A DNA stretch of 64,000 nucleotides from Albula goreensis (Eukaryota > Chordata > Actinopteri > Albuliformes > Albulidae). The number at the start of each line of letters is the position of its first letter. Position 1 is the first letter of the stretch. The stretch spans positions 24,030,602 to 24,094,601 of the forward strand of contig CM040760.1 in the NCBI GenBank assembly GCA_022829145.1, written 5' to 3'. The position numbers and the translations under genes were made by a program. This document shows positions 1-64,000 of the stretch, piece after piece. The notes below the pieces were generated by a model that saw only the letters and a list, made by a program, of their open reading frames with translations, did not search any database and had not been told where the DNA came from.

Positions 1-994
1 GTAATGTCATGCATAATGTTGGTATCCCATAATGGGGAAATCCGTTGTTAAAAAACTTAAAAAAATATATTTAAATATTTAGACACATACCCAAAAAAAC
101 CAGTAATAATGTGCACATGATAAATAGATTTGGTGTTTTTTATTTGTATATATTACTTTAAAATCTTTTTGCTTTGACTAAAGTAAAGTATTCTTGTTGG
201 TTTAAACAGGGTCACAGTATTCAATGTGGCAGGGTTGTGCGGGGGTAAAATGTGAAAAAATAAAAATGCAATTACAATACTGTATTTTAAAAAACAACAG
301 AAACAGGAACTATCAAATAAAACTGACCATTAGCCATAATTTCCTAAACCTTTTCACAAGATTGTAGTCAGTATTAATCAATTAACATAATATTTACAAA
401 AATATATTAATGAATACTATTATAAATTAAAATAATTTAATGTGAATATTGAAATGATTTTGCTGGGATACTCTGAAGAAGCATTCTGTACTTGGACATG
501 AACTTGGACTAAACCTTTTTGGAATCTCAAAACAGTTTAGAACATTGATTTTGGATGTGAATGTAATCATTAACCTAATTATTAAAAGAGGCACCTAATT
601 TACAATATCGTTAGTCTGAAGTTTCTACAGCAGCAGTTTGACATTTCTAGCAATTTGACACTTATTGCAGATATAATATATTCTCCTCATGAAAAATATG
701 GAAAACATTTTTTTTTGACACCTCTGGATCAGAAATGATATAACTGCCACTAATGACTACACAAATTGTTGCTACATTGAACAGTGAATACAATCAAAAG
801 AGAAATCAGCTGGTTCTGTTTGACAGGCAGATGGTGTATATTTGCTCAACAAGCATCATCAGAAAGCGCACAACATCATGGAATGTCTTTGTGACATCAT
901 TACTTAGGAACATACGCTAAGGTGTGATCCCAGCTCAGTCTCCAACCAGATCTTCAGAGGACAGTGGTAAGGACAACTTGGATGGAAGAGGAAC
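1..994 (-). other. AT-rich 3' flank and likely 3' UTR exon of the minus-strand CEACAM-like gene
   Basis: On the minus strand a pyrimidine-rich acceptor (TTTGTTTCAG) ends at 995, so an untranslated exon probably starts at 994 and runs leftward. It pairs with a donor (CAG/GTGAGA) that lies only 15 bases after the stop codon of the preceding coding exon, too close to trigger nonsense-mediated decay. No convincing coding sequence is visible in 1-994; the sequence is very AT-rich. The polyadenylation site is not certain. Confidence 0.4.
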
Positions 995-1754
995 CTGAAA
1001 CAAACAAAAAAAAGAAGTTACTAAAAGAAGCTATGTTTATACATGTAATGAATAGAAATGAAAACAAAAGTGCAACAGAAGTGCTGTTGAGTGTCATAAA
1101 AAAACTAATTTCAGAGGCTATTTAAAAAAGAAAATATATACTACAGTCTAGTATCTATCTAGTATACATAAACTTATTTCCCCATATGGACTGTGACCAA
1201 CCTGAGCCTTATATTAGCAATTCAGAGTATCTGGCAGCTAATTGCTAATGTAAACCAAAATATAGCTTACACTCAGTCTAAATGTTTTTTTTTTTTAACT
1301 TAATCAAAACTCAGAAGTCATGAATGTATCACCCATGGCCCTTAAACAAACATTCAGCCGTTGACTGCAAATAAAGAACAGGATTACCCAATACTCCCAA
1401 TGGCTTCTGATGATTGTAGTGATTAATGCATGGTTAAACATCACAAATTAGGTCTGTCATAACCACCAAACCAATCATGATGAAAATCCACGCAAGATAG
1501 CTTTGGCAGAATTTTGCAGAACAGAGCAGCCTTAACTCATATGAACATGATGTCATAGGGGAGGATATGCAAATTAGGGTTGGCTGTGATGTCACAGTTG
1601 GCGACAATTCTGGAACTTTAAAATGATCACCCTTGAAACCAGCACAGAAACTGATTAATGTTCATACTTCCATATGAAAATACAGTTCAGATTGAAGACG
1701 GGCAAGAAAAAACGATATTACAGTGTTGTTTTCGTTTCTCACCTGTCAGACAAG

Positions 1755-1849
1755 CTAGGCTCCACCGCCGATGAGCCCAAGCCCCGCTAAAGCTAAGATG
1801 ATGACCCCAGCAGCAGCTCGCAATGACACAGAATGAGAGTATCCGGTCA
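1755..1849 (-). CDS. C-terminal hydrophobic exon (GPI-anchor-like signal) with stop codon
   Basis: The acceptor CCCACAACAG is followed, in phase 1, by codons for TGYSHSVSLRAAAG and then VIILALAGLGLIGGGA and TAG. The hydrophobic run reaches the last residue and no basic cytoplasmic anchor follows, which is the pattern of a GPI transamidation signal, with small residues before it as possible attachment sites. A tail-less transmembrane protein is the alternative. Confidence 0.65.
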
Positions 1850-4800
1850 CTGTTGTGGGCATGGAAAGGGAACACACCAGTGAAAATGGATCAACAAACT
1901 ATATTTACTCTTTACTATTTACTCTACACAACAGTGAAATCACAGCATGCATATGAAGTAAATGCTGAAAACACTTTCACTCATCAGTGTTTTACACACT
2001 TACATTAGCTGCAGGATGTGCCAATGTGAGTTTCTTGGTAAGGAAAAAAAGAACACATAACATACAAGAAAAGAATGTGTTCGGGGGTGCATACTGCATA
2101 GTAACTCTTTAGTATTCCAAATCAAGTATGAAACCAATGAAATGGATATAAATGGAGAAGATGCAACAAAGGTAAATATATAACCATTTATAGCATTAGA
2201 AAAATGAAAAAGGAACTTAAACAGGCTAAATTGCAACACAGGTTCTGTCATTGAATATGTAAAATACAGGTTATTCTAGAAAATAACAAAATTTAAAAAA
2301 TCAGCTGTAACTGTCTCACTTTTCACTTGCAGGTAGTGCTCGGCAGACACCTCCAGTCCAGTGACACCATTACTGGCTACACAGGTGTAATTCCCAGCAT
2401 CGTCAAGGGTGAATTTTTTTATGGTTAAAGTGCTTTCCTCTGCCCTCTTGGTTCCATTCAACAGCCATAAAAAGGTAGCAGGAGGTATAGATGCAGCGCT
2501 GCACTTTAACGTCACTGTTGCGTTGACCTCTGCTGTGCTTTCTCCTGGGTTTTCCCATTTATAACAACATCCTGTGGTCCGTCTGTAACAGAGCACAACC
2601 AACAAGTTTTACCATGAGTAATATGGCTCAAGGCAGCAGGCTAACTAGATAGGTAATTTTAACGAAACACTAGGCAGCTTTCTAAGCAGTTAGACAGCCT
2701 TATTAAATTGGGAGGATGTTGTCTCCTAGGTCCTCACACTGACATGTATTGGAAAGCATGCATTCAGTCTAGCGCGCAACAGTCAAAGGCACCCTCCAAT
2801 CATTTTTTTCCCTTAAAAACTGATCTCTTGTCAATAACAATAGGTGTCATATGTTTTTTTTTTTCCCCAGCAATATTTCAATTGAAACTATTATAATACT
2901 GCATTTAAAGATGCTCCACTTTTACACTCATCAACAGATTCAGGTCATGAATATTCAGTTAGAAACTTTACTTAACACTGCCCCAACCTCTGTTCCTGGG
3001 CTTGTAACTACCACAATGTTGAACCATTGTTGAACTACACCCAGCCAGCCTTGTACTCACAGTTTGACAGTCAGGGTGTAGCTGGCAGTGTCTGTGCTCA
3101 CAGGGTTGGAGAGCCTGCACTGGTATTCTCCATTATCAGAGCTCTCTACAGGGCTAATGGACACAGAGCTCTTGTCCTCAGAGAAGGTGATTCTGTTGCT
3201 AGGAGACAGAGGTTGATCACCCTTCAGCCACTCCCAGGAGATGCTGGTGCCAGCAGCTGCCTGACAGCTCAGGTTGGCAGAGCTGTTACCTGCTATCAGT
3301 GGTTCTGAGGGGCCAGTGATTTCAGCACCAGAGATCTTCTCTACAGACAGAGGAGAGAGGACAGGGTTACACACACTGTGCACAGTCAACTACCTATAAT
3401 ACTTCAAGGAAGAAGAAGCTCCATGTTATCCATGCCATGTTGACATCCTGTACATAGAAATGTGTTATGGGGAGATGCAGGTGTGCATATGTGTGTTCCT
3501 CTGTGTGCACTCACATGTGTCCACACAATCAGTCAACTCTAAGGCACCCTTGATAAAGATGAACAAAAAGGCTGTATAAAAAATAATATTGGTACTGGAA
3601 CATATTGTACATTCCCAGCATGTGGAATATATTGTACTTTATTAATGATTCAATGGAATCAAACAAAATACCACAGTTTTTCAAATTATACATTTCACAA
3701 TTATTGACACCCACATTTTAGTACTTGCGACCGCCTCTGATGACAAGGATAACATAAATTCACTTTTATGTAATATAATATGTTTAATGGGGTGGAGAAT
3801 TCATACACCATATACAACATCTCACCCAAAATAGTGAGGCATAACACTGCTCCCCTTAGACTCCAAGCACAAGATCAAATATCTGTACTGATATACTACT
3901 TATCATAGCACTCTTTTCAAACACACTCAATGTTGATATCCAGCATATAAAACTGGGGGATGAAAAATAGCGACTTCCTTACTACAAACATATCAATTAT
4001 GAAGCAACTATTGTATACAATCTATCATATCTTAATACATTATATTTATGCATCAAAACACTTGTGTATACACATCCCCCACACTGTAAAAAATGATTAA
4101 ATAAGTGTTGCACCATATTACTATTATTATTATTACTGTAAAGAAACAGTTTTTTTCTTCATGGTCCTCAGATTCTGCCATGGAGGTCAACAACTTGTGG
4201 CATGGACATACATCAGAGAAATTAAAAGGTAACGTGCATTGTGGGTACTATGCTAATTTGAATGAAGTGCAGTGTAGTGTCAAATATTTAATCATTTGAC
4301 CTTAAACAACCTGACAAAAACTATGGGAACCACAATTTTGAAACACGCTAAGGACCAATAAATTGGTGTCATGCTTTCTTTTACAGTACCTGTCATCATT
4401 TGTTCTCTATTTTATAAGTTCAAAAAAGTTATGCTATGAAAGACAACATTTCAGTATTTCATCCAGCCCCAAATTTAGCCAAACAGTAAATAAAATAATG
4501 GCTTAAGTTTACAGTGGTACGGTTTACAGTGTCTTTCCAGTTTGAGTAATTTCTAAGTTGCATGAAACTAGACAAACCAATTACTGTGTTCTCACTCTAC
4601 ACGTTCCATGTAGGTTCACTAGTCAGTAACTAAACTTAAGATGGATGAACCTAACAGGCCCATTACTGTAGCTATTTCAATTTATACTCACCATACACAT
4701 TAAGTACAGCGCTATCAGTCAGTGTTTCAGGTTTGCTTGTTATCAGGGTCACTGTGTATGTCCCGGTGTCTCCCAGTGTGATCTGTTTCAGCTCCAGAGA

Positions 4801-6594
4801 CCCAGTGAAGCTGTTCACACTGACTCTGCCCTCATACCCAGGTCCTTCATTGGCAACACCAGAGGAAACACTAATTACAAGTGCAGATCCAGAGCCACCA
4901 TCAAAATTCCAGATTATTGTTGGGATCGGTCCCTCTGAACTGATGATTGTGTTGAATGTTACATTCCCTCCTACTGCTCCATTCACAGGTCCCGGTGGTA
5001 GGACAGCATGACCAGAACAGAGGCCTGGAAGGGAATAAGGGAAGAATGTATGCATATGTACACATATGAAGAGTGAACCATCTCTACAAATTTGCAATAA
5101 TTTGAATAATAAACAAAAAACATAACCTCCCAATATTGGACTGATCAATGTTACAACGCATTGTTCTATATTGACTCTGTCCTGGCTGCTACCTTGGCCA
5201 GGTCTCTGTTGAAAAGGAGATTCTGGATCTCATTGAGGTTCATTCTGGTTAAATAAAGGTTAATGACTCGGTTTAAAACTTCTGTGCTTCCCTACCAAGC
5301 TGTTAAGGGGACACCCCAGCATATTGTCAAATGATTTTCAAAATCTGTATTCCTGCCAGACCTCTCCACTCTGCTTCCTGAGGACACCTGGTTTCGCTGC
5401 CTCATGTCTGCTGTCGTTTCTGACCATCTTCAAGCGCAGACTGAAGACTCATCTCTTCTGGATGCACTTCTCCCTGTCCTCTTTTACTCGGCCATATTTG
5501 TTCTATTTCATCTAGTGTTGTTGTTTTTTCCTCTACAGGTTTTTTTTTTTTTACAGGGTTCATCTCCAATACAATGTTGTCAATTCTGGAACTTGGGATT
5601 TCCCTCCAGGACTTTTGGCACTATTGTCCTATCTATAAATTTTGTGTTGTATGTTGCTGTGGATAAGAGTGTCTGATAAATATCTGCAATATAATGTATT
5701 GAATCTTCCAGTATAATCAAGGTTATTCTGTTTGTGAATTCTTCTGTGGACAGTAGTCAGTGACACATCCATGCCTACCCTGACAAGTGGTTTTGATCTG
5801 TTGGACACGTGTTTGGGGTTTTTTCATTTGTTATGGTGAGAATTCTTTGGCAACAACTGTAGAGGTCCTTCTTAGCTTATCAAGCCCTTTGTGATTACTG
5901 ATGTCACCAGTGCTCTCCTTCATCTTACTGAAGGCCCAAACTGTTAATTTTGGTAAGCCTAAGCTTACATAAACAAAAGAGACAAGAGAGAGATGAACTA
6001 GAAGTTCAAACCATCCATTTTAGTTGACTTAATACTTTTAAATTGACAGCATTTCATATGTGCCTGGAAGACTCAATTTGACCACAATTAACTCCTCATT
6101 CCTCAAAGAGGAAGCACATGCAGTTAGACCACAGGATGTGACTTAACCTTTACAGGACAAGCCATTTTAGACGACTTTGTCTAACCGTTTTAGAGATATT
6201 GTGTTCTCTTACAAACGAATTGCGTTGATCTTAGATTTAAAAAGATAATAAACATTACATTCTGCGATCAAGCAAGTGGTTAATATCCATTAAAATGTCA
6301 ACTTAGTTTCCATCGCTATATTTGACTCGTATTGAATAGTAGTAGTGAGTATACATTTCTTTCGACGGGACACTATTTCGACATATTCTACAATCATTTA
6401 ATGCACGGTAATTGCATATTCTACAATAATTTAATGTACGGCAATTGCTGAATAGCTAATCAAATCTGAAAATATTCAGCCATTGAAGTATACCAAAACC
6501 CGGAAACAAAATAAAAGCAAATTTGTCGAATAGTTGAAAGATATCTACCTGTAGTTAGAAGGACAACTGCAGTGAAGAACGCACCGGTCATCAT
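1755..6594 (-). CDS. CEACAM-like Ig receptor, tail-less (probable GPI-anchored form), 5 coding exons
   Basis: Seen: coding exons on the minus strand at 6594-6549, 5024-4692, 3340-3061, 2582-2320 and 1849-1755 join to one open frame of 339 codons including the TAG stop (338 aa). Order: signal peptide (MMTGAFFTAVVLLTT), V-type Ig domain (about residues 16-126), two C2/I-type Ig domains (127-307), and a C-terminal hydrophobic stretch ending IGGGA-stop with no cytoplasmic residues. Known: a cysteine-free N-terminal V domain followed by C2 domains is the CEACAM plan, and several mammalian CEACAMs are GPI-linked. Inferred: a GPI-anchored cell-surface adhesion or decoy receptor. Odd: exon 3 is 280 bp and exon 4 is 263 bp, so exon 3 leaves in phase 2 and about 15 residues after the junction are read out of the family frame. 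It could be a late-stage pseudogene, but no uncorrected stop is seen. Paired divergently with the plus-strand gene starting at 15045. Confidence 0.8.
2320..2582 (-). CDS. Membrane-proximal Ig domain exon, minus-strand gene
   Basis: Encodes VNATVTLKCSAAS, LWLLNGTKRAEESTL and DDAGNYTCVASNGVTGL, a C2-type domain. Acceptor CTGTTACAG, donor GAAAA/GTGAGA. In the ancestral phase the first codons would read YGPQDVVING, the usual CEACAM inter-domain start, but that frame soon hits a stop. Entry in phase 2, as supplied by the preceding exon, leads into the domain. The exon is 263 bp against 264 in the plus-strand paralogue. Confidence 0.75.
3061..3340 (-). CDS. C2/I-type Ig domain exon, minus-strand gene
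   Basis: Encodes EKISGAEITGPSEPLIAG, the B-strand LSCQAAAG, the C-strand WEWLKG and the F-strand DNGEYQCRLSNPVS: a canonical two-cysteine Ig domain. Acceptor CTGTCTGTAG, donor AAACT/GTGAGT. At 280 bp it is one base longer than a multiple of three. The extra base is near the 3' end (GTCAAACT here, GTAAACT in the plus-strand copy at 26341-26616). Confidence 0.82.
4692..5024 (-). CDS. V-type (CEACAM N-like) Ig domain exon, minus-strand gene
   Basis: A 333-bp exon, phase 1 in and out, with a CCTTCCAG acceptor and a TATG/GTGAGT donor. It encodes GLCSGHAVLPPGPVNGAVGG and continues to the conserved F-strand DTGTYTV and the ending LNVYG. It has no B/F-strand cysteine pair, as in CEACAM N domains. 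It differs from the plus-strand copy at 16786-17118 by about half a dozen bases in total, at least three of which change an amino acid. Confidence 0.88.
5320..5700 (+). mobile_element. Non-LTR (LINE-type) 3' remnant in intron 1 of the minus-strand gene
   Basis: A plus-strand reading gives FKRRLKTHLF, a phrase I recognise from repeated sequences in fish genomes, followed by an untranslated stretch and a 'gctgtggataagagtgtctgataaa' tail typical of fish LINE/SINE 3' ends. The clade (L2/CR1-like) is only a suggestion. Confidence 0.4.
6549..6594 (-). CDS. Signal-peptide exon of the minus-strand CEACAM-like gene
   Basis: Two adjacent ATGs (6594 and 6591 on the minus strand) open MMTGAFFTAVVLLTT, a short signal peptide. 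The exon ends in phase 1 at a CAG/GTAGAT donor, as in the plus-strand paralogue. No acceptor-linked upstream coding exon is needed. Confidence 0.75.
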
Positions 6595-7105
6595 GATTGA
6601 TGTAGACATCCAGCCTGCCTTTTGGTCTCAGGAGAACTATGATGTGGGAAAAGCTGCGCTTTACTTTAAATAGGACCATTCAATGACGTCTCATCTCATA
6701 AACTTCGCACAGAGGAAGTAAACGAGCGAAAACGTTACAACGCAACGGACACGTTTAGACTCAAACACTACCATATCTCAGTTCAGTAATCAGTCTTTAT
6801 TTATCTTAACCCATGTGACCATCTTTTCTTTGGGGAAACCTTGCCGAACAGCAGAAATTATGAAAAATATACACTGAAGTTACAGGACACAGACACAAAA
6901 TGAGCACGGCTAGTCCATAAGAAAATGCCGTAAAGGCAACTATTAATGCCCACAGAATACAGTGTCCTACTGAGAAGACTAACGCAATTACAGTGTTTTT
7001 TTTTTTTTTTTACATATCATTCCACACCCATTGCGTTTAAAAGGAAACACTGTTTTCCAAGATATGAGGATGCCCTATGGATATGCAAAAACAACTTCTA
7101 CAGGG
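6595..7105 (-). promoter_or_regulatory. 5' flank and promoter region of the minus-strand CEACAM-like gene
   Basis: This is the ~500 bp upstream of the start codon on the minus strand. An ETS/PU.1-like motif (AGAGGAAGTA, 6711-6720, plus strand) and a half-CRE (TGACGTCT, 6683-6690) are visible. No clear TATA box was found at a conventional distance. The motif matches are short and may be chance. Confidence 0.3.
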
Positions 7106-7310
7106 GGTGTTTCAGAAAGCAGGTTTATCAAAAAACCCGAGTTTGTTAACGGAAATCTGGGGTTTTCGGTTTCAAACAGCGAGATCAGACGGAAATTTCG
7201 GTTCTGAAGCTAAGATGCTCAGGAGCAGGTTTACTTAAACTTAATCCCGAATTACTCATCAGAACACGTGTCAAGCCTGCAGCATTTAGGTAGCACATAG
7301 TTGTCGGACT
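7106..7310. repeat. Interspersed DNA-transposon-like repeat fragment
   Basis: The opening GGTGTTTCAGAAAGCAGGTT, then repeated 'ggttttcggtt'-type phrases, resembles a non-autonomous DNA transposon (Harbinger or ISL2EU type) common in fish. The opposite terminus was not identified, so the boundary on the right is approximate. Confidence 0.35.
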
Positions 7311-7689
7311 TGGCGTGCCCTATTCTTGTCAAACCTATCGATAATGAAGGTCAAATAATTCTTAGATCTTTACGTCGTGATTAGACACTGATTAGACATC
7401 TTACGTTCCCTGGTCATTATCCTTTCGAAATTAATAATTTATTTGAGAAACATTCTCCAGCCTCACTTTAAAACGTTACCGTAGTTCGGTACCACTTTTA
7501 TAAACTGTACCGAATTTTTGCATTTATTTAAAACATCGAAAATGTAGACACATTAGCAAGGCAACCGTTGTTGCTATTACTATCTCTGTTCTGCTCTGTG
7601 AAAATAATGTGATGCTGCCCTCACCGTTACAAAAGTGTTGCAGTGGCCAAGCACCGTCCGTGACTTACTGCGGTCAAATCAGCCGCCTA

Positions 7690-7971
7690 GTTATTTCCCC
7701 CTGCACGTACACGTGCGTTATTATGGTAATAAGGTTTTTAATTTGGAAGAACTCCGGAATGACAAATCACGGATAACTGTCGCTTTAAAAAAATACGCTA
7801 TTTATCGTTCTAAATGCCAAATCAATTGCACTGGCTCTGAATTTCCAGAACAATTCACTATGGAATTTCAAAATAAAAAATAAAAGCCTGGTATTACACA
7901 CCAAAACAAGATGTTCTATTAAAGAAAATACTGCAAGAAAAGTATCTGTTTCCAATCATTAATTACACTTC
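7690..7971 (+). repeat. Left arm of an old palindromic (foldback) repeat
   Basis: The sequence, including CATCAAAACAAGATG-like and GAATTTCAAAATAAA blocks and a TGCACGTACACGTGC block, reappears in reverse complement at about 12575-12830. A Ty3/gypsy element sits between the arms. The arms have diverged with many small indels. Confidence 0.6.
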
Positions 7972-7976
7972 ATACA

Positions 7977-8197
7977 TGTTCTAGTGTGGCTTTTGTATTC
8001 TGTTGCAGTTGAAGACCGATAGAGGGTGCACCTGTATTGGGTATCCAATGATTAGGCAGTGTGAGTGTGTGCAGTAAGGCATGCTAGATGGTACCAACAG
8101 GTTGGTCATGTGTGATGCCGTGATGGGTCCTGCAAATAAAGTGAGTTCCACTAAATATCTGTTCCACTTCTATTAATTGATATCCGACGATATCATA
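7977..8197 (+). repeat. 5' LTR of the Ty3/gypsy element
   Basis: Starts TGTT and aligns throughout with 12219-12434. It contains 'gcaaataaagtg', a possible polyadenylation signal, near 8132-8140. Confidence 0.88.
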
Positions 8198-8199
8198 TA

Positions 8200-8213
8200 T
8201 GGCGACGAGGATG
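8200..8213 (+). other. Primer binding site, tRNA-Ser type
   Basis: TGGCGACGAGGATG starts two bases after the 5' LTR and is complementary to CCA plus the 3' end of a vertebrate tRNA-Ser(GCT), as I recall that sequence. Confidence 0.7.
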
Positions 8214-8363
8214 AAAGCCTGAAGTGATCAAGTTATGACTACGGGTGCACTGCTGGCTGAGTTAACAAGTGACCTGAAGCTAGGTTAGTGCTAACAGTCT
8301 GTGAACTATAGACGTTGTGCCGACAGCTTGAAGAAAGCTGGGCGCTCTCTGTAGTGAAGAACC

Positions 8364-9095
8364 ATGGCTGCCACGGTGGGGTCGGTGTCTCCTTTTGATA
8401 GCAAGTCACAGACTTGGGAAGAGTACTGCGAGATTTTGGACCACTTCTTCGTGGCGAATGACTCTGACAATGAAGAAAACAACCGAGCTGTGCTGGTAAG
8501 TGGCGTGGGCGCGCAGACATATGCACTGATGAGAAACCTGCTCAGCCCCGAAAAACCGGGAGATAAGTCATACAGTGACCTGGTAAGACTGTTGAGGAAT
8601 CATTTTCACCCTAAACCCAGTGAAATAATGCAACGATGGAAGTTCAATACAAGAAACAGAAAGTCTGACGAGACTGTGGGTGACTATGTGGCAGAGCTGA
8701 GAAAGCTAGCGCAGGACTGTAATTATGGGGGATCTTTGACGGTGATGCTGAGAGACCATCTCGTGTGCGGTATAAATGGCGACAGGATTCAGCGGAGGCT
8801 ACTGTCGGAGGATGGATTGACTTTTGACAAAGCCCTCAAGTTTGCACAGGCCATGGAGGCGGCAAACAGACACATTGTTGACTTGCATGGCATGAAAGAG
8901 CAGGGCAAATGCCGTGCAGCGCTCTGTCAACAAGGTGAACGATGCGCGTTAAAACCTCAGCGGGACATGAGGAAATGTTACAAATGTGGCGGAGACAGCC
9001 ATTTGGCTAAGGACTGCAGGGTTGCCAACGAGATGTGCCACAGTTGTTGTAAAGTGGGACACATAAAGAGGGCCTACATGATGAAACCAGGGTGA
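8364..9095 (+). mobile_element. gag region of the Ty3/gypsy fossil
   Basis: Encodes a retrotransposon capsid-type protein opening MAATVGSVSPFDSKSQTWEE, with a central SDETVGDYVAELRKLA block typical of Ty3/gypsy Gag and a C-terminal zinc knuckle (CYKCGGDSHLAKDC). Confidence 0.85.
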
Positions 9096-9153
9096 AAGGA
9101 AAAGTCTAAGCACCTTAAAAGGGAGAAATGCAGGCAAGGACAAAGCTCATTTC

Positions 9154-9620
9154 ATGCAAGAGGAAGGGGGTGATGGTGATAGTGAGGATGTTTCCACTAT
9201 GTATCACATGAAGGACAGTGTAATGACCATGTACAACATAAATGAAGAGATAGTCATTCCCAGAGAAGAGCCTATAAAAAAAGAATTAAAAGTCAATGGG
9301 AAAAATGTAACCTATGAGGTAGATACAGGCTGTGGGTACACCATTATGTCAAAGAGGGCATTTCACAAGCTTTTCAGTGATAGTGACCCAGACTAGCCAA
9401 GTGCAGGATAAAACTGAGAACATATGGTGGCCATAAAGTGCCCAAGCGACAAAGGTCAAAGTTGAACACAAAGGCATTGCTAAGATGTTAGCAGTAGTGG
9501 TTGTCAAAGGTTCGGGAACAAGTCTACTGGGATGAGGTTGGCTTAAAGCTCGCAAAGTGGACTGGCAACCTGTACATAAGATAGAGGACAGAGAAAACAC
9601 CCTACAGGAAGTACTTTCAA
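9154..9620 (+). mobile_element. Protease region of the Ty3/gypsy fossil
   Basis: An aspartic-protease-type active-site phrase (VDTGCGYTIMS) lies near 9319-9351, just downstream of gag. The remainder of the region is degraded. Confidence 0.65.
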
Positions 9621-9631
9621 GGCATTAAGCA

Positions 9632-10640
9632 GTGTTCAAAGCAGAGCTTGGGATGTTAAAAGGCTTCACTGCAAAAACACATGTAGCTAGTGATGCCACA
9701 CCCTGTTTCTATAAGCCAAGGTCAGTGCCTTTTGCAATGAAAAAGAAAGTAGAGCAAGAGATAAAGGCTCTTAGAAGAGAAAATCATAGAGCCAGTGAAG
9801 TTCTCAGAATGGGCTGCACCCATTGTACCAGTCTTAAAACCAGGCTCCAGAGAGAGAATTTGTGGGGAGTATTAACTCACAGTAAACAAAGTGTCACCTA
9901 TTGAGCAGTACCCCATTCCAAAAATTGAGGACATGATAGCCTGTCTAACAGGAGGAGAGACATATACCAAGTTAGATATGAGCCATGCATATCAGCAGAT
10001 TGTACTGGATGAGGAATCATGAAAATATGTCACAGTGAACACACATAAGGGACTGTTCACATATACCTTTTGGGGTGAACTCCAGCCCAGCCATCTTTCA
10101 GCATACCATGGAGGGTGTGCTGCAGCGATTGGCAGATGTCACAGTGTATGTTGGACGACATTATTCTAACAGGAAAAGATAATAAAGATCACCCGCAAAC
10201 ACTAGATCAAGTACTGCAGCAATTGGATGATGCAGGACTTCACTTAAAGAGGAGCAAGTGTGAGTTTATGGAGACAGAAGTGACATTTTTATGACATCGA
10301 GTGGACAAGGCAGGGTTGCATCCCTTGCTAACAAAGGTGAAAGCTGTTCAGGAGGCCCCCACTCCCACATCAGTAACAGAGCTAAAAGCTTATTTGGGAC
10401 TGTTGAACTTCTACAATAAGTTCCTGCCAAACCTGTCGACATTACTGGCACCTATGCACAAATTGTTGAGGAAGGATGAACTGTGGTCTTGGGGACCTGA
10501 GCAAAAAAAATCTTTCAAGCAATCAAAAGAACTTTTGCAATCCATATGTATAGAGCAGGTAAAAACAATGGTAATGCTGACGCTCTTAGTCGTCTCCCAC
10601 TTCCAGAGGCACCAAGTGTTTAAGCACCAGAGGAACATGT
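9632..10640 (+). mobile_element. Reverse transcriptase and RNase H region of the Ty3/gypsy fossil
   Basis: Recognisable pieces include the palm-domain phrase YTKLDMSHAYQQIVLD (about 9964-10011) and the connection-domain block LKAYLGLLNFYNKFLPNLS (about 10381-10437). The region is degraded. Confidence 0.75.
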
Positions 10641-10872
10641 GTTAATGTTGGAGCAGGAGCATCCACCACTGATCACTTCAGAACAGCTTAAAAAATGGAC
10701 AGCTAAGGATCCTATACTCTCACGAGTACATGAGTATGTGCTGAGAGGATGGCCAAAGAATCAGGACAGAGACTTTGTACCTTACCAACAAAGACAACAT
10801 GAGCTGAGTGTACAGGATGGCTGTGTGCTGTGGGGAGCCCGCATTGTGATACCGGATAGGGGATGAGCTCCC

Positions 10873-11754
10873 ATGATGGAAAAGTTACACCAGTCACATC
10901 CGGGAATGAGCTGCATGAAAGGCCTGGCACGAAGTTACTTGTGGTGGCCACACATGGACAATGACATAGAGAATAAGGTAAAGTTATGCTCCACATGCCA
11001 AGAACACAGAGAGGCACCTGCTTGCGCACCACTCCACCCCTGGGAGTCGCCTGAGAAGCCATGGAGGAAGCTCCACATAGATTATGCAGGTCCCTTTATG
11101 GATAAAATGTTCTTAGTCATTGTGTATGCACACTCAAAGTGGTTAGATGTATATCCAGTAACATCAGCTACAGCCAACACACTAAATTGCTTGAGAAACA
11201 GTTTCAGCACACATGGTATCCCACTAATGATTGTGTCTGACAATGCTCAGTGTTTTGTCAGTGAACAAACCAAAGATTTCTTTACACAAAATGGAATCAC
11301 ACATGTCACATCAGCACCGTACCACCCTTCATCCAACGGCTTGGCAGAAAGGGCCGTACAGACTTTTAAAGAACTCATGAAAAAGAGCAGCGGTGACACA
11401 TTGGAGACAAGGTTAAATAGGGCTCTGTTTAGCTATCGCATACCTCCACAGTCAACTAATGGACTTTCACCTGCCAAGATGATGATGGGTCGGAAGTTGA
11501 GGTGTACACTGGATCTCATACACCCCAATTTGAGACAAAAGGTTGAGTCCAAACAAGCAAGCCAAAACAAACATGCAGAAGAGTGCAACCTTGTAGCAGG
11601 AGACTCTATCTATACCAAAAACTATGGATGTGGACCTAAATGGGTACCAGGACTGATACAGGAGATCACGGGACCAGTTTCTTACACAGTGCTTCTGGGA
11701 AATGGTAAAGGTGTCAGGAGACTCGTAGATCAACTGTTCAGCAGACAGGAGTAA
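10873..11754 (+). mobile_element. Integrase region of the Ty3/gypsy fossil
   Basis: Shows an N-terminal HHCC zinc-binding module (HQSHPG ... CSTCQ), a catalytic core (DYAGPF, VSDNAQCF, SSNGLAERAVQTFKE) and a C-terminal basic region. It is the longest open piece of pol in this element. Confidence 0.85.
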
Positions 11755-12200
11755 GATCTGCCCGTTCTGATACCAGATTCTACACTTGAGGAGTATGTGG
11801 TACCTCCAACAGTGACCAACATAGGGCCACAGGACACAAGTACTACACAAGTGGATGACAAAGCTTCCCCTACGGTGAAGCAAAACAAGGACAACAGCAC
11901 ATCTGGTGGTTCACCCACTAAGGAGTTGTTCAGATCTCAAAGAAACAGGAGACCACCAGCCCATATGAAAGATTTTGTTGTGAAGTAAAAGGCATGTTTA
12001 AGATGCAGAGAAAAGATTGTGTTTTCTTTAAGTTATACAGTAATAGGGTAATAGGGTAGTTATACAGTAAAAAAAACTAACCTTTGACCTCATTTCCTTT
12101 ATCACATTTTGGGCTGAGACTTAAAAAACAAAAAGAATGCTTTTCTGATTTATCATAGTTATGTTGTGTTAGATTACATGCAAACTATGGTGTTGTTTGA

Positions 12201-12434
12201 AGTTGAGGGGGGAGGGATGTTATAGAGTGGCTATTGTATTCTGTTGCAGTTGAAGACCTATAGAGGGCGCACCTGTATTGGGTATCCAATGATTAGGCAG
12301 TGTGTGTGCAGTAAGGAATGCTAAATGGTACCGACAGGTTGGTCATGTATGATGCCGTGATGGGTCCTGCAAATAAAGTGAGTTCCACTAAATATCTGTT
12401 CCACTTCAATTAATTGATATCTGACAATATCACA
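12201..12434 (+). repeat. Polypurine tract and 3' LTR of the Ty3/gypsy element
   Basis: The purine run GAGGGGGGAGGGA (about 12205-12217) directly precedes the 3' LTR (12219-12434), which ends CACA and is followed by the ATACA target duplication. Confidence 0.85.
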
Positions 12435-12830
12435 ATACACATTTTAGAGGACCCCAGGTAGCTGCACAGAAAGTTCCAGAACATTTCACTGTGGAATTTC
12501 AGAATAAAATCCACTTCTAGTGCAGCAACCTGAGGGTCCTTTAGAATGTGTCCAAAGTGGAATTAGTGATTGGCAACAGACAGTTTTCTTGTAATAATTT
12601 TTTAAATAGACATCTTGTTTTGATGTATAACATATTTGGAGGACCTTTATTTTGAAATTCGACAGTGACATGTTCTGGAACTTACTTTGCAGCTACTTGT
12701 GATTGGAAACAGCCACTTTCCTTTTAATACTGTAAAATATATGAAACCGACAGCAAATCGCGTTTATTCAGTTCTTCCTTTACTGTAATTATGCACGTGT
12801 ATGTGCACGAGGGAAATAATGCAATTACAA
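12435..12830 (-). repeat. Central part and right arm of the palindromic repeat that received the gypsy insertion
   Basis: The reverse complement of about 12575-12830 matches 7690-7971 (for example CATCAAAACAAGATGT, ATTTCAAAATAAAG, CACATACACGTGC). The inner part 12436-12485 also resembles the reverse complement of about 12515-12560, so the repeat contains nested palindromes. Confidence 0.55.
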
Positions 12831-15044
12831 GTGTTTAACATACTTGATATTATAGGACATTAGTGAACGTAAAACATAAAAAATTGTGGGAAATAGATTA
12901 GTATTCGTTTTCCTGTATAAATTCAACTCCAGATTATAAACTGATACTAACAGAGACATTAACTGGAATGTGATCATTAACACTTGACCGGGTTAAAATG
13001 CAAATTATTCTATGTTGCCTTATTACAATTCCAGATTGCTACCATATGTGTGAAGTCTTCTTGATTACCCTCATTTTGTTTGCTCAACAGGATTTTAGAG
13101 TCTTGCCGAATACTTGTGATATATACTCAGCACCATTGGGGAAAATGCACCTGACTTTATGGCGCATTTATTTATACACAAAAAACTGAAATACACGTCT
13201 CAATGAAAGTGGGGTCCAGGTTACTCAGGGACATGTCTAGTATCCAAAACAAGTGAGTTTTTACATGCTTTAGACATGAAAGTCACATTTAAAAATATTT
13301 TTGTAATTATACATTTTATAGTTTAAAATGTTCATTTCATATTTTAAAGAACAAAAAGTTAACTATGGCTCTGTGCTTTGAAATTAATTGGTGTGTGTGT
13401 GTGAGTGAGTGTGTTACATTTCTTTAGAGATGTAGCTAAATGACAGGTGCATTCACTGTGAATACATGGTGCCAGGCAAACGCCTGTCATTCCGTAAGTC
13501 ATCGGACTGCTATCAAACTCACTTGATTTGGATACTACACATGTTCCTGAGTAACCTGGACCCCACTTTCATTAAAACATATATATTAGTTTTTCCTGTA
13601 CAGTCCAATTTTGACACTTCAATATTTGAGACTTGTATTTCTTTATTATTAGCTGAATAAAATGCAGTATTTTTGTAAAATATTACTAAATGTAACTTCC
13701 TTAATATTTGATGTTTAAATGTGATATTTTACCGTTTTGTGCAATTTAATCGTTTTTGTAGAGGACTTCCATTATGACAACCGCGACCCGGAAGTATTTT
13801 TCATAATGTTTCAGGTGGAACACAGGTGACAGGTTGGAAACCTCAGGCATTAAAAAGGAATTTATTTACTGTCTATGTAGAAATAAAAACAAACCGACGA
13901 TGTGCAGTACACCAACTGGCCGAGAATATAAATGGTTGGCCAAACAACTTTTGTGTTGTTAAAACCGTCACCTTAAATATGCCAAAATCATGTGATTACG
14001 TTGACTCTTTTCCATAAGCCCGTAGGGTAGAAATATGTCTCCTGTCTTATAAAACACTACAAAAATACATTTGAATACATATTGTGTGAAGCTCTCTTCT
14101 GCCCACAACTCAAATCAGTCACCATGGAGACGAATTATACATGTCTGCTAGCTGTACGACAAGGGAAAATCGCAGTACCACAGTTAAGCTGTCCTATCGT
14201 GGAAAGCAGTTTGAAAGATTTCACATTATTTGGTCACCTGCTGTGCCATGGCTGACTTCTGTGTTTCTTTCAGATACAAATATAGATTTATATTTAATGA
14301 CTTAATTTAAGTCTTAAAATATTTGACTTAAATTATTTGATACTTTGTATAACTGAACTTTAACCTCGAGTGATTCTCAAACCATCTCCCTCGAGCTAGT
14401 TTACTAATCTTCGTTAACCACACAGCTTCGATGACTCCACAGACGGGTAGTCAATAGATACATATTAATCCTTGTTAAAAAAAAAAAAAAAAACATAAAA
14501 TATGGAATATAGATGATCACATTACATAAGAAACCTGTCGACCAATAACTGGATGTAGCCATTTGATTTAACGTATGCGCATTTTCTCAAAGGAGCATTT
14601 TGAAATGTGTATTCCCATGGTTACCATAGCATCTGCCACTGCCTCTCCCTGCGTCCAAAAATATTAAATACAGGCTATACGAATATCCTGTATGTTCTTT
14701 GGTAATCCAAATTTTTAGAAGTTTTGCAAATAATGACATTTTATTTATTTGCTTTTCTTATTTTCGTTCATTCGTTCATGCAAGCATTCATTCATAACAT
14801 ACGTACCGAGATATTACAATACAAACTAGTTCAAAACGTCAGGACAATAAAGTAGCCTATTCTTTCATGTATGAACTTAATCGATTTGCTATTCAGACAA
14901 TAAATGCAATGAAGTAGCGTAATTTGCGTTTAACGTCACCGTTAAGTCTAACAGGCGGGTTTGTGAAAGGCGACACATCGCAATGGGCGTGTTCATCGCA
15001 ATGATTAGGTCTGTAGATACACAGTGCGCATTCTATCGTTCAGC
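12831..15044. other. 5' flank of the plus-strand CEACAM-like gene
   Basis: AT-rich non-coding sequence with one foldback repeat (13176-13595). The ~100 bp before the start codon at 15045 are relatively GC-rich (GGCGGGTTTGTGAAAGGCG, GGGCGTG) and may hold a TATA-less promoter. No further gene was seen. Confidence 0.35.
13176..13595. repeat. Foldback (inverted-repeat) element with ~65-90 bp arms
   Basis: The arm at about 13199-13262 (GTGGGGTCCAGGTTACTCAG ... ATCCAAAACAAGTGAG) recurs inverted at 13514-13577 with few mismatches, and weaker similarity extends outward to 13176 and 13595. The ~250 bp loop is AT-rich. This is the form of a MITE; the superfamily was not identified. Confidence 0.7.
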
Positions 15045-15087
15045 ATGGATATGCGTCTTTTTGCGTTGGTTTTGCTGTCGATTGTAG
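15045..15087 (+). CDS. ceacam1-like: Exon 1: signal peptide
   Basis: MDMRLFALVLLSIV, ending in phase 1 at GTAG/GTAAGA. The second Met (codon 3) is an alternative start. Its sequence is unrelated to the signal exon of the minus-strand paralogue. Confidence 0.78.
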
Positions 15088-18000
15088 GTAAGAGCTATGT
15101 TTTGATTTACGTTACTCCAGACAACATACACCATCTTTTGTCTGATTTGACTTTGACTCCTCATAAAGGAAAAAAAAAAAAACAGAACTAGATTTTGTTG
15201 TATTTCTCTGTTGTTGAAAAGTTAACTATTGTAATACTCTGAAAACAGAAAAGTAGCCCAGTGATACAATTTTTGTTTTCAACAGTCAGTGGTGCAGTTG
15301 TTAATCACTGATCCTGCCTGTTCGGTAATCTCACCTCTTTGCATTGTAAGTGCGAAATACCTGTGATGAAGGCTACGTAACGTTTATACTTGACGGAAAA
15401 TGAGAATCATGTTGTTAGAGTAATCTGCGTGAAGACCTAGAAGCAAACGCAAGACTGCACTCTTCTAACAACAATTATTGTCTCGTGTGTCATCTTTCAG
15501 GTGAACAGTTTTCAATATTTAATCAATTAACATGTGTCCTCTCTGAAAGAAACCATTTGACTTGCAGCAAAACAAGAGAATAGAATCAATCTTTTGTCTG
15601 ACTGATAATTTAGCTTCCCCGCACTGTAAAACTTCTCTTTGTATATCACCTTTTATTTGCAATATTTGTTTTGTATTCAACTTACAGCATTCTATTGTAA
15701 TTAAAAGATGCAGTCAGTTACTGTATTTTGTGTACTTAAGGAAATTACTGGCAGCATAGCTTGCCAGCATAGTACTCTCAGATAGCAAGGAAGTGCTGTA
15801 AAAATGCAACTGAAATACCTAAAAGAATATTTGATTCATGTAATCTACAGCTACAGTGATGCACTATTTTTAGTGTTAAAAAGCTATTTGAGTTTGAGTT
15901 CATCCAAAAATGGGGTTTCAAAGCAAACACCCTAATAGATGTAAAAGTAAAAGAATAAGCTATATTTTCCCACTGAGAAAGTTAACAGACCAATGTTAAA
16001 ATGATAAAAAAACATAATACTTAGTGATTAGTAGTGACTTACTGTTTATTGACCCATTAAAAGCTGTGAAGCCTTACAATGGAGTGGTCAAAAAAATACT
16101 GTATTGCATAAATACAGTGGCACGCTGTTAGGCCTAAAACGTTTACTATTATTGTGCTATAACAGGATGTTTACTCCCACAATGCTCAGCTGGTCACAGT
16201 ATTGTACTGTATTAAATCAATTAAGTAGATTCCTGTTAGAATTTCACTATACATTTACATCAAAGATTTAGTGTGTGGTGTGAAACACGTGCCTGTTTCA
16301 GATATAATGTGGCATTAGAGGGTAAATCATGCCACATCAAATTATATCTGTGTAATTAAAAGATTGTTGTAATTTTGGGGTTGCAACTGCAGTGAACGTG
16401 AAACCCACATACACAGGGGGCCCTGAGGACCGATTTCAGAACCGCAGTGTTTGACTGATTGAATGAACAAGGACATACACAGATGTAAATAGGCAATTTC
16501 TAGGCACTGATGGGGAACTCAGCATGGTTGCAGAAGAAGTTCTCTGAACAATGAACATATATAATTTTCAAACCACTTGAAACCCTGGCCATTTTCTCAC
16601 CTAAACCCCTGGCCAATTACTGTGGAAAGTGGCCATAGTAGTAATGTGGTGGCATAGTGATAATGGGAGGTACAGCTACAGTCTCAATGTGGATTTCCAG
16701 TTAGGAGTGAAAAAGGGGAGAATGTTTTGTTACCAAGTACATTTGGAAAAGACTTTGGCTAATATTTCTCTATACTTCTCTTCAGGCCTCTGTTCTGGTC
16801 ATGCTGTCCTACCACCGGGACCTGTGAATGGAGCAGTAGGAGGGAATGTGACATTCAACACAATCATCAATTCAGAGGGACCGATCCCAACAATAATCTG
16901 GAATTTTGATGGTGGCTCTGGATCTGCACTTGTAATTAGTGTTTCCTCTGGTGTTGCCAATGAAGGACCTGGGTATGTGGGCAGAGTCAGTGTGAACAGC
17001 TTCACTGGGTCTCTGGAGCTGAAACAGATCACACTGGGAGACACCGGGACATACACTGTGAACCTGATAACAAGTAAACCTGAAACACTGACTGATAGCG
17101 CTGTACTTAATGTGTATGGTGAGTACCAAGCATATCTGCTATTTATCACTATGGGATGGTTTCAGTTGATGTCACAACCTAAACTTTGATGTTTAATATT
17201 CCTGTTTATATGTATACAGAGGAAATACATCTCCCAATAAGCCCTTAAACGTTTCCTTTCTCACATCTTCATGTTTGAACTGACATATTAGTTTGATAGG
17301 TTGTCTATAACACCATTGAGTGGTTTAACTGTGCCACATGCTGTCTGAAATATCCATTAAAACATTGAGTGCTTTCCAGTGTTCCATATACACAGGCACA
17401 TCTAGCTGAAATAGGAGAAGCGTTATTCTCAAACACCAGCACTGCTGCTTCTTCCTAGGTCAAAGATATTTGCTGCCATTTGAGAGTGCATAGGTGTAAT
17501 CGGTTTGAAGCAGAGGGTACAAAAGCGTTTCTCTTGGGCTTTGGGATACAGTTTAACTAAGAGTCTTGTGGTCAAATCAGGTGGATAGACCTCATGTGTT
17601 ACCAGTTGATCATAACTCAACATGCAGTTTTGTGCATCTGTTTCATTTTCACTGTATGAATGTTGTCAGTTGTCTGTGGGTTTACAGTATGTATGACTCT
17701 GTCTTTCATTCAGAGCATGTGAGGAGAGTTGAGCTTAAAGGAATGTCACTCTTCACTAAGGAGGAAGCTGTGTTTTTGTTCCACTCCCCCTACTCCGTGT
17801 CTCTTCCCCTGCACTGTTCCAAAGTGCTCACTGCTCACATTAAAAAAACAACAAAAAATGTATTCCATTTATTATTTCGAAGCATTGTTTAAAGCTAGGC
17901 CTGCCTAATCATGAAATTTTAATGAGAGTTATAAGGGTTATATTTACATATATTTATATACATATATAATGAGGGTTATATTTATATTTACATAAATAAG

Positions 18001-21000
18001 GACAATGTATGTAAATAAATCATTGTTTGAAGATATAGTCAGTAATGGCATTGCAGTCTGACCCATTGGACCAAATGGCTCCTATAGTTCTCAATAAAGT
18101 AATTTGAAGTCAAATAAGTTCAAATAAACTTGGTTAACGTTGTTTCCATTTTTCTGAATTGACTTGGACGTGAATAGTGGCAATTATATTGCTGCAATAT
18201 CTTTGTCTATTCCCACATGCTGTGTGTGTTGATTATTTTTATGCCATGTGCTGTTTCTGTAACCGTAAAATAAATGTCTTCTAATCAGTTTTAACAAACT
18301 AAATTAATGTAAAAACAAACAACTCACACTGAAGTAATCTGCCCTTCTCCTTTGACTAAACTCTCACTTTACACCTGTAACTTTTATCAGTTTCCCTGTG
18401 AAAATATGTAGTAAATTGTGTGGTGTGATGAATAATTGCCAGAGCCAGGAGATTGAGAAAACAGCTTGATGGGCAGAGCTTTCTGTCAGATAATGAACTG
18501 AGTTTGTTAGTGAGTGAGTGAGTGCTACTGGACCGAATTAGGAGTTTGAGAAAAGAATTATTCCACCTTGCTGAAACCCTTTTTTGCACCCCAGTCAAAT
18601 AACATCTGCTCCACTCACATGCTTTCATTTAACAGGAAAAGACAGTGCAGTTAGTTGGCTGATTTCTATGGTGATTAAACATCCTTCATTAATGCTGTAT
18701 ACGGCTTCACTATCACACTCTCTGTGTGTTTTTAACCCACAGAGCCAGTCTCCAATGTGACAGTGAGTGCCAATGCGACTAACTTAGTGGAGTTGAATGA
18801 CACTGTCAGTCTGACATGCTCCGCCTCTGGCACCTCCCTCTCTTACCAATGGCGTAATGGAAGCTCTGACATCACAGCTGGTGGGCGTGTCCAGCTGAGT
18901 GATGGTGGCAGCATTCTCACCATATCCAGTGTGTTGAGGTCTGACAGGGGACCTCTGTACTGCACTGTGCACAATGTTGTCAGTAATGGCACCAGTGATC
19001 CCTTCTATCTCAACATCAGCTGTGAGTCTGTCACTAATGTGCATGTCAAGCATTACTGCTACAGATGACTTTGTTCTGCTTTGCCGAATTCAAATCTGGG
19101 ACTGTTTCTGATTTAACGTTTATGCAGTATTTATCAGTTCATCATTTCTCTCAATGGGAGAAAGAGTTTTTTTTATGGCAAACAGAAAGGGGTGGAACTC
19201 TCATATGCCTCCATAACCTGAGTGAGTTCAACCAATCATTGAGTTTGGCTGTGAAATGCAAAAATTCTCAACTGGTTGAAAAAAACTCAATGACTAATGC
19301 TGACTAACTGGAGTTCCATCCAGTTAATTAAACAGACACTAGCTGTGTCTGTGTTTTAATTAAAAGGATTGCTGGTACCAAATCACATTTTAAAACTGTG
19401 TTATGTGTAGGTTTGAGTTACTAATATGACACAACACATGGTGAATTTACATTCCCAAAAGATAATGTTCTTCTCCTTCCCAAACAGTAAATCAATTATT
19501 TTGATATTAATTTACAGAGTTAATGGAGTATTATATTCAAGGACATCACCATTTAAAGGCTAAACTTATAAATAAACTTGCTTCCTGATTTTAGTCAGTA
19601 AAACGCACATTAAACTGAATCAGAGAGCGGGGACACAACAGTTATGGAAGTGACATCCCCTATTTGCCCAGTAACTTCACAACCATGTCACATGTGTGAT
19701 GAATGCAGAATCGTAGTCATGGCAAGTAGGAAGCCAAAATGTATTTAACAGAACTGTGAGAGAAAAATCATCAAAAGATTAATTTGCTGGTATGATAAAT
19801 TTGCTGTCTTATACAGTATAGCTGAAAAATCATGGGATGAGATGAGTGAGCCTTTCAAATTGTGTGCTTTTATAATACAATGGTTAATAGTAACTGTAAT
19901 CATCAAGACAATTTCACTGCTAGCTTCCAAAGGATTGTGCTCACCAGCTAGCTAATTTAGTGTATTTTCACCTAGCTACCTAAGTCTTGATCTATATTTA
20001 TTGCCAGAAAGCATTTACAAATAACTATACAACTAAACATAACTGTGTAGCAGTTTAATATTTTAGTCTATCTGCTTTAAACTGAATTCTGTCCAAACAG
20101 AAGGGGACCGGAAGCAGCAGACATAGGCAACAAAAGTGTGATGTCATAGGTAGCATAGTGATTTAGAAACTGAGTAGAGAAGCACCTTTTCAGCGCTACT
20201 GTAGTGTTGACAAGCAGGTTTCAAAATAAGGGTGCTGTAAGCTGAGAAAATGATATTTTATTGGGAATGCACATTCATCATATGCTTTAAATCATGTAGC
20301 TGAATTCATTCAAATTCCAGGATCCCTTGTTCTCCCATTTTTAAAACACAAATTCTATTTACCTGAAATATGTTACTAATCCTCCTGGGCAAACTATTCC
20401 CATTAAACAAATTACACAGCTGGTTACACAGAAAAATGGATTTAAAAAGTTCTGTGTCTCAGCAAAGCAATGCAGTGTCATATGGCTAAGTCCAATATGT
20501 CAGGAACTGTCTACTAGTGGAAAACCAGGGATCCAACATTTGTCCATCATCAACCTACATGTTACTGTGTGATGACAGGAATGAACAGCTAATCCTTTTG
20601 CTCACTGCTAATCCTACATTAATGTTTTTGCCTTATGATATCCTAATGTCATATCGTCTTGTTTGCAAAAGTCACAATTATTGCTGAAATGTTTTGCTGC
20701 GCTAATCTTCTCTTACAGTGCTGCTTGGTTGAGTAATGATGATGGGGTCTATTGCTGTGAGCCAGATTTTGCTTCAGCCTTGTTTAGGTTTTTTCTGACT
20801 ACTACAGTTTCACTTTTCTCATGGTGAATTTAACCATTAACATGGGCAATGTGTTGTAGATGGACCAGAGAATGTTATGATGACTGTGGACCCTCTGAGC
20901 GATTTCTACTTGCCAGGGTCTAGCATCAACCTGTCCTGCTCAGCTCAGTCCAGCCCTCCTGCACAGTTTCAATGGGCTCTTAATGGGAAGATGTTGAACA

Positions 21001-24000
21001 GGGAGGGTCAGGAGCTCAAGCTGGAGAATGTTCAGAAGAATCAGAGCGGCAGTTATATCTGCTGGGCTCATAACAGCATAACACTGAGGTACACGGCATC
21101 TAAACCCTCAATGATCACTGTCTTAGGTAAGTCAGAGGAACGTACACACCACTGAGGGGGTAGAGACAGATGTCATGAGCATGTGGGACGATGTTTAAAT
21201 CAAAAAGCATCGCTGAGATACTCACAACAAGAGATGCTCAAACTAAATCTGATGTAGCATCTAGACAAGCATGCATTTGTTTTTGCAAAAGGCTGCCTGT
21301 AAGTTTGCTGGTGCACTCAGGTTTCTGAGGGTGGATTTGGTTGGCCCAGAAAAGGTTGGCAATGTCTAAGTTCATTGCAGAAGAACCCTCACAGTCCCAT
21401 AAAACTGATTTATTAGATGTTGTAACTCACAGTTGGTTTAATAGCAATGAGCAGATATGAAGTTGGGCAGTTTCATGCCGCAGTAGAGAAAGAATTTGTT
21501 GGGCTGTTGGTTTTAGCTTGAAATTTGAGGTTCATGTTTTTTGGCATAAGTCAATAAACTAAGCAGCTTGAGGGGATGTGCTGCTACAAATCAGCCACAT
21601 GAATTAATTTAACAATTAATTAATCATACTTTGCTGATCTGATTTACCAGAAAAGACATTTTTGCCACTTTTGCTGTTGAGGTGGTGTATGAAAATGACC
21701 TCTGTCCCTGTTGTATTGCATTGTATTGCTATACTGTAGTAGACAATAGTCCAAGAATGATACATCTTATTGACATAACAATAGATTTGATTATTAAATA
21801 TCCATAGGTATACTTATATGCAAATGAAGCAGCAACATTTGATTGTTGTAATCTTTGGAAGCTAAGTCAAAAATGAAATATATCAAATTACTGACAATCC
21901 TAGTGATCTTCAGTTTTATAGTTATGATGTCATAGTTTGGAGCCTGACAGGTGAGGCTCATTGTGACATGGTACTGGGAGCTCTGCTTGGGTACTTATTC
22001 ACAGACATTGGCCACTGCTGCTGTTAGAACACCATGTACTCCTGGTGCATGAGAGGACACTGTTGACAAACCATTTAAGGTCAAAGGTCACAGTGAGGTG
22101 AGCCGTTGTTCTGTGAGAGTTTTTCAGCCTTGCTTTTTGGGATATTTATAAACTCACTGTTTTGAATAACAGTTACGTTGATGTGCTGGAGGCAATAGAG
22201 AATTTAGCAGTCCTGAAAGGCAGAGGGAGAGTAAACATTTCCTCAAATATTTTTGTTTCTCAATATCCTTCCTGTTGTGTCCAACACAGAGCTCTTCCTC
22301 TGGTGAAGTTTAAATGCAACAGTCAAATTACTCTTAACTAAAATGACTTATTAGATGCACTACTTAATAGACAATGACGACTCCTGCCATCAGTCATTTA
22401 GTTGACAGTACAACACTGTCCACTGGCTGTTTGTTTTAATTTAGACAAGAGGTCATTCATCTAGGGAGCAGAGCAATAATTCTGTTTTTTGTTTCATCAC
22501 ATAAATCCACACTCAGTGCCATTTTCAGTAATTTCTATTTCAAGTAATTAGTCCTGTGAACACTTCTAGTCGTGTCGCTGGTGGCAGCATCCATTACAAA
22601 CAGACACTGCTACTAGAAATTAATTTCCTAACTAGAAGTTAATTTCCTTATTATTCAGCCATGCTTCTTCCTTGTAGGTATAGCATTTCTCCTGCCATTT
22701 CAAAGGGCATGGATGCTGTGATTTTGATGCAGAGGAGGTTCAAACTTGGGTATCTAAGATCCACAATAGGATCAGCAGAACCCTGAATGTCTGCAGATTA
22801 TTATAATGTGACATACAATCTTAACATTTTTATTTGGTTTGCATAAAGGCTGTTAGTTGTCGCTGTCAGATATTGTTGCAGTGCATTTAATTAGCAGAGG
22901 TAATTTTCTATGTGAACTAGTTTCCATAGTGATTAAAAATTGCTCAGTAATGCTGTACACAGACTCACACAGAGTCTGTACAGTACACAGAGACAATGTG
23001 GCTTAGTGGAGACCCAATAACACTGTTCTTCTAACAGAAGTTTGACCCAGAAAAGTTTGGCAGTGTTGATATTTATTACAGAAGTAACCAGCAGAGACTT
23101 AAGTAAACCAGACAGTTGTCTTATTAGCAAAGACCATACCTAAAGTTGAACAGCATTGTGCCATAGTGAGACAATATTTTGCCTTCCTCACAGTCATATT
23201 CATTTCCTCATGCATAGTTATTCAGACAGTGGCCGCTCCTGCAGTTAGGCAGGGGCCTATGTGTTTTGCATGAGGCATCACTGTTGACATAAGGTTTGAG
23301 AAAAAGTGTCTTACTTGTTAGATACACATTTAGGGGAAATTCATTGCATTCTTACTTTAGATTGGCATAATGTTTCATTAGATTTTAGATGAATTAAGTA
23401 AATAAAATCACTGAGGTTTGATGAACAACAAGGTTTAATTACCTGGCATACAATTTCTTTCATAGTGATCTATCACTGAACGATAAATATTGCTTGATTC
23501 ATATTTTATATTTTATTGAGGTATCTAAGGTGAATAATGAATTTGCTCTAGAGTTACTTTTACTTGACCTGATTACATCTGTATTGGCATATGGTAAATC
23601 AAGAGATCTGTGAGTTAATTTCCATAGGTTCATAGAAGTTACAAAATAAAACTAGAAAAGCGTTAATCAGTCTACATTCATTTGAGATGTGTGGATTGAG
23701 GAAAACAGACAGAAACACAGCTCTGCATTTCAAATAAAAAGCAACTTAATTATTAGCGATGGTAAGGGCAAGCGCCCTGCAAATCTGCTTAGCCAAGGTC
23801 TGAATTTGCTTACAGGGTATTTTCATGAGAAATGCCCTGATTTATAGTTATTGAAGAGGTTCAAGGTCAGAATACGAACAGACACTGAGAAGGCGCATAG
23901 CAGGTCAAAAAAGCACTTAGGTCATGCTGAGCACAGGTCTGAATAGACCTGTTAATGCAGAGCTCTTATTCCTTTTAAGACTAAGCACATTATCCAGGAT

Positions 24001-27000
24001 CGATGTGCAACATAAAGGTTAAATAAAACTGTTTTGAATGAATTTTCTTGATTATTAGGTGTTTTATTAATGTTAACAGTCCATTGGCAGGTAATCTTTA
24101 GTTTTCTATGGGTCACTGTTGCATTCTTCTTCCACTTAATTATGCAAAGAAACTTACTGAAAGACAAGAAAACTAATTCTAATTTAAATTATTTGCTTCA
24201 CTTAAAAGGTACATTCTTCCATTATATGCATAATGTGCTTCTGTCAAAACAAACTTTGGCGCTTTCATCACTCAGAGGAGAAAGGACCTCTATGCTGTTA
24301 TGACAAATAACTATTACAGATGTAAATACTGGCACATTAGTGAGCACAGTTATGAGCTGTGATGTAATTACTTATCCATCTGTGTGCCTGTACAGGCATT
24401 GAGTTGTAAATTGAGATACAATAGTCACATATAGTATGTAGTTATTCAGGTCTGAGGAAGTCCAAAGTGTATTGTTTCAACTCAGAGTCACAATTTACAC
24501 TATGTCAGTTAATTGATAAAACAGCTAGTTAATAATAAACAAAGGTTAAATGAGCTGAAATGCAAAAGAAGGTTTTACAATGTCAGAAAAGTTGCAAGAA
24601 CAGTGCTTCACATTCCAGCCATAAGTGACAGTTGTTCTAGATCCAGTTATTAAGGAAATGACCATGAGCAAAATTTAGTACTCAGCAATGATTGACTGCT
24701 GTTTGTAACTGCACAGTGAACAAATGCAAAAATAAAGTAGAAATTATGAATCATAACCTCATTAATAAGTTAAGCAGTAAAGGCATGAGTCATGTCTGAT
24801 TGGTCCTTTTAGACAGTCTACCTATGAATGGTGCATTTGTCAATAGACAAAAAAAAAAAAAAAAACTCCTTTCCATATATTTATGCTTACATATGGGAAG
24901 GAGTTTGATAACTCATTTATACTGGTAACAAGCTAGCTGTGTGTGTGTGTGTGTGTTTGAATGCATTGTGTATGGATAATTATTCTGGCTGTCGAGCCAT
25001 AGATGTGGATTTGTGAAAGGGCTGCTAGGTTTACACAAGAATCGCTTTGATGTTCTACATGTAATCTAAGGGAGGGCTGGTCTCTGGCACTCAGTGAAGA
25101 ATTTCATGAATCAGAACCTGTTTCCCCCCACCGGTGCTCACCCTATTGTATACACTTCCTCCTCTGTAACTTTGTCAGGATCAGTACAACTGTGATATAC
25201 ATGAGGCCATTCAACATTGACATTCCTCTGTAAGTGCCCTCGTGTCACTGTTCAGACAAGATGACAGCCATCTGAGTTCTTACATTGCATTTCATATCAA
25301 GGCATTTGGTAGGTGCCTTTATTCAGTGTGGATAACAAAGCTTACAGTTTTTGAATGCAATGTATGTGAGCAGAGGCGACAGGCATTCAACAGGTACTCC
25401 TATCCAACAGACCTATTACAGACAATTTCTTAAGATGGGAATCAAACCTGCAACCCCTGTGCTACATGGCCAGCTCCCTAATGATTTTACTACAGTGCCA
25501 CATACTATACTAATTTCTATACAATGTATAGGACCTGGATAATATAAATTTGTACTTAATAATTCATCTTGAGTACCTGGAAACCTACTTGTAAGCCCTC
25601 AGGTACAAGGCCAGTTCCCCAACCATTACACTGCATTAATTATTGATAAACGTATTGTTAATATGTTACAAATAACACAAACCAAAATGACAAAATACAG
25701 GTAATCACTTAATGCCATTGATAAGGAATTAACTTGCATGGTAAATTGCTCATTTTAAAAGTAAAACTGATTTAAGGCTATGAAATGGATTCTCATTTTT
25801 AGCTTCAATGCTTTATTTTCTTTGCTGACACAATTCAAGTGAGTTTCATGACTGAATTTATGACAGGTTTTATAACTCTTTTTATTGTATTTGTTTCATT
25901 GTGTCAACACTTACATGCAAGCTGCTGTTGTAGTGCATAATGTTGATTTGGAGGAATAATTAAATGTAATATATAAAAATAAACTATGAGCTCGACAGAT
26001 CATCAATACCCACCATTTGTTGGCATTATCCTGGTGCCATTCACATTTCAACAGTTTCTACTATTCAAAATCCAGTAAAGAACACTTAGCACTGGAAACA
26101 TTCAATTTTGGAACCTTAATACTGAGTGACCCAGATCAAAGGAAATTAATAACAGAAATTCTGACTTTTTTTGTATTCATTAGAGCCACAGTTCTTACTC
26201 AGCATGCAAAATTTCATTATTTATTTTTAGTTTTTTTGTGGTGAATGAGAAAAATTCTGTATCTTCAGTGCAACAAGAGTTGGAGAAAACTGGTATTCCA
26301 GTCTTTGTGTAACCCTAACCTCTCTCCTCTGTCTGTAGAGAAGATTCTGGTGCTGAAATCACTGGCCCCTCAGAAACACTGATAGCAGGTAACAGCTCTG
26401 CCAACCTGAGCTGTCAGGCAGCTGCTGGCACCAGCATCTCCAGGGAGTGGCTGAAGGGTGATCAACCTCTGTCTCCTAGCAACAGAATCACCTTCTCTGA
26501 GGACAAGAGCTCTGTGTCCATTAGCCCTGTAGAGAGCTCTGATAATGGAGAATACCAGTGCAGGCTCTCCAACCCTGTGAGCACAGACACTGCCAGCTAC
26601 AGCCTGATTGTAAACTGTGAGTAAAGGACTGGGGGGCTGGACTAAACTGTAAGCACTTTGATCACATTTTCATGCTGTATTTGTACATTTGAAATCTACT
26701 GAAATACTCTGTGGGTTAGTGGTTTTCACTGTGTCTCACCCAAGAACCCAAAGCAAGTGCACACATCTGTCATGGCTGTGATTGGTCACCAGCTGTCTAT
26801 GCTTTATCCACATCACACACACACACACACAAACACTTCTGACAGCCCCCTGCAGAGAGCTCTGCTCTGATTGGTTGTGCTCTGTGTTACAGATGGACCA
26901 GAGGATGTTCTCATTGAAGGAGTCACTGAGGTGGAAGTGGGCAAAATGGTGAAGTTGATCTGCTCTGCATTATCAGAACCCCCTGCCAGAATCACATGGT

Positions 27001-30000
27001 CACTAAATGGGACAGAGACCAACGTTATGACAGCTCAGTACATTAAAGACAATGTCACCTATGATGACAGCGGGGATTACACCTGTGTGGCTGAGAATGC
27101 AGTGACTGGATTAAGCAGTTCCTCTGCTGTCCATGTGTTGACTGTCAGAAAGGAAGGTGAGTTTTGTAGAAATTACTAAGTTTTGAAAAATCAAACAAAA
27201 CTATAAATCATAACATGTACCTCACTGGCACTAATTAAAAGACATAACTCTTTTTTTTTCAAAGAGATAAGATAGCAGTATCCCTTGAAAAAATAAAACC
27301 ACATTGATTCTTCACAAATGTGTCTTTGCACATCTCACATGTGAAATGCATGTGATTTTTCCATACAGGATTATTAATAGTATCTGGGATGTCCTGAGTG
27401 GAATATGTATGAATGAATCAGGGTATCTTCTCATATTCCCCTTGAAAGCCATCTGCAGTTGCACTTAGACTGGTTTCACTGAAGCGCCTGTACATCAGAC
27501 AAAAACTAAAATAATGACATGATTTTACAGGGGTGAGACTTGTAATTGATTAATATAATTTTAAATCCAAAATTCCTGGTTCTGTGTCTTATTTACAACT
27601 ACAAAACATGATAAATTAAACTTTATTAACATCAACTTGAATAAAATTTTTCACTCACTTTATTTTGTGACACTACAGTTAAATTGGTAATCGGAAGATC
27701 ATAAAAAGAAAAACTTGGTACAAGACATGTTGCACATGCTTAGTTCTGCTGTAATTAGTTTTTCGTCCCCGTTTACTGTGTTCCTGCAGGTTCCCTACCT
27801 GACAACGGGCCAAATGTTGGGGCTATTGTTGGCGGTGTGATTGGCGGTCTGGGGTGTGCAGGACTGGCTGCAGCTGGAGCAGTCTTCTATATGAAGAAGA
27901 AACAGAAGTGAGCACATTGGGTCTTTTTTGGCTGTGTTCACATTGGCAGTTTGAAGTGACTGAAATCAGCTTTACAGCACAAATTTGATTGAAAATGAAG
28001 GATTATACCATTGGTATGCCCACATAACATTCCATGCATATGGTTATGGGTGGAATACAAAAATCCTATGATTACAGGTAGAAGTCAAATATCAGTTTCA
28101 TAGAAGTGCTGGAAGTCACGTAGTGTTTTGCAAAACCGCCCTGTTACTGGATACCTTTTCCTGGTTCAGTGGTCATTTCAGCAGAAAGTAGATCTGTCTG
28201 TACATCTCATTAAATTACGAGAACACAAACATGTGGGGGATCAATAATGAAATCTGTTAAAGGGCAGGGGGGCTGGGGGGCATGCCAACCATTCTGTTGG
28301 ACCCTTCTGATGCTCATGTGGGACCTTGAGTGAAAATTTAATTTCCCTGTATTTTTATGTGCTTTGTGAAAATGCAATGAATGTGCAAACTAACACAAAG
28401 CACTCCTTGTATTGGGTGAGGGATTGTAGATGGTAACAATTTCCCCTAGAATATATATGAAACTAATGTATCATACTGGAGCTATAAACCAAGAATTAAT
28501 GCTATTTGAGTTTATATAATATCAGAGAACTCAAACATTGTTTTAAACTCATACTGCATGGCACCTTTCCAAATAGACAATCCCAGTGTATCCGGAAAAT
28601 TAAAATTTCTGGTAAATGGAAGATTTGACTTTTAACACACCTTCCAGTCAGTCTTATCTTTTAACAGATTAGCAGTTCTGTGCCGGGATGTAATTAACTT
28701 GACAGTTAATGATTGACTACAGTGCGGCTGAGCAGTGGTTTGTGTGACTCAGGCTGCCACATGCACCAGTGAAACACTGCTGAGAGCCTGTTTTGTGAAG
28801 AAAACAGAGAAGCAGCAGAGGAGCAACTGATTTAGAGTCATCCTTAAGGCTTAATTTTAGTATAGTATAACAGTTAGAGAACTTGGATTGTAATTTAATT
28901 CAGAGCTTGCAGGTGTAGTTCCCAGGTGAGGGAGGGGCTGTGGTTTTACCTTTGAGCAAGGTACTTCACCTTTATTGCCTCAGTAAATGTCTACCTGTAC
29001 AAATATGTCACAGTTGCCAAAGGCTTGGATAGATGGGTAATGCAGGAAATGTTAGCAATGTTAGTTACTCTGAATCAGAGGTCTAGCAAACCTCAGGCTT
29101 TTGCAATCAGGTCAAAATGTGGGGGAATTCCAGTCTCCCACTCCAGTTTGCGATAAGATCAAGTGGCTTAAATTAATTAGAATCACATTTTTAGTGCAAG
29201 TCCCTGCCCTGTAACCAGAAATGTTGAGGGTTCATTTTCAGAAAAAAACAATAATGCTTGTTTGCCTTTATTACATTCACTTCAACTAATAGTGATCTAT
29301 CAGGGGAACTAGCTACAGGGCATGAAAACTCAAACAGCGTTTCCCTCTAGAATTTGGTATAAAATGTCCAGTCCTGAATGTGCCAACCATATCGTGCCTA
29401 GTAGTAGTCAACTTAAGGGCTCTGAGATGTGTGCATTTTTCATGTTCTTTAATCACACCTGAGTTTATGGCATGGACCTTTGTTCTTTCATGGTGTTTGC
29501 GCTCTGAAAGTATCTGCTGCTTCCATCCACAAGAGTTTGAATAACCAAATCAGGGGCTTGGTTTTCAGTTAGACAATTGGCAGGGAAAATGCATAGAACC
29601 TCTTGGTGAAGAAATAAAAATACAGCAAGGGAAGAAGAAGGGGCTGTGTAAACAGGCACAGCTCTTGTAGTTTTCCTAAAATTTCGCATAGATAATCCAG
29701 AGGAAACATGGTATGCAAAATGTTAATTTACATCGAAAGTAACAAGAAAGGAACTAGAGATGCAGCTCACAAGGAATTTTTTCAATTATAAAGACTCTGC
29801 ACATGACTACGTAAACAGTAATGGTGTCATATTAAACTTGAAAATGTTTTCTTAGCAATACAATATTTACAAATAGTGAAATATGTTAATTCATCTTTTT
29901 TAAAAATTTTATTTTATAGACAAAATTCAAAAAAGCCTTGATGGTTTTAAACTGGGATGTCTATTGCAGATAAGCATAATCCTAGTCAGCAGTGGCTGAC

Positions 30001-31122
30001 TTCTTCATTTTAAAGGTTTTGTTGCCATATGGTAAAAGACTCATTCCCAGTATGACTTGCAACATGGCAGTGAAATTATGATTACTCTCAGGTCTTTTTT
30101 ATTTCCAAATTCACATAGCTTAGATCAGAAATTCTACAACACTAAGGCTCCCTTTTCATTGCAAATTTTCATTGATCATGTTAGCTTTACATTGAGACAA
30201 GCCTTAAAAAGACTACTGTCTGTTTGATTGAATTGCATATACCTTTAAAGAGACCGAGGGCCAGATATTCCATAGCATTTAGTATGTACACTACTGCTTT
30301 GCTGGTGCAAAAAGACAAAGAGAGTGTGTGATTGGTTGAGGCAGTTAGTTTGCTCCAATCCCAAATCATGTCCATGACTGAGGTAGTTGGTTTGCTCCAA
30401 TCACAAATTGCATCAATGATGGAGGTAGTTGGTTTGCTCCAATCACAAATCATGTCTCTGAAATTGCTTGAAAAGAATGTACTATCTGGCACTATAAGGC
30501 CACTGATGAACCTGGCCCAAGTGTGTTTGACTGTGTGTAGTACGGAGAGCTTAAACATGACAGATGTTTCAATGTTTACACAGGCCCAGATCTTCCACAA
30601 ACGGCCATGCTGGAAGCAGTGAGTATTGCTCTTTCTTACTTCACTCTTCTACATGTGTGTGGCTTTTTATGCAACACATGCTTCTGAACACCTCTCTCTG
30701 CTTATATACACACACACAGTATAAAGTATAGAGTATTTTAGGGGTGATTGACAGTAAAAAAGGGAAGAAACAGCCGTGTTTAGTCTGAGAGCTGTTATGT
30801 TTGCTGTACACTGTGGTGGTAAGGTCGGTGCCCAGACAACAGTGTTTGGTCACAGGGAACAGGGCCCAGAATGCTCGTCATTCAGAACTGTCTGCCAGAG
30901 TGTGAGCTATGCCCCGACCAACCTCTGCCCAATTTCCGCTCCCTTCTCCTGCATACAGACCCTTCTCACACACTCCCTTCACACAGCTACCACTGTTTCC
31001 CAGCATAGACACAGACACACATACACACACACTGTAGCATTTGCTAACATGCACAAACGTGCACACAAACATTAGCACATTCACACACACACAAGCACAC
31101 ACAACCTATGACTACCAACAGT

Positions 31123-31221
<99 letters not shown>

Positions 31222-32499
31222 ACCCGAGACGGCCAGCAGTCCTCACGGTGCCACCCAAAGCTTGGCACCAGCTGGCAGACAGTGACTGTTGGGTGAGTCA
31301 CTGTGAATGGGAGCAATGTCAGGCAAAAATATTGAAATAGTGAGGCACTCTTTCTACGCAGCGCTGGTGGCTTCTGTTTGTTTAGTCTGCCTGACCCTTT
31401 GCTGCACACAAACGGACATTAAAAAGGCTTCAAGGGGAGAGCTTGTTTACAGTGCAGAACCTGATAGCCAAATGACCAATTTCAGGGAAATGTAAATGTC
31501 CCTCAGTAGGACCTGCAGTCAAGATTCAGGAAGCTGATACGGTGGCATATCGCTCATGTGACAGCAAACAATGCATGGAATGATGAAAGTTCACCTTGTG
31601 GAATTATGCACCACTAGATAAAACCAATATGCAGGAACTGAATAACCAGGTCAGTGGGAGTGAGTTTAAACCTCTGCCCGCTTAATCAGTCAGCCACATC
31701 CTTGTCTTGAGGAACAGACAGGAACATGCAGCCAGGATAGACACATTCCTGTCCGATTAACTGTCACTGAGATTCATGTTCACACCTGAAAATGTCAAAA
31801 TCATGAATTAATATGTTAGGGTAAAATGGTGCCTGGAGGCACTTAAGCAATGTAGGAATTATTTCTACCTGGATCCCTTCTTGTGAAAAATGAATAAGAA
31901 TTACTATTTTGTCAATAACTGCCATTCCCCTTATGTTGTTACAGCATCAAATCAGGCTAACTCGCCGGATCAGGTAAGCCTCTGGATATTTAAAAATTAC
32001 AAAAGAATAAAACATGAAAAAATAAAATAACAAATAATAAAGCTGTTGTAGTCATATATTTAAAAGGGAAAAGCTAAATTTGTAATCACTTTGACTCCAG
32101 ATGGGGCAAAATGGAATTTTGCAATAGGTAAAGAATTATGGTTAGGAAGCTGGCAACTTGAGGTTACTGGTTTAAATTGCAGGTAGAGTTTTGGTGTGCC
32201 CTTGAGCAAGGAGCTCTAGCTGAATTGCATCCATAAAATATCCAGCTACAGAAAAGAATGCAAGAAAGTTTGAATCAATCAGACAGCATCTGGTAACTTC
32301 ATTTATATAGTCTGATAAATCCCCCCCCCTTTTATAGATTACCTACGCAGATGTCAGCGTTTTTAAGAAAAAGGACGGTGGCACAGTTGAGCTTGGAACC
32401 CCAGACACTGTGTACACTGATGTCAGAACCAACCTGGGCCGGGCCCAGGCAACCACGGTTCCTGAAGAGACCCAGTATGCCATGGTCAAAAATAAATGA
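15045..32499 (+). CDS. ceacam1-like: CEACAM1-like inhibitory receptor: five Ig domains, TM, ITIM/ITSM tail, 10 exons
   Basis: Seen: exons 15045-15087, 16786-17118, 18743-19021, 20860-21126, 26341-26616, 26893-27156, 27790-27907, 30584-30618, 31945-31973 and 32338-32499 join to 602 codons including TGA (about 601 aa). Residues: signal peptide 1-14, V domain without cysteines 15-125, Ig domains 126-218, 219-307, 308-399 and 400-487, TM exon 488-527, tail 528-601 with Y551 (ITYADV), Y574 (TVYTDV) and Y595 (TQYAMV). Known: this is the CEACAM1 plan; phosphorylated ITIM/ITSM recruit SH2 phosphatases such as SHP-1/2 and SH2 adaptors. Inferred: inhibitory adhesion receptor of leukocytes or epithelia. 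Odd: exon 5 has a one-base deletion next to its acceptor and stays in frame only if the second AG of TAGAG is used. Tail exons 8 and 9 are 35 and 29 bp. Strict orthology to mammalian CEACAM1 is not claimed. Confidence 0.85.
16786..17118 (+). CDS. ceacam1-like: Exon 2: V-type (CEACAM N-like) Ig domain
   Basis: A 333-bp phase 1-1 exon between CTTCTCTTCAG and TATG/GTGAGT. Cysteine-free V domain with VNGAVGGNVTF, RVSVNSFTGSLELKQITLGD and DTGTYTV. Near-identical to the exon at 4692-5024 on the minus strand. Confidence 0.9.
18743..19021 (+). CDS. ceacam1-like: Exon 3: Ig domain
   Basis: A 279-bp phase 1-1 exon: PVSNVTVSANATNLVELN, VSLTCSASG, LSYQWRNGSSDITAG, SILTISSVLRSDRGPLYC. Both Ig cysteines and the core Trp are present, with several N-glycosylation sequons. 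Acceptor AACCCACAG, donor AGCT/GTGAGT. Confidence 0.9.
20860..21126 (+). CDS. ceacam1-like: Exon 4: Ig domain
   Basis: A 267-bp phase 1-1 exon beginning (Y)GPENVMMTVDPLSDFY, with INLSCSAQSSPPAQFQW, and NQSGSYICWAHNS. Acceptor GTGTTGTAG, donor TTAG/GTAAGT. A typical CEACAM A-type domain start (YGPE). Confidence 0.88.
21340..23300 (+). repeat. Diverged internal duplication in intron 4 of the plus-strand CEACAM-like gene
   Basis: Segments near 21340-21490 and 23040-23180 share the order of short blocks (CCCAGAAAAG.TTGGCA, ATT.CAGAAG, GTTGGTTTAATAGCAA / GTTGTCTTATTAGCAA, AAGTTG.GCAG). About 21990-22080 resembles 23215-23300. No Ig exon remains between them. The rest of the ~5.2 kb intron shows no gene. 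Confidence 0.4.
25270..25640 (-). mobile_element. tRNA-derived SINE fragments, minus orientation
   Basis: The tail block ('ggtaggtgcctttattcagtgtggataac') lies left of tRNA-like box B and box A in reverse (GGAATCAAACC, then ACTACAGTGCCAC). A second, shorter head fragment follows at about 25570-25640. Confidence 0.5.
26341..26616 (+). CDS. ceacam1-like: Exon 5: Ig domain with shifted acceptor
   Basis: Encodes DSGAEITGPSETLIAGNSSA, LSCQAAAG, EWLKGDQPLSPSNRITF and DNGEYQCRLSNPVS. Compared with the minus-strand copy it lacks one base (AAGATTCTGG against AAGATCTCTGG). Starting at 26339 would shift the frame into an early stop; starting at 26341, after the second AG of TAGAG, keeps phase 1 and gives 276 bp. 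Confidence 0.72.
26893..27156 (+). CDS. ceacam1-like: Exon 6: Ig domain
   Basis: A 264-bp phase 1-1 exon: (Y)GPEDVLIEGVTEVEVG, KLICSALSEPPARITWSLNG, DDSGDYTCVAENAVTGL. Acceptor GTTACAG, donor GGAAG/GTGAGT. Confidence 0.9.
27790..27907 (+). CDS. ceacam1-like: Exon 7: transmembrane segment
   Basis: Reads GSLPDNGPNV, then a ~24-residue hydrophobic, glycine-rich span (GAIVGGVIGGLGCAGLAAAG and AVFY) stopped by MKKKQK. The basic stop-transfer fits a type I membrane protein. It enters in phase 1 and leaves in phase 2. Confidence 0.85.
28858..29065 (+). mobile_element. tRNA-derived SINE (V-SINE-like body) in intron 7
   Basis: A degenerate tRNA head (AGTATAACAGTTAGAGAACTTGG ... GTGTAGTTCCCAGG) is followed by a CTTTGAGCAAGGTACTTCACC core, a hallmark of a widespread fish SINE body. 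Confidence 0.6.
30338..30463. repeat. 42-bp tandem repeat, three units, in intron 7
   Basis: Three diverged copies of GAGGTAGTTGGTTTGCTCCA plus 22 bases are arranged head to tail, just upstream of the small cytoplasmic exon 8. The unit is a multiple of three, so both strands stay open without being coding. Confidence 0.75.
30584..30618 (+). CDS. ceacam1-like: Exon 8: small cytoplasmic exon
   Basis: A 35-bp exon between TTTACACAG and AGCA/GTGAGT. In phase 2 it gives PRSSTNGHAGS. Its length converts phase 2 to phase 1, which the next exon requires; skipping it would run exon 9 into a stop after a few codons. Confidence 0.6.
31124..31219. repeat. (CA)48 microsatellite
   Basis: An uninterrupted CA dinucleotide run of 96 bases in intron 8, preceded by a CA-rich degenerate region. 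Confidence 0.97.
31945..31973 (+). CDS. ceacam1-like: Exon 9: small cytoplasmic exon
   Basis: A 29-bp exon (ACAG acceptor, CAG/GTAAGC donor) giving SNQANSPDQ in the chosen phase and leaving in phase 0. Confidence 0.65.
32140..32256 (+). mobile_element. SINE fragment in intron 9
   Basis: Contains a TTAAATTGCAGGTAG box-B-like segment and a CCCTTGAGCAAGGAGCT core, then ATCCAGCTACAG, as in the other SINEs of this window. Confidence 0.5.
32338..32499 (+). CDS. ceacam1-like: Exon 10: ITIM and ITSM cytoplasmic exon, stop codon
   Basis: Opens ITYADVSVF directly after a CCCCCTTTTATAG acceptor (ITIM), then PDTVYTDVRTN and PEETQYAMVKNK before TGA. The last two fit the switch motif TxYxxV. There are 53 codons plus stop, and no methionine near the start. 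Confidence 0.82.
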   Translation: MTYADVSVFKKKDGGTVELGTPDTVYTDVRTNLGRAQATTVPEETQYAMVKNK

Positions 32500-33990
32500 C
32501 AGAACCAAGGCCTACATTCTGCCACACTCCACCTCTACTGTAAGAAGCTCTTCTCCTCAGTGCCCGTGACCCAGACGTATGCCAGGAATCACCCTTTTCT
32601 ATTTGAACACAGAGAACGCCTGTCCACTCCTCTGCTCAGAATGAGGCAGAGAATCGGCTATTTTGCCATCACTCTGTTCAGCTAGTGTAGACCGGAGGTT
32701 GGATCATTTGGGGACGGTGGGGTTGTAGGGCCCCAATCAAAACAACACATCACCTCTGCTACTTCTGCAGGAAGGGCAAGCAGACCTCCACCTTGCTTTT
32801 CATTCTAACAGCAACAAAATCAAAATTATTAATGATAACAATTAACAGTTTGGTGTGTGAAGTATAAAGATCAGTTATTGCTGCATTTATTTTTGTCCCT
32901 GAAATACGAATATGGAACTATATGGTGCTAGCTGCCTAACCTAACAAACAAAAACTAACAGTGCATAAATACAGGATTTTGCTCAAAGAATGTTTCAACG
33001 CACGTAAACAGACATGAGCTTACCATGCATAAAAACAATTAAAATTGTTACCCTCTCCTTGATCATTGGTGCTTTAGCACATTATAGAGAAACAAAAAAT
33101 TTCCCCATTTTTTTTCCTGGTGAATCAAGGAGGCAGGGAAACTAAAACACAATTTTTATACGGGTATTTCTAAAGTTTTGAAAACCAAAAATATTAAAAA
33201 AATAAAAATCCAAGAATTATTTAAGATTGTACATGTATTTATTCAGCTGCTGAAGTGTGAAACAGGGTTAATAATAAAATGTATAAGGGAAGTACGTACA
33301 GAGCTCAGAGGAAGCCAGAGTTTCTCTTTTCTTCTTTTGGTACTGTTTGTGGCATTGAAATGTTAATTCTGTGTATAATTTAAACATGCTTTGAGACTTT
33401 TCGTTTTCAATACAAGTTTTTAATTTACTGTAAGATTACCATCAGACTCTCTCTCATGAATCATGTCTTTTGCCCAGTGTGTTTTAACCAAAGTTTTCTA
33501 ATCAATATTTTGCAATATTTTTGTAAAGTACAGGTCTATGGCTTGAGCCATAAGCACTGTAATAAGTGTATAATACTGTAAGCTTTTATGACGATACACT
33601 TTTACACTTCATTGTAAATTTTGTAATGACATGATTTTGAAATGTTCAGTCACACATTATATCACATCCATAACTCGCCTGCTCAGAATTCCTTCGCAGT
33701 CATGATAAATGGTGTATGTATGAGTCTGTAGTGTGTATGAGCCTGTCTGTGTGTCTGCCTGATACGGAAGGAGCGTTTGATCGGAGTGTACCATGCATGA
33801 ATTTTAGATTGCGTTGGGGTGGGGTATTGATCAATAGCCATTTAAAATAAATTTACTGTCCTCTCTTTCAGAATGTTAAGATGCTTATTTATGTTCCATA
33901 AATTATTTTTTTAATGTCTAAAAAGCTTTTGTGCTGTGAGAATAGTAATTACTTCATCCTAATTAAAGATTAATATAAAAACAAAATCAC
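32500..33990 (+). other. Probable 3' UTR of the plus-strand CEACAM-like gene
   Basis: Non-coding sequence follows the TGA. Candidate polyadenylation signals include AATAAA at 33847-33852. The true end cannot be fixed from sequence alone. Confidence 0.4.
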
Positions 33991-36107
33991 AGTGTCAAAG
34001 TGGTATTATTTTGAATTTTTGTATACAAGATGAAATGTAAGGATAAAGGGATGCAAAGATCTTATTGTGTGAAAGGGTAATACAGGAATAGAGCAATTCA
34101 TGAAATTGATTAATGTAATGATTTAAAAAAAAAAAAAAAAACAAAAACAATGACTTCAGCTCTAAGCTCGATTGCGGTTATCAAACTGAGGTGAACCTTC
34201 TTTGTGGCGCACAACTTCAAAACCCTGTAGAGTGTTTCTCCATTTCATCCAATGATTTGCAATGGAAATAAAATGGAATCACGCCATAGAATTATTTTAA
34301 GTCTGGAATCATAAATTACTTCAAGATCACTGAGCTCAGTTTCTTACAACAAAATGAAGCTATTTGACATTTTTTGATGATGATGGTTATTATTATTAGT
34401 AGCAGCAGTGATAGGAGCATTAGAAATAATTATAATAATAATAAACTTTGTAATGCATTTTCAGCAGCGATCCATGCATAATGGGTGCTTAAGGACTGGG
34501 ACAGGGATACAGGTGTGGTTCTCTGTTATGTGACTGATATTTACCTTATATATAGTCACAATATGTGACTGTAGTTTACCTTATGTTTTATTATATACCT
34601 TGTAAAAACAATATTATGCTCAGAGGTGCTATAAAATGCAAAACTGGTTCCTGTTTAGGAATATGCCCCCTCACCACATTCCCTGTCATATTTATCTCAG
34701 TGTGTGGCTTTTATTTTTATTGGAGTCTGATAAAACAAAGATTTGGGAGACGTTTTTTTTTTTTTCAAACAACCCCTCACCCAATCAACGTCACCAGCCA
34801 AACTGGAATACACCTCATGCATTTAAACGCCACGTACCTCCTTTTCCATCATGCTAATCACTGCCGGAATCTCTCCTCATCCCCATCCCTGCCTTTCAAA
34901 TGTTGTTCTCTCACATTTTACTGTATTAAATCTGCATTTGTTCAATAGTTTAAATAGCACCTGAAGCAATATTAATGATAATACATAAACTTTAATTTCC
35001 TGTGTAAAAAAAAAAAAAAAAAAAAAAAAGAGGAAAGTACTGGCGATATGTAATGAGGCAACAGTACTGTTGTGAAGTTTTCACAACCATAGTTGCTTCA
35101 GCCCTGGGAAAGGAAGAAAACGCAGGAAACAGCAGATGTTGCTATAGAGACGTTGTCATATGCAGCAGGGGTCAGCGTGCAAGGGTTGCTCCATGTTTCT
35201 CAGATGGGTTTGCACAACAGACAAACCCCAATGACAAACACTGAGAAATCTTACCATACAGAAAATGTGCAGGTATGCAAGTGTAATATGGTTTGCTGCA
35301 TTTGTGTATTTGTGCAAGGGAAGTTTGGGTGTGTATTTGTGAGATCAATCAACCAATCATTGAGGGACATGAAGTAAACAAATGATCAGATCAGGAAGGT
35401 TACAGAGGCCTATGGGAGATAACCATACAGTGAGGAGGCACAGGCAAAACTTATTCCACTTTTGCCCTTTTCTTATTCACAGGGCGGCTGAACATTAGTT
35501 TGTTAATGAGGATTGCTGGCCATAGCAATCCTCCCCATAGCATAGACTTGAACACCTCACAGCATCAAGACTCACAGTTGCACCACGAAAAGGTACCTTT
35601 ATTCTGTAAGCCACCAGCAGGCAGAACTTTAAGGGGAACACAAAAATAACCATCGGGCCTTAGCTAAAATTACTATTGTCATGGTCAAACCTACACTTCT
35701 GTTTTTCTCAGTTATAGTCATTACCACGACCATGGACCTTGTGACACAGAAGCCATGAGCCAAGTGATGTGTGACTAACCTATCTGTTAAAAAAATCAGT
35801 TAACAGGAACTAGATTTGTGCCTAGATTAGACTAGATTAACCCAGAATTAAGTCCTATTAAAATAATGTACAATGTGTAACTACCATACTGAACTACGAT
35901 AAGAAATACAGCTGGCTACAGGATGATTCAGTATCAGTTCCACTGAAAGCTCACACGTGGGTCTTCAACAATGTGGATGTTATACCAATGAGACAGGTTA
36001 CGAGTAAAACAAGCAAAACTTTTGATCTTAAGAAAACCCTGGTTATTGCTGCTTCTCAGTTTACAATGAAGAGGGTAAACTCACGTCAAACTTACCAGGC
36101 GTAACAC

Positions 36108-36510
36108 CCATAAAACAACTACACCTTCCACTTCATTTACTGTTTTGCTTCACTTAACATGCAAGATTCTTGAAGCAATTATTTTTTGACCAGGGTGGGC
36201 AACACTACCTGGCTGAAAGATTAAAGACAGCTTTTATCGTAACATCTTGCATATGGCCAGTAAAGTATAGTGGATATAGGCCTATTGCAGCATATTTGAA
36301 CAATTCTCTTTGATTCATTTGCACTCATGTCAGTGTAAGTAGGAGTGCTGACCCAGGTAAACGGGGTCATGACATTAAGCCAGATCAAACAGCTCATAAA
36401 CCTTCCATTAAAATAGCATTGCAGGCACTGCTCCATTGTGTGGATGGGCTCTACACTCTGCAACCTGTTGAGGTACTGCTCCAGTGTGGGGAAGGGCCAT
36501 TGTCCCCATG
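36108..36510 (+). repeat. Interspersed repeat, copy 1 (two minisatellite units)
   Basis: It aligns with about 45725-46160: shared blocks include TTTTGACCAGGGTGGGCAAC, CATAAACCTTCCATTAAAAT and GTCATGACAT. The 3' part holds two diverged units of the 48-bp sequence that forms the large minisatellite in copy 2. Confidence 0.75.
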
Positions 36511-37958
36511 TGATCACAAGTTTAATTTAGGAAGAGGATGTAAGGGTAGCATAATGACAAACATGAAAATAAGGGCATTATTTCAAATGTTGCCTGTTTC
36601 TCAGGACAGACTTTTATATTCTTCCATTTTGAATCACCATCTGCCAAGAAAATGACAGGCATTATGAGAAAGCAGCCATGCAGAAGGTTATAAGCGCAAT
36701 AAATCGCACCTGGCAATGATTAACTTTAAACTCACTTTGTGTTCAAAGGGTGCAACACTTGCGCATGGAATCAGGAAGCATTCAAATGAACCCACATTTA
36801 CAAAAAGACAATGATTATAATGTCATTGACCTCAACCATCTACAGTAGAATTTCTCTGAATACAGGACAGAGAATCCCGATGGTGTTTGTTGAAAGACAC
36901 AAGTGTATTATGTATCCCTTCAATGTTCCAGTGGTGCAAGTGATGCATTATAATTTTAACAGGTCGTACTCCCCAAAACAGGTCGTAGATGCCTCAAAAG
37001 TGTCATGATGTTCTACAAAATCCCATTCCATAAAATGAAGAATTATTCAAATCTGAGACGGACTACATTTCCTGAACCCGTGCCTTCAGTCACAGGAAGA
37101 TACTGCATATTAATTGTTGCTACATAGTGCTTAGGGCAAGAATGGACAGTATCCCCAATACCTACATTTTCGAAATATTATTTTGCATGCATGCATTTCA
37201 TGTTTAATATAGATTGATCTTTTTTTTTTTTTTTTTTATACAAAGGTCATTTGACCTTTGTACTACTATACATTATTGCTATCATGACAGAACAAAGCTG
37301 GACATATATTACATATAATTTCAGCAATTCAACTATTTGAACGTGATGCCTATTTATAGAATATTGTTTGCTTCTTCTGACTTTCAGTTAACCTTTGATC
37401 GGCACTTTAAACACATACAGGCACTGTGGAGTTTCATGAAGTGACGCAAACAGTTTCAGTTTAAGGGCAATAAGAGATCAGTATGACAGGCTGAAAGTAG
37501 ACTCTTTTTAACTTCTGTCTCAGCTAAAGGGTCAAGTAAACACTTGGCTCCATTTACCTGGAATTAATGTATGTTGTAGTAACCTAAACTGAATCTGTGT
37601 TTGACTATGAGCAGGTTGAAAATCTTAATTTATTTAGTTCAATACTTAAAAAAGGGTCATTTGGAAAAATGGCTATTGAAGTACAATAATTATGCTTTTG
37701 ATGTACTATATTTCAAAAGTTGTAATTATGTGCAGATTGTGTATGTTATTGCTAACTGGATAAGGCCTGACTGTACATACATACAAATATAGATGTCCAT
37801 GGGCTACATTTCAATTAAATCCACTTAGTCTACTTACGGGCACATACATCTGCTAATGTCTAAACAGACTATACAGTACAACACATTAAAGAGGCTAAGC
37901 ACACTTGATTGAAAAATCAATCCTTTATCATTACATTTAGGTTATTAATGTGTGGATT

Positions 37959-37989
<31 letters not shown>

Positions 37990-40009
37990 TAACCTATACT
38001 TTGTATGAATGTTTGCATATTGCCACAATACCCAAGAAGGAAATGGTAAACAGCATGGGGAACTGATAACAATGTGCTTACAGTGGGGTTTTAAGCCTTA
38101 TCAGATTCTAATCTGCCAAGGCTGTCAGTAACCAGGGGAAAAGAAAAAAAAGGGTGGGTGATGGGCAAGGTTCTAAGGTTGGACCATGCTCGCTCGGTGC
38201 ACCTGAAGGCCTGTACTCCACTGGTACTGCCCACCAATGTTCAAGGGCACATCACACTTAAATTTCCCCTCCCCCCACTATGCCACTCCAGCTTAGGCGG
38301 AACAACACCGCTATGCGCTACGCGGCTGCTTCAAGGGCCATAAAAAAACAACATCATAATGGCCGCCCACCTGACGCTGCTTGTGGAAACGCATTCTAGG
38401 ACCCTGAGAGATTATTGCCATTTAACTTCCTCTGATGTTTGATGTGAATACTCCAAAACCCAAGAAAAGAAATCCCCTAACAAACTCAAAATATGACTCA
38501 TATAGTAACATTATTACAGGCCCACTTGACTCATCCTCTTGTAGTTCAGCTGTATATCACACCCTGTGGTTTTAAATGGTATTACCCAATTTCCCAAATC
38601 CAGGAATTAACACTTTGATAAAAAGTAAACAATACTGGACTTCCTCTTTAAATGACTTGCATATAGTACAGATGTGATGTACTCAACCTATTCATAAAGC
38701 TACTGAGGAAATGAAAGGGCATTACACGACGTCACATCTTTTCACAAACCAACCAACATCATGCATAAGATCATTTTCTATTCATATGAATGGCAGTAGA
38801 AAGTAGCAGAAAAAGGATGGGTGGACGTTCCCATCCACCAGCTGTCTTATCTTAACTTTATTCCATCCACTGACATGATATGGCCCATCTAACAACAAGA
38901 AAAAAACATGGTAAGCCATATCCTGCCTTTTCCTACCAACAACCAAAAATTGTATACAACAACATGGTTCACTTGGTAGCAAAACCAGCCATGATGCCAA
39001 TGCGGTCTTTGCTGGGAGACACTGAGGGAAGTTTGTCACTTTAGAGAAACCAAAATGCTATTTACAGAACAATAGTAAATAATAATTTCCATGCAGGTTA
39101 ACATATTTAAAGGTGCTGTAATGCATTTTATTGTCCTCATTCAAATTAACATACACAATACTTCCTGTCGCAATATAAAGAATCATTGTTCTCACTCTTT
39201 AATTGTAAGTTTTAAAGGCTCTTCTTGTGTGGTGTTGAACTATCCAGCTGTGTGATTTGTAAAAACAAATGTGTGTTTGGCTGAATCCAGCCCTGTGTCC
39301 ATTTACAATTTCTGGCTGACAAACCCAAACCATGGTGAATTAAGCAACGTGAGTAAGAAGTTTCATATCAAGGGCTCACAGCTCAAGTCCTAGAGGGCTG
39401 GTTTAGATGCTGGTTCTCACAGTCCCATTTTCAATTAGCAGCCGATCTAGTACTGGGGAAAAAGCCGTGTGAACTCAATGACTGAAGCACTGAATTAAAA
39501 ATACATCTTGGCCATCCAGCACCGCTGTAGAGTATATCTGCTCAATGTTGTTTGCCACATCACATTCTTCCTTTTAACGTAACATTCACATGTTTCATAG
39601 AGGCTAACACAACCACAAAAGCTTTCATGAAAATATAATATCCACTGAGGTGGAACAAATTTACTTGGGCAGTTTTTAAAAGCATTTTTTGCAACAATAC
39701 AGATGTCTGATGCAGATTTTTTCCCTTTTAAAACTTATTTGTTTAGTTGAACAAAGGAGAGGTAACTAGAATTGACCTAGAACTCTTCATACCACAAAAC
39801 TCAAAGACATTATCCTTTGAACTTTATTTTTTTTTCAAATACAATTTAAACTGAAACCCTTTCACGCCAGTCAAGCATCGCCGGTCACTGGCTCCCGACA
39901 ACTGTGTGTGGAAGTACTGATTCAATAACCCTAACTGCACACCCATCCAAGAAAATGTTTTCAATTGTGAACAATGCCAGGTTAATCCTAACAAAAAAAG
40001 TTATGAGTT

Positions 40010-40051
40010 CCACACACACACACAAACACACACAAACACACACATACATAC

Positions 40052-40092
<41 letters not shown>
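40010..40092. repeat. CA-rich microsatellite
   Basis: Interrupted CA repeat with CATA variants. Confidence 0.9.
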
Positions 40093-40096
<4 letters not shown>

Positions 40097-40489
40097 GACA
40101 CATGCATGTAGCTTCCTCTTTGCTACAGCTGCTGGACATCCCTATGGTCTATGTTACAGACCAATATGTTGCACAACATGTTGCTCTCAGTTTGGCCATG
40201 TCTTCTTGTGCAGAAGTGATAGGACATCTCTAAACTCTATTGCTCTTTCACCACTGCTCGTTGTTTGCTGTTTAATTTCCCCAAGACTGTTACCAAATTA
40301 GGCAAATTTCTCATTGTACAACAAAGAGAAAGAACAGTTTCCAAAGTAAGCCTCCAAATGCCCAGCTGTGGGTTTACAATGCTGGCACAACAGGCCCAGT
40401 TTAATGGTTTCCTGTACACTACTGGCTCAGAGGAAATTCTTCTTTTTGTATTTTAAGTGTAATTTCCTGAAAAAAGAGAGAAATTTGGC

Positions 40490-40620
40490 AAGTCAAATCC
40501 ACTTTAACCGGCATGTCCTTCGACCATGGGCAGGAGAACCTGGAGTAAACCCATGCAAACACAGGGAAAGCATGCAGACTCTACACATAGTGGGGAATGA
40601 ACTTGGGTCCTTCTTGTTGC
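40490..40620. repeat. Fish interspersed repeat fragment
   Basis: The phrase AACCTGGAGTAAACCCATGC and the following CAAACACAGGGAAAGCATGC resemble a repeat seen widely in fish genomes (GGAGAAACCCACGCAGACAC type). The family assignment is uncertain. Confidence 0.4.
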
Positions 40621-41462
40621 AAACTTGTATAGCTGTGGGTGTTAAACATTTGACACAACTAGCAGTGAAAAATGAATATACCAGTTTGGTTTACCACACT
40701 TCAAAACCATAGCATCAGCTGCACTTTTTTATCTCACTAAAACATCTCTGATCCTGATGAGACTTGTAATTTTCTCTTTCCCTCTTTAAGCTCTTCAAAA
40801 ACTTAAACTCATCATACATTCAATACTGCCCTGTGATTCTATTAAACAGATTAACCTAGGGGATTAACCAGAGGATGCACCAAACTAATTAAAATATCCA
40901 AAACCAATTTGCCTGCATGTAGCAGAATTACGATTTACAGGACAGAAAAGGATTTGTAAACAATGATATACAGTATAATAGATGCTTTGCTGCCATCTAT
41001 TGATAATATTTAGCAGCTCTAATGGTTTTAGTTTACTCTGTGGCAAATTATTTGTTTAAAAGAGGATCGATTTTAATTGGTAGACTTAAAGTTGAATAAT
41101 GTGAATCCTAAATGCCAACAGTGTGAAATCAAACCTTTATGGAAATGAAATGCATGCTTTCAACCACCTCAAAATAAATGCTTAAAAAATGGAATAAAAA
41201 CCAGGGTCCCTCAACGACAGGGTTGGGAACCCCTGTCTTCTGCCATTAAAATATACAAATACAACAAGACTATAAAAACCATGAATTTTCATATACATAT
41301 AGACAGATAAAAGTATTCTTTGATAAATTCCGCTTTTGCAAAAGTAACACACAACATCACGCAGATGCACAAACAAAATCAAGAGGCTTGAAAACACATA
41401 GAATTTAATATTGATGATGAAACGTCTTCTTTCCTAACTCATTAAATTGTGTCTCATGGCAG

Positions 41463-43056
41463 GACCAATCTTCCTCTTTCCATTGCAAGTTTCTGTACTT
41501 ACATGTAAGTTTTGGTTCATTGTCTTGCTGGAGTACAGAAGTGTTCATTCAGGTTCATTTAAAACTGGAACCTTCTATGGAAATGGAGTGAGGCCTAAAA
41601 GCCAGATGCTGCAGAAGCCATTTTGGGCTCTATTGGCAGCATATACCAGTGAACATCAAAATGTAGCATCAATGTCAGAGCAGTAGAATGTGACAGTAAC
41701 CTGGCTGCAAGAGTTCCACACCAAAATGACTTCACTCTCAATGTTTCCCAATGTTAGTGTTTTTTCCCCATGACACATAGTAGTTACATACTGCAACTAC
41801 TGAGAACAGGTAGGGTAACAGATGTGATGTGCAACTGGTTAAAACCAAATACTGTTAGGCTTGTAAGAGGGTGGCAGTGTAGTATAATAGTTGGGGAGCT
41901 CAGTTTGTAATTTAGAGATTACAGGTGCGATTCCCACGAGGCACTGCCATTGTATCTTTCAGCAAGGTGCTTCACCTCAAATGTTTCAGCAAATTTCGGA
42001 GAGTGAACTGCATAAGATGATCTGTATAAGAATACTAAATGCTTAAAAATGGAAATGTATAGTGAGTTTAAGAAATTTTTATCACCTTGCTACAGATCCT
42101 GCGTTTGTCCAGCCTGAATCTGACAAAGTGCCATCGCTGAACCAGTCCTTCAGTTTGACCAGTGTGGGTGGGGGGGCCAATGGCCACCATCGAATGATAC
42201 TAGGATGGTTTGTCTCCGCAGACAACTCCAACATCAAATTCAACTCACTGCTGCCATCTCATGGTGGCTTTTATCAGTGCATTTCTGCCAAGGACTGCTC
42301 AAGGATTTAAGTGTGGGGTACCTGCTCTCCTATAAATAAGTTGAAGAACAGTAAAGAGGTTTAAACAACAGTGGCCAATTGATCAATTAAGAGTTCAGTA
42401 ACAATAAAAACCATCATGTCCAGCAAGAGTTGGCTACTTTGAGTTGGCTGAATAAAAATATTTTCTTACCTTACAGGTCCGGCTCCACAACCAAGTTAGT
42501 GCAGTATAATTTTTAGGATATGGCCAGTTTATTACAAAATGATCAGACTTACCTTAAACAATTGGATAATGCAATTACATTAAAACTCAACTGTGCAAAT
42601 TACTCCACATAAGGCCATCTGCTATATGTAAATTATATTCATGAACAATTTCTCGTTTAAAAACTAAATTGCCTGTAACATGACATTCTCTCATTTTACA
42701 GGTCCTCTTCCGAGAAATAGTAAGTACAGTTTAATTTTAAGGACATGGCTAGTTTCTTACAAAATGATTTATACAAGGGCCACAATGCAGCAGTATTGTG
42801 AGTTGTGAAGTATAAAATGACTGCAACTGAAGCATTTGCATTTCTCTTACCACTTCCTGGTGCCCCTTCCTTTCAGGATTAAATTCTGCACAGAATTCCC
42901 ATAGCAAACAGATGTCAGGGAATTCCATTTTTGAGCAGAGCTGTGATTGGCTGTCCCCTGTAACCCTCCACAGAATCAGGATCCATGGCACTGAAACCCA
43001 GGACAGCCCTGTGCCTTGTGTTCAGCATGGGGCTGCTGGTCCACCGGGCCTTGTAG
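41463..43056 (+). pseudogene. Decayed member of the right-hand IgSF array
   Basis: Exon remnants: linker exon 41463-41504 (still in frame, GPIFLFPLQVSVLT), Ig exon 42096-42331, two 18-bp micro-exons (42477-42494 and 42702-42719), and a GPI-type exon 42974-43056 (MALKPRTALCLVFSMGLLVH, stop). The Ig exon corresponds to the second Ig type of genes B and C (LLPSHGGFYQCIS) but lacks about 25 bases in its middle including the B-strand Cys context, has a one-base loss leading to a stop near 42309, and its donor reads CT/ATAAAT instead of CT/GTAAGT. No signal-peptide exon or TATA promoter of the family was found upstream. The first Ig type is also absent. The GPI exon differs from that of gene A by only a few bases, so the decay is recent. 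Confidence 0.75.
41872..42056 (+). mobile_element. tRNA-derived SINE inside the pseudogene
   Basis: Head GTGGCAGTGTAGTATAATAG and TTACAGGTGCGATTCCCACG (box B-like), then the body TTTCAGCAAGGTGCTTCACC. It lies in the intron just before the pseudogene Ig exon. Confidence 0.65.
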
Positions 43057-43059
43057 AAG

Positions 43060-45724
43060 AGGAGACACAGAGCCAGAGTGGTGAGCTACTCTCTCATTAA
43101 TTTAACACTGAATGTAGACTGCAGTTACATTCCCATGAAGTTAATTTACCTCGTAAAATTCACACAGAATGTGCACTTAACTGGTGTGTAACTGAGATCT
43201 GGGTTCAACCCTTTGCGTTTATTTGAAAGGGATAGATACACATTGTCATAAATACTTTACAAACAATAATCTGAAACCATCACCAAGAGGCAACTGCAAT
43301 AGGTCCCAGCTGGGGGCACCTGACTGGCAAGTAAATGAGTGGATAACCTGGAAGTTTTATGAAATAAAGACACAAGACAAGACCTTTGTGTGTATCCAGT
43401 TCTGGTCTTGCAGGTAATATCTTGTCATTTCTAAAATTACATTTTCATAAAAAACTCAAACACAAACTATAAAATCCAAATATATGACCTGTTTTCTTTT
43501 ATACTGACTTGCAATATGCTTCCAACAATATCTCAGTTTAGTAAGGACATTGCTACAGGTTCCGTTTCTGTGACTAGTTTCCCTTCAAGAGCTGTGTTTG
43601 AACTCATTCCCAATAATGGATTTAGTTAACTCATTAGTAAATCAGCCATCTTGTCGTGCAATTTGAATTCTTAACTGAATTTTGGACAGCTACATCCTTC
43701 AGACTTGAGACCCAACCACCGCAGACGCAACCTGGCCTAGAAAGCTGACTTCATCACAGCCTATGCCGAGATACAGTCATTTGAGTTTATTACTTTACTA
43801 TACATTGTATAAATTATTGTTTATAAATGTATTACATGCTATATAATGTAGAAAATACGATAGGGATACGGGAATTAATGAACGAGTGAATCATTCAGTA
43901 CAAGGCCGACAGTTGCAGCTTTCATACAATGACGTCATAGGATTCTCACTCCAACGGACACTGGTTAGGAGTTGAAGTTGAAGTGATAAAGATCGCCTTT
44001 GATTTGTCAATTGCTACCCTTATTCATTTCAGCAACAAGCTATCGTTTATAAATAACCTTGTTTTCATCTACTGAAGTTTACCAGTACGCGTTAACTCTT
44101 CTTATTTTTTATCAGAACACTGTTAAAACCGTTGTATGCTGAGGCGCCATTACTATCGGAAAACAACGAAGCTAGCTAGTTTCTTACCGCGCAGCTTGCG
44201 GTAGGACTAGTTGTTCTAAACGTCTTAAATGGACACATTTAAGCTATACAAAATACTTAAATTATTAGGATGCGAGTGTGTTGAACACATACACTTTTAT
44301 CAGAACAAGGTTACAAATGTTGTATGGCGAAGTGCCACGACTAAAAGAAAACGATGAAGGTAGCCTGCAACCCGCCAATGTAGCTAACATGTTAGCCTGC
44401 AAGCCTGCGAATGGCGGTAAAACTACTTGTATAAACACCATAAATGAACACAAAGTGTAAAAATAATTATCCAGCTAGTGTCAATAACCTGTATAGTTTA
44501 AGATATATTCACAATATTGTATGAAGATTACTACTAACCTGGAAGTTTCATTAAGTGAGGACAGGACAAAATGTTTGCGTATTTGCAACTGTGGGGTCGC
44601 TGGGAACTCAGCTACATCACGGCAGACACGTAACAATGCACAACGACCACAGTGCCCCCTTGTGCCCTTTCCTGATATTGACACAGCTTAGTTTAAAAAG
44701 AGATAAAAAAAAAAAAGATAAGTGCATTCCTGAACGGAATTACCGATTTGAAAAGAAAGAAAACAAATAAACAAAATTCTTTTACTGTAATTGACCCAAG
44801 TTTGGCACAATTGCCAAAAAATGGTCTCTTCTTTCTAACGTCTTATATTACTCTTTTGACTCCTGCATTATCAAGTTATCGTCTCTTTGTGCTATGTATT
44901 CTTGCCTTACAATGTGCTGTCATTTCACATAGCTTGTTTTAAAGATGACAGTTGGAGAAGAAGATGGTTCTAGTTCATGGCTTTTCCCATTCAAGAGCAC
45001 AGGTGTACAGGTGCAGTCAAGCCCTGTCAAGCATACAGCTCTGCACTGACTTTTTCTACCCAGGTCTGCACTTCTGCAGGTTCCTCTGTTGTGCCTCCTT
45101 CACAGCATCTTCCTAAAACTTAAATGTAATCATATTTTAAAGTAAATTTCTGTCTCAGATTAGCTTTTTTGTACAGCATAACTATATATTACTCAATATT
45201 ATTATGCAATATTTGAGCAGATGTTTTTTTTTTCCATATAAATACTTGATATGTGTAAATATAAATGTATTATTTTCCATTTAAATCTTGAAAACATGTA
45301 TTCTTTTTAATTGGTAAAGTTTCACTTAAATGATACACAATGATAAAATATAATTACAATTATAATTGTTAATGAATAAATTATACAGAGCACATTTTGT
45401 GGCTATACCACATCACAGTAAAGCCTCTTGCATGTCTGACGCTATATTATTTTATTTGTGAACTTTATTCTACATACTGTATGATTTTAACTACAGTTAA
45501 AATGAACCCTTGTTCATAATAATAAAAAAAGTGTTTTTGGTATATTTTGATTGCTTGCTTTGTTGGAATGTGCAGTCATATGGTTGAGTCATATGGAAGT
45601 AAGCCTATGTAAATTTCATGTTCAATCCCCCTGTTAACATCTCTTTAAATGCTTTTGTGCTTGACCTGAACAAGAGTTTTTACAAGTGGAGTTCAAAGAA
45701 CTAAATTATCACAAACTTTTATAG
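43060..45724. other. Gene-free stretch between pseudogene and second repeat copy
   Basis: After the 3' flank shared with gene A (to about 43130) nothing coding is evident. A perfect CRE palindrome TGACGTCA occurs at 43930-43937. A diverged direct repeat lies at 44111-44454. The rest is AT-rich. Confidence 0.4.
44111..44454 (+). repeat. Diverged tandem duplication of ~130-155 bp
   Basis: 44111-44238 and 44299-44454 share the block order ATCAGAACA, GTTGTATG, G.GCCA, GAAAAC.ACGA, TAGC, AAAC, AAATG.ACACA. The copies have diverged and differ in length. Confidence 0.55.
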
Positions 45725-47158
45725 CACTCATAAAACAAATACAGCTTCCCATTAAACAAATATAGGTTCTACTCCATTTAATAATGTTTTGCTTCACTGA
45801 ATATACAAGCTTCCTGAAGTAATTGTGTTTTGACCAGGGTGGGCAACACTACTTGTCTGCGAAAAGAATAGACATCTTTTATCATCACATCTTGCCTACT
45901 GCCAGCACAGTATAGCTGATATATTGCATCATGTGTAAGCAATTCCCTTTCATTAATGTTTTCTAAGTGGAAGTAGGAAAGCTAATGCAGATGAAGTCAT
46001 GACATGAATCCAGAAAAAAAACTGCTCATAAACCTTCCATTAAAATAGAATTACAGGCACTATATAGCTTAATATTTTCTGCATATGCGAGGGCCCCACA
46101 GTCTTCATCCTGTTAAGGCACTGTTCCAGTGTGTGGATGGGCCCCACAGTATGTATCCTGTTAAGGCACTGTTCCAGTGTGTGGATGGGCCCCACAGTCT
46201 GCATCCTGTTAAGGCACTGTTCCAGTGTGTGGATGGGCCCCACAGTCTGCATCCTGTTAAGGCACTGCTCCAGTGTGTGGATGGGCCCCCAGTCTGCATC
46301 CTGTTAAGGCACTGTCCAGTGTGTGGATGGGCCCCACAGTCTGCATCCTGTTAAGGCACTGCTCCAGTGTGTGGATGGGCCCCACAGTATGTATCCTGTT
46401 AAGGCACTGTTCCAGTGTGTGGATGGGCCCCACAGTCTGCATCCTGTTAAGGCACTGTTCCAGTGTGTGGATGGGCATCCCCACAGTCTGCATCCTGTTA
46501 AGGCACTGTTCCAGTGTGTGGATGGGCCCCACAGTCTGCATCCTGTTAAGGCACTGCTCCAGTGTGTGGATGGGCCCCACAGTCTGCATCCTGTTAAGGC
46601 ACTGCTCCAGTGTGTGGATGGGCCCCACAGTATGTATCCTGTTAAGGCACTGTTCCAGTGTGTGGATGGGCCCCACAGTCTGCATCCTGTTAAGGCACTG
46701 TTCCAGTGTGTGGATGGGCCCCACAGTATGTATCTTGTTAAGGCTCTGTTCCAGTGTGTGGATGGGCCCCACGGTCTGCATCCTGTTAAGGCACTGCTCC
46801 AGTGTGTGGATGGGCCCCACGGTCTGCATCCTGTTAAGGCTCTGTTCCAGTGTGTGGATGGGCCCCACGGTCTGCATCCTATTAAGGCACTGCTCCAGTG
46901 TGTGGATGGGCCCCACAGTCTGCATCCTGTTAAGGCTCTGTTCCAGTGTGTGGATGGGCCCCACGGTCTGCATCCTGTTAAGGCACTGTTCCAGTGTGTG
47001 GATGGGCCCCATGGTCTGCATCCTGTTAAGGCACTACTCCAGTGTGTGGATGGGCCCCACAGTCTGCATCCTGTGAAGGCACTGTTCCAGTGTGTGGATG
47101 GGCCCCACTGTCTGCATCCTGTTAAGGCACTGTTCCAGTGTGTGGATGGGCCCCATCA
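45725..47158 (+). repeat. Interspersed repeat, copy 2, with expanded minisatellite
   Basis: 45725-46090 is homologous to 36108-36430. It runs directly into a minisatellite (46093-47158). Confidence 0.75.
46093..47158. repeat. 48-bp minisatellite, about 22 units
   Basis: Tandem units of GGCACTGTTCCAGTGTGTGG plus ATGGGCCCCACAGTCTGCAT plus CCTGTTAA, 48 bp each. I counted 22 occurrences of the GTGTGTGGATGGG core. Units vary at a few positions (CTGCTCC/CTGTTCC, CAGTCTG/CAGTATG/CGGTCTG), with two small indel units. Because 48 is divisible by three, long open frames appear on both strands without indicating a protein. Confidence 0.97.
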
Positions 47159-47784
47159 TGATTAGTTATTCAGTGTGGGCTAGATTCAATCACATGCATT
47201 AAGAGCATACAGAATTCAGTCAACATCAGTTCTTTTTCAGGGGATACACTTTCATGTTTTAACATAAAGAAGACATCTTTTTGGCACTCGATCGTTGCTA
47301 AATAAGTTTACGCTACGATTACACAACAGTATTGTGTCACAGTACTGTTTTGCCAATCAAAATTTCTCAATGATATTTTGCATTATGGGAGGTTATTACA
47401 CAACTTTCTGATTTGCCTGAAAGTGAGTGACCATGGAGTGAGTCTCAAAAGGTACAGAAATATGGGACTAATGAGGTTTTCCTCTATCCCAATGGTGACT
47501 GAAAGCTAACCATAACTTGTGTGTGTGCAGGAAGGGATTGGAACGCCATGGCACAATACATGAATGAATGAGGAGGTAATTTGGTTACAAATGCATAATA
47601 ATTGGTGAAGATATTCAATTAGAAGAGATAACATGACAGCATGCCCATGGCTCATATGCAGCTTCCACTCACCACGTGAGTCAATACTGAAGCATAGTTC
47701 ATTTCCATTTGACTCCACAGCTGAATTCCATTTCAGATTAAACATTGGCTTCTTCACATTCTGCTGTAAGGAAAAAAAAGGCGC

Positions 47785-48200
47785 AATTCCGATCTTCTTG
47801 GTAAAAATGTCTTTATTTACGGAAACGGCAGTAATCAGAAATACGTGAATCGCACTCTGGGTTCAGCGGAGTCCAAATGAACCCTGAGCCCTCAGTGAAA
47901 GCCTTCTTTATACAGATAAATAGCTTTGATCAGGATTGGATAATGAAATAACCATCAACTTCCCATCACTGGTCTAGTGAGGGTAGTTCCTGTGGTTGAA
48001 TACAGTAGGTGTGATAATTGGATTATCTTCCCTAGCCAGAACAGCTCTCAATCACCCATCACCGGTTTCTTTAGAAGTATCAATTGCCTACATCTAGCTG
48101 CGGCACAAGTGACAATTGACGTCTGTGAGCAGAGCTGTGGCTACAATAAGGCCATCTAGACAAAATGAATACAGTTATTTGCATACCTTTGGCGGGATGA
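47785..48200 (-). mobile_element. Candidate solo LTR (retrovirus-like), minus orientation
   Basis: Read on the minus strand it has a TATA-like element (TGTATAAAGAAGG) followed about 110 bases later by a polyadenylation signal (GTAAATAAAGAC), the spacing of a U3-R arrangement. Terminal dinucleotides and a target duplication were not established, so this is tentative. Confidence 0.25.
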
Positions 48201-48609
48201 TCTGTGCTCTCTTATGCTGTCCTGGGTGTACTGGTTTTAGGGGTTTGGACCAGAATCTTACACTGCTCTATCTGCTGGGGGAAGGGAAGCACCTACTTTA
48301 TTCAGACACAGGACTGTGGTGACTCTCGAGGAAAATCCCTGTTATGCGTTTGGCTAAAGGGAAGGACAGATGAAAACCCCTCATCGTTTTACTTTCACTA
48401 CCTCTGGCAAACTCACTCCGAGAATTCAATGTAATTTGGTTTTGCTCTGATTAAAAGAGTGTGAATCTTACATGAAAAAAACGACTTCAAAATAATCTCA
48501 TGTTGACTTAAGTATTACAGATTGACTAACTATTTGACAGGAATATTTTGTACCCTTGCCAAAGGCTAAGTACAGGGAAGTGAAGAAATAATAGAAACCT
48601 ACAACAGAA

Positions 48610-48700
48610 AATGATGACACCGATATAAAAACCTGTGCCCCATCTCATATCCCAGCATTGTGTGACTGTGTGAAACGGGCTCACAGACACTGTCCCAGCC
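48610..48700 (+). promoter_or_regulatory. TATA promoter of array gene A
   Basis: CACCGATATAAAAACC with TATAAAA at 48624-48630, 77 bases before the ATG. The same block and the ~60 bases downstream (CCCCATCTCATATC.CAGCATT) precede genes B and C. Confidence 0.75.
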
Positions 48701-51184
<2,484 letters not shown>

Positions 51185-51471
51185 AAGAGGAGACACAGAT
51201 CCAGAGTGGTGAGCTGCTCTCTCATTAATTTAACACTGAATGCAGACTGCAGTTTTGCGTCACTCAAATGCATTTTTCACATATTTATCATGCTTCCATG
51301 AATCATCATAACATGGAAAATACACAAGTGTCATGCAACTCAGATGAGTCAGACCTTTGTGTTTATCTGAAACAAATAAGTACATAAGGTGAGCAGCTCA
51401 TGCTAACTGTTTTCTCTTTGACTGTGCATGTTCCTGGCTAGTGTTAGCATTCATGTTCTTGCTGTTTAGGT

Positions 51472-51477
51472 AATAAA
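51472..51477 (+). other. Candidate polyadenylation signal of gene A
   Basis: AATAAA about 290 bases after the stop codon. A 3' UTR intron may intervene, so this is a candidate only. Confidence 0.3.
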
Positions 51478-51683
51478 CATCATTTCATACGATCTTTCCT
51501 CTTGCTCGAAAATGTACTGTACTTTTTTTAATAGCCAGTCTTAACATGACAGCTGAGGCAAAACACATATGTAATTTGAACTTGTAAACAATATGCCAGT
51601 TACTACAAAAATGTGGCACCACCGTCTGACTAATTAACTTTTCACTCAGCATACTGGCATGGAACAATATACACATTTGCAAG

Positions 51684-51800
51684 CAGGGCCGGCCCGACGC
51701 ATAAGCGAATTAAGCGCCTGCTTAGGGCCCCCGTTGCCACCAGAGGGCCCCCAAGAGCGCTTGAAATGTCCCACAAGGCGGTGGGGGCCCTCAAATAAGA
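51684..51800. mobile_element. hAT-like GGCC-type MITE fragment, copy 1
   Basis: Starts CAGGGCCGGCCCGACGCATA, followed by AAGCGCCTGCTTAGGGCCCC and CCCACAAGGCGGTGGGGGCC. The right end is missing or diverged. It shares a long block with 60685-60841. Confidence 0.65.
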
Positions 51801-53370
51801 AAGGCTCTATGTATTAACTTGAACAAATGTCTTTAAGTCAAATGCATCCTTGATGCAGTCAGTCCCCATAAGCGTCTGTTCCTCTTCAGGTCTGCATGAC
51901 TGCTTGAGCCCCTTCCTGCCTTCCCATCATCTCCCGAAAACTGAAGACCCATGTGACCCGTTTCAGCTGACCTATCACTTCCTGTGCTTTCAAAATATTG
52001 TTGCATTATGTGCATGTCAATGAAAGTACTGCTAAGCGTTTTCTGTCATCCCCCCCTAATACCTTTTCCCCACATCTTGTGCTGCAATATCTTGCACAAA
52101 AAACAAATGTCATGTAGTTACCGTGTTTGTGAAGTCAATGAGCAAATGAGTGGCATTGTGTTTTTTTGAGTTCCATGAACTCCCATGATCCTACTCTCAC
52201 TATGCAGCTTATGAGTATTTCTTTGAGTAAAATCAGTCAGTACAATTTGCTGAAGTGGGCCTTATATCATTAAGACAGTTTTTATTGTTCAAAAAATATA
52301 TTTCAATATATGCACCAAGACTGAACAAATGTTGATGTTTAATACTTTTTTTGGTTCCTATATACACAAAAATCAAACCATTTCAAGGGGAATACATGCA
52401 TCGGTCAAATCATACGCAAAATCAAACATGTGAAACAGGAAGTGGAACGACTTAAAAGCAGGTCATTCCTCATCAGTTTTTCCTTTGAAAAACTTTTGTT
52501 TAGAAAATCCAGATTTGCTTTTTTGTTCTGCATAAAAATCTCTGCAGTAAAAGTTTAAAAGTTTAAAATCTTTAGCACATGACAGGTGTGGTTTTTTGGC
52601 AAAAGTCAAAGACCTTCAGATGCAGTATTTATAGGGTCATATTTCCAAAACAAATATAGTCTTGTAAAGTCACATGTTTTATGGGTAAGGTGAAAGAATA
52701 ATCTAAGTGAATAGTTAATCATTAATGCATACTACAGCCTAACCCAAGATCTTGCAGCTCTCAATATATTTCCAATGTGAAATACACGTTATGCTTCAAA
52801 AAATAGTTTTTAATCAAAATATCTCAATTTCAGTATGTATAAAGCATAATCCATGACAAGTACATCTACTGATCTGTGTTTCAGACATTCTGTATGAGCC
52901 CAGTTACCTGAAAACATCCCTGCAATTTTCCAATGTGAAAACAGAAAAAATGATCTTAATGAAAAGTGACCTTAAAATGGCCCACATCTCTGCATTTGTA
53001 ATAAATAAAACTACAGAGATTGTCAGAGATTCTTTTGTGGTGTCATTTGTGTGCTGAAAGTTAGTTTGCTCTGTCAGAACATATAACGTCAATGTCAACA
53101 ACCATGTGGGAAAAAAAAATCACATAATTGCAACACTTCACTTCTGCTGGCACAAAATCCCAAGATAAGCTAATTTCATTTTGTGTTCCCGGCACATCAG
53201 CGTTGGAACAGAAAGATAACAGCACTGAACGACGGTGTAAATGTTTCTTTCGCAACACTGATTTAGATGTTGATTAGGAGGATTCACAAACTACTTGACA
53301 GCAACAGCAGTTTGGATGCAGGCCATCAGGCCAGACCCAAGTGAAGAAATAATGGAAATCACATAAGAAT
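51801..53370. other. Intergenic sequence between genes A and B
   Basis: AT-rich, no coding signal or clear repeat boundary seen. Confidence 0.4.
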
Positions 53371-53371
53371 C

Positions 53372-53463
53372 GCGCGCCGACACCGATATAAAAACCTGAG
53401 CCCCATCTCATATCCCAGCATTGTGTGACTGAGTGAAACGGGCTCACAGACACTGTCCCAGCC
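53372..53463 (+). promoter_or_regulatory. TATA promoter of array gene B
   Basis: GACACCGATATAAAAACC with TATAAAA at 53387-53393, 77 bases before the ATG. It continues with CCCCATCTCATATCCCAGCA as in gene A. Confidence 0.75.
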
Positions 53464-56400
53464 ATGAGAAACCCTGCACCCCTCTCTGCTTGGCTTGTGC
53501 TGGCTCTCACAGGTAAGGTTAATTTGTGTCGCCATCTCTCGTTACCAGGGGTTCCCAGTCTGGGTCTGGGGGCCCTTGAATTTGCTGGTATCTATTCCAA
53601 CCATGGTGTGATTTCTGACAAACAAAGAGCGCTTTGTGATTAGACCATTTTAATGTCTGAGGGACCTAATAGCACTGTTTGACCAGTTTTGATACATTCT
53701 GCGCCTTTAAAAACAGTTCCCACCCACATAAATTTAAAAAAAATAAAGAAAATATTGTTTTCAAGAAACAAATTCCTCCTCAAATGTCCAGGAATAAAAT
53801 ATATAGTTTGAGGATGGGTGTTGTCATAAAAATAAATAAAAAAAAGAAGCCTACAAGGGTAGGACAACATTTAGGCAAACCAATAGTTTGCAATGAATTG
53901 CCTCTTTACAGGCCAGACCCAGGAGAACCAGCAAACAGACAGCAAAAAGGCTGGCCCTCGGAACTCTGATAAATGGCCTGCTTCAGCTGATCTTAAACCT
54001 CTGAAGAAATCTTGAGGCAATCCCTATTAAGATCAGCGATCCTACACACACCATTTGACTTCCGGCATGAGGTCTCATCACTACTGTTATTTGCATCAAA
54101 CTGATCACTGGGGTTGCAAACTGCTGCCCCTTAAAACCCCAACAGGAAATGTGACGTCACATCCTGATTGGCTAAAAGGAGAATGCACTCAGAGCTGCTC
54201 TCAGTCACTAATTAGGAGCCAGACTCCTCGCTGCAGAACACAGGTGATCGCAATAATGCTCCAATCACCATACTAAGTAGAAGGAATACGATGAAACTGA
54301 AATCGAAATCGAGGAAAGACTCTCGAAATAAGTGAAAATGATAAAGAACACATGAAAAGAAATTGCCAGCCAGCACCTTTGAATGTGTGATGGCTAAAAT
54401 ATATGAGGGTATATTTTAAATGTCTGGTCTATGAAGCAGAAACCATCTTTTGCTGTTGAAATATACAACTACAATGTAAAAAGTATAACTTGAGAATTTT
54501 TACATGCACAAAGAAAGGCAAATATGAGGTATTCTAGCAAATGTATGTTTTAACACAACATCTAATACAAAACCCTACACAGATGCACACACATAGTGTG
54601 GAGGCTTGAAAATACAAAGACCATTGGAAATGAAAATGTCTTCATTTGTTATTTATCTGTGTCTCACGGCAGGAGCAAGCTTCCACTTTCCATTGAAAGC
54701 TGCTGCGTTTACAAGTAAGTTTTGGTTCTTTGTTTTTTCTAAAGAGTCAACACACGTTCCTTCAGTTTCATTTAAAACTGATACTGCAATAAAAAATTCT
54801 TTGTCCCGACTTGGATATTTCTACTACTTCAAGTAAATGATTTACCAGTTATTACGCACAAAGAATGGCATGTTTCCTCTTTATCATTGTGCCACGTTTT
54901 GACAGTCAAAACAGAGACAGTATGTTTATTTTATTATTCTAACTGGCAAGAGACCAGGGTTGCAAACAGATGATCAATGATTCATCTTGCGAGTTGCGAA
55001 CGTAACTGTGTTCTCTATGAGATGCTCCGGTTACACACAGTGAATTCTCACGGTGACAGCAGTGTCTGTTCCCCACAGTGGGGCCGTATTTTGCAAGAAT
55101 CATCGGGCCTAAAACGGTGGACCCAGGAGTGGGGACTGACTTCACCTGCTCTGCTGACTGCTCCCCTTCCTGCACGTACACGTGGTCTATGGAGGGGAAG
55201 ACTGTGCAGGGACAGGTAGCTACAGTGACTCCCTCTGGCAAAACCAAATCCTTGGAATTGGAGTGCACCGCCCTCAACCCAGAAACTGGGAAGTCCTCAA
55301 AAGCAACGAAGACAGTTGGAGTGAACGGTGAGACCATAATCTTCTCTGGTTTTGAAGATTTACTGTAAATTTGTAAATCTTCAGGCAATCTAAATTTATT
55401 AAAATCTTAAAATCTCACTTTTAAGACAAGCACATTTCAACTGCTAATGGAGATATGGATGTGCACCGTAAATTCTTACGATGACAGTGATGTCGTTTCA
55501 CCGTAGGGGGTCTGGTGCTGGTACGGATCATTGGGCCTGAAACAGCAAAGGCCAAAGAGGAGACTGATTTCACCTGCTCTGCTGACTGCAGCCCACCCTG
55601 TACCTACATCTGGTCTCTGGAAGGGCAGACGGCACAGGGGCCGGTAGTAACCCTGACTCCTTCTGGGGCGACAAAATCTCTCGTTCTGGAGTGCACCGCG
55701 CTCAACCCCGACACGGGGAAGTCTTTGAAGGCAACGAAGATGATTCAAGTGATCAGTAAGATAACAAACGGCCTTCTGTCCAGACGTGGTGGATTCTGTG
55801 TTGGCAAGGTGTATGCATATGAGTATGAGCTTGTAGTTATGTAGTTGTGTCCAGAGGTTGCAGGCTTGAATCTTAGGTCAGGTACTGGCACTGTGCTCTT
55901 GAGCAAAGTATGTCACCTGAAGTGAGTATCCAGCTACAGAATTTTTTACATTAACATTATAGTCATTTAGCTGATGCTTTTATCCAAAGCAACTTATAGT
56001 TGATTAGGCTAACCAATGTGGGGTTAAGGGCCTTGCTTAAGGGCCCAACAGCAATGGTATTCTTGCTGGGGCTAGACTGGGGCTTGAACTGCATGTACCT
56101 CTGCCACTGAAATGGACAGTATATAAAAATGTAATCTGTGTAAGTTTCTCTGGTTAAGGCCTACATTGCACGCTAACACAAACATTTGCCCATCTCACAT
56201 TTCCAGCCGCAGATGTAATATGGAGGTTTCTGTGATTAATGTCTTAAGGCCTACAAACGGCCTTAATGTAAACTGTATCTGTGGTTAATTTAACGCCGAA
56301 ATTGCATTCTAACACAAACCTTTTCTCTTCTTACAGGTCCATCTACAGATGTAATCCAGAGTGAGTAGTCAACATTTAAGATTATGGCCTGTTTAATACA

Positions 56401-58158
56401 GACTCGTCAGGCTCATTGAGAGGTCATTTGTATCGCCATGACTGTATTCTCTGTGTGATGCAGTGGTTTAATTGTCACAGTGACAGCAATGTCTGTTCAC
56501 CACAGTGGGGCCATATTTTGCAAGAATCATTGGGCCTAAAATGGCGGCCGCTGGAGAGGGGACTGACTTCACCTGCTCTGCTGACTGCTCCCCTTCCTGC
56601 ACGTACACGTGGTCTATGGACGGGAAGACTGTGCAGGGAGAGGAAGTTACAGTGACACCTTCTGGCGCGACCACATCCCTACAGCTGGAGTGCACCGCCC
56701 TCAACCCAGCAACCGGGAAGTCTGCCAAGACGACAGAGACGGTCCAAGTGAAAAGTGAGATTATACGGTCCTCTTAGTTTTGAGTTTCTACAGCAATAGT
56801 ATCATCAAACTTCCCTACAATATCGGTTTGGTTTGCTACCGTTTGCTTTGTCAATGAAATTTAATGCAAATATTTTAGATTCAGTCACCAGGCTTTGCAG
56901 CAGACATCACTTGCCTGTCTATAGGTGAATAAATAAAAAAGGGGACCTGTCGAATGGAATTATTTCTAATATCACATCTGTAGGTTTGACTTATTGCCTT
57001 TCGTCACTGTGCTTCATTCTAAACAAAAGGTTTAGTTTCAGCCAATGCTATATTGAGAATGAGTGAATGAGTGAATGAGTGAATGTGCTTGTAACTCAGA
57101 TAATGACTGAGGCCACAATCCTTGCTGTAGACCCTGTGGCCCTAAAACCACAGTCTGTCACCGAGCCGTCCCTGGGTGAACCCTTCAGTTTGACCTGTGC
57201 CGGTGCCGATCCGACGGCCACCATCGAATGGTTAAAGGACGGCTATGACATGACCATAGACGCTCAGATGAGCCTCTCCGCGGACAAATCCACCGTCAGA
57301 TTCACCTCGCTGCTGCCATCTCATGGCGGATTTTATCGCTGCGCGCCTTCCAAGGGCGGCTCAAGGATCGTTAGCACGGGGTACCTGCTTTCCTGTAAGT
57401 AAAGCTGAGTAAGATGCATATCCTGAATGCTGAGTGTGTTCGTTTTGTGTATATTTATTTATCCAAATCCTGTTTAACCCCTACAGATGGCAAACTGAGT
57501 GTCAGTGTCAGTGGGCCGGACACTGTAGTTGTGGGGAAAGAGCACGTCTATGAGTGCAACGCAAACTGTGAAATCGAATGCTCCATCTACTGGACTTTCA
57601 GGGGTGGATTGCCCTCCGGCTCCTACTCACAGCGGCAAACCGTGATCAGATGGACACCTGATCAACCAGACACGACTCAGGTGTTCACCTGCGTGGTAGA
57701 GAATACGGCTGCTAGACGATCAGCAACATATTCCAAAACCGTGAAGGTCGTCGAGGAAGCGGGTAAAACACTCATTTCACCTATGGCCGTTAATGGGAGT
57801 TTCACACAGTGATCACTGGTTAACACTGACATTTACAACAATCTGAAATGACAAAGAGGCGGCAGTGCTGTGTAATGGTTAGGGATGCAGGTTTGATTAC
57901 CAGGTAGAGCCCTGCCACTCCACTGCCAATCAAAGCACTTATAATAATGTACCTCAGTTTAAATACCATCCGTTTAAATGGAAGATGAATAAAACAAATG
58001 TAGCCTAAGCTTTGGTACTTTCTCTGCACAAGGGCATCTACTAAATCTAATCTACATTTGTGAATTATTCCACATTTAGAGCCTAAAACTCCTGCTCAGA
58101 TAAAATGTTTTTCATTGATACTACAGGTTCACTTCCATGTCCATATCAAGCTGTGTAA
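53464..58158 (+). CDS. Array gene B: five-Ig protein, probably secreted
   Basis: Seen: exons 53464-53512, 54673-54714, 55079-55327, 55507-55755, 56337-56360, 56506-56754, 57131-57394, 57487-57762 and 58127-58158 join in phase 1 to 478 codons including TAA (477 aa). Signal peptide MRNPAPLSAWLVLALTG; three Ig domains with FTCSADCSPSCTYTW-type clusters; one domain with a conventional Cys pair (FSLTCAGADP and LLPSHGGFYRCAP); and a fifth with CNANCEIECSIYWTFRGG. The end GSLPCPYQAV-stop has no hydrophobic segment. Inferred: secreted, unless an unseen membrane exon exists. An alternative last exon (acceptor before 58304, DLLP-stop) would also give a secreted form. A polyadenylation signal follows at 58585. 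The three C-cluster exons are each 249 bp, so they arose by exon duplication inside the gene. Family not named. Confidence 0.75.
54293..54310 (+). promoter_or_regulatory. ISRE/IRF-like element in intron 1 of gene B
   Basis: GAAACTGAAATCGAAATC: three GAAA cores at exact 6-base spacing, which fits the consensus GAAANNGAAA bound by IRF-family factors. Its position is about 830 bases into the gene. Function is inferred from the motif only. Confidence 0.4.
55845..56110. mobile_element. Two SINE fragments in intron 4 of gene B
   Basis: 55845-55935 is a plus-orientation fragment (GTTGCAGGCTTGAATCTTAG and CTCTTGAGCAAAGTATG). 55955-56110 is a minus-orientation copy ending in CATTTAGCTGATGCTTTTAT and GGGCCCAACAGCAATGG. 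Confidence 0.6.
57850..58045 (+). mobile_element. SINE in the intron before the last exon of gene B
   Basis: tRNA-like head GGCGGCAGTGCTGTGTAATG and GCAGGTTTGATTACCAGG, then a tail with GGGCATCTACTAAATCTAA. Confidence 0.6.
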
Positions 58159-58584
58159 ATGGAGTGTACAAATCAAAAAATAAAGCTCTGTGAATTTGTC
58201 TGGACAGGAGCATCTATGAAATGTAGCTTAGATTTGGGAATAATTTACTTTAGATTTAGAGTGTAAATTTCATCTAATATAATATTTTCTGTACATCTTT
58301 CAGATCTCCTTCCATGAAAAGGTCCACCTCATTAAACCCATCAAGTCTGGTTAAACCCCTTCCTGCACAAAATCTGCTAACGCTCCTCCTTCGCCACTTT
58401 CTGTTTTTTGTAACGGCGGAAAAATAATGGAAGTAGAGATGGCAGAGACAGACTCGTATTTAGGCCAAATGGGGATTTAAACTTGAGCTTTTCCCACCTG
58501 TACACTGAAGAACAGCTTTTATTTAGGATTGAGTTATTTAAGCTTTGTATTCATGGTTTCTTGCCTGGCAAGATAATTTTCGAT

Positions 58585-58590
58585 AATAAA
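58585..58590 (+). other. Polyadenylation signal, gene B
   Basis: AATAAA in the context GATAATAAAGTCTTGAACC, about 430 bases after the stop codon. Confidence 0.5.
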
Positions 58591-58737
58591 GTCTTGAACC
58601 AAAATCAAAATTCATGGCCTTTTTTTTGGTCATAAGAGTGACATTTCCTGATTTAATTAATTACCACTAAAGAAGCACTGACATTAGTTACCATTTACTA
58701 TGGTAAATTTCTCTTTTCTCATTCCGTAGAAATTCAA

Positions 58738-58765
58738 TTAACCCTAACCCTAACCCTAACCCTTA
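58738..58765. repeat. Interstitial telomere-like repeat
   Basis: About four copies of CCCTAA (TTAGGG on the other strand) just downstream of gene B. Confidence 0.85.
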
Positions 58766-59019
58766 CTCAATTCCTCTGACTATATTTAGCAGTCATCAAA
58801 ATCCATTATTGGTAACTAATGATTAAATAATAATTAACCGGCAAGACCACTGGTATGACCCAGCCCCCAAGACCCAAAGTTGTGTGCAGTGATGGTCTTT
58901 TTCTCAAAAGAGACTGGCAGACCTGAAATCTGTGCATGCAAAGGGAGTATGCATGGAAGAACCAAAAGCAGGGTCATGTCACCTACAGAAACTGGAACAG
59001 GTAACGGAGATTACCTACA

Positions 59020-59213
59020 GGGGCAGCCTGTAGTCTGGTGGCTAAGGTACATGACTGAGACCCTTGAGGTTGTTGGCCCAAGCCCCAGCTTAGCCACAGC
59101 AAGAACACCATTGCTGTTGGGCCCTTGAGCAAGGCCCTTAACCCCACATTGTTCCTAGGGGGGGATTGCATCACAAAAGCATCAGCTGATTAGCTATAAT
59201 GTTATGTAATGTA
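59020..59213 (+). mobile_element. tRNA-derived SINE
   Basis: GGGGCAGCCTGTAGTCTGGT (box A-like), CTGTTGGGCCCTTGAGCAAG core, and a tail with GCATCAGCTGATTAGCTATA followed by a short TAATGT repeat. Confidence 0.75.
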
Positions 59214-59335
59214 TGGTTTACTGAAGCTGGTGGATGATGTCATTTTGGCCACACCCACCCTGTCTTCAGCAGCTACATGGGCCCATCACTGTTCCATCAC
59301 CTCTGTCTCGTTAGTAAATAAGTAAATTCTCAAAA

Positions 59336-59990
59336 TGAGTAAAACAACCATGTTGTTAATGAAGAGACGGATCCCATGTTCGCAGCTGAAGACAGATACT
59401 TTACTTACACAGCCGGCCGCGGGAACACAAGCATGGAGCAAAATGTTCAAAGATTACATTGTGTGGTCAACATTTATACAGTGTAAGGGAAAGACATTAG
59501 CATGTGATGGCTCACACATAATGTAATGGGGAGCCGCATCTTATCCAGACGGCAGGTAACAGGTCGTTAACAGGGGGCGCCACTTGGCCCTGGTCGGATG
59601 CGGCAACATCCCTTTGCTATTCTAATACACATTCTCAAACACTGTGCCGCTCTGCAGAACCGTCTCCAAACAGTCTGAAGAGAAGGCTTAACAAGCTCTG
59701 TCTTAAGAAGCTCAGATTTCGTAAAAACAGACAAAATGGTAGACACAAAAAAAAAAAAAAAGATAGATGTGGTTAATTTGGGAACTTCTGTGAGATCGTT
59801 TGTAATAGCGGGGAGAGTCAGGGTCAGGGCTGAGGTGAATCCATGGCGACAGACGATGAGTCACGGTGCTGTTGCAAAGCATTGACCTTTGACCTTTGAC
59901 CTTCACCACTGAGAGTGACAATAGCAACAAAACCTCCCAACCCAAGCAATACCAGGGCAATCTTCTCTAACGCCTGCCTGTCATGGCTTC
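59336..59990 (-). mobile_element. Fossil 3' end of a retrovirus-like element (LTR plus internal remnant), tentative
   Basis: Read on the minus strand, a purine-rich stretch (AGCAAAGGGA) is followed by TGTTGCCGC at 59608. An LTR-like unit runs from there to ACTCA at 59336 (273 bp), with a TATAAATG box about 150 bases in and GTAAAG near the 3' part. Upstream internal sequence (to about 59990) could be the end of an env-like region with a hydrophobic stretch, but it is degraded. The element is incomplete and broken; no second LTR was seen in the window. Confidence 0.35.
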
Positions 59991-60684
59991 TGCCATGGGC
60001 GTAAATTACTGGGGCTTCTGCTCCTTCCCCCTCACCTGTCCTCTTCAGATAATTTGCATTAGATGGAGAGCGCTTTGGAAGGAATACATATAGGCTCCTT
60101 TTTGACTAGACAAAGACAAGGCTTATGAACTATAAAAGTTTTGCTGTAGCAAAAATTTTATTATCAAAATAAATGAACTTTCTGTTTAAAAATCCATGAC
60201 TATTCCTCGTTTATCCACTAATCTGTGTTGCAGAATGTTGCAGGATAACCAGAAAAAGTAACCCTAAAACACCCTTACTCTCTGTATTTACCACAATTTG
60301 CACACAGATAATCATCTCATATCACAACGCTAATGTGCACACAGTGCAGTTTCCCAAAGCGACTTTCACAATGTGGTTTTGCATTGTGGGAAGCTACTAA
60401 GCCACACCTGTCACATTGATTTACCTGAAATACGTTAGTAAAGTTAGTAAAGAATTACACATCTAATAGCTGCTTTTGTGGTGGTTTTTGGTTAATTAAA
60501 TGCAGTTTCAATGGAGAGCCAACTGTTAGCTTGTGATCAGTGCTGATGCTACTGGCTTATCTGCAAATATTTTGGAGCGTCCTTTTCGCGGCTAGCACGA
60601 TGTGAGCACCACTGACCCAGTCTTGGGTAGAATAAGACCCAGTCAGGTTATTATTCTACATCAGAGTCCGTCAGTGGTGCTGCC

Positions 60685-60841
60685 AATTATGCGGCCCAAT
60701 GCTTAAGCAAACTAAGCGCCTGCTAGGGTCCCCATGGCCACCAGAGGGCCCCCAAGAGCGCTTGAAATGTCCCACAAGGCGGTGGGGGGCCCCCCAAATC
60801 AAATCCTGCTTAGGGCCCCATAAAGGCTTAAACCAGCCCTG
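60685..60841. mobile_element. hAT-like GGCC-type MITE, copy 2
   Basis: It shares AAGAGCGCTTGAAATGTCCC and ACAAGGCGGTGGGGG with 51684-51800 and ends AAACCAGCCCTG, the inverse of a CAGGGCTGG terminus. Confidence 0.65.
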
Positions 60842-61425
60842 TGACTGAGTCCTGCACCACAGGCCACAACTGAAGCACATTTAGCGGAAGAATTTCATCA
60901 GCCGTTCCCCTCTGTGATGTAAAATGAGGTGAAGAAAGTTAAACTGCTGAGGAGACCAAAGACTTTATTTACAGCCTAAGGTTATCGCAAGACCATATTG
61001 CAACTTCTCAATCTTTTTCTGTGAGTGTGTGTGTGTGTTTTTACCATGATGATGCTGTACTTTAAGGCTGTTTAGCAAGTGTGTAGTGATGCAGCGCAAT
61101 TTGATTTTTCATACCTGACTGAAGCACTGTGCCAGCAGAAAGACTGTGAAAAATCGAGACCAATCGGCCAAGCACAGGGAGGTGAAGAAATATTGGAAGC
61201 CATGCTCACAGCGACGTGAATACCCCTGTCCTGAACTGTTTGTTCTGTACATCTTAACTAAGGTTGTAAGGCCAAGCAGAAGGAAAGGAAGGACTGCTGA
61301 AACAATTTCACAATATACGCGTGCTGTCATAAATATTACAGATTACCAAACCGTTTTGACATTTTGCATCTAGGCTCTTAGGCCAAGAACGAGGAAGTGA
61401 AGAAATATTGGAAATTAGGAACAGA
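60842..61425. other. Intergenic sequence upstream of gene C with a promoter relic
   Basis: Around 61150-61205 the phrase CCAAGCACAGGGAGGTGAAG and the following GAAATATTGGAAGCC echo the sequence just upstream of the gene C TATA box (GGCCAAGAACGAGGAAGTGA, GAAATATTGGAAATT), suggesting a local duplication. Otherwise nothing coding is seen. Confidence 0.4.
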
Positions 61426-61511
61426 ATATAGCCACACCGATATAAAAACCCCATCTCATATCACAGCATTTTGTGAATTTGTGAAACAGGATTATAGACA
61501 CTGTCCCAGCC
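61426..61511 (+). promoter_or_regulatory. TATA promoter of array gene C
   Basis: CACACCGATATAAAAACC with TATAAAA at 61441-61447, 71 bases before the ATG. It is the same block as for genes A and B, with a ~6-base deletion downstream. Confidence 0.75.
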
Positions 61512-63618
61512 ATGAGGAGCCCTGTAACCCTCTCTGCTTGGATTGTACTGGCCCTCACAGGTAAGAGCACCTCTTAATGTAGCTTTCTTAAACAGAGGTC
61601 CTCTTCGCTTGTCTTTGGGGACATCTGTGTGTGCCTAATTCTGCTTCACCCATAATAAAGATTAATTGCATAGGAATAAAGTGTTGTATAATGTTAATTG
61701 CAATGTTAATACATTTTAATTAGGCGGTTTTAATCTCTGATGAAGGGCGTTTCCAATGCCAAACACAGAGTAGCCTGCTTGCACAGAATCAATATTATTC
61801 ATTTAATGACTTCGAATTGATTAGACTTCAGATCTCAGGCAACTAAGGGTTCTCAATTTTTTCTAATATTTGAGGCAAATGATAACTTGATAAAAGACAG
61901 TATTTTCATTGGCTAATTAATAGTCCCACAGCTGAAATATGGGAATGCTAAAACTTTGAAAGCCTAGTCCTTGAAAAAAAGGATTTAAAAGTATGGAGCT
62001 GAAACATATTTTCATCAACAAAAGATTGGTGCAAATGGTGCAAAGAAAAACCATCTAAAGCAAGAGTCACTCAGGACTAGGGTTTCTGCTGTTGAAATAT
62101 ACAGCAACAGCAAAAACAAAAACAGAGGTTTTTACTAAAAAAAAGAGAAACACAAGAGTATCCTTTATAGATACTAAAACATCATCATTCCTAATTATTA
62201 TTCACTTGTCTTCTGGCAGGAACAAGCCTAGTCTTTCCACTGATGGATGCTGCCCCATCATCCCCAAGTAAGTTCTGGTCCTCTCTCTTTCTGAAGGGTA
62301 AAATCATGTTCATACAATACTATATAACTACCTTTGAAACTTTTCTCAAGGATATCAAGCAAATGCACCAGTTATTAATAAATAGCTTTTTCCATCATTG
62401 TGCTGCAAGTTTGAACAGTCAAAACAGAGACCTTCATCTCAGTATATGGCAGGGACCATCAGGTACCAGGGTTTAATGCGTGATCAGTTTTCTTTCCCTT
62501 GCGGGTCAACATGGCCATAACAGTTTTGTTTATGCGGTGCGGAAGTTGTGCACAGTAAATTCTTGCAGTGACAGCAGTGTCTGCTCTGCACAGCGGGGCC
62601 ACTTTCCGTCACAATAATCGGGCCTGAAACAGTGACGGCAGGAGAGGACGTCAATTTCACCTGCTCCGCTGACTGCTCTCCCTCCTGCACGTACACCTGG
62701 ATGCTGGAGGGGCAGACGGCGGACGGAAAAGTAGCGACAGTGACGCCTTCGGGCGCCGCCAAATCCCTGGAAATGGAATGCACTGCCCTCAACCCGGAGA
62801 GCGGGAAGTCTTTGAAGATGGCGAAGACCGTCCAAGTGAACAGTGAGATCATATCCTTATCTGTTTTTAAGTTTTATTATAATTTTTCCTTTAAGCATAT
62901 AATAAAACAACATAGGTTTAACCTTTTGCTGCTTTCCATGACACTGAAATCTCCATTTCATAAAAATTGTTTATATTTAGTGACCAGGCCTCTAAACTCC
63001 CTGGCAAAATTACTTCATCTGCCAGTCTATAACTGAACCCGTTAAAACGGGACCTCTAAAATGAACTAATTTGCAAATTCTCACATCAAAATGATCTGGT
63101 ATTACTGATTTAATGTCCTGGGATATGAATACTCAACAATTATTTTTCATGGCATATTTACCCATTTCTGACATAATGAATGAATCATAAGAGGGTCGAT
63201 TATCCTTAAACAGATTTCAAACATGTCTAATGAAGAGCAGTGAACAGCTATTTACCATTCAGAGGTTGCATTTATGGTTGGAGTGAAAACCAGCAAAAAT
63301 GTTTTAGACAGAGAACCCCTACTATAGACTCACAGCACTGTGACTTTGTTCCAGATCCTCTATCAGTGCAGCCCAAACCGAACACACTGCAGTCCTTCAA
63401 AAAGCCCTTCCTTTTGATCTGTGTGGGTGCTGATCCAACAGCCACCATCGAATGGTACAAGGACGGCCATCTTCTGACCATAGACACTCAGATGACCCTC
63501 CCCGCAGACAACTCTACCCTCAAATTCAACTCGCTGCTGCCATCTCATGGTGGCTTGTATCAGTGCATTTCTGAGAAGGGGAGCTCAAGGATCATAAGTG
63601 TGGGATATATGCTGACCT
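61512..63618 (+). CDS. Array gene C: multi-Ig protein, 3' part beyond the window
   Basis: Seen: exons 61512-61560 (MRSPVTLSAWIVLALTG), 62220-62267 (linker TSLVFPLMDAAPSSP, 48 bp rather than 42), 62594-62842 (Ig with FTCSADCSPSCTYTW and MECTALNPESG, 249 bp) and 63355-63618 (Ig with LLICVGADPTATIEW and LLPSHGGLYQCIS, 264 bp). All junctions are phase 1 and the frame is open through 203 codons. The last exon ends at an ACCT/GTAAGT donor, so further exons lie to the right of the window. The order matches gene B with the two extra C-cluster domains missing. Membrane attachment is unknown. No breaks were seen in the visible part. Confidence 0.78.
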
Positions 63619-64000
63619 GTAAGTAAAGCCGAAGAATGATAGTGAAACATAACACCAATATTGAGTTAAATTTCATGCATGTTAAAATTACATTTAAAAC
63701 ATTTTTCACAAATGTGAATATTGTTCATGTATTATCTTATTGTTAAACATTGTAATGTTTCATGCACATATCATTTTTTAATAATAATAATTATGTTTAC
63801 TAATTAATGTTTACTGCTCAGATTTATATAATGTCATTTGAGCAAGTTGGTCTGGGTCAGAGAGCCTGCTCAACACAAGGTTTGTTTCTCGAAAACAATC
63901 TGGAGAAATTAAGTTTTGATCTATCCAGTTATGCTCAATACCTTGTGGTAAACACCAACAGTTTTCTGAGAGATAAATTGCAAGATTGCCAGGGAAATGC

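Follow-up and report, generated by a model that had tools for sequence, protein, structure and literature searches.

A head-to-head pair of CEACAM-type genes in Albula goreensis shares near-identical N exons between an ITIM/ITSM receptor and a tail-less, probably GPI-anchored relative

The analysed stretch of Albula goreensis DNA (the window; 64,000 nt of contig CM040760.1, assembly GCA_022829145.1, with zero undetermined bases) carries two divergent CEACAM-type genes, an ITIM receptor on the plus strand and a tail-less gene on the minus strand (Table 1). The head-to-head arrangement described in an earlier sequence-only reading of this DNA was recovered, with start codons at 6594 (-) and 15045 (+), 8,451 bp apart, and the limits given there for the pair, 1755..32499, proved exact, the stop codons lying at 1757-1755 (-) and 32497-32499 (+). 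Both genes encode an N-terminal IgV domain followed by A/B-type IgC2 domains with one exon per domain (V-set and Ig_3/I-set matches), in the order N-C2-C2-A-B in the plus gene and N-A-B in the minus gene. The LTRs of the intervening retrotransposon are 92.7% identical (12 mismatches and 4 gap positions in 220 columns; 12 of 216 ungapped bases, or 5.6%, differ). Nucleotide self-comparison set positions 1-7900 against 12501-34000, and a tblastn scan with 217 proteins (E up to 1e-3) found no extra Ig exons at 21.2-26.3 kb or 5.1-6.5 kb.

Table 1. Features of the two CEACAM-type genes and the element between them (window positions).
Feature	Position	Strand	Remarks
Minus downstream exon candidate	954..994	-	3' UTR of anchored form, or unanchored end SSSSIQVVLTTVL and stop
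Minus membrane/GPI-signal-like exon, coding part to TAG	1755..1849	-	Exon continues to donor at 1743
Minus IgC2 exon B, tail-less type	2320..2582	-	
Minus IgC2 exon A	3061..3340	-	280 nt, one base long at 3' end
Minus N (IgV) exon	4692..5024	-	Probably the converted one
Minus signal-peptide exon MMTGAFFTAVVLLTT	6549..6594	-	90% to A. glossodonta JZ751_028227, 20 aa
gag-pol-type LTR retrotransposon	about 7976..12432	+	Between both start codons
Plus signal-peptide exon MDMRLFALVLLSIV	15045..15087	+	Phase 1 out; 94% to A. glossodonta JZ751_028603 signal peptide, 18 aa
Plus N (IgV) exon	16786..17118	+	98.2% identical to 4692-5024 (-)
Plus IgC2 exon 1	18743..19021	+	Minus-gene counterpart not found
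Plus IgC2 exon 2	20860..21126	+	Minus-gene counterpart not found
Plus IgC2 exon A	26339..26616	+	278 nt; annotated near start of AGOR_G00212100
Plus IgC2 exon B	26893..27156	+	
Plus transmembrane exon	27790..27907	+	Ends ...FYMKKKQ
Plus cytoplasmic exon 1	30590..30618	+	
Plus cytoplasmic exon 2	31945..31973	+	
Plus last exon (ITYADV, TVYTDV, TQYAMV)	32338..32499	+	100% to AGOR_G00212100, 53 aa

The N domain of CEACAMs lacks the canonical Ig cysteine pair, and the mature N domain contains no cysteine in either gene. The top four PDB matches of the whole plus protein were CEA/CEACAM1/CEACAM6 structures (E values from 1e-91 to 4e-43); among the fish relatives (best 120 of 237 and 114 listed), many are named CEACAM1/5/6/20-like and others hypothetical, hemicentin-1-like or titin. 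For the N domain alone, the sequence search placed Roundabout first (E = 2e-5) and CEACAM6 sixth, Foldseek ranked the human CEACAM1 N domain first, and VIA-align ranked JAML and other IgV domains first without singling out CEACAM. The CEACAM family is further characterised by its synteny with LIPE, CNFN, PAFAH1B3, ATP1A3 and TOMM40 (PMC3628338).

The motifs that the earlier reading had seen at the end of the plus gene are all encoded in its last exon; by pattern, ITYADV, TVYTDV and TQYAMV fit the ITIM/ITSM consensus and are predicted signalling motifs. With its transmembrane exon and this cytoplasmic ITIM/ITSM end, the plus gene is, as judged from the predicted exons, an inhibitory CEACAM1-like receptor. 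Cytoplasmic exon 1 has an in-frame alternative acceptor 6 nt upstream, where AGOR_G00212100 reads KPRSSTNG. Plus exon A is one base short, and the frame is kept only if this exon is skipped or is spliced with an acceptor 2 nt downstream (26341).

The A exons of the two genes are 97.9% identical, with zero synonymous and four non-synonymous changes. An exon A conversion restricted to this pair was weighed and rejected: in 13 of the 14 further Albula proteins compared, the A domain shows a protein-level likeness of 84-99% (43% in the fourteenth, AGOR_G00212150), so that the likeness is not peculiar to the pair. In the minus gene, exon B carries a shift opposite to that of exon A, which restores the frame and leaves about 13 first residues scrambled relative to homologs. 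The single-base indels (plus A, minus A and minus B) could mark decaying genes or assembly errors. A minus gene that is a pseudogene or bystander, with frame-shifted A and B exons as signs of decay and with conversion as a neutral by-product of inverted repeats, would agree with these shifts, with the public gene AGOR_G00212090, which stops at the end of exon A (225 aa), and with the likeness of A domains across the family, from which conversion may be frequent in the cluster. We regard this reading as unlikely, although it keeps the most weight among the alternatives: the two shifts cancel out, so that 338 codons stay open in one frame between GT-AG splice sites, three other Albula genes keep the tail-less end at the matching position, and the ITIM-bearing plus gene has the same kind of one-base flaw, better explained by an error of the assembly or by exons that are tolerated.

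The hydrophobic, tail-less end previously ascribed to the minus-strand product is likewise present: the protein ends in SHSVSLRAAAGVIILALAGLGLIGGGA and a stop, with zero charged residues after the hydrophobic run, and a membrane exon with an early stop and an uncharged hydrophobic end is a feature of GPI-type CEACAMs. Small residues (G310, S312 and S314) occupy omega-like positions under a hand-made omega-site rule, which was used rather than a trained predictor. The same end is found in the Albula genes 028228, 028289 and 212070, and is thus no local sequencing accident; of the five Albula genes with a minus-type B exon that were compared, the window gene included, four are tail-less, and the model of 028227 skips the membrane exon. 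The tblastn scan found no cytoplasmic exons of the minus gene at 1-1750; it recovers the last ITIM exon of the plus gene but misses its 29-nt, transmembrane and signal-peptide exons, and the window ends at position 1, so that only a long ITIM-type exon is excluded for the minus gene. Taken on these predicted features, the minus product is probably GPI-anchored. Two other fates, a tail-less single-pass protein in the membrane and secretion when exon B is spliced to 994-954, appear together rather unlikely: the hydrophobic run is rich in glycine, and the 994-954 exon follows exon B in frame to give SSSSIQVVLTTVL and a stop, a near-identical ending to that of the A. glossodonta JZ751_028227 model, but no charged stop-transfer residues follow the run, omega-like triplets by the same rule begin 24-28 residues ahead of the last residue, and the transmembrane state is that of the eel and tarpon relatives (Conger and Megalops), which keep a short lysine tail. 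Opposite signalling by ITIM and ITAM partners is absent from the window pair, and the N domain of the ITAM-like relative AGOR_G00212040 is only 65-66% like that of the plus gene; with a tail-less rather than ITAM-bearing minus product, the pair is better termed twin/decoy-like than a classical activating pair.

The V-type domains had been said to differ by only a few residues, and this is borne out: the two mature N domains are 97.2% identical, with 3 substitutions in 106 residues, and 6 of 333 bases separate the N exons (blastn E = 3e-171), half of these base differences changing an amino acid (dS 0.035, or 3 synonymous changes per 86.7 sites; dN 0.012). The Asn/Thr difference at codon 92 falls opposite Gln 89 of human CEACAM1 in the alignment, a binding-face residue, and binding may therefore already differ between the twins. 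Outside the N exon, alignment of the 300 bp flanks is as poor as for shuffled sequence, similarity ending at the splice signals, and the DNA identity of plus and minus exons is 50% for the signal peptide, 58% for B and 46% for TM. The N tree groups the two window genes (support 100/99) and rejects a union of minus N with its signal-peptide ortholog (p 1.5e-5), whereas the B tree rejects uniting the window genes (p 1.4e-42) and places minus B among Albula tail-less genes (support 97/99). On these alignments, the conflicting trees are the mark of exon-limited gene conversion and not of a simple recent duplication; N domains held alike by recombination are a feature of paired receptors. A recent inverted duplication, in which introns and other exons diverged fast and N was held by purifying selection, is in keeping with two inverted, adjacent genes of one family whose N exons are both open and spliced alike, but is highly improbable: synonymous sites are nearly unchanged beside flanking introns at shuffle level, and the signal-peptide and B exons come from different lineages, each shared with A. 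glossodonta. Barely credible is an assembly artefact, which has no direct point in its favour beyond the presence of three one-base indels and is opposed by an identical block that lies between dissimilar DNA on both sides, by six differences between the copies and by a window free of undetermined bases.

The N of the A. glossodonta ITIM gene 028603 is 74% like minus N, but the value falls to 55% for 028227, the ortholog of the minus gene by signal peptide, and conversion probably ran from the ITIM gene to the tail-less gene; this direction, which we infer, is not firmly rooted because the model of A. glossodonta 028225, whose B is closest to that of the plus gene, is missing the N exon. With the LTRs 5.6% apart and the N exons 1.8% (dS 3.5%), the conversion would, at equal rates, be later than the insertion.

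These observations lead to an explanation that we consider rather probable as a whole, namely that inverted CEACAM genes of different lineages underwent a recent N-exon conversion that yielded a non-signalling twin. An inhibitory receptor and a tail-less, probably GPI-anchored member would stand head to head; the inverted orientation would have let the N exons pair, and since introns this dissimilar would not do so, the tract would stay within the exon. The recent donor, most likely the ITIM gene, would have had its N exon copied over that of the other gene, resulting in two surface proteins with one binding face, of which one would signal inhibition and the other would be unable to signal. 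The non-signalling twin may compete for or trap the ligand of the ITIM receptor's N domain (a microbial adhesin or a self-ligand) or, alternatively, may engage that N domain in trans. For the minus product, we infer the GPI anchor, expression and a decoy or ligand function alike.

The proposal of a paired or decoy system thus stands as far as its structure goes, in that an ITIM receptor and a tail-less relative share N in inverted orientation in a teleost, as indicated by the exon-limited identity and the tree conflict. Independent evolution in fish, the other part of that proposal, holds for the tail-less chassis: it belongs to a separate fish lineage and has therefore very probably arisen independently of the GPI-CEACAMs of primates and pig. 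The layout and mechanism, in contrast, are already known. According to PMC5112662, Xenopus tropicalis ceacam301/ceacam303 and ceacam350/351/368 have near-identical N exons, the pairs lie in opposite orientation with one ITIM/ITSM partner, and conversion extends no further than the exon with its splice sites, the introns being little conserved, all as in Albula; the inverted layout and N-exon-limited conversion are, on that account, not new in kind. The Xenopus partner of ceacam301 has an ITAM-like motif, whereas the Albula partner is without a tail and its host is a teleost.

Mammalian counterparts share the tail-less end. In pig CEACAM60/CEACAM1 (PMC13212111), a stop codon cuts the membrane exon to give a tail-less product whose N exon is converted with that of the ITIM receptor, as in Albula; however, the CEACAM60 anchor exon derives from a CEACAM1-type TM exon, whereas the one in Albula is associated with a distinct short-tail lineage, and PI-PLC release has been shown for CEACAM60 while the Albula GPI anchor is predicted from sequence. 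Human GPI-anchored CEACAM5-CEACAM8 are CEACAM1 relatives that gained a GPI-type end through stop codons in the TM exon, as the minus gene has one, but, unlike it, arose in primates from ITIM-associated TM exons; CEA and CEACAM6 bind neisserial pathogens (PMC2832619). The route seems to differ, a pre-existing short-tail lineage having received the ITIM gene's N exon in Albula, whereas the primate and pig GPI members mutated an ITIM-type TM exon. Zebrafish CEACAMz1 (PMC8274849) is a teleost CEACAM predicted to be GPI-anchored, like the minus product; unlike it, CEACAMz1 has eleven Ig domains and is an ionocyte marker, and an ITIM twin sharing its N domain is not described in the cited sections. 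Turtle CEACAM1-like genes that have lost their ITIM exons (PMC13278318) provide a non-signalling CEACAM1 twin proposed as a decoy, comparable to that in Albula, but these reptile genes have a single IgV domain and TM exon read-through instead of a tail-less end.

Paired receptors in fish and other newly found clades were described as uninvestigated in 2016 (PMC5112662). In the portions of the open-licence PMC literature covered, CEACAM N-exon conversion is on record for amphibians, reptiles and mammals, but an account of such conversion between CEACAM genes of a fish did not turn up; twins of this kind in frogs and mammals may act as microbe decoys. If correct, the present fish pair, in which one member has no tail, would bring teleosts into the receptor/decoy arms race and mean that tail-less CEACAMs arose one more time, and the combination of nearly the same binding face with different signalling makes a clear test of function possible.

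The sister species A. glossodonta offers a second pair of N twins for comparison: 028603 (ITIM) and 028287, both partial models compared A against A, are 94-95% alike in N, 83% in A and 42% in their signal peptides. An N-only protein search (region 16-125 of the 507-aa query; candidate lengths within 0.55-1.75 of the query) picked out 8 of 497 candidate proteins, none of them a closer twin. An N-like domain was present in 181 of the 217 proteins, and 177 domains of at least 80 aa were kept, two of them from the window; many pairs were at least 84% alike, and most of the 13 picked by hand, a choice unfit as a rate of sharing, were isoforms, alleles or whole-ectodomain duplicates. N was as alike as the other parts in pairs from Acnodon, Garra, Scleropages, Chanos, Salvelinus, Epinephelus and Conger, which argues against exon-limited sharing as a general rule. 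We offer only tentatively, as a possibility somewhat more doubtful than not, a recurrent modular decoy system of independent teleost origin, in which elopomorphs would repeatedly share the N of an ITIM receptor with a species-specific partner chassis and the tail-less form would have arisen in the short-tail lineage when its two lysines were lost and a stop codon was gained. Partners in this scheme would be the tail-less gene of A. goreensis, a different gene of A. glossodonta and, in Conger, an ITAM-like one. In the Conger ITIM/ITAM-like pair, the whole ectodomain is shared together with N.

The sequence-only reading had described two divergent receptor genes, a plus-strand gene with ITIM/ITSM motifs in its tail and a minus-strand partner ending without a tail, and this observation was confirmed by exon models that were placed by open frames and splice signals and then joined. 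The pair spans from the minus-strand stop codon at 1757-1755 to the plus-strand stop codon at 32497-32499, and every intron in both models has GT-AG ends. The public models of the bonefish Albula goreensis, AGOR_G00212090 and AGOR_G00212100, are fragments: the former is 100% identical to the minus gene in SP, N and A and ends where exon A ends; the latter begins just 5' of exon A, without the N, C2a and C2b exons of the plus gene, and matches it at 100% in A and B and at 98%, with a 2-residue gap, in TM and tail.

Exons of the divergent gene pair (SP, signal peptide; N, IgV; C2a, C2b, A and B, IgC2; TM, transmembrane; anchor, membrane/GPI-signal-like)
Gene	Exon	Position	Strand
Plus	SP	15045-15087	+
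Plus	N	16786-17118	+
Plus	C2a	18743-19021	+
Plus	C2b	20860-21126	+
Plus	A	26339-26616	+
Plus	B	26893-27156	+
Plus	TM	27790-27907	+
Plus	Cytoplasmic (n=3)	up to 32499	+
Minus	SP	6594-6549	-
Minus	N	5024-4692	-
Minus	A	3340-3061	-
Minus	B	2582-2320	-
Minus	Anchor	1849 to donor at 1743; stop at 1757-1755	-

Exon A measures 278 nt in the plus gene and 280 nt in the minus gene, where phase 1 requires 279. The plus gene is in frame if A is skipped (507 aa) or if an acceptor 2 nt later is used (599 aa); the base before that acceptor is G, a poor context for splicing. The minus shift is offset within exon B, so that the product has 338 aa; B opens with roughly 13 atypical residues, where Albula relatives have YGPQDVVING.... 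These length deviations may be either assembly errors or real indels.

Identity between the two genes was confined largely to two exons. Comparison by blastn (1-7900 against 12501-34000) gave 97.7% over 351 columns around the N exon and 96.7% over 329 columns around exon A, together with three short matches, one of 39 columns where exon B begins and two (38 and 40 columns) close to the intervening retrotransposon. By exon, identity was 98.2% for N, 97.9% for A, 58.3% for B, 50.0% for SP and 45.8% for TM; dS/dN was 0.035/0.012 in N and 0/0.020 in A. The 300-bp blocks flanking the N exon scored 4.0 and 2.0 (shuffle means 4.2 and 4.8), and the block upstream of exon A exceeded its shuffles (16.5 versus 4.0, sd 2.2), an excess due to some 35 bp adjoining the exon that are common to both genes. 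A domains of 13 of 14 other Albula proteins compared are 84-99% alike to those in the window, a likeness that says nothing specific on this pair.

The exons gave conflicting histories when compared with A. glossodonta genes (JZ751_ numbers). The plus SP paired with 028603 (94% of 18 aa) and the minus SP with 028227 (90% of 20 aa). In the N tree (18 rows), plus and minus were joined with support of 100/99, their neighbours being 028603 and 028287; a tree forcing the minus N to group with that of 028227 was rejected (p-AU 1.5e-5). In the B tree (24 rows), the minus B fell with 028227, 028228, 028289 and A. goreensis 212070 (AGOR_G00212070; 97/99), and the plus B stood beside 028225 at a fork that is not strong (84/86); deeper forks are unsure because several end branches are long (028229, Cco_short, Gja_ITIM, Aaf_ITIM and Mcy_short). 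Forcing the two B exons together was likewise rejected (p-AU 1.4e-42). We take these conflicting trees, with near certainty, to reflect gene conversion in the N exon. The minus N is 74% alike to the N of 028603 and 55% to that of 028227, figures that favour the ITIM gene as donor; this direction is probable rather than firm, as the 028225 model has no N exon. Between the two start codons lies an LTR retrotransposon (7976-12432) with gag- and pol-like frames; its LTRs are 92.7% identical, so its insertion would be older than the last N-exon conversion, given equal rates.

The plus N domain was predicted to adopt an IgV-type fold (pLDDT 92.2, pTM 0.85; 36-row alignment); Foldseek placed human CEACAM1 N on top (E 1.3e-7), and VIA-align placed other IgV domains on top. 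The plus and minus N domains differ at three residues, codons 28 (B-C loop), 64 (C''-D loop) and 92 (F strand), the strand labels being our own on the predicted model. Codon 92 aligned to chain position 89 of human CEACAM1, which we take to be a binding-face residue.

The tail-less end of the minus gene, ...SHSVSLRA(A/T)AG(V/I)(I/V)ILALAGLGLIGGG(A/P)-stop, also occurs in 028228, 028289 and 212070. Among 33 proteins compared, the nearest non-Albula B-type relatives, Conger P0137 and Megalops P0053, end in ...GLIGGGGFFAYKKLF and ...GALGVGGFFVWKKFF, respectively, and we infer that the minus end arose by loss of lysines and gain of a new stop. Past the TAG stop (1743-1757, minus strand) the frame continues with L V before a TGA, which is similar to the LF-stop that closes the short tail of Conger and may be a relic of a lost tail. 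A hand-made rule gave candidate omega sites at G310, S312 and S314, and the hydrophobic end carries no charge. If exon B were instead spliced to a downstream exon at 994-954 (minus strand), the protein would have the unanchored end SSSSIQVVLTTVL-stop, which is how the 028227 model is built.

The minus gene is classed as a GPI-CEACAM by sequence features only, and its product is plausibly a non-signalling twin or decoy. The pair would work like known receptor/decoy pairs and is not a classical ITIM/ITAM pair. Published accounts describe GPI CEACAMs derived from stops in TM exons, with trapping and shedding suggested for defence (PMC2832619); pig CEACAM60, with a TM-exon stop, PI-PLC release and N conversion with CEACAM1 (PMC13212111); a predicted GPI anchor for zebrafish CEACAMz1 (PMC8274849); reptile twins, with conversion recorded in amphibians, primates and other mammals (PMC13278318); and fish CEACAM inventories (PMC3628338, PMC4079198). 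In Xenopus, PMC5112662 reports N-exon conversion between oppositely oriented genes, bounded exactly by the exon and its splice signals; the same paper states that no investigation of paired receptors had yet covered fish or the other clades newly found to have CEACAMs.

A. glossodonta 028603 (ITIM) and 028287 (P0006 / P0125) represent a second N-sharing case, in a second Albula species: N is 94-95% alike, A 83% and SP 42%, both models being partial and neither with a clear membrane segment. Conger ITIM and ITAM-like proteins have N domains 88-90% alike; their whole ectodomains are 95% alike, and N sharing there is therefore not exon-limited. Outside the window, AGOR_G00212040 (P0064), a CEACAM gene whose number belongs to the series of the pair, has an N 65-66% like the plus N and a tail, YEELQFKHSETYCNF, that resembles ITAM. 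The consecutively numbered Acnodon genes AOLI_G00042650/42660 (P0081, P0141) have nearly the same SP, N, A and B, one tail carrying ITIM-like motifs and the other being different. Further Ig-type exons lie on the plus strand of the window at 42131-63614 (42131, 50149, 55081, 55527, 56493, 57118, 57489, 62581 and 63285); in tblastn they show 30-39% identity to multi-Ig CEACAM-like proteins of fish, and they belong to one or more separate divergent genes, possibly extending beyond the window end. Inside this region is a minisatellite at 46091-47155 (48-bp unit, 22.2 copies, 94% matches) with several frames open.
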